In this document: positions 1 through 64,000 of the stretch, piece by piece | How positions within the stretch are numbered: position 1 is the stretch's first letter | Layout: each line of letters starts with the position of its first letter | NCBI GenBank assembly: GCA_015143295.1 | Contig: CM026553.1 | Coordinates: forward strand, 1,798,001-1,862,000 | DNA: 64,000 nt | Direction: 5' to 3' | Source: Tetracentron sinense | Lineage: Eukaryota > Streptophyta > Magnoliopsida > Trochodendrales > Trochodendraceae | The notes under the pieces: model-generated | Database searches by the model: none | What the model was told of the DNA's origin: nothing | The model's input: the letters and a program-made list of their open reading frames with translations, nothing else | Made by a program: the position numbers and the translations under genes

Positions 1-599
1 TAGTACACTCTACTAACTTTCTCTAGCTATAACCTAGTTTTCCCCTTTTTAAATTCATGATTTCGAAGTTGTATTCCCTTCCCTTGAAACATATTTTATA
101 TCCTAAACCGAAACAAGATAAATGGGAATGAATGTGGGAGGTATGAATTGATGCATTGGGTTGAGGCGATTGGATGTCGAGATGTATGATGTGTGATGTG
201 TGTGATGGAAAATGGAGGATGGGCATTTCAAACATAATGAATACACGTGGTGTGGTGTGATGAAACATATGCATTAAGAAATTAAAATGAAATGGCTATT
301 AATGTGATGCTTGCCAAGTGTTGGATAAAATGCTTAAATGATGATTTAAACGAATGAACTTGAGTTCTGGAAGCATGAATTGAGTTATTATTGTTAAATG
401 CCTACCTCGATTAAATGCCCTACATGTCGTCTACATTCCCGTATGCTTATATTAGAAATGGAAATGTTATACTTATGTGATCCCCTCATTTAAGCATGTC
501 ATCATGATTGTCACTATTGGCACGCACACTAGCACATATTTGCATGAACCAATTTTTCAAGAGCATATGCATATAATAAATCAACAAGAAAACATTGCT

Positions 600-960
600 T
601 GTCAAGGAGGTTGGTAGCCCAGGGAGGTTCGGGTACTAGCCTCTGGCTCACAAGAAAACCAAAATTTACTACATGTCAAGGAGGTTGGTAGCCCAGGGAT
701 GTACGGGTACTAGCCTTTGGCTCACAAGAAAACTAATCAAGTAACTAAAACCAATATATGTCAAAGAGGTTGGTAGCCCAGGGATGTGCGGGTACTAGCC
801 TCTGGCTCACAAGAAAACAATATGTCAAGGAGGTTGGCAGCCCAGGGAGGTTTGGGTGCTAGCCTCTAGCTCACAAGTAAATGAAACATGTCAAGCAGGT
901 TGGTAGCCCAAGTGACGGGTGCTAGCCTCTAGCTCACAAGAACAGGCTCACAAGAAAATG
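600..960 (+). repeat. Minisatellite inside Gypsy A 5' LTR
   Basis: About five imperfect units of 60-75 bp, each with the words GTCAAGGAGGTTGGTAGCCC, a GGGTACTAGCCTCTGG-like block and CTCACAAGAAAAC. The same array is in the 3' LTR (8120-8465), and related ones occur in every other Gypsy LTR here that includes this region. Confidence 0.88.
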
Positions 961-1214
961 CTCACAAGTATACAAGATGAGACAAGACACGCATGCATGA
1001 TTTTCACAAGCACGACCGAGACATGAAATGATTTTTTCAAGCATGAGTTTTATCGGGGTTTTCGCATTCATGCACGTATGTTAAGATAATGATATTATTT
1101 TATGTTCAATATTGTTTATCTTATGATGCTACTGTTGCTTTGAATTGATATCTTGTATTGTGTTCACCCTTGTTGTGCTTTATTATTGCTATGGTTAGCT
1201 AGTAGTTTGTACTC

Positions 1215-1236
1215 GCTGAGTATTCCATGCTCAGCC
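1215..1236 (+). other. Conserved LTR hairpin (Gypsy A 5' LTR)
   Basis: CTGAGTATTCCATGCTCAG has inverted arms CTGAG/CTCAG around a nine-base centre. It is preceded by the words GTACTCG and recurs in seven LTR copies in the window, so the conservation is more than background similarity. Function unknown. Confidence 0.75.
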
Positions 1237-1644
1237 ATATCTTTATGGCGGTAGGTACCGGGAAAACCCTCGACCCTGAGCCTTAGGTCGAGGAAGAGTA
1301 CGTGGAGGAGAGAGAGCCATCTATCCCATTAGAGTTTCAATCGGATAGAGACCTCGACATGTGGCCGTACCTCGACTACTGTTGAGGGGAGAGTTCGAGA
1401 GGGTTCCCTGTCCACCTTAGACCTAGACATGTTTTGTGTATATATTGACTTGGAATACAAACGATCTTATGTTGAAAAGAAAAGTTAGTTTATGCTTCCG
1501 CATTATGATATAGCTTCTGCACTCTAATTCATGTTATATTATGGTATGTGTACCTTGTTCATTACAGGATGGTTTGGCAGGTATACACAGTCACACCTAA
1601 AGTATCCCTTAACTCATAGAGGGTATTTTAGTGCGCGACAGAGG

Positions 1645-1657
1645 TGGTATCAGAGCC
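1645..1657 (+). other. Primer-binding site of Gypsy A (initiator Met tRNA)
   Basis: TGGTATCAGAGCC, the standard plant site complementary to the 3' end of initiator methionine tRNA, four bases after the end of the 5' LTR. It fixes the LTR end and the element's orientation. Confidence 0.95.
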
Positions 1658-1960
1658 TAGGCATTAGAGTCCCTAGGGTCGCTTAGTACTCGATACCTTA
1701 ATTGAATAAAGCATTAGGTGTTAGAAAAGAGTTGTATTCCAAGTATAGACTAATAAGTTAGTCTTAGTCAAAATAGGTTGAACTTCGACCAAACTTAGAG
1801 GCCTACGCTAGGAACACGGATTGTATGCTATGCTATTGTGTTGTATACCATGTGTGCATTATTCTGTGCTTAGTGAGATATGCTTTTAATGAATGGTTGA
1901 TTGTTACTAAATGCGTATCCAATTTAGACTCATGTTGTACTGTCATTCTCAGGAGAAATA

Positions 1961-3159
1961 ATGAGACGCAATACTCGGGGTCACGGATACAATACTCAAG
2001 GCAATGGAAGTGATGCTCCATCGGGTGATGATCAACCCGATTTTGCCCAAGCCTTTGCTTCAATAGACCAGACTTTGGCTATGCTTGCAGCAAGGCAACC
2101 GGCCACTCATCCAGCTCAAGCCAGAATAGAGGCTTTTCGAAGGATGAGGCCTCCAACATTTTGTGGGAGTTTTGACCCGCTTGTTGCCGAAGGATGGATT
2201 CGGCAATTAGAGAAGATATTTTCGGTGTTGGCACCTACTAAGGCGGAAAAGGTTACTTGGGCCACCTTCATGCTTGAAGGTGAGGCCGATTATTGGTCGA
2301 AGTCCGTACTTAGGACCTAGGAGTTGGCCTGATAGGGTCAAGACTGGACTTGGGGAGAATTCTTGGACATCTTCAACAAGAAATACTTTCCAATATGGAT
2401 GAAAGGGAAGATGGAAGTTGAGTTCATTACCTTGGAGCAAGGTAATATGTCAGTAGCCGCCTATGAGGCTAAGTTCTCGGAGCTATCTAGATTTGCTCCA
2501 CATAGCTACCGAGGCTATGAAAATCCGAAAGTTTGAGAGAGGGTTGAAGTCCTACCTCAAGGATCGAGTTTCGATGTTCCAGCATGAGACCTACGCTGAG
2601 GTAGTAGACAAGGCATTATTAGCGGAGGCTAATTCTGAAGAGTTTTTCAAGAGAAGAGGAATGGAGAAGGGTCAGTCTAGTGGCTCCGCAGAAAAGAGAG
2701 CTAAAACTATGTCATACCAGTCCGTAGGGCCGGTTCAGTCACAAAGGATGTACTCTACGCCATAAGTTCCCCGCCCTTTTGCTCCACCGGCTTTTCGCCC
2801 AGCTTTCATTCAGGCTCCTTGCCCCTCAGTGACTCAGGCTACGGGATATGCTCCTCCCACCTATTTACACGATATCTGCAGCCTTTGTGGAAGGAGGCAT
2901 CCAGCGGGGGAATCCCGGAGGGCTACCGGAAGTTGCTTCCATTGCGGTGACCAAGGCCACATCGTTCAAGACTGTCCCCGACGTCATTTGCCAGCTCAGT
3001 CTCAAGGGAGCAGGCCCCCGATTAGGCAGACATCTCAGCCTAGCTCTTCTCAGGATTCGAGGGCCTCACTGTCTACACGGCCTCCTCGCCCAGCCACCCA
3101 GGGCCGAGTTTTTGCCCTATCAGAGAGAGACGCACGTGCATTCGACGATGTCGTGCAAG
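1961..3159 (+). pseudogene. gag of Gypsy A (fossil)
   Basis: Capsid/nucleocapsid region of a Tekay/Del element. It starts MRRNTRGHG after a leader of about 300 bp, continues through the capsid-like segment WIRQLEKIF, and ends with a CCHC zinc knuckle (CFHCGDQGHIVQDCP, near 2936-2980) followed by a basic, Pro/Ser/Gln-rich tail and the words GRVFALSERDA that are usual just before the protease in this group. The region is broken in a few places. The gags of B and E are clear relatives. Confidence 0.9.
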
Positions 3160-3293
3160 GTATGCAAGAATTCTAGAGTTTAAATAGTGAATAACTTCTA
3201 TGGTTGATGAGTTGTTAATTTTACTAGGGGTTACCTATGTATGATGCTTGTTATTGTTTGAAATCTACTAATATTAGTTACTTAATCGCACAG
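3160..3293 (+). other. Noncoding spacer between gag and pol of Gypsy A
   Basis: 134 bp, AT-rich and without coding character, beginning GTATGC and ending GCACAG. A spacer at the same place, with similar edges, is in Gypsy B (134 bp) and Gypsy E (107 bp). The edges look like splice sites. Introns are known in Ogre-type plant Gypsy elements; I do not know of one documented for Tekay, so intron is only one reading. Confidence 0.6.
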
Positions 3294-6200
3294 GCGCTTT
3301 ATTAGTGAATGAGTGTCTCGCCCGAGTGTTGATCGACATAGGATCCACTTACTCCTTTGTCTCACCCAGTTTTGTAAAGGGCTTTTTGGTTGAGGCTACT
3401 CCGTTAGAGGGGGAGTTGACCATTGCAACTCCACTCGGCAAGTCAGTTGATACCAATAAAATATTTAGAGATTGTGTGGTGCAAGTGGGGGAGAATGAAC
3501 TGTTAGCCGATCTCATCGTCCTAGATTTCCAAGACTTGGATTTTGACGTCATCCTAAGGATGGATTGGTTATCGAACCACCACGGCCATGTTGCATGCTT
3601 TGAAAAGATGGTGAACTTCAAGCCGGAAGGGGTTAAGCCATTTCACTTTCGAGGATTAAGAGAAAGGGATATTGCTCGCCTTGCAGCTTTGAGCTTAGCA
3701 AACCCAGAAGCACAAAACTCCTTGGCCATTCCAGTCGTGAGTGAGTTCTTAGATATGTTTCCAGAAGAACTTCCTGGACTGCCTCCGAATCAAGAGATCG
3801 AGTTCGCTATAAAGCTTGCTCCGGGTACCGCTCCGATTTCAAGGACACCTTATAGAATGGCCCCAATAGAGCTTGAAGAATTGAAAAAGCAGATTGAGGA
3901 GCTACAACAACTTGGTTTCATCCAACCGAGTGTGTTGCCATGGGGAGCTCCGGTCCTCTTTGTAGAGAAGGACGGATTGATGAGAATGTGCATAGATTAC
4001 CGGCAGTTGAACAAGGTAACTATCAAGAATCGTTATCCCTTGCCACGGATAGACAACCTATTTGACCACCCAAAAGGAGCGAGATTTTTCTCCAAGATTG
4101 ATCTTAGATCGGGATATCATCAGTTAACGATCAAGGCGGAAGATGTTCCGAAGACGGCTTTCAGGACTCAGTATGGGCACTACGAGTTCCTTGTTATGCC
4201 TTTTGGGCTGACGAATGCACCGGTGGCATTCATGGATCTATTGAATCGGGTGTTTTGATCATACTTGGATCGATGTGTGATTGTGTTCATCGATGACAGT
4301 TTGGTGTATTCCCAGACACAGGAAGATCACGCACGAGATCTCCGCCTTGCTCTGGAGATTTTGAGAGAGCATAGTCTATTTGCCAAGTTAAGTAAGTGTG
4401 AGTTTTGGCTAGAGAAGGTGGCATTCCTAGGCCATGTGGTGTCTGCAGAAGGCATTTCAGTAGACCAATGAAGATAAAGGTAGTTATGAGCTGGGAGAGA
4501 CCCAAGAGCGTCACTGAGATACGTAGTTTTCTCAGGTTGGCAGGCTATTACCGGAGGTTTGTGGAGGGATTCTGCAGTTTGGCTACACCTCTCACTTACT
4601 TGACAAGGAAAAATGCAAAGTTCAGTTGGAGCAACCGATGTAAAGTGAGCTTCCAGGAGTTGAAGAAACGCCTTACCACGGCTCCCGTCCTCTCAGTACC
4701 ATCCAGGAGTGGTGGTTTTGTTGTTTACAGTGACACCTCCCATGTGGGGTTGGGATGTGTGCTTATGCAGCACAGCAAGGTCATTGCCTACGCCTCAAGG
4801 CAATTGAAAGAGCATGAGAAGAACTATCTCACTCATGACTTAGAGCTCACTGTGGTTGTGTTTGCATTGAAGATTTGACGACATTATCTTTATGGGGAAC
4901 AGTTTGAGGTATTTACAGACCATAAAAGCCTTAAGTATTTGTTTTCCTAGAAGGAGCTGAACCTGAGGCAAAGAAGATGGGTAGAGTTTTTGAAAGACTA
5001 CGAGTGCTCCATTCAATACCATCCAGGCAAGGTGAATGTTGTAGCCAACACTCTTAGCCGGAAGCCTACTGGAATTTTGGCGCACATGATGCTGAAGGAG
5101 TGGAGGTTGTTAGAGGATGCATCCAACCTCGACATCAGTTTTAGTCTCCCTACCATTGGGCCAATAATGGCTAACATCACAGTTAGGCCATATATCCTGA
5201 GCATGATCAAAGAGTTGCAGGGAATGGATGCCAAGCTACTTTCTTACCGGAAAAGTCAGTTAATAGTGACAGTATGGATTTTTCGATAAGGGACGATGGA
5301 ATTATCACTTTCAAGGGAAGAGTATGTATCCCAGCCGATGAGAAGCTTAAACAAGAAATCTTGTACAAGGCTCACCGGTCCAAGTACACCGTTCACCCCG
5401 GGGGTACCAAAATGTATAGGGACTTGAAAAATCATTTTTGGTGGCGGAACATGAAGCGAAAACTAGCGGAGTATGTGTCCAAATGCTTGGTGTGCCAACA
5501 AGTCAAAGCTGAACACAGGAAACCGGTTGGACTTTTACAGTCCCTCCCTATTCCCGAGTGGAAGTGGAAACACATCTCCATGGACTTCATCGTGGGGTTA
5601 CCAAAGATAGCTGGAAATTTCGATGCTATATGGGTTGTGGTTGATAGACTGACGAAGTCTGCCCATTTCTTACCATACCGGACTACCTTTGATTCCAATC
5701 AGTTGACGGCATTGTACATCAAAGAAATAGTTCGGTTGCATGGGGTGCCAGTGAGCATTGTGTCGGATAGAGACCCCAGATTTACTTCCAGGTTCTGGAA
5801 GAGCTTTCAGGATGCCATGGGTTCCTGACTAGACTTTAGCATGCCCTTCCACCCACAGACCGACGGGCAAACTGAGAGGGTGAATCAGGTGATAGAAGAC
5901 ATGCTCCGAGCTTGTCTGCTAGATTCTAAAGGAAGTTGGGAAGATCACCTACCTTTGGTGGTGTTCGCCTACAACAATAGTTACCAGGCAAGCATACAGA
6001 TGGCGCCTTTTGAGGTTTTATATGGGAGAAGTTGTAGATCCCCATTGTATTGGGATGAAGTTGGGGAAAGAAAGGTCTTGGGCCCCAAATTAATTGAACA
6101 AACCGCGGAGAGGGTCAAGCTTATCCGAGAGAGGTTGAAGACCGCACAGGATAGATAGAAGAGCTACACCGACAACCGAAGGAGAGACCTTGAGTTTCGA

Positions 6201-6620
6201 GTTGGTGAGTTAGTATTTGTTCGGGTTTTTCCATCCAAGGGTGTTATGAGATTCGGGAAAAGAGACAAGCTTAGCCCGAGATATATGGGCCCATTCGAGA
6301 TCACTACTAGAGTCGGTGAGGTGGCCTACTGTGTTGCTTTGCCCATTTATATGGCAGCGGTCCACAATGTGTTTCACATCTCCATGCTTCGGAAGTACAT
6401 CCCGGACCCTTCTCATGTCATCGAGCTTGATCCGGTGGAAATCCGGGAGGATCTCACACTAGTTGAGCAACTAGTTTAGATCATGGACAAGCGATATCAA
6501 GTCCTGCGCAACAAGACCATTCCCTTGGTCTTGGTAAGATGGAAACACCATTCAATGGAGGAAGCTACATGGGAACGAGAGGCCGAAGTGCGAGAAAAGT
6601 ATCCTCAATTATTTGTTTAG
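3294..6620 (+). pseudogene. pol of Gypsy A: protease, RT, RNase H, integrase, chromodomain-like end (fossil)
   Basis: Domains in order: aspartic protease ([10 protein letters not shown], near 3330); reverse transcriptase ([19 protein letters not shown] near 4000, [10 protein letters not shown] near 4195, FIDDSLVYS near 4290); RNase H ([17 protein letters not shown] near 4720); integrase zinc region (HPGGTKMYRDLK with CLVCQQVKAEH, 5395-5520), integrase core ([41 protein letters not shown], 5560-5890); then LSPRYMGPFEI (near 6272) and a chromodomain-like end (WKHHSMEEATWEREAEV, near 6540-6590), which would guide insertion to heterochromatin. The polyprotein is broken in several places. Confidence 0.92.
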
Positions 6621-6698
6621 GACCTTAACATTCCCTTGTATTTTGTTGTGAGTTTGTGCATATATGTATCGTCCAAATTTTGAGGATGAAATTTTTGT

Positions 6699-6711
6699 AA
6701 GGGGGGGAGAA
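6699..6711 (+). other. Polypurine tract of Gypsy A
   Basis: AAGGGGGGGAGAA directly before the TG of the 3' LTR, the expected plus-strand priming site. The same tract precedes the LTRs of E and F. Confidence 0.92.
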
Positions 6712-6835
6712 TGTAGCACCCCAGACTTTTTCCGTACTTAATGAATAGCACTTTCGTAGCCAATTGGCCTTCCACGTAGTCTAATTAATAAATAAGGGAA
6801 AAATTGAAAATTCTGAAATATCAAAAATGTTCGTT

Positions 6836-6906
6836 TTCGAAAGACAAATCCAACGCAAGTTGAATCCTCAAAAACCGATGAACGAGTCAAAAGATATGGC
6901 CAAAAC
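6836..6906 (+). promoter_or_regulatory. Conserved U3 box, Gypsy A
   Basis: A roughly 70-bp block containing TTTTCGAAAGAC, CCAACGCAAGTTGAATC and GAGTCAAAAGATATGGCC. It recurs, with most bases kept, in the solo LTR (44072-44138), Gypsy B (49566-49630) and Gypsy F (62187-62255), always just upstream of the self-complementary motif cluster. That position and conservation suggest a regulatory role; function unknown. Confidence 0.6.
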
Positions 6907-6923
6907 AGTTAGGACCTGCAGAG

Positions 6924-7137
6924 AACCGATCGCTTTGTCAAATGTAGAGATCGATCGGTTCACAACCGATCGCTCGGTCATTATTAGCGATCGATCGGTA
7001 CAAAACCGATCGATCGGTAGCTATCGACTGGTTAACTTTTTTGTATGGGGAAAAATTCCAGAGAGCATGTTTTTGACCGGTCGCTCGATAGGAGACCGAT
7101 CGATCAGTCATAACCACCGATCGCTCGGTCTATCGCG
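6924..7137 (+). repeat. Cluster of self-complementary motifs in U3 of Gypsy A
   Basis: About nine copies of ACCGATCGATCGGT and variants such as ACCGATCGCTCGGT, separated by 5-40 bp of unlike sequence. Each unit is nearly its own reverse complement. The cluster ends about 54 bp before a TATA-like stretch, so it occupies the usual place of promoter-proximal enhancer sites. Confidence 0.85.
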
Positions 7138-8119
7138 TTTTGCAGAAATTTCATTAAGGGCTTTTTCATCCTTTAGGCATTAAACCCTTACCCATAAGGG
7201 CTTGCTCGAGCAATTGGGTCTCCATTTACTACACTTAGAACATTTAGAGAGAAAGGGGAAGAGAAGAAGAGGGTTTTTCTCCTAGGGCATCCTTGGTGAA
7301 GAAATCAAGGGTTTAAACACCAGAGATTATCCCAAAAGGCTTGGATTCATCAAATCCAACCTCAAGCTCGTGTGGTGTTCCCTTTCTAAGCTAGGGAAGC
7401 GATCTTATGACATTTTACGAGGGCTTTCTTCCCCAAATCAAGCCTTCTTCAAGCAAGGGTTCTTCCCTACCATTTGGGGTTCTATTTCAAGGTTTCTTCA
7501 AGGTCAAGCCTTGATTCAAGGTTAGTACACTCTACTAACTTTCTCTAGCAATAACCTAGTTTTCCCCTTTTTAAATTCATGATTTCGATCTTGTATTCTC
7601 TTCCCTTGAAACATATTTTATATCCTAAACCTAAACAAGATAAATGGGAATGAATGTGGGAGGTATGAATGGATGCATTGGGTTGAGGCGATTGGATGTC
7701 GAGATGTATGATGTGTGATGTGTGTGATGGAAAATGGAGGATGGGCATTTCAAACATAATGAATACACATGGTGTGGTGTGATGAAACATATGCATTAAG
7801 AAATTAAAATGAAATGGCTATTAATGTGATGCTTGCCAAGTGTTGGATAAAATGCTTAAATGATGATTTGAACGAATGAACTTGAGTTATGGAAGCATGA
7901 ATTGAGTTATTACTGTTAAATGCCTACCTCGATCAAATGCCCTACATGCTATCTACTATCCCGTATGCTTATATTAGAAATGAAAATGCTATACTTATGT
8001 GATCCTCTGATTCAAGCATGTCATCATGATTGTCACTTATGGCACGCACACGAGCACGCATATTTGCATGAACCGAGTTTTCAAGAGTATATGCATATAA
8101 TAAATCAACAAGAAAACAT

Positions 8120-8465
8120 TGCATGTCAAGGAGGTTGGTTGCCTAGGGAGGTTCAGGTACTAGCCTCTGGCTCACAAGAAAACCAAAATTTACTACATAT
8201 CAAGGAGGTTTGTAACCTAGAGATGTCCGGGTACTAGCCTCTGGCTCACAAGAAAACTAATCAAGTAACTAAAACCCATATATGTCAAGGAGGTTGGTAG
8301 CCCAAGGATGTGCAGGTACTAGCCTCTGGCTCACAAGAAAACAATATGTCAAGGAGGTTGGTAGCCCAGGGAGGTTCGGGTGCTAGCCTCTAGCTTACAA
8401 GTAAATGAAACATGTCGAGGAGGTTAGTGGCCCAAGTGAAGGGTGCTAGTCTCTGGATCACAAGA
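8120..8465 (+). repeat. Minisatellite inside Gypsy A 3' LTR
   Basis: The counterpart of the array at 600-960: about five units of 60-75 bp with the words AAGGAGGTTGGTAGCCC and CTCTGGCTCACAAG. Unit number is the same in both LTRs, as expected for copies made at insertion. Confidence 0.88.
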
Positions 8466-8738
8466 ACAAGTTCACAAGAAAAGGCTCACAAGTATACAAG
8501 ATGAGACAAGACACAAATACATGATTTTCACAAGAACGACCGAGACATGGAATGAGTTTTTTAAGCATGAGTTTTATCGGGGTTTTAGCATTCATGCACG
8601 CATGTCAAGATAATGATATTGTTTTATGTTCAATACTGTTTATCTTATGATGCTACTGTTGCTTTGAATTGATATCTTGTATTGTGTTCACCCTTGTTGT
8701 GCTTTATTATTGCTATGGTTAGCTAGTAGTTTGTACTC

Positions 8739-8760
8739 GCTGAGTATTCTATGCTCAGCC
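8739..8760 (+). other. Conserved LTR hairpin (Gypsy A 3' LTR)
   Basis: Same hairpin as at 1215-1236, about 430 bp before the LTR end, with one base in the centre different between the two copies and the arms unchanged. Confidence 0.75.
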
Positions 8761-9192
8761 GTACCTTTATGTAGGCAGGTACCAGAAAGCCCTCGACCCT
8801 GAGCCTTAGGTTGAGGAAGAGTACATGGAGGAGAGAGAGCCGTCCATCCCATTACAGTCTCAAGCGGATAGAGACCTCGACATGTGGCCGTACCTCGACT
8901 ACTGTTGAGGGGAGAGTACGAGAGGGTTCCTTGTGTATTTTGATATTTTGATAGGTGGGCCTGTCCACCTTAGACCTGGACATGTTTTGTGCATATATTC
9001 ACTTGGAATACAGACTATCTTATGTAGAAAAGAAAAGTTAGTTTACGTTTCCGTATTATGATATAGGTTCCACACTCTGATTCATGTTATATTATGGTAT
9101 GTGTACCTTGTTCATTACAGGATGGTTTGGCAGGTACACACAGTCACACCTAAAGTATCCCCTAACTCGTAGGGGTATTTTGGGGCGCGACA

Positions 9193-9421
9193 GTAACTCA
9201 CTCGTCGCTGTGTGGAGAGGACTCATCGACGAGTCCAGGTAAAATTTGAAATTTTCAAATTTTGCTTACAGGCTAGATTTCCAAAGCATTAAAAACCTTT
9301 TATAATTGATTTTAGGCCATTTTAGAACATAAGAGACAACATATCAAGTATGAGATGGCACAAGCAAGATCATTCAATTCTTACATAAAGATTTTACTAA
9401 GTTTTCCTTTAGTCATTTGTT
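9193..9421 (-). other. 3' noncoding region of Copia-1
   Basis: Between the end of the RNase H region and Gypsy A. AT-rich; I see no gene. At 9197-9237 it holds two copies of the CTCGTCG..CGACGAGT type of self-complementary motif, which also occurs in the Copia-1 LTR. Confidence 0.6.
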
Positions 9422-12400
9422 TCAATTGATGTCATCAAGATTAGCCATGCCTAATTCTCTTCTTAACTTATTGAATCTTTCATAGGGGAGAGATTTAGTG
9501 AATATGTCTACAAGTTGGTTGTCAGTTTCAACAAATTCCAACATTACATCTCCATTTTGAACATGGCCCCTTATAAAATGATATCTTATTTCAATATGTT
9601 TTATTCTTGAATGTTGGATTGGATTTTTTGTCATACAAATTGCACTTGTGTTATCACATTTAATTGGAATCTTATTATAAAATAATTTGAAATCTTCTAG
9701 TTGTTGTTTCATGTATGATGTTTGAGCACAACAACTCCCAGCTGCTACATATTCAGCCTCAGCTATTGATAGAGCTACAGAGTTTTGTTTCTTACAAGAC
9801 CATGAAATTAAGGAGTGTCCTAAGAAGTAACATGAGCCACTAGTGCTTTTCCGATCAACTTTGCACCCAGCAAAGTCTGCATCAGAATAACTCACTAGTT
9901 CTAATGTTGTGTTCTTAGGATACCAAAGACCTAGATCAATTGTTCCAATTAAGTATTTAAAAAATCTTTTGATAGCAGTCATGTGTGATTCTTTAGGATT
10001 AGCTTGATATCTAGCACACATACAAACACTAAACATAATATCAGGCCTACTAGCAGTTAGATATAACAGACTACCAGTCATACCTCGATATTTTGTTTCT
10101 TCTACACTTAAGCTCTTTTCATCTTTATCCAGCTTTGTGGTTGGACTCATTTGAATATCAGCATTCTTTGAGTTGTCCATACCAAACTTCTTGAGTAGCT
10201 CTCTAGTGTACTTGGCTTGACTTATGAAAATGCCTTCTTTTGATTGTTTGATTTGAAGTCCAAGAAGAAGGTTAGTTCTTCCATCATGTTCATTTTAAAT
10301 TCATCCTGCATTATCTTACCAAATTCTTGACAAAGGGAGTCATTAGTAGATCCAAAAATGATGTCATCAACATAGATTTGAACTAAAAGCATATCATTGT
10401 TTTTAGATTTAATAAACAAGGTAGTATCAATTTTACCTCTAATGAACTCTTTTTCAAGTAGAAAATCACTAAGTCTATCATACCAAGCTCTGGGAGCTTG
10501 CTTTAAACCATAGAGAGATTTAGTGAGTTCGAAAACATGATTAGGTATTTTGTGATTTTCAAAACAAGGCGGTTGTTCTATATATACTTCTTCAGAAATA
10601 AATCCATTTAAGAAAACACTTTTGACATCCATTTGATAAAGTTTAAAATCCTTATAACAAGCATAAGCAAACAATATCCTAATAGCTTCAAGTCTAGCAA
10701 CAGGGGCAAAGGTTTCATCATAATCAATTCCCTCTTCTTGATTGTAACCTTGAGCTACTAGTTTAGCTTTATTTTTAACAATATTTCCTTCTTCATCCTT
10801 TTTATTTCTAAGAACCTATTTAGTACCTATTATAGATTTACTTTTAGGCCTAGGTACTAAATTTCAAACTTGATTTCTTTCAAATTGATTTAATTGTTCT
10901 TGTATAGCTACTCCCCAAGATTCATCATTTATTACTTCAAGAGTATTCTTAGGTTCAATTTGAGAGATGAATGCAAAATTATTACATATGTTTCTTCTAG
11001 TTCTTACACCTTGATCCATTTTACCAAGAATTTATTATTTAGGATGATCTTTAATTAATCTCCAAGCCTTGGGTGAATTTCATTTTCTTCTAAGTTTTCA
11101 TCTTCTAAGTTAATAGGATTATCTTGATTTGCATTTTCTTCTTTGTTGATTTTCAAGTTTGCTATATCCTTAGATAGGTTATCTAGTTCATTAGTTTGAT
11201 CATCATCTTTAAGATTTTTTGATTTAAAATGATTTGATTCATAAAAAATAACATGCATCGATTCTTCAACAATTAAAGAGGTTTTATTGAACACCCTATA
11301 AGCTTTGCTATTAGTAGAGTAACCAAGAAAAATTCATTCACTTGATTTTGATTCAAATTTATTCAAGTTTGGTTTACTATTCAAAATAAAATATTTACAA
11401 CCAAATACTTTGAAGTAACCAATATTGGGAGGTCTACCATGCCAAAGTTCATAAGGAGTTTTGTTTAACTTGTTTCTAATAAACACTTTATTAATCACAT
11501 AACAAGCAGTGTTAATAGCTTCAGCCCAAAAATAGTTAGATAAATTATGTTCATTTAACATAGCCCTACCTATTTCTTGTAATGATCTATTATTTCTTTC
11601 AACTACTTCATTTTGTTGAGGAGTTTTAGGAATTGAGAAATTCTGGTTAAAACCATTTTCTTCACAGAAGAATTCAAGTTCCTTGCTCTTGAATTCTCCA
11701 CCTCTATCACTTCTTATAGCATTAATGGAGTAACCTTTTTCATTTTGCACTCTTTTACATAATTTTTCAAACAAGACATGTACTTTATTTTTATGAAGTA
11801 GGAATAATACCCAAGTGAATCTAGAGTAGTCATCAACAATAACAAAGGCATAAAGTTTACTGACTAGATTAGCAACATCATTAGGTCCAAATAAATCCAA
11901 ATGTAGTAATTTTAGAGGTCTGGAAGTAGATATTACTAGTTTCTTATTGAAAGAGGATTTAATTTGTTTACCTAGTTGACAAGCATCACAAACTGAATCT
12001 TTTAAAAACTTGGTTTTTGGTAAGCCTTTAACTAGATCTTTTCTTGATAATTTTGAAAGTAAATCCATACTTGCATGACCAAGTCTTCTATGCCATAACC
12101 AACTAGTTTCATTAATAGCTGAAAAACACATAAGGTTTTGGAAAATAAGTTCATTAAAATCAATTGTGTACACATTTTCAGGTCTATGAGCTATGAATAA
12201 GGTAGTAATGTTATCTTTATCCTTAATAATGCAAACGTTTGATTTAAAGAAAACATTTAAACCTTTATCGCACAATTGACTAATACTAATTAAGTTATGT
12301 TTAAGACCTTCAACAAGTAGAACATTTTCAATAAAAGTAGTGGAGTTCTTACCAACATAACCTATGCCCATGATTTGTCCTTTTGCGTTGTCTCCGAAGG

Positions 12401-12490
12401 TCACATGTCCTCCATCCTTTGGAAAGATTGAGATGAATAGTTCTTTGTTTCCCGACATGTGCCTTGAACATCCACTATCCAAGAACTATC
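9422..12490 (-). pseudogene. pol of Copia-1: protease, integrase, RT, RNase H (fossil)
   Basis: On the minus strand, domains in order: protease active site in MDSGCSRHMSG (near 12480); integrase zinc region around WLWHRRLGHASMDLLSKL and CDACQLGKQ; integrase core with LLHLDLFGPNDV, VIVDDYSRFTWVLFL and NGFNQNFSIPKTPQQNEVVERNNRS; reverse transcriptase with [14 protein letters not shown] (near 10640), [14 protein letters not shown] and [15 protein letters not shown] (near 10370); RNase H with VSYSDADFAGCKVDRKSTSG and SIAEAEYVAAGSC (near 9900-9740), ending in a RRELGMANLDD tail. Several breaks, densest around 10675-11330. Confidence 0.92.
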
Positions 12491-12750
12491 CTATCTTGGA
12501 GGAGTTAGGTTTCGAACAAACCTACAAAACAAAATTTAAGTAACTCCAACATATAATCCTCCCGAAACCCACACAGTTTTAGATGGAAACCAAACTGATT
12601 TTTAAATGTTTTTGGGATGGTGAGTTCCTTTTGGTACCCAAACCATGTGTGGTCCTTTGTGGATGGTCTTGGGAGTGTATGATCCTTTTAGAACACAAAT
12701 TTTCTTAACTACTTTCTTTCCATTAAAGGTGAAAAATGCATTAGGAGGGT

Positions 12751-14245
12751 TCAAAACATTTTTAGATTTTGAAAAGAAATTTTGGTACTCCTTTTGTTTA
12801 GAAAGGGGTTATATCCAAGACCGGCTTTACCAAAGACACATCCTTGTTGGCCCAAAAGTCTTTCAAGATTCTTTTCTCCCGTTGATAAGGCGTGAGCAAT
12901 TTTAGTCAAATCAATGACTTTGGCTTTTAGCTCTTCACACTCACAAGTTAGTTCTTGGGGTAAATTTTGAAATTCTTTTAATTTTTCATTCAAAACATTG
13001 TTTTCCTTTTCAAGTATGATTTTCTCATTGAGTAAATCATTTTTCTCTTTTAGTAAAAAATCATTTGAGTTTGAAAGAAAAATGTTGTCCTTTTTAAGTT
13101 GTTTGTTCTTTGATCATAATTTAAGAAATTCTATATAGAGTTCATCAAATGCCTCTCTAATTTCTTCATATCATAGAGATTCGCTAGGTGAAGAATTTAC
13201 CTCCTCATTATCAAGAGACATGAGGCAAAGGTTGACAACTTCTTCCTCACTCGAGTTGTCATCCGATCCACTTCCTTCGGAGTCATCCCAAGTGGCTTTC
13301 ATTGCCTTTTTCTTGAATTTTTGGCCTTTCTTCAGTTGAGGACACTCGGTCTTGATGTATCCTGGCTTCCTACACTCATAGCAAATGATTTGCTTCTTTT
13401 TGCTTGATTCTCCTTTGGCTACCTCCTTGGAGAGATCCAAGGCCTCTTTTTGAAGTTCTTCTTGTGTTTCAAGAATTTCTTGAACTTCCTTACCATTAAG
13501 GCAATGTCATCATCTTCATCACTTTCTTCTTTCTCACTTTCTTGAGTGGTCTTCAACGCTAGCCCATTTTTTGCATTTGGTTCATCTTCTTGATCCTTTA
13601 TTATGACGTGTGTCATGAGAGATCCAAGAAGCTCATCCATTTGAAGCTTGGTCAAATCCTTTGCTTCTTGAATTGCGGTGACTTTGGGACCCCAACTCTT
13701 TGGAAGTGAACGAAGGACTTTTCTAACATTTTCTGCATTAGAGTATACCTTACCCAGAGATTTCAGTTCATTCAAGATATTTGTAAATCGAGTAAACATA
13801 TCTCCAATGGTTCTTCCTTTTCCATTTTAAAGAGTTCGTACTTATGAACTAACATGCTTATTTTTTCTTCTTTCACTTGATTTGTACATTCATATGTGAC
13901 TTGAAATTTGTCCCATATTTCCTTGGCTGAGTCACATCCAGAGATTCTATTGAACTCTTGAGGACTTAAGGCACAGTACAAGTTGCTAATAGCCTTAGCA
14001 TTTGTTTGAATGAGTTTAATGTTTGCTTAATTCTATTCATCTTCAGTTTTAGGGATTCTAATATGATCAACTACTTTATGAGGTAGATGAGGTCCTTTCA
14101 CAATGACTTTCCAACAGTCACAGTCAAGTGCTTGTAAATAGACCATCATTCTAATTTTCCAATAATTATAGTTTTCTCCATTGAACAATAGAGGTCGGGT
14201 GGTTGATTGGCCCTCTCCTAAAGTAATAGCAAAAATGTTTGCCAT
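12751..14245 (-). pseudogene. gag of Copia-1 (fossil)
   Basis: On the minus strand it starts MANIFAITLGEG at 14245, 46 bp after the primer-binding site, followed by LLFNGENYNYWKIRMMVYLQ, the usual capsid start of this Copia type. The UBN2-like middle includes YECTNQVKEEKISMLVHKYE. A zinc-knuckle segment (ICYECRKPGYIKTECPQLKKG) is encoded near 13340-13400, then an acidic Ser/Glu-rich stretch. The end (12751-13100) is a Leu/Glu/Lys-rich, coiled-coil-like stretch. Broken in a few places. Confidence 0.88.
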
Positions 14246-14290
14246 AGGGGATCTTTAACTCAAGATGGTTAGATCTAAAATAGAGCACAT

Positions 14291-14305
14291 GGCTCTGATA
14301 CCAAT
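14291..14305 (-). other. Primer-binding site of Copia-1
   Basis: Minus-strand ATTGGTATCAGAGCC, the initiator Met tRNA site, directly after the LTR end. Confidence 0.93.
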
Positions 14306-15647
14306 TGATGCCCAATTAATGGACCCTAGAGGGGGGGTGAATAGGATTTATGGCAAATTAACAAATTACTCTAAGTGATATAAGCAGAATTTAGAACTTA
14401 TCACAATAGCTACCAACTAAAATCAGAGATGATAAAGGAAAGAGAAGGATAGAGATACCAGACACTAGATATGTTATCGGGGTTCAGCAACTTGCCTACA
14501 TCCCCGCCTTTCAGCTTTTCCCGCTTCAAGGATTTTCACACGATTCACTAATTGTACTCTTCTTTTCTGGTAGAAAGCAAGCCTTACAATCCTTTTCTAG
14601 GGTCAGGAAGAACCTCTTACAATCCTTTTGCAGGTGAAGGAGTAACCTCTTCAAGAGAGACTCTCTCTTAGATACAAGAAGACTCACTTCTTGCAGGGTG
14701 CAAGAATCCTTGATTCTTGACTTTCAATGAATAAAGAAATTTGTGGATTTTTAATCCGAATTGAAAGCTCCTTAATTGAGCTAGATGAGAATTGAATACA
14801 ATGCTTACAATCTCTCAAGATAGATTGGAATTGAATGCTCAAATGAGTGAGAGATTAGGTTTCAGGATATTCAATGCAAAAACAGAGTATTGATTGCTAG
14901 AGGTTGGTGAGTGATGAATGATCAATAAAACAGTGATTGGAATCCTTAGTTGTATATATTTTTATCATAAATCAGCTCCATTTATAGTTGGACAATCAAT
15001 ATGGCCATTGGGAGAAGCATTGAATGCGAACTAGCTGTTTCAAAATAGACGTTATAGGTTTTTCCCACAGGTACTCGTCGACGAGTAGGAGAGATTCAGG
15101 CTTGATTCGTCGCCGAGTGGAGACAGAAGCAATTGCTTCAATTTCTGTCACCCACTCGTCGACGAGTCCCTTGTACTCGTTGACAAGTCCACTAAAATTT
15201 TTTCAATAAACTCATCTTTATGAGACCAAAAAGATGGGAAACATGTTAGGACCCTTAGGCAATGGATTTAATAGTATTTTAATCATTTTAGGGCCTTAGA
15301 AAGATGTTCATGTTATACTAGGTCTCCTAGGGTCAATCTAGGTAGTCTTTGAGCAATTCTTTTCCAATGTCTTGAGGACATTTACAAGGTCCTAGACACT
15401 TTTAACTTTAGACACCAATCTTCATTCTTGATTAAAGAAGCTCTACTCTTGATGGATCTTCAAGAATTTGTCTTGAGCTTTTGGGGTTTCTAGCATTTGA
15501 ACTTTGACCTTGATGACTTTAAAATGAATTAAGCTCTTCAATTCTTCATATCTTGAATCTTTGATCTTAATAGGCTTATTTTCTGAAATTTCACATAATC
15601 AATGAAAATATTAGTGCAACTAGAGTCATTCTATTACTGTGTCATCA
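14306..15647 (-). repeat. 5' LTR of Copia-1 (1342 bp)
   Basis: Bounded by the inverted ends TGATG (14306) and CATCA (15647); followed by TTGAA, the likely target-site copy. On the plus strand it starts with the CCCTAGAGGGGGGGTGAATAGG block that marks this LTR type in plants. A cluster of ACTCGTCGACGAGT motifs lies at 15065-15190. Confidence 0.88.
15065..15190. repeat. Self-complementary motif cluster in Copia-1 LTR
   Basis: Four copies or variants of ACTCGTCGACGAGT (exact near 15071 and 15155; variants near 15100 and 15175) in 126 bp. The motif type and spacing mimic the clusters of the unrelated Gypsy LTRs, especially Gypsy B. Confidence 0.8.
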
Positions 15648-16440
15648 TTGAAACTAGTAAGGGAACATAGAGTTGTAACCTTGAGGCTAACAACTAACCT
15701 CCAGAAATTAGAGAATTGCTTGTAAGTACCATCTTACAATATATTTACAAATAAATCTTTCTACATTCCGATATCACTTGTAAGCTTCCGGGATTGGAAC
15801 AATTCCACTGTCTAGTCTCTAGCTTATGAATAGAATCCTTTCTCATGATTACTTTTTCATTGAACTAAACCTCCAAAACACTTTTGAAGAAACATTAGAA
15901 AAGAACTGACATATATATTTATATATACTTTTCTATATTGAAAATATCAACTTCGATAAAGACCATTTTACCGAAAACCACTAGTACTGGATTTAACAGT
16001 TCAGTTCAACAAGTATCACCTTCATATCATTATCTCCAATTAAGGAGTTGTGGATTCTTTATTGAGTATTTACACACTTCTCCAAACATTGTGTACATGA
16101 CCCAACATACCCGGAGTTAGTCCTGTGTATTGGACATTGCCCATTGTCACATCAAAGTCATATAGAAAGATGTCTAAGAAGATGTTAACCTCTCAGGTCT
16201 AAAGACAATTTGTCAAATGGATAACCTTAATACAATCTGACAGTGTATTCCATAGGGTATCCACTAGTGACCCCGTTCAGTATTATGTACTTGCTACATA
16301 TACTCACATGTTAGTCAAGAGTCACCACTCTCTATGAATGAGATTCATCACTCATAGAACTACACACATGCAAGCCATGATGAAGTACGATGCCCAACCA
16401 GTACTCTAGAGGCTTCGAACAATATTAGGTTTACAAGGAA
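15648..16440. other. Eroded, unassigned sequence, probably an old LTR remnant
   Basis: No coding region and no clear ends. The wording (alternating short AT-rich stretches, CACTCTCTATGAATGAGATT-like phrases) resembles old Copia LTR sequence on the minus strand, such as the Copia-2 LTRs, but I cannot align it. It separates Copia-1 from the Gypsy LTR fragment G. Confidence 0.35.
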
Positions 16441-16526
16441 CTGAAAAATCATATCTCCTCGTAAATGGGTCTACAGGTGTGATTGATTGCAGTCAGAGAA
16501 AAACTGAGAAAAACATTCGGGTTCAA

Positions 16527-16591
16527 GTGCGATAGATCGTCCCCAGGTGCGATCATCGCAGTTTGTGTGCGATCGATCGCACGTGGGTGCC
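16527..16591. repeat. Self-complementary motif cluster in LTR G
   Basis: GTGCGATCGATCGCAC plus two variants, ending 34 bp before the TATA box. A different motif from that of A, in the same place. Confidence 0.75.
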
Positions 16592-16624
16592 TATTTCTGA
16601 ATTAAGGGTTTCAGCACCCTTTGC

Positions 16625-16633
16625 CTATAAATA
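16625..16633 (+). promoter_or_regulatory. TATA box of LTR G
   Basis: CTATAAATA in a GC-poor U3, just after the motif cluster and before a pyrimidine/GAGAG-rich leader. Confidence 0.7.
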
Positions 16634-18005
16634 AGGCTTCAATTTGGGGGTTTTGGGGATTTCCTAAACCTAAGAGGGATTGAGAGGAGAAGAGCAAATT
16701 GTGGATTCTTCAAGAAGGGTTTGGATTAAAGATCAAGAGGAGCTCAAGATCAAGGTTAGATCTTCCCTCATCAAGCAAGGATTCCTCCATTTTTTCAAGG
16801 TGGTGTTCTTCCCTAAGCTTAAGATTCCAAATCAAGAGGGATTTCTTCAAAGTTAGGAGTTAATCCTCAAGGTCAGTACACCCTCCTAGTTAGCTTAGTA
16901 ATAACTTGGGTTTTCCCTTGAAAATGATTATGTTTTGAGCTTGTATCTTCCAATTCTTGAACTAAACCAATGTTCTCTAAAAACATATAAGATGAACTAA
17001 ATAGTGGAAGATGTGTGGGATGTATGAATGGTTGAGCTGATTGGATGCCATGTGGATGGTGATGAATGTTGTGTGATGAAAAATGTGGAAGGGCAATGTA
17101 CAAATAAAACACACACCCAAGATGTTTGATGAAATGTGTGACAAGGAAAATGTGAAATTAAGGACTATATCAATGTTGCATGTTAAGTGTTTGATGAAAT
17201 GCATGAATGAGAAATTAAGAAATTTAATGAAGATTATGAAAACATGATTTGTGGAACTTTTCCTCAATGGTAACTTTGATCAAATGCTTTCTATATTGCT
17301 TACATTCTCACATGACTATAAATAGGATTGAATTGCTATATGTTATCCCTTTAATCATTCATATCATTATGACTGCCACAAATTGCAACACACACACGCA
17401 TGTATGCATGGACTGAGATTTTCTAATATATGTATCTAAGAAAACAACCCAGAACAAGATACTTGATTTACGAAACGAATGATAAAGCAGGACATCGGGC
17501 CGGTCAAGGATAGGGCATATCTCAGGATATGTCATATCTGGCTCACAAGAAAACAAGACAAGCTTCATAATGCTTGATAGAGGGCCGGTCAAGGATGTTG
17601 GTGCACCTTTTCAATTTCCCTGAAGGATACTTATGTCTCCAGCTCACAAGTTGCTTTCTATATTTCGCTGGAGGGTATTTACATACCCGGCTCACAAGTC
17701 ATAAAAAGGGCACTAACATCTGGCTCACAAGATAAGCATGAGAAGGCAAGCTAAGACAAGCATGACAAGACAAGTGTGATTCCAAATAAGAACAAGACAA
17801 GACAAGCATGATTTCCACGAGACAAGAACAAGACAAGAACTATTTTTCAACACGACAAGCAAGTTTTCTAAGTATGAATTATGAACACGAGTTTTTATAG
17901 GATTTTCGCATTTTGTTCTATGCATGCCATGGTCATTGCGTTGGTTTAAATTGATGTTATGAATTGCGTTATGTTATTACTATTGTTGGCTAGTAGCTTG
18001 TACTC

Positions 18006-18027
18006 GATGAGTATTCCATACTCAGCC
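18006..18027 (+). other. Conserved LTR hairpin (G)
   Basis: TGAGTATTCCATACTCA: the centre differs from Gypsy A by a change that keeps the two arms paired, so pairing seems kept rather than sequence alone. Confidence 0.7.
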
Positions 18028-18226
18028 GTACATGTTGATGTCAGTAGGTACACAACTTTGACATATGTGCTCCGGGTCCTTGGATCGAGGAGGATTATGG
18101 TGAGGAGGAGCCTCACGTGGACCCTATGGTGGAGCCTCAGGTGGAGGCAAGAGACTTAGATAGCTGGCCTTACACGGATGAGTACTGAGAGAGAGAGTGA
18201 CATTTTATGATTTTATATTTTGATAG

Positions 18227-20464
18227 TGTTAGACAAGATGCCCAGAAAATTCATTAAGATTGTTAGATTCTTTTTAATTTAATTAAAAAGACTTCTTCTT
18301 AATTTATTGTGTATTCATTTTGGGTAATTGACCATGATAATGAGATGATCTATACGATATGAGATATCGATAAAGGTCCTTAGGATATATTGTAGGAAAC
18401 TTATGTGATTGGATTATCACAAGAAGATATAACTTTCCAATTCCTTATACCTTATATAGTCACAGTTGTGGGTGAAGCTGGACACTTCACTTATATGGCT
18501 GCCAGAATGCTAAGATGTTCTCAATAGTTGAGATGTAGTTCTATCTTGAACTATTGTAGTGGAGACTACAAATAAGCATATGGGTGCTTAAATGTACACT
18601 GACTGATTGTATGTAATGACAGACCTCTTGCATAAACATACTATCAAATAATTGATCTCTCATTCACATTGAACAATTTTGATGATCCTTAGATCTGATG
18701 AGTTCATCTATGACTGAGCAGTGATCTGACTGTTTTGATTCCACCAAAGTATTTTCTACATTAGGGAATACGATACAGTGATAGTTGGATAGTCAAAAAA
18801 CTGTTCGAGTCATGATGAATGTCAAACAAGAAATCCATGCTCATTAATTTGAGAGATTATCCAAGTTCCGGGTAAGAAAATTATTTAAGTATAAAATCCT
18901 GAGCAGGTGATTTTGAAGTCAAAATAAGTTTTGAAATATATTTTTATTAAAAGATATTATACTTATCAAAGGATTTTCTCAAAAAAAATTTCATGAGAAA
19001 TTGTTTCTCATGGCTTAATCATAAGTCTTGGAAACCCGGATGATGTACAATGGGCTATGGGTTAGATAGTATGTCAATCTCGAAGGCCCATTAGGGATAA
19101 TGTATTTGGAAGGATAAATCGAATTAAAAAGTTCATGTGGCGGGATCCATCTTGGTTAAATGTTCATACACTGGGTTTCAATTGCAACATGGATATCTCA
19201 CATCACTTGCAATTCCGATGTAATTCTTATTTACGGTTAATGGGATAACATTAGGTAAGCCAGAGTAAGAATGTCCTAGAACAATCTGTGGAGATGCTCA
19301 CAAAAGAAATACAAGCTCAATAATTGATTAAATGTTAATCAATTATTTAAGTGATTAAAAGTTAATCATTAATTAAATAGATTAAAAGTTAATGTATGGT
19401 TTAAATTAATTGTTAATTTAAATCTAGGGATTATTTTAATAATTATTTAACTAACCTAATTAAAGGGGAAATGGGTTTGACCCATATCCATAAACCCATT
19501 AATATGGACCTTTAATATGGGCTCAAGACCATGGGTTTAAACCTTAGGGTGGGGCGCCCACTTTGGAAATCCTAATTGGATTGGGATTTGGTTACTTGAA
19601 TAATTATTGAGTAATAACTCTATAATTAAGGAATTAAAATCTAATGGTTGGATTGCAATTAGGATTAAGATGACGTGGAGTTGGATTGCAACAAGGAGTG
19701 TTAAACTCCCTATAGCTCACGCCCCTCTTGATGCTCAAGCCCTCCCCTTGGTTATTAAGGTTTCCTAGTTTGACTAGGATTGCTCCCTTTGTTGGTTGTT
19801 GACTTATCCCTATTAATTAAGGAATCCTCATTTAATAAGGACTCTTTAATTAGTAGGATTACTATAACTAAAGTAGTTATAGTTAAACTAGGATTTTATT
19901 TAAATTAATAATAAGAGTTATTATTAATAAATAACTTCTTAAGGGATAAGTTATAGTTGGAGTAGGATATGGATTAGATGCATTCTATAAATACCCCAAG
20001 ACCAAAAATGTATGGGCAAGGGAATTCAAAATTCTCCAGAATTTTTTCACTCTCCCTCTCCTCTCTCTCCAAACTGTGAGCCCCTAGGGATACTTCCTAG
20101 GGATTTTTGTGAGCTACTAGGTGCATCCAAGTTTGGTTCTTCAATTCTAGGGTTTTGAACCTTAGTGTTTTTGGTGATAAAAGTTCTACACCATTACTCC
20201 ATCTCTTTCCTCTTGCTTCAACAATTCCAAAGAGAGATTCTAAAGCTTCGTGAGGATAGCGAAGAACAAAGATCGAGCTTCGAGTATTTCTTCGAGAAAT
20301 CTCTACAAAGAGTTCTGACGGTTCGAGTGGATTAAGCTTCACCGGTGAACATCATTCACCGAGGTGATATGACTAAAACTCTTAGATAGTTTTTGATGCT
20401 TTCTATGGTGTTAAGATCCAGGGGATCCAGTTTCCGCATAAATTTTTATCCAGATCCCCCTTCA
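18227..20464 (+). repeat. 5' LTR of Copia-2a (2238 bp)
   Basis: From TGTTAGACAAGATGCCC to GATCCCCCTTCA, directly before the primer site. It aligns (reverse-complemented) with 36531-38753 (Copia-2b) and part of 51543-53347 (Copia-2c). The preceding GATAG (18222-18226) is a candidate target-site copy. Confidence 0.9.
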
Positions 20465-20466
20465 AG

Positions 20467-20478
20467 TGGTATCAGAGC
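20467..20478 (+). other. Primer-binding site of Copia-2a
   Basis: TGGTATCAGAGC, two bases after the LTR end. Confidence 0.93.
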
Positions 20479-22130
20479 ATGGTTAGGGAGTATTTTTTGT
20501 TTATTTTAATAAGGTAATTAAATGGATAATTTAATTCATGAGATGAATTTTATTTAGATCTATTTAATATTGGTCGTAGTTTTTATTATTTTATTTGTTC
20601 ATGAGATGAATAAATAAATAATTAATTTTATTATATTATCGAATGAGATTTGATAATGATAATTAAATAATTTTAAAAACTAGCATAATATTTTATATAA
20701 TTAAATTCTAAATAAAGAGTTTGTTTTGAAATTTCTTTTTAAATGATTTGATCATTTAATATATATTTATTAATTATTTAAAATAATTAATAAATGATTT
20801 TTTCCATAAATAGATTTTATTCAAAAAATTATAAAACCCTAATTTATGATGAGATCATAATTAGGATTTTTAATTCTCTTAATTTTATTTTAATCTTCGA
20901 TAGTAGTAGAACCAATCTATATGAAAGGATCTTGCATTCGGGAAAGAAATAAAATTTGGTAAAGAATTTAAGAAAATTCTATCTTATATTTTTAAAATAA
21001 TTTTATGAAAATTTTTTTATGGAAAATATAATTGTTTTAATTTTTCTGGGGTTTGATCTATATAAGATATAGATTTTATCGAGCGATTTGATAATTATTA
21101 TCAAATTTTAAATCCTTTTAAAATAAGAAAAAGTACTCCATCACCATGTAGCATCTTTTTTATATGACATTATAGTTATCAGTCAAATTTTATGATAAAT
21201 TTTTTATCATTCATGCATTCATATTAGAGGATAATATGTAGTAGGTTTTGATAATTTGTAAAGGGAAGATTCATTTGGTTTCTCTGAAAAGGGTGAATAG
21301 AATACTGGTTTCCCTAATGCCATTATTTTATCATGCATTGGTGGAGATGCTATTAAGGAGGATGCTGCGATGATGATCTCGATAAGATGATAGAGGAAGG
21401 GATCATGAAGGAGTTTACAAACTGCCTTTATTCTAATCTCATTCTCTTGCATCCATGCATTTTAATTTATTAACCCATAGCGATTAATCTCGTATATTAT
21501 TATTTTTATTATCATGAGATGATAGTTGTTTATTTTATCATGAGATGATATCTGTTTATATGTTTAATTATTCTGTTGAAAAAACTACCCTTGATATATC
21601 ATGTGTATATAAGACTGGGACAAGTCCCTAAGTATTATGATCTTCTACCATACACTATGTGATCCTATAGTGGGGAGTGTGAGTAAGCTAACAGGCTAAA
21701 GTCGGGCTCAATCCCTCTCACCTATGTGTGAACATGGTGAAAACTATATAAGCAAATAGTGGGAGCAATAACGCTAAAGCGTGAGCTTTCGCTAGGTGTT
21801 TATTAGGTTCATAGTAGGTGGGCACATGAATAAGAGATATTATACAATAACACCAAAACGTGAGTATAATATTTTTTATAGATCAGACAGTAGATCGAAT
21901 GCTCCAGAATTCACAAGATGAGATCTGTGAAATTGGAGAAGGCGATGTGATGATGTGCCCAAAGGCAGGATCATATTAAGCCAGTATCTAGGTTTTCGAT
22001 GCCAATTGATTCTTCCAAAATTGGCAATACCATTAGAAATAGACCCATAATCTAATAGCTATTACTGAATACAATAGATCCCTAATACTATCTTTTTTGT
22101 CATTTGATTAGATCATAACAGGCCTATACC
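20479..22130 (+). other. Long leader of Copia-2a, between primer site and gag
   Basis: About 1.65 kb, very AT-rich in its first half, without coding character. It is conserved in Copia-2b (34760-36516) and 2c (50115-51528). It holds repeated CATGAGATGA words and two copies of a short dyad (ACGCTAAAGCGT near 21771 and a variant near 21850). Confidence 0.7.
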
Positions 22131-23176
22131 CCTTGACTGAAATTCTTCGTGATGAAAAGTTAGTAGGAACTAACTATGTAGACTGGAAAAGACAAATTAG
22201 ATTAGTATTTGCTGCTGATAACCTTGACCTATGTCTTAAGACACCTAAACCCGAAATTCCTCCAGATGCTTCACCAGCCCAAAAGGCTGAGTTAGAGCAA
22301 TAGGAGAGGTCCAATCAGTTGACCAAGTGTTACATTCTAGCTTCGATGTCTAACATATTGCAAAGCAGCATGAACACATGGATAAGGCTTCTGACATTTT
22401 ACAAAACCTACATGAGATGTTTGGTGAGAAAAATAGATCAGCTTGACAAGTTAAATTGAAATCCCTTGTTAACACCAAGATGGCTGAGGGAACTCCAGTC
22501 AGGGAGCACATCATAAAGATGAAGGGCTTATTTAATGAACTGGAAATTCTTGGTGGAGAGATGGATGCCATCACTCTGGTTGACACTGTTCTGCAGTCAC
22601 TCGCTTTGTCCTTCAATTCGTTCGTGTTAAATTATAACATGAACAAGAGTGAAATGTCACTAAGTGAGCTTATGAACTCTCTTGTGTCTGCAGAAGATTT
22701 GATCAAAAAATCAACAAAGGGTGAAATTTTAACCGTCGATAAAACTGATACCTCCAATCGATCTAAGAAGTTTAGAAAGAAGAATAAGGGTAAAGATAAG
22801 TTTAAAGACAATAAGGGTAAGGCAAAAGTTGCCAACGGTTCATCAAGTGATGTTGGCAAGGGTAAGAAGGGCAATGAAAAGTGTTTTCACTATTGTAAAA
22901 TAGGCCACTGGAAGAGGAATTGTAGGACTTTCCTTGCGACTCTTAAGAAGGGTGGCGGAAGTACTCAAGGTATGAGATGCTTTGAAGTGCTTATTATTGT
23001 TGAGTCTAACTTTCTGGACGGTCCTCCTAACTTATGGTGCATGGATTTTGGATCCACTATACACGTTTGCAATTGTTTGTAGGGGTTCAAGGAAACCAAA
23101 AAGCCGACCAAACAGGAGCAGAAGCTTAAAGTTGGCTCCGGTGCAAATGTTGCAGTGAAGTTAATCGGTTTGTTTA
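22131..23176 (+). pseudogene. gag and start of protease of Copia-2a (fossil)
   Basis: The capsid start reads LTEILRDEKLVGTNYVDWKR (near 22135-22195), as usual for this Copia type. The UBN2-like middle runs TPVREHIIKMKGLFNELEIL to MNKSEMSLSELMNSLVSAED. A Lys-rich stretch leads to a zinc knuckle CFHYCKIGHWKRNC (near 22882-22923). The protease begins after WCMDFGSTIHVCN (near 23037). Copia-2b interrupts at 23176. Broken in a few places. Confidence 0.85.
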
Positions 23177-24202
23177 TGAAGGGGGATCCAGATAAAAATT
23201 TATGCGGAAACTGGATCCCCTAGATCTTAACACCATAAAAAGCATCAAAATTATCTAAGAGTTTTAGTTATATCACCTCGGTGAATGTTTTTCACCGGTG
23301 AAGCTTAATCCACTCGAACCGTCAGAACTCTTTGTAGAGATTTCTCTGAGATTGACATACTATCTAACCTATAGCCTATTGCAAATCATCTGGGTTTCCA
23401 TAACTTATGATTAAGCCATGAGAAACAATTTCTCATGAAAATTTTTTTGAAAAAATCCTTTTTTAAGTATAATACCTTTTAATAAAAGTATATTTCAAAA
23501 CTTATTTTGTTTTCAAAATCACCTGCGCAGGATTTGAACTTAATCAACTGTCTTACCCGAAACTTGGATAATCTCTCAGATTAATGAGCATGGATTTCTT
23601 GTTTGAAATTCATTATGACTCGAACAAATTTTTGACTATCCAACTGTCACTATATTGTATTCCCTAAGTTAGAAAATATGTTGGTGGAATCAAAATAGTC
23701 AGATCACTGCCTAGTCATAAATGAACTCATTAGATCTAAGGATCATCGAAACCGTTCAATGTGAATGAGAGACCAACCATCTGATAGTATGTTTATGCAA
23801 GAGGTCTCTCATTGAATGCAATCAGTCAGTGTACATTTAAGCACCCATATGCTGATGTGTAGTCTCCACTGCAATAGTTCGAGATAGAACTACATCTCAA
23901 CTATTGAGAACATCTTAGCATTCTGGCAGCCATATAAGTGAAGTGCCTAGCTTCACCCACAGCTGTGACTATATAAGGTATAAGGAACCAGAAAGCTATA
24001 TCTACCTGTGATAATCTAATCACATAACTTTCCTACAATATATCCTATGGACCTTTATCGATATCTCACATCGTATAGATCATCTCATGATCATGGTCAA
24101 TTACCCATAATGAATACACAATAGATTAAGAAGAAGCATTTATTAATTAAATTAATAAGGTTCTAACAATCTTAATGACTTTTCTGGTCATCATATCCAA
24201 CA
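23177..24202 (-). repeat. 3' LTR of Copia-2b, short form (1026 bp)
   Basis: Both ends match those of the 2.2-kb LTR at 36531-38753, but the middle is absent, making this a short form. Confidence 0.88.
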
Positions 24203-24215
24203 ATCTCCCACTTGC
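24203..24215 (-). other. Polypurine tract of Copia-2b
   Basis: Minus-strand GCAAGTGGGAGAT directly before the 3' LTR, the standard Copia tract. Confidence 0.9.
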
Positions 24216-25662
24216 ACTAAAAGTTACTGTGCCATAGATTTCAATCCCATACTGTCTAAGTGTGTTACAAAAAGTTTATCTGATAAAGCCTTGGTCATCG
24301 GGTCTGCAACATTAAGTTGAGACCTAATCTTTGTAACCACAATATCTTGCCTCTCAATGATCTCACGAATGAGATGATACTTCTGCTCCAAATGTTTCAT
24401 CCTTTTTTGGCTCCTAAGTTCTTTGTTGTGGGCTACTGCACCATTACTATCACAGAAGAGAGTGATAAGGTTAAGTGCTGAAGGAACATTTCCTAGTTCT
24501 TGCAAAAAAACCTTCTAAACCAGACTGCTTCTTTTGCTGCTTCTGAAGCTGCAATATATTTTGCTTATGTGGTGGAGTCAGCAATACTATTTTGCTTTCT
24601 GCTGTGCCAACTGACAGCAGCACCACCCAGTGTAAACACATACCTAGATGTGGAAGCTCTATTTTCCGGATCAGATTGGAAATCGGAATCAGTATAACCC
24701 AGTCCAACTAAATCTTCTAATTGAAAGGTAAGCATATAATCCCTAGTCCTTTTCAGGTACTTCATAATGTGCTTCACTGCAGTCCAATGATTAACACCTA
24801 GATTACTTTGGAACCGACTAACAACTCCCACTATATGACAGATATCCGGTCTAGTACATAACATGGCATACATGAGGCTCTCAACTGTCGAAGCATAAAG
24901 GCACCTCTTCATCTGCTCAATCTCATCAGCTGATGTAGGGACCATCTTTTTAGATAAAGTGACACTATGTCTAAAAGGAATGAGTGTTGTCTTACAATCG
25001 CTCATACTGTACCTAGACAATATCTTGTCTATGTAGGAAGTTTGGCTCAATCCCAACATTTGGCATCTTCTATCTCTCAGAATCTTTATTCCGAGAATAT
25101 ATGATGCCTCTCCCAAGTCTTTCATTGAGAAATGCTGAGAAAGCCATATCTTGACTGATGACAACATTCCTACATCATTCCTAATGAGTAGGATGTCATC
25201 TACATAAAGAATTAGGTAGACTACCGCTCTCCCACTGTCCTTCTTGTATATACAAGATTCTTCCAAATTCTTATGGAATCCAACTTCTTTGATCGAAAGA
25301 TCAAATCTTTGGTTCCAGCTTCTTGAAGCTTGTTTCAAACCATATATCGACTTGTTGAGCTTACATATCATGTTCTCCTAGTTAAGAGCAATGAAGCCCT
25401 CTGTTGCTTCATATAGATGTCTTCATCTAACATTCCATTAAGGAAAGCAGTTTTGACATCCATTTGCCATATCTCATAGTCATGGTGTGCAGCTATAGCT
25501 AGTAATATCCTGATGGATTTAAGCATAGCTGCAGGTGAAAAGGTATCCTCATAATCAACTCCTTGAATTTGAGTATAACTTTTTATAACAAGTCTAACTT
25601 TATAGGTCTCCACGTTACCATCGGCACCCTTCTTCCTTTTGTAAATCCATTTGCATCCAATT
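24216..25662 (-). pseudogene. RT and RNase H of Copia-2b (fossil)
   Basis: Minus strand. Reverse transcriptase: VDYEDTFSPAAMLKSIRILL, YEIWQMDVKTAFLNGMLDED (near 25450), YGLKQASRSWNQRFD, YLILYVDDILLIRND (near 25200). RNase H: LGYTDSDFQSDPENRASTSRY (near 24680), NSIADSTT and the tail NVADPMTKALSDKLFVTHLDS. The first part of this domain lies beyond the LINE. A few breaks. Confidence 0.9.
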
Positions 25663-25670
25663 GGCCTTAT
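25663..25670. repeat. Target-site duplication of the LINE, copy next to the 3' tail
   Basis: GGCCTTAT, matching 32236-32243 exactly. Both copies continue the interrupted Copia-2b reverse transcriptase sequence. Confidence 0.88.
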
Positions 25671-25695
25671 TTTATTTATTTATTTATTTTAATAA
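25671..25695 (-). repeat. LINE 3' tail
   Basis: On the minus strand a run of AAAT units ending in AAATAA. Simple-repeat tails rather than pure poly(A) are common in plant L1s. Confidence 0.8.
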
Positions 25696-25763
25696 AATCC
25701 ACTCAAAGGGAGTGGGGGGTTTGGCGGACCCCTACCTGTTTATTAATAAAAATGAAATTTGGG

Positions 25764-25905
25764 GGGGACATAAACCTTACCCCTACAAAAACCAAGGGGG
25801 GGGGGGGGGGACATAAAACCTTACCCCTAAAAGAACCAAGGGGGGGACATAAAACCTTACCCCTACTAAAGACAAAGAAGGGGGGGACATAAAACCTTAC
25901 CCCTA
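25764..25905 (-). repeat. Tandem repeats in the LINE 3' region
   Basis: Four copies of a unit of about 35-40 bp: a G run of 6-15, then ACATAAAACCTTACCCCTA, then an A-rich stretch ending ACCAA or similar (plus strand). On the LINE sense strand the runs are C. G runs of this length on the plus strand could form quadruplexes. Confidence 0.85.
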
Positions 25906-25931
25906 AAAACCACAATAACAGACAAATACAA

Positions 25932-28900
25932 TCAAATACCATTAACTATTCTAATATTACCCAATCCTGTTTTGTCAAGAAAGATAAGAGATTTGAGCTG
26001 AGAAGGACCATCTTGAATAGAATAAATTTTACCAGATTGCTGAGAGATACAAGCATGATTAGCAAGAAAGTCTGCAACCATATTAGCTTCCCTATAAATG
26101 TGAGAAATAGAATAACTATTAGCCATCGCTTGAATTAGCTTTTTATTCCAATACCAAACATTCCAAGGATGGCTAATATTACCCTTCCATGCTTCCACAA
26201 GGGATTTAGCATCAGATTCAACCTCCACCTGAAGATAACCCAGACTTTGACATAGATTAAGACCATCCAGAAGCGCTCTAGTTTCGGCAACATAATTTGA
26301 GCAAATATCATAAAAAGAATAGAAGCTAGCGATCATAGTACCAGTATGATCTCGAATAATACCACCTCCTCCTGCTAATCCAGGGTTACCTTTGGAAGCT
26401 CCATCCACATTCAATTTAATTCTACCTTGAGGAGGTCTGAGCCACTTGATATGAGAGATAAAAGTTCTTCTTTGAATAGGAGGAGGCATAATTTGGAGCA
26501 TTGAAAAATCCATAGGCTTTTTCAAAGGTAGAGATCCCAGATCAAACATCCATTTCTGAATTCTGTCAATAATAACATTGATTGGTTTGTGCACATTGTT
26601 GAATCTTCGAGAGCATCGTTCTTTCCAGATCTCCCAAATAGAAATAAGAGGAAGAATATTATAAACCCCATTATGTCTTCTCTCTGAAGCTCTAAACCAT
26701 CTCATGAGAAAACAGTGGATGTTGTCACTGGGTTGAGGAAGAATAGAGCAAAGCCTACCAAAGTGTCCCCATACCATACCTGCAATGTCACTCTGTAAAA
26801 GAAGATGAGTTAAAGTTTCAAAATGACCTTGATTACAACAAGAACAAATACTGGCTAGGGGAATGCCCACAGATTGAATCATATAATCAATAGGAATAAC
26901 TCCATACATAACCTTCCAACCAAAAATTTGGATTTTTGTTGGAATGGTCTTATTCCAAACAAACTTGGGCCAATCTTTAAGCATGGAGGAGTTTCTAATA
27001 GATTCCCAAGCTGTTTTAACAGAGAAATTACCTTTAGAGCTTAGGTTCCAAATAAAAGCATCTTCTGCATCTGAAGTAAAGAAACCCGCTTGTTTAATAT
27101 CATTTTTGAGGTAATCAGGAAGGTAATTAGTAACGAGACTAAAATCCCATAATCCATTATTATCAAGCATTTCTGAAATATGAGGGAAAACAGTAGGCGG
27201 AGTAATAGAATTAACAATTAGAGGAACATCTCCAAACCAACAATCAAGCCAAAAACTAATTTTATTCCCATTACCAATTAAGGCCGACGTTTTGCAAACA
27301 ATATCCTTACATAATTGGCTAACATGAATCCAAGTTTTGGAAGCACTAGGACGAAAAGAAGCATACCAAATGTGATTAAATTGGAACTTAGATTTAAAGA
27401 AAGTTGACCAAAGATTTTCAGATTGATAAAGCATCCAAGCTTGTTTCATTCTAAAGGCAATAGAAAAATCATGCATTTTCCTTATACCCAAACCACCTTC
27501 CAATAAGGGAAGAGCACAAGTATTCCAATTAATCCAATGCCTTTTTTTAGATTCAACCCTATTGTTCCAAAATTTTTTTGCCATAGATTTATCTATAAGG
27601 TCAGAAATAGCTTTAGGGATGTAAAGGCCAGTTAGGAGGTGAGTGGAAATAGAAGATAGAACATGTTTAATGAGAATCAATCTACCACCAGCAGATAAAA
27701 ATTTTCCTTTCCAACCTTCAATCTTATTAAGAATCTTATCAACTAAAGGATTAAAAAAGACTTTTTTTAATCGACCTTTATAAAGAGGAACACCCAGATA
27801 AGTAAACGGAAAATTTTTATTTGGGATGTTAACCCAACTGGAGATAGCAAGACTTCTGGTTCTAGAAATTTTAGACGAACAATAAAATGCACTTTTAGCA
27901 CGATTAATTAGCTGACCAGAAGAAACTTCATAAGTAGAAATGAACTCAAAAATTTTCTTAATATTCTGCTTTCTACCATTGCAAAAGATAAGTGTATCAT
28001 CAGCAAAAAGAAGATGAGAAATCAGAAATCCATACCTCCCCAATTTATAATTTAGAGAAAGACTATCAGAGAGACTTCAAACCCCTACTAAGTACTTCCT
28101 CAGCCAAGATAAAGAGAGCAGGGGAGAGGGGATCTCCTTGTCGAAGACCACGCGTACTCTGAAAATAACCTTGAAGACTACCATTAATAATAATAGAGAA
28201 GGATTGAGAGTAGAGACAACCTTTAATCAATCTGAGAACTTCATTTTTGAAGCCCATCTTTTGAAGGACTGCAATAATAAAATTCCATTCCATACGGTCA
28301 TAAGCTTTTGACATATCCAGTTTGAATATGATATTACCTCCTGGAGTCAATCTATCAATGTCCTGCACCATCTCTTGAGCTAAACTTATATTATCAGAAA
28401 TATTTCTCCCCTTAACAAAACCACTCTGTTCCTCAGAAATAATATTAGGAAGAAGAATACCAATCCGATCAGTCAGAAGGCGCGATATAATCTTATATAG
28501 AAAATTACATAGGCTAATAGGTCTATAATCAAAAAATGAAACAGGAGAGCTACATTTGGGAATAAGCGCAATAGCAGTAGAATTAATAGCCTTAGGCATA
28601 TTAGCATGAGTAAAAAAATGAGAAATAGCACTAAAGAGATCATCCTTAATAATAGTCCAACAAGACTGATAAAAATGACCTGAAAAACCATCCGGGCCAG
28701 GCGCACTATCAGCAGACAAATCAAACACTACTTTCTTAATTTCTTCCATGGAAGAAGGAATATATATAGAATTATTATCATCTTCCGTAACAAGGCAAGG
28801 AATATAATTAATAATATTTTGATCAATTATGCCATTAGATGAGGATAATAAATTTTTAAAGAAAGAAACACCTGCAGCACCAATATCCTCTCTAGAATCC

Positions 28901-30058
28901 ACCCAGTTCCCTTGGGGATCTTTAATCCTAGAAATGGAATTTCTGCCCCTCCTGGAATTAGTAACCATGTGAAAAAATTTAGTGTTATTGTCCCCTTCTT
29001 GAAGCCATTTAATTCTTGATTTTTGTCTCCAGAAAATCTCTTCTTGAAGAAGGACACTTTGGAGATCATCTTTCATAGTCTGAAGTTGAGAAACTTTCTC
29101 TATATCCCAGTTAATTTGAATGTCTTCCTCAATAGAACTAATACTAGATTCAATATCTTTAATTTTCTGAAAAATATTACCAAAAACATTCTTATTCCAG
29201 CTTTTTAAAGCAATTTTGAGTCTTTTTAGTTTTAAAAAGAATTTCATAAGAGGGTTAGCATAAATAGGGATGTCCCAAGATTCAGAAACAACTTTTTGAA
29301 AATCAGCATGTGAAATCCACATCTATTGAAATTTAAAAGGAGCCGGAATCTTAGAATTGTCTTGACCAAAAGATAATAAAATGGGGGAATGATCAGAGGC
29401 TAATCTAGTAAGATGAGAAACAAAAGTTTGAGAAAAGTTTAGTTTCCAATCAGCATTTAGAAGAACACAATCTAAACGAGCATAGATACGATTCAAACCC
29501 TCTTGATTATTACACCAAGTGAATTTATTACCATTATAACCGGCATCCATCAAACCCAAATCATTAATCATGTTGTTAAAGTCAGAAAGAGAATCAATAT
29601 TAACATCCCTCCCTCCCAATTTTTCATCAGTTCTAGCAATAACATTGAAATCACCTCCAATAAAAAAGGGGCCATCATAAGAGGAGAAACAATTACATAG
29701 ATCCGACCATAAAGAAAGACGATCCCTTCTAGTGCATTTAGCATAAATAAAAGAGCATCTAATGGGAGAATTAGAATTAGAATATACATCAACCACAATC
29801 ATTTGTTCAGAAGAAGAGACAAAAGAAACTTGTATTTGGCTCTTCCAAAAAATCCAAATCTTAGGATGAGAAAGATGAGAGTCAAAATGTTTATCCATAC
29901 CAATAAAAGAACAAGTTTCATGTAAAGTATCATAGTTTTTTTTCAGGTTCCATAATAGCAGCAAGAATGATATGGTTAGAAGATATAAGCTGTTTCAATC
30001 TAGACTTAGATGCTAAGTTACCTATACCACGGATATTCCATAATAGAAAATTATTCAT
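25932..30058 (-). pseudogene. LINE ORF2: endonuclease, reverse transcriptase, RNase H
   Basis: About 1375 codons. It starts MNNFLLWNIRGIGN at 30058. Endonuclease (APE type): GGDFNVIARTDEKLGG, FTWCNN, DCVLLNADW, LASDHSPILLSF. Reverse transcriptase: PGPDGFSGHFYQSCW, YRPISLCNFLYKIISRLL, FKLDMSKAYDRMEWNFI, GLRQGDPLSPALFIL, and the catalytic LLFADDTLIFC (near 28000). Zinc-binding-like region: FVWNKTIPTKIQIFGWKVMYG. The C-terminal RNase H has LNVDGASKGNPGLAGGGGI, VAETRALLDGL and VESDAKSLVEAW. Lesions: a one-base shift in the T8 run at 29936-29943 (plus strand), a TAG at 29323-29325 just after the endonuclease, and a shift in the TC-rich stretch near 28060-28075. Otherwise full length. Confidence 0.92.
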
Positions 30059-30065
30059 TAATAGA

Positions 30066-32153
30066 TTACGTAGTATCCAAAACCAAAGATCGAACCGCGG
30101 TTCTAGACTGAGTCATTCTATCAGTCGAAATCACAGGCTTTGCTTTTTTATGTTTAATCTTCGAATCCTCATGATTGTAACTTTTGAAAATATCAGATTT
30201 TAATAATCTTAGGGAAAATTTTTTTGCATCTTCCTTGAATGAATCAATATTATTTAGCAAGCAAGGATCTAAGTTTTCATGGAATTCCCAAGTTTGAGAG
30301 TTCTCCCATAGAATAGTATCCAAAGGAAGCTTATTGGCAAGATTAGAAGAACCCTCTAAAGTTTTAATAAGTTTCTTCCACATATGATAGTGCTTAGAAT
30401 TATGGAAATACGGTTAACCTTATTTTTATTGTTAAAACTTTTCTTTGTAAAATCAATAACAGCTAAAGAGTTCGAAATTTTCAAACCATTATCAGATCTA
30501 GGGGATTTAGTGATAGGGTGATTAACATAAGGAACATTATTCAGAATGTCATTATCTTCCGTATGAACCTGTGGATCTTCATCTGAATCGGATTCAAACT
30601 CACCTATATCAATTATTCTATAAGGATAGTTCCTATCAGTTTTCCTATGATTCATTATAGATGAATGAGCAAGGTTATCTATTAGGCAATCAGAAATAAT
30701 ATTGGTGGAAACCATACCTGCAGCGCTACCAACCGCCTCGACTGTATTGAAAGCCAAACCTGTTTTACCAGTTGCTGTCATTAGATCTGGATTAATACTA
30801 GAGTTCGGATATGAAGAAGCTTGACCAGCTGTTGCAGATAAAGGCAAACCACAATCCTAATCTGTGATCTGCTTTGGAGATGCATTAGATCCACTAATCA
30901 GATCTTGCATAATATCAGAATCTGAGCTTTCAAAAATAGCGGTTTCCCTTATATGATCGTCAACTTCTTTGTTTCTCGAATCTGATTCCCGGATCTCATC
31001 TGATATTTTTCCATGATCCTCTTGGTCACTCTTTCCATTCCCATTGATCTTCTCCCCATGATCTGAAATTTCAAAACTTGGAGAGGGATTAACAAACCTT
31101 GATCCAAACTTACCTGTTTCCATTGATCCAATATTAGAAACTACCAGATCCTCTTGCCCCTTTCTATTTAGTGGAGCATTATTTCTAATCTCATTAAAAT
31201 CAGAGACTTGATCATCTTTTCCTTTGCTTTGTTCGGTCTCCTTGCCTGTATTTCCTGTTATGATAACATTGGATGATTCTCCATGATTTTGCTTCTCCAC
31301 CCAAACTTTATTTTTAGATCTAGCATCCAGTTCTTCAACTTCCCTCTACAGCACGACCTTTTGTTTATTTCTAATATTTTTTCCAGATTTGCAGGTCTCA
31401 AATTCGTGACCTATCTTCTTGCAACGGGTGCAAAATAAAGTGCTCTTCTCGTACACTATATCTTGCCATCTTCCTTTGTTTCCGATTCCAAGCCAGAACC
31501 GATCTGGATTTTTTTTTTAGTAGATCCACTTCAATACACACTCTTGCTGCACTTGGTCGAGTCCAGGTTTTAGTTGGGCCATCCATCTTTAACACTTTGC
31601 CGATGATGTTGCCAATAGAGGTCAGTGCTGATTCGTTGAAAAGATGAAGAGGGAGATTTGGGAAGTTAACCCAGATGGGCACGAGAGAAGGTTCGATGCC
31701 TGCAATGAAAGATGGTGTCCATTTAAAAAATCTGAATAAATAACCATTGATATAGATTGCTTCTTTCAACCACACCATCAAGAAATCATCTTCAGAAGAA
31801 AACCGAAATAGAAGATGTCTGGTATCTAAGATTCCAACAGTGAATGCTAGCCGGACTCCCACTGATTTTTCCATGAATTTTTTTATTGTTGCAAGAGGAG
31901 GGCGTCCATAAGCACATCTGGCAACCAGCGTTAGTTTATGAGGAATCGATAGTGTAGAGTTTTCTTCCTCCGAGAAAAATATCGCTGGTTCCCCTAGATG
32001 AAAACCTTGAGACTTTAATGGTATGGAAGGAATTGAAGAACTTGAGATCTTAGTAGTATCCCTAGTAATATCAGCATAAGAGATAAAGGGGGGATCCGGA
32101 GGTCTTGATGATGAACCTCCCTCCAAAACGCCTCCATTCCTAGGGTTTTCCAT
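30066..32153 (-). pseudogene. LINE ORF1: DUF4283 and CCHC zinc-knuckle RNA-binding protein
   Basis: About 695 codons, long for a plant L1 ORF1. It starts MENPRNGGVLEGGSSSRPPD at 32153. DUF4283-like domain: HKLTLVARCAYGRPPLATIK through WVNFPNLPLHLFNESALTSI to RVCIEVDLL. A zinc knuckle CTRCKKIGHEFETC lies at 31432-31391. Then a long acidic, Ser/Asn-rich, presumably disordered tail, and a Lys-rich end (HEDSKIKHKKAKPV). Such proteins bind the LINE RNA. Lesions: a shift at the T10 run 31509-31518 (plus strand), TAG codons at 31346-31348 and at about 30857-30859, and a shift near 30360-30420. Its stop (30066-30068) is 7 nt before the ORF2 start. Confidence 0.85.
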
Positions 32154-32210
32154 GAAACCCTAACTAATTTCCTCTCTCCAATGTTAAATCCCTCTACAGC
32201 CACTGATTAG

Positions 32211-32236
32211 CTAAAGAAGATTAATAACTTCTTTAG
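32211..32236. other. Perfect hairpin at the 5' end of the LINE
   Basis: CTAAAGAAG (32211-32219), an eight-base centre ATTAATAA, and CTTCTTTAG (32228-32236). The arms pair perfectly and the last base overlaps the start of the target duplication. Confidence 0.75.
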
Positions 32237-32243
32237 GCCTTAT
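32236..32243. repeat. Target-site duplication of the LINE, copy next to the 5' end
   Basis: GGCCTTAT, the partner of 25663-25670. Confidence 0.88.
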
Positions 32244-33904
32244 ACCGTCTAGTGGATCTACTAAAGTCTAGACACTGTTGTCATACATGGAATCTATTTC
32301 AACATTCATGACTTTATTCCATTGAGATGTATCTACATCCAATGTAGCTTCCTGATAAGTATTAGGATCTTTATCCTCATCATCAGGGGTAACTAGATAA
32401 ACTTCATTATTGTGATACTGAAGTCTATCCAGTGGTCTAGAAACTCTTTCAGACCTTCTCAGTGGAACAGAATTAGGAGAAATTAAAATGGAAGGATTAG
32501 GTTCAGTTTGGATATTGGCTGTGTCGTCTTTCATCTCATGAAATTTAACTTTCTTAAGGAGATCCATTTCTTCCTCCAAGAAAGTGGCATAAAGCATAAC
32601 AACTATTGTTTGGTCTGCCTTGGAGTAGAAATAGAAACCCTTAGTTTCTTTTGGATATCCTACAGAATTCCATTTCTCTGTCCTAGATTCCAATTTAGTG
32701 GGTTCGAGTTTGCGAACATGCCCAGGACAACCCCATACCCTTAGATGTTGTAAACTAGGATTTCGCCCAGTCCACAATTCAAATGGTGTAAACGGACTAG
32801 ACTTAGATGGAACTCGGTTTAGAATATAAATGGCAGTTTGTATAGCATATCCCCAAAGATATGAAGGAACATCGGCATGGCTCATCATAGAGCGAACCAT
32901 ATCTAATAAGGTCCAGTTTCTTCTTTCAGAAACTCCATTTTGTTGAGGAGAGGAGGACTTGTCCATTGCGAGATAATCTCATTATCCCTTAAGTAATCCA
33001 TAAACTTGTTGGTGAGGTATTCACCACCTCAATCTGATCGAAGTGTCTTTATGGTTTTTTCAGTCTGATTCTCAACTTCTAATCTGAATTCTTTGAACTT
33101 TTCAAAAGTGTTAGATTTGTGTTGTATCAAATAGGCATATCCATATCTGGAATAGTCATGGGTAAATGTGACAAAATACCGGTATTGACCTCGTGCAACA
33201 ATGTTAAATGGACCACATACATCACTATGTATTAGTCTTAACTTTTCTTCGGCTCTTCCTACCTTTTTAGGGTAAGGCTTGTTGGTCATCTTCCCTTCAA
33301 CACAAGACTCGCATGTACGGAGTGGTTCTACCTTGAGGAAGTCAAGGGGACCATCTTTTACTAACCTCTTGATCCTATCAAGATTAATGTGACCAAGTCT
33401 CTTGTGCCAAAGATAAGTAGACTCAGTGCAATATCTCTTCATTCCAGACATTCTAGATGATGAAACATTGTCACTTTGCAGACATTCATTATTTACCAAT
33501 GGAAATATCAAATAAAGACCATTAATTAGATTACCAGTTATCAAGACCATTCTATATTTCTTAATTTCAACAATTAAATTAAAATTGATAGAGAATCCAT
33601 AAAACAAGAGTCTAGATACTGAAATCAAATTTTGATGTGCTGAAGGCACATAAAAGCAGTCTTCTAAAATTAATGTCTTTCTATTAGGTAAATAAAGAGT
33701 AAACAAACCGATTGACTTCACTACAACATTTGCACCGGAGCCAACTTTAAGCTTCTGCTCCTGTTTGGTCGGTTTTCTGGTTTCCTTGAACCCCTGCAAA
33801 GAATTGCAAACGTGTACAGTGGATCTAGAATCCACGCACCATGAGTTAGGAGGACAGTTCAGAAAGTTAGACTCAACAGTAATATGTACTTCAAAGTATC
33901 TCAT
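32244..33904 (-). pseudogene. Protease, integrase and start of RT of Copia-2b (fossil)
   Basis: Minus strand. Protease region: NSWCVDSRSTVHVCNSL (near 33840) and LTLEDCFYVPSAHQNLIS-like wording. Integrase zinc region: TYLWHKRLGHINLDRIKRLV with CESCVEGKM. Core: LRLIHSDVCGPFNIVARG, YFVTFTHDYSRYGYAYLIQH, SSPQQNGVSERRNWTLLDMV (near 32960), WGYAIQTAIYILNRVPSK and YPKETKGFYFYSKAD. Ends in MNVEIDSMYDNSV, the usual start of the RT domain, where the LINE interrupts. A few breaks. Confidence 0.9.
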
Positions 33905-34759
33905 ATCTTGAGTACTTCCGCTACCCTTCTTAAGAGTTGCGAGGTAAGTCCTACAATTCCTCTTCTAGTGCCCTATTTTACCACAGTAGAAACACTTTCC
34001 GTTGCCTTTATTTTCCTTGTCAGCTGTCCCTAAAGAACCTTTGGCAACTCTTACCTTACCCTTATTGTCTTTAAACTTTCCTTTGCCTTTCTTCCATTTT
34101 CTAAACTTTTTAGATTTCTTGGAGGTATCAGGTTTATCGATGAATTAAAGTTTCACTTTTAGTTGACTTTTTGATCAAATCTTCTGCAGCCACAAGTGAG
34201 TTCATAAGCTCACTTAGTGACATTTTACTCTTGTTCATGTTATAATTTAACACGAACGAATTGAAGGGCGGAGGGAGTGATTGCAGAACAATGTCAACTT
34301 GAGTGATGGCATCCATCTCTCCACCAATAATTTCCAGTTCAATAATCCCATCATCTTTATGATGTGTTCCCTGACTGGAGTTCCCTCAACCATCTTGGTG
34401 TTAACAAGGGATTTCAACTTTACTTGTCGAGCTGACTCATTTTGCTCACCAAACATCTCATGAAGGTTTTGCAAAATATCAGAAGCCTTATCCATGTATT
34501 CATGCTGGCTTTGTAAAATGTTAGACATCGAAGCCAGTATCTAACACTTGGTCATCTGATTGGGCCTCTCCCATTGTTCTAACTTAGCCTTTTGGACCGG
34601 TGAAGCATCTGGAGAAATTTCGGGCTTAGGTGTCTTAAGACATAGGTCAAGGTTATCCACGGAAAACACAATTCTAATCTTTTTTTTCCAGTCTACATAG
34701 TTAGTTCCTACTAACTTTTCATCACGAATAATTTCAGTTAATGGGTGTAGGCCTGTCAT
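33905..34759 (-). pseudogene. gag of Copia-2b (fossil)
   Basis: Minus strand, from MTGLHPLTEIIRDEKLVGTN at 34759 through the UBN2-like MVEGTPVREHIIKMMGLLN and MNKSKMSLSELMNSLVAAED to a Lys-rich, zinc-knuckle stretch near 34000. Clearly the same family as 22131-23082. Broken in a few places. Confidence 0.87.
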
Positions 34760-36516
34760 GATCTAATCAAATGACAAATAAGACAGTATTTGGGATCTAT
34801 TGTATTCATTAATACCAATTAGATTATGGGTCTGTTTCTAATGGTATTGCCAATTTGGGAAGAATTAATTGGCATAAAAAACCTAGACACTGGCATAATG
34901 TGATCCTGCCTTGGGCACATCATCACATCGCCTTGAATAGGTAGATAGAAACTATCTTCTCCAATTTCACAGATCTCATCTTGTGAATTCTGGAGTATTC
35001 GATCTATTGTTTGATCTATAAGGGATGTTATACTCACGCTTTGACGTTATTGTATAATATCTCTTATTCATGTGCCCACCTACCAGGAACCTAATAAACC
35101 CCTAATGAAAGCTCACGCTTTGGCGTTATTTCTCCCACTATTTGCTTATTGAGTTTTCACCATATTCACTCATAAGTGAGAGGGATTGGGCCCGGCTTTG
35201 GCCTGTCAGCTTATTCACACTCCCCACTATAGGATCACATAGTGTATGGTAGAGATCATAATACTTAGGTACTTGTCCCCAGTCTTATATACACATGATA
35301 TATCAAGAGTAATTATTTCAACAGAATAATTAAACATATAAACAGATATCATCTCATGATAAAATAAACAGCAGTTATCATCTTATGATAATAAAACATT
35401 AGTATACAAGATTAATCGTTATGGGTCAATAAATTAAAATGCATGGATGCAAGAGAATATGATAATAACAAAGGTAGCTAGGAAACTCCTTCGCGATCCC
35501 TTCCTTTATCATCTTATCTAGATTATATCGCAACATCCTCCTTCGCAGCATGTCCACCAATGCATTAAATAGAATTTAAATGGCATTAGGGAAACCAGTA
35601 CTCTATTCGCCCTTTTCAGGGAAACTGAATGAATCTGCCCTTTACAGATTGCCAAAACCTACTACATATTAACCTCTAGTATGAATGCATGAATGATAAA
35701 TAATTTATCATATATTATGATCCATAACTATAATCTCATATAAAAAAGATGCTACATGGTGATGGAGTACTTTTTCTTATTTTTAAAAGGATTTAAAATT
35801 TTATAACAATTATCAAATCGCCGGATAAAAATCTATACCTTATATAGATGAAACCCGGGAAAAAATAAAAAAATTATATTTTCCAATAAAAAAATTTCAT
35901 AATCAAATAATGCAATTTGGGAAAAAATTTGAAAACCTCTTGGAAAATTAATTTAGAAAACTCATTTTCTTGCTTTAGATTCTCAACTCAAGTTTTGACC
36001 CTCAAAAAGATTGATTCTGGAAAAACTTTCTTCACGAAAGTTGTAGATCTTTTCGATGGCTTTAAAATGATATACTGACAGACCTAAATCGGACTTACAG
36101 TCATAAAGTTATGGCCAAAATACCGAAACTGTATCGATTCTTCTAATCAAATACAAATCCGAAAATTCATGAATCAATTTAAATCGAAATAAGCTTTAAT
36201 CTCCAAGAACGCTTAAGCAAGGGTCTCAAACACCATGGGATTTATTAATTAATGATCAAATCATTTAAAAGGAATGTCAAAATAAACTCTTTGTTTTGAA
36301 TTTAATTATATCACATATAATACTAGTTTTTAAAATTTATTTAATTATCAAATCTCATTCAATAATATAATAAATATTTATTTATTCATCTTATGAAAAA
36401 ATAAAATAATAAAAACTACGAGCAATATTAAATAGATCTAAATTAATTCATCTCATGAATTAAATCATCCATTTAATTACATTATCAAAATAAACAAAAA
36501 ATACTCCTAACCATGC
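34760..36516 (-). other. Long leader of Copia-2b
   Basis: About 1.75 kb without coding character, aligning with the leader of Copia-2a. Dyads CACGCTTTGACGTTATT (35034-35050) and CTCACGCTTTGGCGTTATT (35112-35130). A stretch near 35940-36235 has no match in 2a that I can see. Confidence 0.7.
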
Positions 36517-36528
36517 GCTCTGATACCA
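36517..36528 (-). other. Primer-binding site of Copia-2b
   Basis: Minus-strand TGGTATCAGAGC, two bases before the LTR. Confidence 0.93.
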
Positions 36529-36530
36529 AT

Positions 36531-38753
36531 TGAAGGGGGATCCGGATAAAAATTTATGCAGAAACTGGATCCCCTAGATCTTAACACCATAAAAAGCATC
36601 AAAATTATCTAAGAGTTTTAGTCATATCACCTCGGTGAATGTTTTTCACCGGTGAAGCTTAATCCACTCGAATCGTCAGAAGTCTTTGCAGAGATTCCTC
36701 CGAAAAAATACTAGAAGCTCGATCCTTGTTCTTCGCTATCTCCATGAAGCTTTAGAATCTCCTTTGGAATTATAGAAGCAAGAAGAAAAAGATTGATCAA
36801 TGGTGTAGACCTTCTATCACCAATGATACTAAGGTTCAAAACCCTAGATTTGCAAAACCCAACTAGGACCACCAATATAGCTCACGAAAATCCCTAGGGG
36901 TCTCCCCTAGGGCTCACGGTTTGGAGAGAGAGATGAGATGAGAGAAAAAATTCTAGAGAATTCTACTTAATGGTCTAGGGTGTTGGAGTATTTATAGACT
37001 AGGATCTTATCCTAATCCTACTATAACTTGATCTTATCTAGTAGAGAATTCTACTTAATTAACAATAACTCTTATTATTAATTAAATAAACTCCTACTTA
37101 ATCTATAACTACTTTAATTATAGTAATCCTATTAATTAAAGAGTCCCTATTATAAGAGGATTCCTTAATTAAAAGGGATAAGTCAACATCCTACACCAAA
37201 GTAGGAAACCTAGTCAAACTAGGAATCCACAAGGGGGGCGTGAGCTTCTATGGGCCGTGGAATTTGAGGAGTTAAAACTCCTTATTGTAATCTAATTACA
37301 ATAACATCTTTATCCTAATTACAATCTAACACTTGGATTTTAATTCCATAATAAAAGGAATTATATTTCAATAATTATTCAATTAAACAAATCCTAATCC
37401 AATTAGGATTCCTCAAGTTGGCGCCCCACCCTAGGGTTTAAACCCATGGGCTTTGGCCTATATTAAAGGTCCATTTTAATGGGTTTGTGGATATGGGTCA
37501 AACCCATTTACCCTTTAATTATGTTAATCAAATAATTACTAAAATAATCCCTTAGTTTAAATTAACAATTAATTTAAACAATCGATTAACTATTAATCTA
37601 TTTAATTAAATGATTAAGTTTTAGTCACTTAAAATAATTGATTAATTTTTAATCAATTATTGAGCTTGTATTTCTTATGTGAGCACCTCCACAGATTGCT
37701 CTGGGACATTCTTACCTTGGCTTATCCAATGTTATCCCATTGATCCTAAACGGAAATTACATCGTAATTGCAAGTGACGTGAGATATCCATGTTGCAATT
37801 GAATCCGAGTGTATGAACATTAACCATTACGGATTCCGCCACATGAACTTTTAAATTCGATTTATCCTTCCAAATACATTATCCCTAATAGGCCTTCGAG
37901 ATTGACATACTATCTAACCCATAGCCCATTGCAAATCATCCGAGTTTCCAAGACTTATGATTAAGCCATGAGAAAAAATTTCTCATGAAAAGCATTTTTA
38001 AAAAAATCATTTTATAAGTATAATACCTTTTAATAAAAGTATATTTCAAAACTTATTTTGTTTTCAAAATTACCTGCGCATGATTTGAATTTAATCAACT
38101 GTCTTACCCGGAACTTGGATAATCTCTCAAATTAATGAGCATGGATTTCTTGTTTGAAATTCATTATGACTCGAACAACTTTTTGACTATCCAACTGTCA
38201 CTTTATTGTATTCCCTAAGTTAGAAAATACATTGGTGGAATCAAAACAGCCAAATCACTGCCTAGTCATAAATGAACTCATCAGATCTAAGGATCATCGA
38301 AACCGTTCAATGTGAATGAGAGACCAACTATCTGATAGTATGTTTATGCAAGAGGTCTCTCATTGAATGCAATCAATCAGTATACATTTAAGCACCCATA
38401 TGTTGATGTGTACTCTCCACTACAATAGTTTGAGATAGAACTACATCTCAACTATTGAGAACATCTTAGCATTCTGGCAGCCATATAAGTGAAGTGCCCA
38501 GCTTCACCCACAGCTGTGACTATATAAGGTATAAGGAACCGGAAAGTTATATCTACCTGTGATAATCTAGTCACATAACTTTCCTACAATATATCCTATG
38601 GACCTTAATCGATATCTCATATCGTCTCGATCATCTTATGATCATGGTCAATTACCCATAATAAATACACAATAGATTAAGAAGAAGCATTTATTAATCA
38701 AATTAATAAGGTTCTAACAATCTAAATGACTTTTATGGGCATCATGTCCAAAA
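36531..38753 (-). repeat. 5' LTR of Copia-2b (2223 bp)
   Basis: From TGAAGGGGGATCC to CATCATGTCCAAAA on the plus strand. Aligns in reverse with 18227-20464 and with the short 3' LTR at 23177-24202. Confidence 0.9.
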
Positions 38754-39917
38754 ATTTACTCTTTATTTACCTAATGGAAAGACATTAATTTTAGAAGACT
38801 GCTTTTATGTGCCTTCAGCACATCGTAATTTGATTTCAGTATCTAGACTCTTATTTTATGAATTCTCTATCAATTTTAATTCAATTGTTGAAATTAAGAA
38901 AGATGGAATGGTCTTGATTAATGGTAATCTCATTAATGGTCTTTATTTAATATTTCCTTTGGTAAATAATGAATGTCTGCAAAGTGACAATGCCTCATCA
39001 TTTAGAATGTCAGGAATGAAGAGACATTGCACTGAGTCTACTTATCTTTGGCATAAGAGACTTGGTCACATTAATCTTGATAGGATCAAGAGGTTAGTAA
39101 AAGATGGTCCCCTTGATTTCCTCAAGGTAGAACCACTCCCTACTTGCGAGTCTTGTCTCGAAGGGAAGATGACCAAGAAGCCTTACCCTAAAAAGGTAGG
39201 AAGAGCCGATGAAAAGTTAAGACTAATACATAGTGATGTATGTGGTCCATCTAACATTGTTGCACGAGGGCAATACCGGTATTTTGTTACATTTACCGAT
39301 GACTATTCTAGATATGGATATGTCTATTTGATGCAACACAAATCTGACACCTTTGAAAAGTTCAAAGAATTCATATTAAAAGTTGAGAATCAAACTGACA
39401 AATCTATAAAGACACTTCGATCAGATCAAGGTGGTGAATACCTCACCAACGAGTTTATAGATTACTTAAGGGATAATGAGATTATCTCTCAATAGACAAA
39501 TCCTGCCTCTCCTCATCAAAATAGAGTTTTTGAAAGAAGAAACCGGACCTTATTAGATATGGTTCGCTCTTTGGGGATATGCTTTACAAATTGCCATTTA
39601 TATTCTGAACCGGGTTCAATCTAAGTCTATTCCGGTTACACCCTATGAATTGTGGACTAGGCGAAAATCTAGTTTACAACATCTAAGGGTATGGGATTGT
39701 CCTGCACATGTTCACAAACTCAAACCCACTAAGTTGGAATCTAGAACAGAAAAATGAAACTTTGTAGGATATCCAAAAGAAACTAAGGGTTCCTATTTCT
39801 ACTTCAAGGCAGACCAAACAATAGTTGTTAGGCTTTATGCCACTTTCTTGGAAGAAGAAATGGATCTCCTTAAGAAGGTTGAATTACATGAGATGAAAGA
39901 CAACACAGCCAATGTCC
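38754..39917 (+). pseudogene. Protease end and integrase of Copia-2a, resumed after Copia-2b (fossil)
   Basis: Plus strand. It continues the sequence interrupted at 23176, beginning TLYLPNGKTLILEDCFYVP-like wording and then MPSAHRNLISVSRLL (38809). Integrase: TYLWHKRLGHINLDRIKRLV, CESCLEGKMTKKPYPKK, LRLIHSDVCGPSNIVARG, YFVTFTDDYSRYGYVYLMQH, RSDQGGEYLTNEF; then ILNRVQSKSIPVTPYELWT-like wording. It stops at 39917, where Gypsy LTR C begins. A few breaks. Confidence 0.88.
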
Positions 39918-40742
39918 TGTACCATCCCAGAATTTTTGTGTATGCCTTGGAATGCATGTCAAGGCATGGAGCCTTGTAAATTCAATTTTCATGAAATGAG
40001 AAAATTGGAAACCTTTGGAAATTTTGCAAGAATTACATAAATAATTAAATAAAATATTTAATAATGTACCATGGCCTTAGAAGGGTCTTAGTCATGTTTA
40101 GAAGAGGTTAGAATAGAGGTGGAATAAGTCCAAATAGTAGGAATGAGTGAAAAATGGACTTAGTGTCGAAATTTACAGATGACCAATCGCTCGGTCCATA
40201 TCAGCGATCGATCAGTTCACAACCAATCGATTGGTTTCTATCGACTGATGCACTAAATTGTATGGAGAAAATTTCTAAAGAGGGTGTCTTCAATAGATTG
40301 ACCGGTCGAAAACACCGATCGCTCGGTAGACAACTGATCACTTGGTGATAACCACCGATCACTCGGTCCTTCGCGTTTTGTAGAAATTTCATTAAGGGAT
40401 TATTTGTCTTTTGGCCAACACCCCTTGGCTTTATAAGCCTTGCTCGAGTGTTGGGTCCTCACACACCACACTTAGAGCATTTTGAGAGTAAGGGAGAAAG
40501 AACCTAGGGTTCCAAAAGGTTTCTTCCTATTTGAGAGAGAATCAAGGGTTTGAGGACCCTAGAATCATCCCAACAACTTGGATTTCTGAAATCCACCCTC
40601 AAGCACTTGTGGAGCTCCTTCTCTAAGCTTGGATAGCATTTTCCATGGTATTTCTCAAGGGTTGTCTGCCCAATCAAGCATCCTTCAAGCAAGGGCTCTC
40701 CTCTTCTAAGTTGGAGCTTCAATCAAGGGTTTCCATCCAAGC
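39918..40742 (+). repeat. Gypsy LTR fragment C (left part of an LTR)
   Basis: Starts TGTACCATCCCAGAATTTTT within Copia-2a, like the LTR start of Gypsy A. It has the motif cluster (40181-40378), a TATA-like TTTATAAG (40430-40437) and a leader-like stretch, and resembles Gypsy A closely in TCGCGTTTTGTAGAAATTTC and CATTAAGGG. It then gives way to Gypsy B pol on the other strand. TGTCC (39913-39917) is a candidate target-site copy. Confidence 0.8.
40181..40378. repeat. Self-complementary motif cluster in LTR C
   Basis: About eight units of the ACCGATCGCTCGGT / GCGATCGATCAGT kind, like Gypsy A but with different unit order and spelling. Ends about 52 bp before the TATA-like stretch. Confidence 0.8.
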
Positions 40743-41917
40743 TCTGAGCATATCCTCAATCACCTAGTTCACCCTCTTGGTCTGCCCATCAATCTGAGGA
40801 TGAAAGGCGGTGTTGAAATCTAATCGAGAACCCATAGCACTCTGAAAACCCTTCTAGAACCTGGAAGTAAACCTCGGGTCCCAATCAGATATGATAGAAA
40901 CTGGCACCCCGTGCAGTCGAACTATTTCCTTGGTGTACAAGGCTACTAGCTGGCTCATACTATATATAGTCCGATAGGGTAGGAAATGCGCAAACTTTGT
41001 CAACCGATCAACTACAACCCATATTGCATCGGAGTCCCTTGCCATCCTTGGTAAGCCAACTATGAAGTCCATTGAGATATTCTCCCATTTCCATTCTGGA
41101 ATAGGGAGGGACTGTAAAAGACCTGCCAGTCTCTAATGTTCTGCCTTCACCTACTGGCACACCAAACATCTAGAAACATACTCTACGACTTCCTTCTTCA
41201 TGTTTCGCCACCAGTAGTGCCTCTTGAGATTTTGGTACATCTTACTACTCCCAAGATGTACTGTGTACTTGGATCGATGAGCCTCGTCTAAGATCTCGCT
41301 TCTCAACACCGTGTAGGCAGGAACACATAACCTGCCTTTGAATGTGAAGGCACCATCACCATTCAACGCAAACTCTTGACTGCCACTGCTAACCGACTTG
41401 TCTCGGTAAGCAAACAACTCGGCATCAGAACTCTGCAACTCCTTAATCCAAACCAGGATATACGGCTTGACCGTAAGATTAGTCATGATTGGCCCAAAAG
41501 TAGGAACGCTGAAGCTAGTATCGAGGTTCGCCATTTCCTCCAACATCTTCCACACGCAAACCATCATATGAGCCAAGTGTCCGAAAGACTTCCTATTAAG
41601 GGCGTCAGCTACTACATTTGCCTTACCTGGGTGGTACTAGATCGATAAATCATAGTCCTTTATGAATTCCACCCATCGACGCTACCTCAGATTTAGCTCC
41701 TTCTGGGAAAACAGATCCTTTAAGCTCTTGTGATCCGTGAACACCTCAAACTGTTCCCTATAAAGGTAGTGACGCCAAATCTTCAGTGCAAAGACAACTG
41801 TAGCAGGCTCTAGATTGTGCGTAGGATAGTTCTTCTCGTGGTCTTTCAACTGCCAGGAAGCATAGACAATGACCTTCCTATGCTGCATCAGAACACATCC
41901 TAACCCGATAAGTGATG
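40743..41917 (-). pseudogene. RNase H end and integrase of Gypsy B (fossil)
   Basis: Minus strand: RNase H ([40 protein letters not shown]); RNase H-integrase link; integrase zinc region (SKYTVHLGSSKMYQNLKRHY, YVSRCLVCQ); core ([52 protein letters not shown]). A few breaks. Confidence 0.88.
41913..41917. repeat. Target duplication of the solo LTR, left copy
   Basis: TGATG, repeated at 44565-44569. Confidence 0.8.
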
Positions 41918-42339
41918 TGTCGTGACCCAAAATACCCCCTGGGAGTTAGGGATACTTTGGCTCGTGATGTGCCATATCCGATACCAAACCATCCTGTAAT
42001 AACATCCAAGTCATGACAAACATAATCATGAATAAGGCGGAAGCTTAAACCAATGTGCGGAAGCGTAATCCAAAAATTTCTTTTCTATACATGCTGTGTA
42101 TTCCAAGTTTGTACATACATCACAAAAGTAAAGGTGGACATGCCCACCTATCAAAATACAAAATGATAATACTCTCTCTCTCTCTGTATGTAATCACTCT
42201 AAAAGGGCCAGTGGTCTAAGTCATTTGCCTCCTCCTGAGGCTCTACATATGGCTCCTCCTCGCCATAATCCTCCTCTATCCAGGGCCCCTGATCACAGAT
42301 GTCAAATGGAGTCCGTGTACCTGCCGACATAACATGTAC

Positions 42340-42361
42340 GGCTGAGCATGGAATACTCAGC
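42340..42361 (-). other. Conserved LTR hairpin (solo LTR)
   Basis: CTGAGTATTCCATGCTCAG on the minus strand, identical to that of Gypsy A's 5' LTR. Confidence 0.75.
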
Positions 42362-43840
42362 GAGCAAAATTTACTAGCTAACAATGCTATCATAATCACA
42401 ATATTTTATACCGTGCGTAAAAGAATACAAATCACCAAAATTCATGCTTAAAACCCGTCGGGAAAAACCTTTCATAAAACTTATTCTTTTCATGGAAAAC
42501 AAACCCTCTCATGTATGCTTATGAGTTCTTATGAATGCTTGTGAGTCTCGTGTTTTCTTATGAGTTCTTGTGAGCTTAGAGTTCTTGTGAGCTTGTGAGT
42601 ACTTGTGACCTTATGAGCTTCTTGTGAGCTTATGAGTACTTGTGAGCTTATGATCCTTGTGAGCTTGTTCTCCTTGGAGACATATGCAAGATCTTAGACT
42701 TGTGAGTTTCTTATGAGTTCTTGAAAAGCCTTGCGAGACTTATGATCCGTGGAGTTCATGCAAGATCTAGACTTGATCCTTGTGAGCGTGGAGTAACCGA
42801 TCTTAGAATGCCAACCCAAAGTTTGGCTTAGTCTATGCTTATGCATGTATGCTTCTTACTTATGAATGCCTTTGAAAATCCTCTTATGTTTTCTTGAAAA
42901 TTCATGCTTATGAAAAAAACCACGGTCGTGCAATACTTATCATGCGTAGAGTGCTTGTGAGCATTATAACATCTATGTGGAAAGCTTTTAACTAATTAAA
43001 CATGTTCATGCAAGGCATAATGATCATTATAGTATACTTGAAGACCTTAAGTAACTCATATGGTTCATACAAGGTATATTAGCATCATAACATACTTAAA
43101 CAATTCTAGAATGTAGAACATTTCATTCATTGCGTCACATCATAACAATCATGGCTTCTAAGCCTAATTCATCATATCACACTTAAGATCATGATTCCTT
43201 GGAGGATATTAACACTTACTTGCACTTATAGTCATATTCACCCTTTTATTGGAAAACCCCCAAAATCTTAAATCCTTATTTGCTTATTTGAACATAATCA
43301 AGTTCACCCAAAATCCCTTGTTTTTCATTGCATCATAGTATACTTAAAAATCATGGTTCATTTAAAGGTATTACAATATTCTTACAAGTTTAGCCATATT
43401 CATCCTTGTTATTGAAAAACCCCCAATTTGTAAAACCTTATTTGATTGTTTATTCATGATCTAGTTCACCCAAATTTCCACACTTCTTATTTGTATCATA
43501 ATAGAATTAAAATCACCTATTTGAATCATCTTTGTATGATAACAAGGCTAGATAGTAGTTTACTAACCTCTTTGGATCAATTTCTAGGTTGAAGAAACCC
43601 CTTGAGAAATCCTTACTTGATTTGAATGATCCAAGCTTGATTTGGGGAAGATCCAACCCTTGATTGAAGCTCTTCTTGGTTTCAAGCAAAACCCTCTTTG
43701 GAATGCTCAAGATCCCTTCCTTCTCTTTCTAGGAACTCTCCTTGGTTTAGGGTAACCCAAAAACCCTCCTAAAGTCTTCTATTTATAGTGTAAGGGGTGA
43801 AAAACCCCTAAAAAATCGCATCCAAGAAAGTAAAATCGCG

Positions 43841-44036
43841 TATCTACGATCGTTCGTAGCGATTTACGATTGATCGTAGCCTTCTACGATCGATCGTAGC
43901 TTCCTACGATCAATCGTAGTTTCACCCGAGAGTTTCCAGCATTTCTGGGGCTTTACGATCGATCGTAGCAACTCTACGATCGTTCGTAGCTCCGCTACGA
44001 TCGTTCGTAGGGTCCCTACGAGCGATCGCAACTTTT
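43841..44036. repeat. Self-complementary motif cluster in the solo LTR
   Basis: About eight units of CTACGATCGATCGTAG and variants (CTACGATCGTTCGTAG, CTACGATCAATCGTAG). The near end is about 53 bp from TATTTATAG (TATA, minus strand). Confidence 0.85.
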
Positions 44037-44071
44037 GCAGAAAGCTTTAACATTTTTGCATTTTCGTATCT

Positions 44072-44138
44072 CGGCCATAACTTTTGACTCGCTTGTCCGA
44101 TTTTGACGATTCAACTTGCGTTAGATTCGTCTTTCGAA
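44072..44138 (-). promoter_or_regulatory. Conserved U3 box, solo LTR
   Basis: GGCCATAACTTTTGACTCGC, then GATTCAACTTGCGTTAGATT and CGTCTTTCGAA on the plus strand: the same box as in Gypsy A, on the far side of the motif cluster from the TATA box. Confidence 0.6.
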
Positions 44139-44564
44139 GGAGAACAAATTTTATGTTTTTCACAACTTCCAATTCTTCCTTTTTATTAGACCATTTTTCC
44201 CCTAAACCTGACTGATCCGAAATTGGGTTTCGTCAATCCAGATTTTAAACCGACCCGACTTCAGAAATCGGTCTTTTGACCTAACAACAACTCAAAACCA
44301 AGACAAGTGATCAACATGAACCCCAAAGAGGGTTCAATTACCTTTCCAAAAATCCAAGAATCGCTTGATTCCGACGAGCGGTGTGAACGGTAGGGCTATT
44401 TAGAGTCGAGGGTATGCCAAGGCATAACCCTTGTCAATACTCAAGAGTATTCTATACTCTTGCCTATTTCATTCCAAACACCCATACACCATAAATACAT
44501 TCTTACATGCTTTATTATATGATATCAATTGTCATACATGGCCATCAAGATCCGGGGTTCTACA

Positions 44565-44569
44565 TGATG
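44565..44569. repeat. Target duplication of the solo LTR, right copy
   Basis: TGATG, partner of 41913-41917. Confidence 0.8.
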
Positions 44570-46016
44570 CATCACTGTAAACTACAAAACAATCGCTCCC
44601 AGATGGGACTGTGAGAACAAGGGCTGTAGTAAGCCTCTTCTTCAACTCCATGAAGCTTGCCTCACACTTCTCACTCCAAGTAAACTTAGCATTCTTCCTC
44701 GTAAGATAAGTAAGCGGAGCCGCTAGGCTGGCAAATCCTTCCACAAACCTCCTGTAGTACCCTGCCAGGCCGAGAAAACTACGAATCTAGGTAACACTCT
44801 TCAGCCTCTCCCAGTTCATCACTGCATCTATCTTTGCAGAGTCGACTCAGATACCCTCAGCAGATACCATGTGGCCAAGGAACGCCACCTTCTCTAACCA
44901 AAACTTGCACTTGCTCAACTTAGCATACAGGCTATGCTCTCGAAGAGTCTACAACGTAAGGCGGTGATCTCTCGCATGATCATCTCGTGTCTTGGAATAC
45001 ACGAGGATATCATCCACGAACACGATCACACATCTATCAAGAGATGGTCTGAATACCCGATTCATCAAGTTCATGAAAGCAGCCGGCGCATTCATCAGAC
45101 CAAAAGGCATGACTAGGAGCTCATAGTGCCCATACCGAGTCCTGAAGGTAGTCTTGGGAACGTCTTCGGCCTTGATCTTCAACTAATGATACCCAGATCG
45201 AAGATCAATCTTCAAGAAGAACCTCGTTCCCCTGAGCTAATTGAACAAGTCGTCTATTCGAGGCAATGGATAACGATTCTTGATCGTGACCTTGTTCAGT
45301 TGCTTGTAGTCAATGCACATCCGCATCGACTCATCCTTCTTCTTCATAAAGAGTACAAGAGCTCCCCACGGTGAAACACTTAGCTGGATGAAACCAAGCT
45401 TCTGCAATTCCTCCAATTGCTTCTTTAACTCCTTAAGCTCAATAGGGGTCATCCTGTACGGAGCCCTAGAAATCGGAGCAGTGCCAAGAGTAAGCTCAAT
45501 AGCAAATTCTATCACTCGATCTGGAGGCAACCCAGGTAATTCCTTAGGAAACACATCCATATACTCACACACAATTGGGAGGGCTGTGGAGTCTTGCTCC
45601 TCCGATTTTGATAGACTTAGAGCTGCAAGACGGGCGATATCTCGCTTCCGTAGCCCTCGGAAATGAAATGGCTTCTTCCCAACTGGTTGGAAGTTCACCA
45701 TCTTCTCGAAGCACGCCACATGCCCATGGTGAGTCGAGAGCCAATCCATCCCAAGAATGACATCGAAGTCCAAATCTTGAAATTCCAGGATAATTAGATC
45801 AATTGGCAAGCCATACTGCCCAACTTGTACAATACAACCCCAATACACTTTGTCCACATTGACCGACTTGCCGAGCGGGAGTCGAAATGGATAAATCCAG
45901 GGGTAATCGACTCGGCTCTGAGGCAAAGCCCTTGGCAAAGCTAGGCGAGATAAAAGAATACGATGATCTAGTGTCAATCAACACACGCGCTAAGCACTTG
46001 CTAATCAAGAAGGTGC
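44570..46016 (-). pseudogene. Protease, RT and start of RNase H of Gypsy B (fossil)
   Basis: Minus strand: protease ([20 protein letters not shown], near 45990); [20 protein letters not shown]; connector [19 protein letters not shown] ([60 protein letters not shown] near 45090, [20 protein letters not shown] near 45010); thumb and RNase H start ([30 protein letters not shown]). A few breaks. Confidence 0.9.
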
Positions 46017-46150
46017 CTGAACATTATACTTACTACTTCAAATAAAGCATAAAGACTAATAACATATATGTAACATGTTTATACAAGCATGTACTTACAT
46101 CACATATAGTCAACATCTAATAAACTTAAACAATTTGACTTGAGCGTACC
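46017..46150 (-). other. Noncoding spacer between gag and pol of Gypsy B
   Basis: 134 bp, AT-rich, noncoding, the same length and place as in Gypsy A. Minus strand begins GTACGC and ends GTTCAG. Confidence 0.6.
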
Positions 46151-47345
46151 TTGCACAACATCATCTGATGCATGTGCATCCTGCTCGGTCATGGTGAAAA
46201 CCCATCCCTGATTCGCCTGGCAAGGCGGCTGGGTAGGCAGTGGAGGCTTAGAAGCCTATGAAGACCCCTACTGTGAAACCTGCCTGACTTGAGGTTGAAC
46301 TCCCTGTGGCCTGGCCGGTCCGTGGACAATCCTTGATCATGTGGCCCTGATCACCATAGTGGAAACAACCCCCGAAAAGTCTACGACACTCTCCGGCCTT
46401 GTGCCTCTTACCACGAACATTGCACTCCTCGAATGGTGACGATGTTGAGGATATGGGTGGCGTATATCTGGTGGCCTGTGTGGTAGTAGGGTGAGGTGCC
46501 TGTGGGGTAAAAGGAGGCCTCTGAGCCTGCCTAGACTGCGAAGTCTGATATGGAGCAGTCCTGGCCCTCTTCTCAGGCGGTGCTGAGCCACTAGACTGTC
46601 CTCTGGTTATGCCTCTTCGTCTGAGAATGTCCCCCGTACCCTTCTCGATGATCTTCGCCTTGCTCACTATGTCTCCCCAAGTTCCCACCTGGAGCACGGT
46701 GTTCCTATCCCTGATTAAGGACTTTAGACCTCTCTTAAACCTCGTGATTCACATGTGCTCAGATGCGATCATATGAGGTGCAAACCTCGACAACTCTATG
46801 AATTTTGCATCGTACTCAGCCACAATCATCTCCCCCTATTCGAGGGACACAAACTCCCACTCTTTCTGCTCCCTGATGAATACCGGGAAGTACTGCTTAT
46901 AGAAGACATCCATGAACTCTCCCCATATCCATGGCTCCCTTGCCTTGGTGACGTCCCTCTACCTCAGTGCAGATCTCTACCATTGCTCAGCTTTACATTC
47001 CATCATAAAGGAAGCCCATTCCACCCTCTGCTCATCAGTGTAGCGAAGTGCCCAAAAAATTTTCTCCAACTGCATTATCCAGGCCTCGGCGACCATAGAG
47101 TCTGTCATCCCATAGAAGCTAGGAGGATGAAGCCTCCTGAATGCTTCAAGTCCTGCAGTGTGATGGAGTGGAGGAAACCTAGGTGCAGGCGTAGGTGTAC
47201 CAGTAGGCTGCCTGGCAGCAAGGATAGCCATGGTCTCTACCATAGTCTCCATAAGTCATGAGATGTCGGGCTACTCATCGCCCAATGGAGCCTCTCCTCC
47301 ATTCCCCCTGGTCTGGTATCCACGACCCCTGGTATTTCGTCTCAT
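46151..47345 (-). pseudogene. gag of Gypsy B (fossil)
   Basis: Minus strand. It starts MRRNTRGRG-like at 47345. Capsid-like part: METMVETMAILAARQPTGTP, LEAFRRLHPPSFYGMTDSMV, EAWIMQLEKIFWALRYTDEQ (47250-46980). A basic, Gln/Pro/Thr-rich tail and zinc knuckle CFHYGDQGHMIKDCP (near 46320-46360). Broken in a few places. Confidence 0.88.
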
Positions 47346-47738
47346 GGTTGTATCCTGAGAACAATGGCACAACGTGAGTCTTATGGAAACCAGATGATCG
47401 ACATGGCATATTACAGTTGATAACTCACCTTATATGGCATAGAATACATTGGAGTATACACATAATAGTATGAACATACCAATAAAATCCTAGCGGTGCT
47501 AAGTACTTAACTCGACTAATGAGTTAACCAGTTACAGGTTAAGACTAGATGACCAGTCCATACTTGGAATCTAAACTTCCTAGATTGACCTAAGGACTTA
47601 CTTGATATCCATTATGTCACAGTATCAAAACTAAAATTTAAAGTTCATCTGAGTTCGAAGTTCAACTCCGAGAATATGCTTCCGCTTAGAAGACGACTTA
47701 GCCTAAGGGAACTAATCCCTCAACTCTAATACCAAGTC
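47346..47738 (-). other. Leader and primer-binding site of Gypsy B
   Basis: About 390 bp between gag and the LTR with no gene. The primer site is read at 47723-47734, adjoining the LTR. Confidence 0.8.
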
Positions 47739-48091
47739 TGTCGCGACCCAAAATACCCCCTAGGATTTAGGGATACTTTAGCTCGTGACCGTCGTATCAT
47801 ACATCCCGTATAATACATAAGGCATACATATCAACCAGTCAGAGTACACAAGTTATAACACATAGCGAAAACAAAACAAAACAATTTATAATAAAATACT
47901 CTTATCATTCGGTTCAAGTCTGAACTAACAGAACATGCCAAAAAGGACGGAGTGGACAAGTCCCACTCTTAATACCATTAAAATATAAGTACACTTTCTC
48001 TCACTCTCTCAACAGAAATCGAAATCAGGTCGCCTATCTAGTGCCCCCTTATCCTGATAATGATCCATGTGCACCTGCCGAAGTCAATAGT

Positions 48092-48113
48092 CAGCTAAGC
48101 ATGGAATACTCAG
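48092..48113 (-). other. LTR hairpin variant (Gypsy B)
   Basis: Minus strand CTGAGTATTCCATGCTTAG: the same hairpin, less well paired. Confidence 0.6.
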
Positions 48114-49400
48114 TGATATACAAACTACTAGCTAACAGTGAGATAATAATAACATGGAGCATGCAAGACATAGAGTCGTGGAGCATAGAAATCCGTCAAA
48201 ACCCATACCAATTCCAAAACCATTTCCTTATGAGTTCTTATGAAGTCCAAAACCATATGAGTCTTATGAGCGTATAAGAATCAGGTCTTATAAGTTCTTT
48301 GAATTCCTTAGAGTTCTTAGAGTTCTTGTGAACCATGAAATCTTAGAGCACTTCTGAGCTTGTGAGCGTTCACTTATGAGACTTATGAGATCTTATGAGC
48401 TTAGAGGTTCTTATGAGTTATTGTGAGCCAGAGGTTAGTACCCGCACAACCCTGGGCTACCAATCTCCTTGATTCTTGTGAGATTTCTTATGAGCATTAA
48501 CTTAGAGCCAGACCTTAGCACCCGTGAAAAGACTTAGAGCCGGGCATGTAAATACCCTTCATCGAATACATAGAAGTGGGCTGCCAAGATCCTTGATTTC
48601 TTATGAGATTTCTTAGAGCCAGGCATGATATATCCTTGGATATACCCTACCCTTGACCAACCCGATGTTTGGCTTTATCAATGCTTATGAGCTTAGTAGC
48701 TTGAGTTCTTAGAGATTCTTATGAATGTTTAGATAAACCGCACTTAAGAGAAATCATGGAGACATGCGAGACTTATGAGCCTTAGAGAAATTGGAAAACT
48801 ATAGAGTGCATGTGAACATCATACTATACTTAGAAAGCTTAAAAACATGGATTCATAATCATAGAAATTCAATAATAGTGATAGCTTACAAACACCTAGA
48901 ATTCATTATCCAATTCATCCAAGAACACACTTTAAAATATGGTTTTATTTAAAGAATAGTCAAGGGTAGATAGTAGAGTGTATCTACCTGAAATGGAAGT
49001 TTTTACACTTATGTGGAACAAGAATCAAGCTTGGTTGAAGCTTTGAGAAGCCTGAACCTTAATTGGAAAAACAAACCAAAAACCCCTCTTTTGATTTTAG
49101 AATTTGAGAATCACCTTGGGTAGAAAACCTCTAAAACACCAAAAATAGTAAAATACCAACCTTAGAAGCAAGGATTTAGCTTCACTTTGGTTTGAGATGA
49201 ACGGTTTGAGAAATCAAAGTGTTCTACTTCTTCTTCTCTTCTTAAATCTCTTAAAAATCTAAGCCTAAGGTTTGAGTGGATCAATCCCACGAATTCAGAC
49301 CTTATTTATAGTTCTAGGGTTGCCAAACCCCTAAAAGTCCTTGAAAATATCTCAAAATATCTTCCCAAGGTCGGTTAGAAAAGTTCTGGGTCGTTCTGCA

Positions 49401-49525
49401 CTTGTGATCATCGAAGAGTGGGTTGTAGTCGTCAATGAGAGGTTAAAAATCTTCGATGAGTGGGTCATTTTTGCATTCTGGTGGGTTAACTCGTCGACTA
49501 GTCCAAGGCACTCGGCGACGAGTCA
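49401..49525. repeat. Self-complementary motif cluster in Gypsy B LTR
   Basis: Units around ACTCGTCGACTAGT, ACTCGGCGACGAGT and looser ATCGAAGAGTG/TCGATGAGTG forms, about 90 bp from the TATA box. This motif type is that of the Copia-1 LTR. Confidence 0.7.
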
Positions 49526-49565
49526 AAACAATAACATTTTTTCGCTTTTCCCACTTTAGTATTTT

Positions 49566-49630
49566 AGCCATAACTTTTGACTCGCTTATCCGATTTTGAC
49601 GATTCAACTTGTGTTGGATTTATATTCAAA
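49566..49630 (-). promoter_or_regulatory. Conserved U3 box, Gypsy B
   Basis: GCCATAACTTTTGACTCGCT, then TTTTGACGATTCAACTTG and TGTTGGATT, as in A, F and the solo LTR. Confidence 0.6.
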
Positions 49631-51528
49631 ATGGCTACAACTTTTATGATTTACAAATTTTCTAATTTTTCTATCTTCATGGACCAAATTTCCCATAAAT
49701 TGACTGGTGCGAAAATGGAATTCAGCAGCCCAGATTTTCAGCAGACTTGTTTCCAGAAATCTGACGTTTGACCCAACCTCGACACAAAATCTGAAAAGAT
49801 GATAAACATGAACCTTGAAGAGGGTTTCAATACCTTTCCAAAAATTCAAGAATTACTTGATTCCAATCCAAAGTGAGAATTCTAGAGCTCTTTAAAGTTG
49901 AGGGTATGTTTAGGCATCTCTTTCTTTGACACTTGGAGTATGTTATACTCTCATTTTTCATTTGTCCCTAACCCCCAAAAACACTTTCCATAAATATTTT
50001 GATTCATTCAAAATATCCTTTCATTATAAAACATGAACCCACAATTTCATTTAGGCTTTAGGCATTGATGGCACTATTCACATAAACAGTGAACCTAAAT
50101 TCTGGGGCACTACAGTTATACTCACGCTTTGGCATTATTGTATGACATCTCTTATTCATGTGTTCACCTACCATGAAACTAATAAACACTTAGCGAAAGC
50201 TCACGCTTTGGCATTGTTGCTCCCACTATTTTCTTATAAAGTTTCCACCATGTTTTCACATAGGTGAGAGGGATTGGGCCTGAGTTTGGCCTATTAGCTT
50301 ACTCACACTCCCCACTATAAGATCACATAGTGTATGGTAGAAGATCATAATACTTAGGGTCTTGTCCCCAGTCTTATATACGCATGATATATTAGGGTAA
50401 TTATTTCAATAGAATAATTAAACATAAACAATCAACAGATATTATCTCATGATAAAATAAACAAGTATCATCTCATGATAATAAACAATAATAAATATCA
50501 TATGAGATTAATCGCTATGGGTCAATGAAAATTAAAATGCATGGATGCAAGAGCATTAAATAAGAATAAAGGCAACTCGCAAACTCCTTCACGATCCCTT
50601 CCTTCATCATCTTATCGAGATCATCATCGGAGCATCCTCCTTCACAGCATCTCAACCATTGCATGATACAGAAATTAAATGGCATTAGAGAAACCAGATT
50701 TCCATTCGCCCTTTTTCAGGAAAACCAAATGAATCTACCCTTACAAATTTGTCAAAATCCTACTACATATTTTTCTCTAATATGAATGTATTATAAACAA
50801 TTCATCATAGATTAAAATTGACCCATAACTACAATCAGATGCAACATGGTGATGGAGTACTTTTTCTGATATTTTAAAAGATTAAAAAAAATTGATAACA
50901 ATTATCAATTGGCTCGATAAAATCTATATCTTATATAGATCAAACCCCAGAAAATAAAAAAATTATATTTTCCAACAAACAATTTTAATAAAATTATTTT
51001 TAAAATATAAGATAGGATTTTCTTAAATCTCTACGATCTTTTATTCTTTTCTTGAATGCAAGATCCTTTCTCGAATGCAAGATACTTTCATATAAATTGG
51101 TTCTACTATTATTCAAGATTAAAATAAAAAATAAGAGAACGGAAAATCTTCAATATGACCTCATCAAAAAATAGGGTTTTAAAATTTTTCGAATAAAATC
51201 TATTTATAAGAAAAACCTTCATTAATTATTTTAAAAAATTAACAAATATATTTTTAAATGATCAAATCATTTAAAAGGATTTTCAAAATAAACTATTTAT
51301 TTCAAAAATTGATTATATCACATATAAATCTAGTTTCTTAAAATTATTTAATTATTATCATTATCAAATCTCATTCGATAAATAATACAAAAAATAATTA
51401 TTTATTTATTCATCTCATGAACAAATCAAAAATAAAAACTACGAGCAATATTAAATAAAAAAAATTAAATTCATCTCATAAATTAATTTATCTATTTAAA
51501 ATAAACAAAAAATACTCCCTTACCATGA

Positions 51529-51540
51529 GCTTTGATACCA
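51529..51540 (-). other. Primer-binding site of Copia-2c
   Basis: The usual initiator-Met site on the minus strand, with slight divergence; it fixes the LTR boundary at 51543. Confidence 0.8.
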
Positions 51541-51937
51541 CTTGAAAGGAATCCAGATAAAAAATTTATGCAGAAAACTAGATCCCGAAGATTTATACAC
51601 CATAAAAAGCAAATAATACTAACTACATGTTTAGATAATTACCTCGGTGAATGATGTTCACCAGTGAAGCCCAAAACAACTTGAACCATCAGAACTCTTT
51701 GTAGAGATTTCTCGAAGAAATACTCAAAGCTAGATCCTTTATCTTCGCCATCCCCGTGAAGCTTTTGAATCTCTACTTGGTATTGAAGAAACAAAGAGAA
51801 GAAGATTGTTGGAGTAGACTTTCTATCTCACAAAACCTTAGGGTTTACAAACCCTAGCCTTCAATCAACTTAAAGAGACCCTATGAAGCTCACGAAAATT
51901 TGGAGAGAACTATTCTCTCAAGTATAGCTCATGGTTT

Positions 51938-51954
51938 GGGGGGGGGGGGGGGGG
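51938..51954. repeat. Run of 17 G in the Copia-2c LTR
   Basis: A pure G run, absent from the Copia-2a and 2b LTRs at the same place. Length is likely unstable, or uncertain in the assembly. Confidence 0.85.
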
Positions 51955-53568
51955 AGAAAAATTAATTGGAATGCAATATATCTCCACACGGTTTGGGTAT
52001 GGGTCTATATATACGTTTGGATCAAATCCTAATCCTAATCCAATTAGTTGTTATCCCTTATAGAGTTATTTAATAATGATAACTCTTATCATTAATTAAT
52101 TAAACTCCTAGCTTATCTATAACTAATTTAGTTATAACAAATTTTCTAATTTAAGAATCCTTTTCACAAAAGGATTCCTTAATTAATGGGAATTAACAAA
52201 CTCCCTTAAAACAAGGGATCCTAATCCAATTAGGAAACCCCCAAAGGGTGGGAGCGTGAGCTATAGTGAGTGTGAGAGTGAGGAACACTTGGTCTCCAAG
52301 TCTTGATAAAATTCCGATCTTATCTCCTTGTTTCTTACTTTCCAAGTATTGGAATCTAATCCCATAAAATAAGGAATAATTAATTAGTAATTATTTAACT
52401 AACAAACTCCTAACCAATTAGGAATCTCCATATGGGCGCCTGCCCTAGGGAATTAATCCCATGGGTTTGGGCCCATTTTTAAGGTCCACTCTTTATGGGT
52501 TTTATGGATATGGGTCAAACCCATTTCCCCTTATTTTGTGTTAATTAAATAATCATTATCAATATCCTTTAATTTAGATTAATTTTTAATCTAAACCTTA
52601 GATTAACATTTAATCTATTTTATTAATGATTAATATTTAATCATTTAAATTATAGATTAACATTTAATCTATTATTTGAGCTTGTATTTCTTATGTGAGC
52701 ATCTCCGCAAATTGTTTTGGGACATTCTAACCTTGGCTTACCAAATGTTATCCCATTGAACCTTAAACAGGAATGACATTGGAATTACAAGTGACGTGAG
52801 ATATCCATGTTGCAATTGAATCCCAGTGTAAGAACATTAACCATTAAGGATCCTGCCACATGAACTTTTTAATTCAATTGATCATTCCAATAACATTATC
52901 CCTAATGGGCCTTCGAGATTAATATACGATCTAACTCATAGCCCATTGTTCATCATCCAGGTTTCCAAGACTTCGGATTAAGCCATGAGAAACTTTTTCT
53001 CATGTAAAACATTTTGAGAAAAACTTTTATTATGTATAATATATTTTAATGAAAATATATTTCAAACTTGTTTGATTTCAGAATCACCTGTGTCAGATTT
53101 AAGCTTAATCGACTGTCTTACCCAGAACTTAGATAATCTCTCAAATTAATGAGCATTGATTTCTTGTTTGAAAATCATCAGGACTCAAATAACTTTCTGA
53201 CTATCCAACTGTCACCATATCATAGTCTCTCAGGTAGAAATTACTTTGGTGGAATCAATGTAGTCAAATTACTGTTCAGCTATAAATAAACTCATCAAAT
53301 CTAAGGATCATTGAAACTGTTCAATGTGAATGAGAGACCAACTATCAATACACCGAAGCATACCTAATGGTAGTATAGCATACAATTTGTGTTTCTTGCG
53401 TAGGTCACTAAGTTCGGTTGGGTTTCAACCGGTTATGGACTACGACTAAATGGTTAGTCTATGCTTAGAACACAACTCTTTTCTAAAGCCTAATGCCTTG
53501 TTTCAATCATAGTATCAATTTCTAAGTGACCATAAGGAAATCTAAAGCATAGGCTCTGATACCAACTC

Positions 53569-55807
53569 TGTAACGCCCCAAATTCCCCCTAAGACTTTAG
53601 ACGTTACTGTCATGACCTGGCAAACCATCCTGCAAAATATACAAGGCATACTATAGTGGAAACGAAATAAATGCAGAAGCGAAACAATGCGGAAGCGTGA
53701 AATCAATTTTTCTTTTCTAAACATGATCAATACTCCAAGGATTTTATACATAAACATGATCAAAGTAAGAGTGGACATGCCCTCCCATCAAAATACAAAA
53801 TAAGAAAACCTCACTGACTCTTGACCCAACAATAGTCTAGCTAGGGCCACCTATCTAGATCTCTATCCTCCTGAGGTTGCAATGGAATAGGCGCCTCTTC
53901 TTCAACATACTCTTCCTCAACCTATGGCTCGAGGTTGAAGATATCCACCGGACCTATCGACATGAAATGTACAGTTGAGCATAGAATACTCAGCGAGCAC
54001 AAGCTACTAGCCAACAATAGCAATAACATAATTCAATTCATATTATCAAATTAAACAGTATAATGATCATGACATACATAGAACTAAATACGAAAACTCC
54101 ATATAAAACTCATGCTCATAATTCATAACTTATTCTTGATAATATCTTTCCATATCTTCAAAACTTACTTGCCGTGTTTAAAACTTATTCTTGTCTTGCT
54201 CTCGTCTTGTGAGAATCATGCATGTCTTGTCTTGCTTGTTATGTTTGAAATCACACTTGTCTTGTCTTGCTTGTCTTGTGAGCCAGATGTTAGTTTCCTT
54301 GTAATGACTTGTGAGCCGGGTATGTAAGCACCCTTCAACGAAAATAGAAAAGGTACACCAACATCCTTGATTTTCTTGTCTTGTTTTCTTGTGAGCCAGA
54401 TGTGACATATCATTGGATATGCCCCATCCTTGACCAACCAAAAGTTCAGCTTTATCATTCTTGCTTGTCTTGTTTTCTTGTGACCCAGATATGGCACATC
54501 CTTGGATATGCCCTATCCTTGACTGACCCAAAGTTCGGCTTTATCATTCGTTTCATAAATCACTTGTCTTGTTCTTATTTGTTTATCATATACTTATACT
54601 TAAAAACCGGTCATGCATACATGCTTGTGCATATGAAATCATGAACCTCATGATGGTATAAAAAAGCTTAAGTAAATGCATACATTGATTTAAGGCATTT
54701 CTGTAATCATGGAACAATTCAAAAACATCATAAGCCATTTCTATAATCATGGAATAATTCAAAAACATCATAAGGCATTTCTATAATCATGGAAAAGCTT
54801 CAAAGCTTCAAAGCATCATAGTATACTTGAAAAACATGAAAAATGGAAATCATGGTCATAAGTAGGCCTACATGCCATATAGCATGGTCACTTACATCTC
54901 GATCATGCTTAATAATCCATACATTTTAGGGAAACATGCTTGGTTTGGAATTTGGAAACCATTGTACAAAATCTCAACATTGAAAAGCTTGAAAACCTAG
55001 GTTCGGGATCTAAGTTACCACTAGGTTATCTAGAAGGGTGTACTTACAAGTTTACTCACAAAGCATGCATGGAACTCTCCCTCTTAATATTTAGATTATC
55101 ACTAAGCTAGGTAGTAGAAAGTATTAACCTTTAGGATTGGAGAAAACTTGAGGATACTTGAGAAAATGAGATCCAAACTTGGTGGAAGAAGATCCACCCT
55201 TGGAGACAAAGATCCAAGCTCTCCCTTTATCACCCAAACTTTCCTTGAGAAAAACCCTAACTTCTCCCTTTCTTTCTCTCTAATCTCTCTCAAAACTTAG
55301 CTTGAGGGTTTATGAAACCCTAAACCCACGAAAATTGGCTTATATAGAAAAAGGGGAGGTCAAAAGACCATCCTACCCTTAAATATTTGGTGAAACAGAC
55401 CAAAATGGGCAAATTTTCGAGGAGCGGTCGACCGGTCCAAACAAGCCTCTCTAGAATAAAATCCCATACAAAAAGTTCAATCATTGGTCGACCGGTAATG
55501 GGTATCAGTTGACCGGTTGCCGATCGATCGATCGGTCGTAAAATCAGTCGATCGTTATTGCCCCGTTCCTTGCCATTTTTGCTGTTTTTCTCATTTTTAA
55601 CACTTAGAACATTTTTCCTCTTAATTTCGAATATCTAAAACCCAAACATGAAACCTAGAATATTTTTTCATTACACACACAACACAAAACTTGAGTGAAA
55701 CCCCATTTATCATTAAAAACAACCATGTAACACATAAGGCTTCAAGCCTTCACCGCACTATTCACACACTATTCCCTGACTATACAAATGAAATTTGTGG
55801 TTCTACA
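53569..55807 (-). repeat. LTR of Gypsy D (2239 bp)
   Basis: Holds the hairpin variant (53973-53994), a TGTCTTGTCTTGCTTG/GTGAGCC minisatellite (about 54180-54540), a 57-bp duplication of CATTTCTATAATCATGGAA sequence near 54700-54795, TATA (about 55340-55347) and the motif cluster (55421-55560). Confidence 0.9.
55421..55560. repeat. Self-complementary motif cluster in Gypsy D LTR
   Basis: Units GGTCGACCGGT and CCGATCGATCGATCGGT and variants, about 74 bp from the TATA box. Mixes the motif types of A and F. Confidence 0.8.
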
Positions 55808-56505
55808 GTTATCTAGATTTCCTCCACACATGATAGCCACGAAGGCTATGAAGGCTCAAAAATTTGAAACGAGATTGAAGGCCTACATCAAGAATAGAGT
55901 CTCGATGTTTAGGCATGAGACCTATGCAGAGGTGGTGGATAAAGCCCAGCTAGCTAAGTCAAATTCTGAGGAATTCTTCAAGAGAAGGGAGAATGTTAGA
56001 GGCCAGTCTAGTAGCTCAACTCCTCCTGAAAAGAGGGCTAGGACTACATCGTACCAACCTTTAGGGCCAGCGCAATCTTAGAGGCCTTACTCTACACTGC
56101 AGACTTCTCACCCTTTTGCTCCACATGCTTCACGTCCACCGACTACGCAGGCTCCTCGCCTCGCGCCATCTCAGGCCAGGGGATATGTGACTCCCACACC
56201 CTCTACGTTTTCGTATGAGGTTTTCACTTATTGTGGTAGGAGACATTTAGCCGGAGAGTGTCGGAAGATTTCTGGTGGATGTTTTCACTATGGTGACCAG
56301 GGCCACATGATTAGAGATTGTCCTCACTGACAGTTGTCATCCTAGTCTCAAGAAAGCAAGCCCCAGATTCGGTAGCCTTCTCAGCATGGGTTTTCACAGG
56401 CATCAAGGCCCTCACAGTCTACATGACCACCTCGTCAGGTAAACCAGGGTCAAGTCTGTGCCATGACTGAATGGGACGCATAAGCATCTGACAATGTCGT
56501 GCAAG
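55808..56505 (+). pseudogene. Second half of gag of Gypsy E (fossil)
   Basis: Begins within the capsid-like domain (LKAYIKNRVSMFRHETYAEV, as in Gypsy A LKSYLKDRVSMFQHETYAEV), then a Ser/Pro/Arg-rich tail and a zinc-knuckle region near 56275-56325. Broken in a few places. Confidence 0.87.
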
Positions 56506-56612
56506 GTATGCTAGAGTGTTAAATTTTCAAGTTATAAATGTTTGCTATTATATGATATGGTTGCTTATCTGTACAACATGCTCCCTATACAGTGAGTTAT
56601 TTCATTACACTG
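56506..56612 (+). other. Noncoding spacer between gag and pol of Gypsy E
   Basis: 107 bp, beginning GTATGC as in Gypsy A, at the same point after GTCGTGCAAG and before the protease. Confidence 0.55.
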
Positions 56613-59600
56613 GCGCGTTATTAGTAAATGAATGTCTAGCCTGAGTGTTGATCGACACAGGATCCACTCATTACTTCATCTCGCTAGTTTTGCAAATGGA
56701 TTTTTATCTGAGTCAAGTCTGTTGGAGCATGAGTTATCCATTTCGACTCGGCTTGGCAAGTCGGTGGTTGCCGACCAAATATACAAGGATTGTGTTGTCC
56801 AAGTGGGGCAGAATGAGTTGTTGGCCGACCTGATTATCCTAGATTTCTAGGATTTTGAAGTCATCCTGGGAATGGATTGGCTTGCGGTGTACCATGGGCA
56901 TGTGGCTTATTTCGAGAAGATGGTGAACTTCAGGTCGAAGGGCGTAAAGTCGATTCATTTTCGAGGGTTACAGAGGAAATATATCGCTCGTTTCGTAGCA
57001 CTGAGCCTTTCGAACCTGGAGGCACGAGAGTCCTTAGCCATTCCGGTTGTGAGTGAGTACTTGGATGTGTTTCCTAAGGATTTGCCTGGATTGCCTCCAG
57101 ATTGGGAGATCAAGTTCGCGATAGAGCTTGCTCTGGGCATAGCTCCGATTGCAAGGGCAACGTATAGGATGGCCCAAATAGAGCTTAAAAAGTTGAAGGA
57201 GCAAATCGAAGAGTTGCAACAACTTGTATTCATCCGACCAAGTGTGTCACCATGGGGAGTACCAGTACTCTTCGTGAAAATGAAGGATGGGTCGATGAGT
57301 ATGTGCATCGACTATAGGCAGTTGAACAAGATCATGATCAAGAATCGTTATCCATTGCCTCGGATTGACTTGTTTGACCAACTAAAGGGATCAATATTTT
57401 TCTCCAAGATTGATCTTCGATCAGGTTATCATCAGTTGAAGATAAAGGTTGAAGATGTTCCCAAGACTGCTTTCAAGACTCGGTACGGGCACTATAAGTT
57501 CCTTATCATGCCGTTCAGGTTGACGAATGACCGGCAGCATTCATGGACTTGATGATTCGGGTGTTCAAACCTTGTATCGATCAATTTTTCATGGTGTTCT
57601 TTGATGAAATCTTAGTAAATTCCTCGACACAGGAGGATCATGATCGAGACCTTCGCCGCACTCTTGAGACACCTCGAGAGCATAGATTATACGTCAAGTT
57701 AAGTAAGTGTGAACTCTGGTTGGAAAAAGTGGCATTTCTTGGCCACGTAGTATCCACGGAGGGTTATTTGGTTGATCCAAAAAAGATAGAGGCAGTGATG
57801 AGCTAGGAGAGGCTCAAGAGTGTTACAAGGACACGTTATCTTCCTCGGTTTGGCAGGATACTATTGGCGATTCATGGAGGGATTCTCTAGTTTAGCGGCA
57901 CCTCTCACGTATCTTACTCAGAAGAATGCCAAGTTTGTTTGGAGCTATAAGTGTGAGAATAGCTTCATGGAGTTGAAGAAGTAGCTCACTATGGCTCTCA
58001 TCCTCACAGTGTCATCCGAGAGTGGTGGTTTTGCGGTATATAGTGATGCCTCGCATGTTAGGCTAGGATGTGTTCTGATGCAGTGCCAGAATATAATTTC
58101 CTATACTTCAAGGCAATTACAAGATCACAAAAAGAACTATCCTAAACATGACTTGGAGTGGGCCACAGTGGTGTTTGCATTGAAGATATAGTGACACTAT
58201 CTTTATGGGGAACAGTTTGATGTGTTCACAGATCACAAAAGTTTGAAGTATCTGTTTTCCTAGAAGGAGTTGAACCTGAGGCAGTGACGATGGATGGAGT
58301 TCTTGAAAGACTATGAATGCTCCATTCAATACCATCTAGGTAAAGCGAATGTGGTGGCAGATGCTCTTAGCAGAAAGCCTGCTGGACTCTTGACTCACAT
58401 GATGGTGCAAGAGTGGAAGTTGTTAGAGGATGCGTCTAACCTCGACATCAGTTTCAGCCTTCTTACCTTTGGGCTAGTGATGACTAATATCATCGTTAGG
58501 TCTTACATCTTAGTTTGGATCCTAGAGTTACATGGTTCGGATGTTGAGTTGCTTGCTTTCCAAGAAAAGTCGATTAGCAGTGGTAGTAAGGATTTCACCT
58601 CGAAGGGTGATGGGACTATCACATTCAAGGGAAGGATATGTATTCCAGTCGATGAGAAGCTTAGACGAGAAATCTTGGATGAAGCTCACCGGACCAAGTA
58701 TACAGTACACCCTGGGGATACAAAGATGTATTAGAATCTCAAGGGGTATTTCTGGTGAAAGAACATGAAGAGGGAAGTGGCAGAGTATGTGTCTCGATGC
58801 TTGGTGTGTCAGTAGGTCAAGGCTGAGCATATGAGGCTAGCAGGTCTTTTGCAGCCCCTCCGTATTCTTAAGTGGAAATGAGAGAACATTTCTATGGACT
58901 TCATTATGGGGGTGCCATGAACAGCTAGGAACTCCGATGCCATTTGGGTAGTGGTTGACAGACTTACTAAATCTGCTCATTTCCTTCCCTATCGGACTAC
59001 GTTCAACTCGAACCAGCTAGTTGCATTGTACATCAAGAAAGTGGTTCGGCTGCACGAGGTGCCAGTGAGCATTGTTTCAAATCAGGATCCTAGATTCACT
59101 TTCAGGTTCTGGAAGAACTTCCAGAGGGCTATGGGTTCTAGTTTGGACTTTAGCACCGCTTTTCATGCTCAGGCTGATGGGCAAACCGAGAGGGAAAATT
59201 AGGTGATTGAGGACATGCTCTGAGCTTGCATGCTAGACTTCAAAGGCAGTTGGGAGGATCACTTGCCTTTGGTTGATTCGCCTACAATAATAGTTATCAG
59301 GCGAGCATCCAGATGGCGCCTTTCGAGGCTTTGTATGGGAGAAGTTATAGGTCTCCTCTATATTGGGATGAAGTTGGTGAAAGAAAAATCTTGGGTCTAG
59401 AGTTCATCGAGCAGACTGCGGATCGGGTTAAGATCATCAGTGAAAGGTTGTAGGCTTCGCATGATCGACAGTAGAGCTATGCCGACAACCATAGGAGAGA
59501 TCTTGAATTCCTTGTTGGCGATTTTATGTTTGTCAAGATTTCGCTGACAAAGGGTGTTATGAGGTTCGGAAGGAGGGGCAAGCTTAGCCCTAGATATGTG

Positions 59601-59862
59601 GGTCCATTTGAGATTCTCACCAGAGTTGGTGAAGTTGCATTTCAGGTTGCTCTACCCACTCACATGGCGGCGGTTCACAACATATTCCATGTTTCCATGC
59701 TTCAGAAATACATACCGGATTCGTCACATGTCATCAAATTGGATCCTTTGGTGATTCGGGAAGACCTCACATTGGTGGAGCAACCGGCCCAAATCTTGGA
59801 CCGCAAGGAACAAGTGTTGCGCACCAAAGTGAAGGAAAAGTACCCTCAATTGTTTTTGTAAT
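56613..59862 (+). pseudogene. pol of Gypsy E: protease to chromodomain-like end (fossil)
   Basis: Protease region near 56640-56870 (LIDTGSTHYFIS); [22 protein letters not shown] (IEFAIELA-type segment, [40 protein letters not shown] near 57400); RNase H ([20 protein letters not shown] near 58025); integrase zinc region (HRTKYTVHPGDTKMY near 58690); core ([20 protein letters not shown] near 58955, FHAQADGQTEREN near 59160); LSPRYVGPFEILTRVGEVAF (59585), and the end HVIKLDPLVIREDLTLVEQP with REQVLRTKVKEKYPQLFL. Several breaks. Confidence 0.9.
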
Positions 59863-59912
59863 TTCCCTTCATTTATTTTGTATCGTCTTAATTTCGATGA
59901 AGAAATTTTTGT

Positions 59913-59923
59913 AAGGGGGAGGA
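59913..59923 (+). other. Polypurine tract of Gypsy E
   Basis: AAGGGGGAGGA directly before the LTR start. Confidence 0.9.
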
Positions 59924-60145
59924 TGTAAGACCCCAAAACTTTGGGTTATAGCTCAGTGAATAGTGTTTTAAGGCTTAAAGCCTTTGTATGTTCAACACCG
60001 TGGTTAATGAAAATGAGAAAATGAGGCTTCAATTGTGTTGATGCGTATGGAATAGATTCTAAGGTCCAAAGGACTCTTGAAATGTTTAAAGAAAAGAAAG
60101 AGGCTAAGCCAATGAGAAAATGAGAAAATTAGAAGAAAACAGGGG

Positions 60146-60372
60146 TGACCGTTCGAACGGTTTTCCATGACCATTCGAACGATCCTAGTGGGTGATGAAT
60201 AAAACATCAGTAATTGAAGGCAGTAAGCAAAACCGCTTGAATGGTTCTATGACCGTTCGAACAATCCCAGTAAATATGGAATCAGAAATTCAGAAAAACA
60301 AAACAGCAAGCAAAATCGTTCGAATGATCACAAAACCATTTGAATGATCAAAAGATTGTTCGAACAATCATG
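60146..60372. repeat. Self-complementary motif cluster in Gypsy E LTR
   Basis: About eight units of ACCGTTCGAACGGT and variants (CGTTCGAATGATC, ATTGTTCGAACAAT), ending 60 bp before the TATA box. The variant ATTGTTCGAACAAT has changed on both sides together, keeping the dyad. Confidence 0.85.
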
Positions 60373-60431
60373 CACAGAAAAGTCGCAAATAGCCCTAAGT
60401 GCGGGATTTTTAGGGTTTCAACCCTCTTGGC

Positions 60432-60440
60432 CTATAAATA
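60432..60440 (+). promoter_or_regulatory. TATA box of Gypsy E LTR
   Basis: CTATAAATA, followed by GGGACCC and a GAGAG-rich leader, as in LTR G. Confidence 0.75.
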
Positions 60441-60974
60441 GGGACCCAATTCGTGGGTTTTAGGTTACTCACACCTAAGAAAGAGTTAGGAGAGAAAGGG
60501 GGAGATAATCTAGGGTTCTAAAGAGGGGTTTTGTTTAAGATCAAGGATGTCGCGCCCCAAAATACTCCATAGGAGTTAAGGGATACTTTAGAGGTGACTG
60601 TACGTACCAGCCAAACCATCCTATAATGAACAAGGCTAAACATGATATAATAATTCCAATAAGCCGAGTGCGAAAGCAAATCATGAGTGCGGAAGCGTGA
60701 ACTAACTTTTTCCTTCTTCTATAACTCCAAAATAGTATTCCAAGTTAACATATACAAGACATATCAAGTCAAAGGTGGATATGCCCACCTATCAAAATAT
60801 CAAAATGTACAAAAGAACTCTCCTCTCAATAGTAGTCGAGGTATGGCCACAGGTCCAAATCCCTATCCTCCTAAGACTGCAATGGGATAGGTGGCTCCCT
60901 CTCCTCTACGTACTCTTCCTCGACCCAAGGCTCAGGGTCGAGGACATCCACAGAACCTGCCGACATAAAAGTAC

Positions 60975-60996
60975 AGCTGAGCATGGAATACTCAGC
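60975..60996 (-). other. Conserved LTR hairpin (Gypsy F)
   Basis: CTGAGTATTCCATGCTCAG on the minus strand, identical to the Gypsy A 5' LTR and solo LTR copies. Confidence 0.75.
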
Positions 60997-61956
60997 GAAT
61001 ACAAGTTACTAGCTAACCACAGCAATAACAATAGCATAACAATAGTGAACACGATACGAAATATTAATTAAAGCAATACTAGCAGCATTAGATAAATAGT
61101 ATTGAACATAAAGCAATATCAATATCTTGACATGCTTGCATGAATGCGAAAACATCGGAAAAACTCTTGTTGGGAAACCCTTTTCATGTCTCAGTCTTGC
61201 TTGTGAATATCATGCATGCATGTCTGTCTTGTCTTGTATTTCCTGTCTTGATTTGTTTTTGACTTGTATACTTGTGAGCTAGATGCTAGCACCCACACAT
61301 CCCTGGGCTACCAACCTCCTTGATATTTCCTTCACTTGTGAGCCAGAGACTAGCACCCTTCACTTGGTCTACCAACCTCCTTGACATGTACTTGTTTCCT
61401 TTTCTTGTGAGCCAGAGGCTAGCACCCTTAACTTGGGCTACCAACCTCCTTGACATGTGATTGTTTTATTTTCTTGTGAGCCAGAGGCTAGTACCCTTCA
61501 CTTGAGCTACCAACCTCATTGACATATGCTTGCTTCTTGTTTGATTTATCATGTACAAATACTCTTGGAAAACCCGGTTCATGCATGTATGCGTAGGTGT
61601 GTGTGACACTTGTAATATCATGATGACAATATGACATGAAGAGTAGTGTATAACAATTCAATCCATAGTATAAACATGTGCTTATTTAGATAATCTATAT
61701 GGCATTTAATCAAGGTTGTGAGTTGGAGGAAGATGAGATTAGATCCTTTGAGTAGAAAATCCTTACTTAAGATGAGTTTTGAGCAAAACTCTAGCTATAC
61801 CTTTCTCTCCTTTCTCTAAATCTCCCAATATAAGCCTTGAGGGTTTATGAAACTCTCACCCACTGATTTGGGGTTTATATAGAAATTGGGGTGGTCAAAT
61901 GACCATCCTACCCTTAAAATCTCAGCTAAAATAGGCCAAATAGGCAAAGTACTCGA

Positions 61957-62132
61957 GGAGCGGTCGACGGGTCGTAGGAGCGGTCGATCGGTAGGCTAGC
62001 GGTCGACCGGTTGACTGGAGCGGTCGATCGGTCCAAAACCCCCTCTCTCGAAAATTCCCCATACAAAATTAGTGCGATAGCGGTCGACCGGTAGGCTACG
62101 GGTCGACTGGTGGCTGCAGCGGTCGACCGGTT
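61957..62132. repeat. Self-complementary motif cluster in Gypsy F LTR
   Basis: About seven units of GCGGTCGACCGGT and GCGGTCGATCGGT, ending about 75 bp from the TATA box (minus strand). Confidence 0.85.
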
Positions 62133-62186
62133 GGTCTGTGTTTTGCCTATTTTGCTGATTCTCCTCATTTTTCCACTTTGGTGTTT

Positions 62187-62255
62187 TGGCCATATCTTTT
62201 GACTCATTAGTCGGATTTTGACGATTCAACTTGCGTTGGATTCGTCTTTCGAACA
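62187..62255 (-). promoter_or_regulatory. Conserved U3 box, Gypsy F
   Basis: GGCCATATCTTTTGACTCAT, TTGACGATTCAACTTGCG and GGATTCGTCTTTCGAA, nearly base-for-base as in Gypsy A, although the motif cluster next to it is of another kind. Confidence 0.6.
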
Positions 62256-62375
62256 GAGGAACATTGTTTGACTTTTCTGAATTTCGATTTTCTCCTTGGA
62301 TTTATAATTAGACTACGTGAAAGGCCAATTGGTTATAAAATTGCTATTCATTAAGTACTAAAAGTCCGTGCTACC

Positions 62376-62850
62376 TTCTCCCCCTTACAAACTTTTCATC
62401 CTCGAATTTGGATATACATACATGCACAACACCACAACAAAATACGTACAGTCAAGGCCAAACAATAACTTGAGGATAGTTTTCTCTCTCACATTCGGCC
62501 TCTCATTCCATTAGCTTCGGCCATTGATGGTGTTGCCATCCTTACCAAGACTCAAGGAATGGTCTTGTGCCAAGATGATCGCGCGTATCCAAGATCTACA
62601 CTGGTTGCTCATCTAATGTAGATCGCTCTCCATTCTACCGGATCGAGCGCGATGACATGAAAGGTCTGGGAATATTTTTCGAAGTATAGAGATGTAACTA
62701 CAGTGTGGACCGCCGCCATATACGGGGAGGGCACACAGTAACTACATCCCCAACTCTATGAATGATCTTGAACGGACCCACGTAGCTGGACTAGGCTGCC
62801 TCCGATTGGCGGATCATCAAATCGAATTTAAAAGTTGCTCCAAGGATCAA
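62376..62850 (-). pseudogene. Eroded pol end of Gypsy F (fossil)
   Basis: Minus strand. Chromodomain-like end near 62480-62560 and the SPAT.VGPFKII-type segment near 62750-62790 are recognisable by comparison with A and E. Too eroded to follow further. Confidence 0.65.
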
Positions 62851-64000
62851 TATCATCCCCACAAAGAAGAAGAATAAACGAGCTCTTCTTCCCTAAGGTC
62901 GCAGTATGACCTTTGGGTGGATATTGGCACTCATGACTAGGTTTACAAGTCTGGCATCCCTAGTGGTTTAGGACACTTCAATGAAGAGAAACCACCCAAA
63001 ATGAAGGAGTGCCACTTAGAAAGGTTAACAAATTGTTCCATGGTTCTTTATCCGCATCAGTCTTATATCTATAAGGATATAGCATTTGGAACTGAGGACA
63101 ACCAAGAATTGCAGCAATTAAATCGGGCTTTTACACAGATTTTTCGAAAGTTTTAGTTTTGAACGACCAAGTTTTCAAAGTTGATATCAGAAAAAATTGG
63201 AATAAAATTCCTGAAACAAATGAATAGGAGCTAGACATGATAGATGGAGGAATACATTCCCATTACGTCGGGTAATTGAGTTTAGGAAATAATAATCAGC
63301 AAAGTCTGAAAATTGAATTCAACGCTCAACCATGATAGCATCTTGCTAAATTTCATGTTATTTAAAGGTGAGGCAAGCCGAAGGATTGACTGAAAAGAAG
63401 ATGATGACTGCATGGGAAGTGAGGCTTTACCCTTGTTTTTACAGTTTATCAAGCCAAAGCCGTTTGGCGATGCCAGCAGTAGAAGCAATGATTCTAACGG
63501 AAGAATTGGTCTGTACCCAATGGAACTAAAATGCCCATTGGAGTTAAAGAGTAGTATGGCTCTGGGTTTTCCGCAATCTTGAGGAGGATACCTTGGTGTT
63601 GAGGACCCAAACTCCGACGTTGGGAACGCCAGACATGAGATAGGCAAGAAGGATTAACGACCAAACAAAACGAAAGCAAGGGAATAAAATGCAAGGAAAA
63701 CAGGCCCTAGACGGGGGGGGAAAATCAATCTGCAAAGCGAAAGAGAAAATCCACAAACTCTTCATTTTAGATGCTTGGGACACCGTTAGAATAGAAAGAA
63801 TGACCGTATGCAGGATTTTGTGGAATGAAGGAAGGAACCGATGGGATCGCTCTGGAGGTCGGAGAAAAGGGAACAAAAAAAAAAAAATAGAAATGAGGGT
63901 TTATAAACACTGTTCACGGAAAGAGCCGATCGAGCGGTCTTTAGCACGAGCGATCGGTGGTTAAAAAATTTTACAATTAAAACCTTTTCTCCCCATAACC
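62851..64000. other. Unrecognised sequence, possibly host DNA or old element
   Basis: No element match that I can support. Around 63480-63710 the minus strand has coding-like character: a start MSGVPNVGVWVLNTK (near 63645-63600) followed by a GTATCC donor-like site, and an overlapping frame reading KIAENPEPYYSLTPMGILVP. This could be an exon of an unknown host gene or chance. At 63920-63960 there are two more self-complementary motifs (CCGATCGAGCGGT, GAGCGATCGGTGG). Confidence 0.3.

Follow-up and report, generated by a model that had tools for sequence, protein, structure and literature searches.

The retrotransposons Tnt1 (boxes BI and BII) and Tto1 carry repeated enhancer boxes in U3, short sites that are recognised by plant nuclear factors and vary with the subfamily. 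The arrays described here are likewise short repeated U3 sites, but the Tnt1 and Tto1 boxes belong to single Copia families and, to our knowledge, are not known as two-turn-grid arrays common to superfamilies. The closest described system is the RM boxes of Sireviruses (Bousios et al. 2010, PMC2829016), where Tnt1 box I is also cited for its symmetry. RM boxes are palindromic, CpG-rich and multi-copy (at least eight per element, 3-14 of these in the 3' LTR), and lie in the upper LTR half, followed by a conserved TATA box at a mean distance of 37 bp from the RM island. They carry family-specific outer bases around a common core, which is CGG-CCG in 12 of 13 published motifs (Tnd-1 lacks it), and were reported as Sirevirus-specific and missing from classic Ty1/copia elements. 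Maize Sireviruses likewise have clusters of palindromes in the cis region of their LTRs (Bousios et al. 2016, via PMC10760457), examined there as a hotspot of small RNAs within a single Copia genus, whereas our observations are of sequence only. In the same lineage as the Tekay LTRs considered here, the 'plastic' CpG islands of Del (Tekay) elements (Cruz et al. 2014, PMC4029996) are similarly CpG-rich, variable in length and placed in the 5' LTR half; they are present in the grasses of that study and reported from none of its eudicots or its nearest grass group, and neither 'palindrom' nor 'tandem' occurs in its main text. No such arrays are described in the available parts of PMC11656987, PMC8282616 and PMC10794571. 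The first-pass annotation considered these clusters undescribed for Tekay LTRs, which is uncontradicted among the matches listed, but PMC2829016 and PMC4029996 are close precedents, and the kind of array is already known from the palindromic RM boxes. What is new is the chromodomain Gypsy hosts, dyad switching, the ~20-bp phase and a dyad common to superfamilies.

All eight clusters that had been listed were found in the window, the whole 64,000-nt stretch of DNA analysed (Table 1). The list, given as the full set of Gypsy LTRs showing U3, had missed a ninth cluster (H) and two boxes near the window end, for which locus L081, running beyond that end, showed no further box. As with RM boxes, a palindromic multi-copy motif stands above the TATA box in nine clusters, with two (G) to nine (A) boxes each when up to four mismatches are allowed; of the 3-9 copies proposed, the upper end held and the lower did not. 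The last box was found 44-95 bp from the TATA-like box in the nine clusters, rather than the proposed 34-90 bp. Box centres in cluster A run from 6931 to 7122, with spacings of 21, 19, 21, 19, 14, 57, 19 and 21 bp.

Table 1. Features of the window, in order of position
Feature	Position	Strand	Details
Chromodomain after integrase of element A	6480..6620	+	PF00385, E 1.4e-6, 28.5 bits, cutoff 25.1
U3 module adjoining cluster A	6786..6907	+	homologous to sequence beside F, solo and B
Cluster A	6925..7129	+	nine boxes, ACCGATCG[A/C]TCGGT type, 0-4 mismatches
Inner box TTTGTATGGGGAAAA.. within cluster A	7040..7065	+	
Degenerate TATA-like box of A	7193..7199	+	CATAAGG, 63 bp past last box
5' LTR of Sirevirus carrying cluster H	14306..15692	-	~1.39 kb; primer-binding site 14303-14292
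Cluster H (not in the first-pass list)	15073..15188	-	four ACTCGTCGACGAGT-type boxes, Sirevirus LTR; TATA at 14986
Cluster G	16528..16581	+	TGCGATCGATCGCA boxes, two called and a third with indel (by eye); TATAAA at 16626
Cluster C	40182..40367	+	seven ACCGATCG[A/C]TCGGT-type boxes, decayed; TTATAAG at 40431
Cluster 'solo'	43845..44030	-	eight TACGATCGATCGTA-type boxes; TATA at 43787
Cluster B	49406..49523	-	five ACTCGTCGACGAGT-type boxes, 1-4 mismatches; TATA at 49310
Cluster D	55423..55556	-	five AGCGGTCGACCGGT-type boxes, 0-4 mismatches; TATA at 55346
Cluster E	60148..60368	+	seven ACCGTTCGAACGGT-type boxes, 0-4 mismatches; TATA at 60433
Cluster F	61959..62131	-	seven AGCGGTCGACCGGT-type boxes, 0-3 mismatches; TATA at 61881
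Remnant of tenth array	63925..63958	-	two boxes 20 bp apart

With the nine LTRs aligned on the TATA box, 25 dyads were counted in the -360 to -30 bin against 3.3 in shuffles, and 14 against 12.8 in the four other bins combined. The predicted enrichment just upstream of the TATA box was thus recovered, and the dyads were neither unenriched at this place nor spread evenly through the LTRs. Three other Copia LTRs of the window, taken as controls, had no special excess near the TATA box (6 dyads vs 3.5 shuffled), with 16 vs 8.7 in the other four bins. The window has 16 perfect palindromes with 7-bp arms, where 10 shuffles gave 4.4 on average; eight of the 16 fell inside the listed regions, which make up 2.1% of the window. 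Allowing at most one mismatch, CGNTCGANCG had 41 window sites where 2.5 were expected: 38 in seven of the eight listed clusters, two in the window-end remnant and one elsewhere. Cluster B, with its shorter core, has no such site. Genome-wide, 24,914 pairs of CGNTCGANCG cores were observed, compared to 13 for the reversed control. A stricter count per cluster (six of seven pairs, the two inner pairs required; 1,000 shuffles) gave p 0.027 for C, while three of the eight clusters were not significant singly (G 0.085, B 0.063, solo 0.058); for solo, the reason is a mismatched second pair in roughly half of the boxes.

The dyad is ~14 bp long (the 14-mers of the arrays include ACCGATCGATCGGT, TACGATCGATCGTA, ACTCGTCGACGAGT and AGCGGTCGACCGGT) and its usual core is CG-N-TCGA-N'-CG. 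Pairing drops after the seventh pair; the eighth is still raised in solo and E (~0.6), beyond which pairing is at chance. The D/F dyad is imperfect, with the sixth pair mismatched in 21/21 exact-core boxes of the loci found in the F search, and in the A family the TCGA centre occurs in only 91 of 236 boxes and TCGC in 105. Most of the arrays are TCGA-centred and, unlike RM boxes, lack CGG-CCG, which we found only in D and F; their core, CGGTCGACCG, equals the grape Sirevirus motif of PMC2829016. The remaining clusters, H included, follow NNCG-N6-CGNN or CTCG-TCGA-CGAG. Boxes were spaced 19-22 bp apart in 33 of 45 intervals in the window (20-21 bp in solo, with one gap of 49) and in 291 of 389 intervals across 70 retrieved copies from seven families. 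Nine longer gaps, hand-picked as the commonest of at least 30 bp per family with A gaps of 42 and 92 (seen two and three times) left out, lie near multiples of 10 bp (R 0.80, p ~0.003 vs uniform gaps, periods 10-10.7; R above 0.6 for periods from 9.5 to 11). Cluster A contains a 40-bp tandem unit, and past tandem duplication may account in part for equal spacing inside one LTR. A described insertion preference for palindromes (PMC6911290) was considered and set aside as weak, ~5 bp long and acting at target sites, not in U3 arrays.

Eight of the nine arrays lie in LTRs filed as Gypsy by the first-pass annotation, in which they differ from the published RM boxes. The attribution of the feature to Gypsy, and to Tekay in particular, proved too narrow, because cluster H sits in a Ty1/Copia Sirevirus in the same window. 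The H element was assigned by the PPT octamer AGGGGGAG 10 bp before its 3' LTR, and H alone was identified as a Sirevirus in this way. In its other LTR (L044) the octamer begins at position 859, and the LTR follows AT at 869; L045 and L046 have a pre-LTR octamer with one mismatch, then AT/TG as in L044. Exact octamers number 2, 3 and 3 in these three of the eight H loci, and no octamer was observed before the LTR in the other five. Element A has no claim to be a Sirevirus, given its Gypsy domain order (protease, RT, RNase H, integrase, chromodomain) and chromodomain. Its LTR is at least 2.4 kb long (5' module copy at C3:1797227; LTR end near window position 1641). As the sole element examined for the Tekay/Del features (Gypsy order, chromodomain, 2-3 kb LTR), it shows all of them and, judged by its sequence, is a chromovirus like Tekay/Del elements. 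No relatives of its protease-RT frame were found in the viral and genome contig collections searched. The arrays in these hosts indicate that chromodomain Gypsy elements, too, use a promoter design that had been reported as specific to Sireviruses.

Sequence beside the arrays is homologous in A, F, solo and B. Segment 6268-6907 of A, the end of pol included, matches F at 78%, while 6786-6901 matches solo and 6798-6905 matches B, both at 79%, and in all four the homology stops at the array border. The earlier statement that sequence, unlike position and dyad design, is not kept was thus only partly accurate. At least three boxes stood beside a module in 69 of 70 retrieved copies. These copies are the highest-scoring relatives and include window copies and near-duplicates; their boxes were called with each family's own motif, making per-copy counts not independent of the motif. 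The query modules are themselves free of boxes, and the average in other segments of the retrieved loci is 0-0.33 boxes. An array of at least five boxes was kept in 29/30 retrieved A copies (5-11 boxes each, except one copy with 0), and six retrieved copies of the G family have 3-8 boxes. Around the array, 78 of 521 aligned columns differ between the two LTRs of element A, 42 of them gaps. Conservation of the boxes was modest, with mean pairwise differences of 0.114 in boxes, 0.137 in spacers and 0.094 in the module.

Between related LTRs the module beside the array is kept, but both arms of the dyad have been swapped. In locus L004 a U3 stretch resembles that of solo (81% over 318), yet the boxes are GGCGATCGATCGCC, and L062, found with the G module, carries GACGATCGATCGTC in place of its relatives' TGCGATCGATCGCA. 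A chance palindrome multiplied by tandem duplication, in LTRs that happened to spread, would leave arrays that have no function, and tandem units within the arrays and box numbers that differ among copies agree with this. We find such an origin very improbable, since dyads and spacers differ by family while place, design and spacing are the same, and two-arm changes between related LTRs are not expected under drift. One dyad is common to two superfamilies: ACTCGTCGACGAGT has 2,111 genome sites vs 1 for the reversed control and is shared by one Sirevirus and one Gypsy family, being exact in 8/8 copies of H and in only 1/6 copies of B, where the other copies have near versions.

CpG observed/expected was 1.17-2.11 within clusters and 0.17-0.60 in the flanks, compared to 0.24, 0.28 and 0.98 near the TATA box of the control Copia LTRs. 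In the A family, among columns with CG in 40% or more of the copies, CG was retained in 83% of box cells, 79% of spacer, 74% of module and 65% of downstream cells. This CpG excess over the flanks and the best retention in the boxes, together with the variable 5' CpG islands of grass Del LTRs (PMC4029996), could mean that the array serves above all as a CpG platform, an island that senses or evades methylation and in which the exact dyad carries little weight. However, CpG density alone needs neither palindromes nor a 14-bp limit nor a 20-bp phase, and the eudicot Del elements covered by PMC4029996 are described without a CpG island; we hold out little hope for this account. Most boxes hold two or three CpGs, so DNA methylation could switch an array off.

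The arrays are probably upstream activating regions bound by a dimeric host protein, phased at ~20 bp, with dyads swapped between families. Each would be an activating region upstream in the LTR promoter, where a dimeric host DNA-binding protein would dock on each ~14-bp dyad; boxes ~20 bp, or two helix turns, apart would then align several dimers on one DNA face, positioned 44-95 bp above the TATA box. Arrays would gain and lose units of ~20 or 40 bp and so homogenise the boxes inside an LTR, and between families both half-sites have changed in concert, while the neighbouring U3 sequence is retained. The occurrence of arrays in unrelated families (chromodomain Gypsy, Sirevirus), with one dyad used by two, points to a factor of host origin. 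Binding sites for a dimeric factor were one of the two functions first proposed, and the dyads, spacing, two-arm changes and sharing argue for it. The other was hairpins in the U3 part of the element's RNA; on such a reading the palindromes would act at the 3' end of the transcript, in hairpins that are cut into small RNAs for host silencing or used in the element's RNA cycle. The clusters do fold better than shuffles (sense z -0.8 to -10.9), and maize Sirevirus small RNAs accumulate on palindrome clusters (Bousios et al. 2016, via PMC10760457). But antisense folding equals or surpasses that of the sense strand in 7/9 clusters (z -0.5 to -12.8; exceptions B and C), as expected of palindromes, and decay had no bias to the G.U-tolerant direction (TG 98 and CA 117 over all families; 39 and 44 in A boxes alone). 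By established folding rules zero-loop 14-bp dyads are poor hairpins alone, and there is no obvious RNA reason for a 20-bp grid or a cross-superfamily dyad. Given the similar TG/CA decay and the antisense folding, we favour sites for a dimeric host protein over hairpins, which seem unlikely and are not favoured as the primary role.

A more tentative extension of the protein-binding model is that a single family of host factors, whose dimeric CG-N-TCGA-N-CG specificity drifts at its outer bases, might be exploited in parallel by unrelated superfamilies throughout one genome. Each new family would re-tune all of its boxes at once to the current specificity, and the dyads, in their tens of thousands, would form a fossil record of the factor's changing DNA code. 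Among the literature matches listed, judged by title, no known plant factor matched CG-N-TCGA-N-CG. LOB-domain proteins, which have CGG/CCG half-sites, were considered as candidate binders, and we name no factor. A box common to superfamilies in one genome should make the putative binding protein findable, and the matched dyad changes offer a natural series in which to ask how retrotransposons keep up with host regulators or evade silencing. Finally, the inner box TTTGTATGGGGAAAA.. of cluster A recurs in C (40257) and in F (62053, minus strand) with two mismatches each, and a stretch resembling it was seen by eye in D.

All eight clusters that the first-pass annotation had placed in Gypsy LTRs (A to G and solo, each named with its LTR) were found in the window. 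Across the whole window, 16 perfect palindromes with 7-bp arms were counted, compared with 4.4 in dinucleotide shuffles, and eight of the 16 fall within the regions first assigned to these clusters, which make up 2.1% of the window sequence. With at most one mismatch, CGNTCGANCG has 41 window sites versus 2.5 expected, 38 of them inside these clusters and none in B. When nine LTRs were anchored on their TATA-like boxes, the -360 to -30 bin held 25 dyads compared with 3.3 in shuffles, and the four other bins held 14 versus 12.8, confirming that the dyads gather near the TATA box rather than spreading evenly through the LTRs. Under a strict count with clusters taken singly, significance was not reached for G (p 0.085), B (0.063) or solo (0.058). 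The distance from the last box (one ~14-bp dyad) to the TATA-like box, which is degenerate in A, was measured at 44-95 bp, rather than the 34-90 bp first proposed. ARAGORN called a tRNA-Val entirely within cluster A, most likely a false positive produced by the dyads, and a two-box remnant was seen at the right end of the window.

Dyads of the nine clusters and positions of other features in the window
Feature	Position	Strand	Dyad	Last box to TATA-like box (bp)
A (A-family boxes)	6925-7129		ACCG-ATCGAT-CGGT	63
B			ACTCG-TCGA-CGAGT	95
C			ACCG-ATCGAT-CGGT	63
D			AGCGG-TCGA-CCGGT	76
E			ACCG-TTCGAA-CGGT	64
F			AGCGG-TCGA-CCGGT	77
G			TGCG-ATCGAT-CGCA	44
Solo			TACG-ATCGAT-CGTA	57
H	15073-15188		ACTCG-TCGA-CGAGT	86
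H-bearing LTR, Ty1/Copia element	14306-15692	minus
tRNA-Val call	6926-7018
64-74 bp tandem repeats	756-942; 8122-8436; 61326-61536
LINE-type frames	25932-29994	minus
DUF4283	31398-32159
B, E, F U3/R stretches	49530-62330

The genome searched comprises 1.16 Gb in 1,479 contigs, and the control was each pattern read backwards, so that GpC stands where the pattern has CpG. Close pairs of CGNTCGANCG cores occur at 24,914 places on one strand genome-wide, compared with 13 for the reversed control; single cores number 98,580 versus 5,461, and ACTCGTCGACGAGT has 2,111 sites versus 1. Seven modules, box-free U3 stretches adjoining the arrays, served as queries, with the 40 best candidates scored per search, and 70 copies were cut as loci, window copies and near-duplicates included. 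Three or more boxes adjoin the module in 69 of them, the sole exception (L022) being broken off.

Contrary to the first claim, these arrays are not confined to Gypsy elements, because a ninth cluster, H, absent from the first-pass annotation, lies in the LTR of a Sirevirus (Ty1/Copia). At the other LTR of the H element (L044), the octamer AGGGGGAG starts exactly 10 bp upstream and AT intervenes; in L045 and L046 it occupies the corresponding place with one mismatch. Two or three octamers without mismatch are present at each of these three loci, and the LTR end of the H element has a C-rich stretch. An octamer before the LTR, multiple octamers and a C-rich LTR end are published Sirevirus marks (PMC2829016). 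That study (Bousios et al. 2010) also describes repeated palindromic motifs upstream of the TATA box as Sirevirus-specific, and its grape Sirevirus motif CGGTCGACCG is the D/F core found here. Small RNAs are reported to gather on maize Sirevirus palindromes (PMC10760457), and Del LTRs are reported to have variable 5' CpG islands in grasses and none in that study's eudicots (Cruz et al. 2014, PMC4029996). Consistent with the first-pass annotation, none of the literature matches listed describes dyads of this kind for Tekay LTRs in its title or abstract opening, most subscription papers lying outside this scope. Given the Sirevirus precedent, the array type is already known, and the present variant is new as far as these searches reach.

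Pairing drops past the seventh pair, giving a palindrome of ~14 bp (the eighth is still raised in solo and E), with the inner-pair match partly imposed by the way boxes were chosen. The exact centre seems less important than the outer half-sites, since the second pair is mismatched in about half of A and solo boxes and the commonest centre in A boxes is TCGC (105/236). In many A-family copies (L005-L034), visual inspection showed perfect boxes taking turns with centre-mismatched ones in a constant order, as though two kinds of box were maintained next to each other. Centre-to-centre distances between neighbouring boxes are 19-22 bp for 33 of the 45 intervals in the window and for 291 of the 389 across the 70 copies. 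The commonest longer gaps per family (41, 49-50, 61-63 and 70-71 bp, with 32 bp in one case) likewise fall near 10-bp multiples, judged on nine hand-picked values with two rarer A gaps omitted.

Hairpin formation in RNA would fit the observation that either strand of the clusters folds better than shuffled sequence. Antisense folds as well as or better than sense in seven of nine clusters, as expected because the boxes are palindromes. Selected RNA pairing predicts that CpG decay leaves more TG, which keeps a G.U pair, than CA; no such excess was found (98 versus 117). The helical grid, together with a dyad shared with a Sirevirus, leads us to favour the boxes as putative sites for a host DNA-binding protein, which we consider reasonably probable from sequence. 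The B/H dyad is exact in 8/8 H copies and 1/6 B copies.

The view that sequence is not kept between families held only in part: A, F, solo and B share sequence up to the array border, and yet their dyads differ. The inner box TTTGTATGGGGAAAA was found within clusters A, C and F, and a stretch resembling it was seen by eye in D. Locus L004 has a solo-like stretch (81%) but GGCGATCGATCGCC boxes, and L062, retrieved with the G module, carries GACGATCGATCGTC; in both, the two dyad arms have changed together relative to related LTRs. Across 29 A copies, mean pairwise difference was lowest in the module (0.094), followed by boxes (0.114) and spacers (0.137), and highest downstream (0.276). CpG retention in the same copies was 83% for boxes, 79% for spacers, 74% for the module and 65% downstream, a modest effect among cells that are not independent.

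The window (G000:C3:1798001-1862000) contains LTR retrotransposons nested in one another. Element A is a chromovirus because it has protease, reverse transcriptase, RNase H and integrase domains plus a chromodomain, which was searched for in this element only; its putative Tekay identity draws on the first-pass annotation, these domains and an LTR of at least 2.4 kb. Elements A and F carry tandem repeats with a TTGTGAGC..GAGGCTAGCACC-like core in their LTRs. A LINE-type retrotransposon with long frames is represented by adjoining reading frames for endonuclease, reverse transcriptase, zf-RVT and RNase H-like domains, accompanied by a DUF4283 domain. Finally, the B, E and F stretches have 94-99% copies ~53.6 kb further along the contig (G000:C3:1901098-1913911), in unchanged order and strand, probably a segmental duplication.
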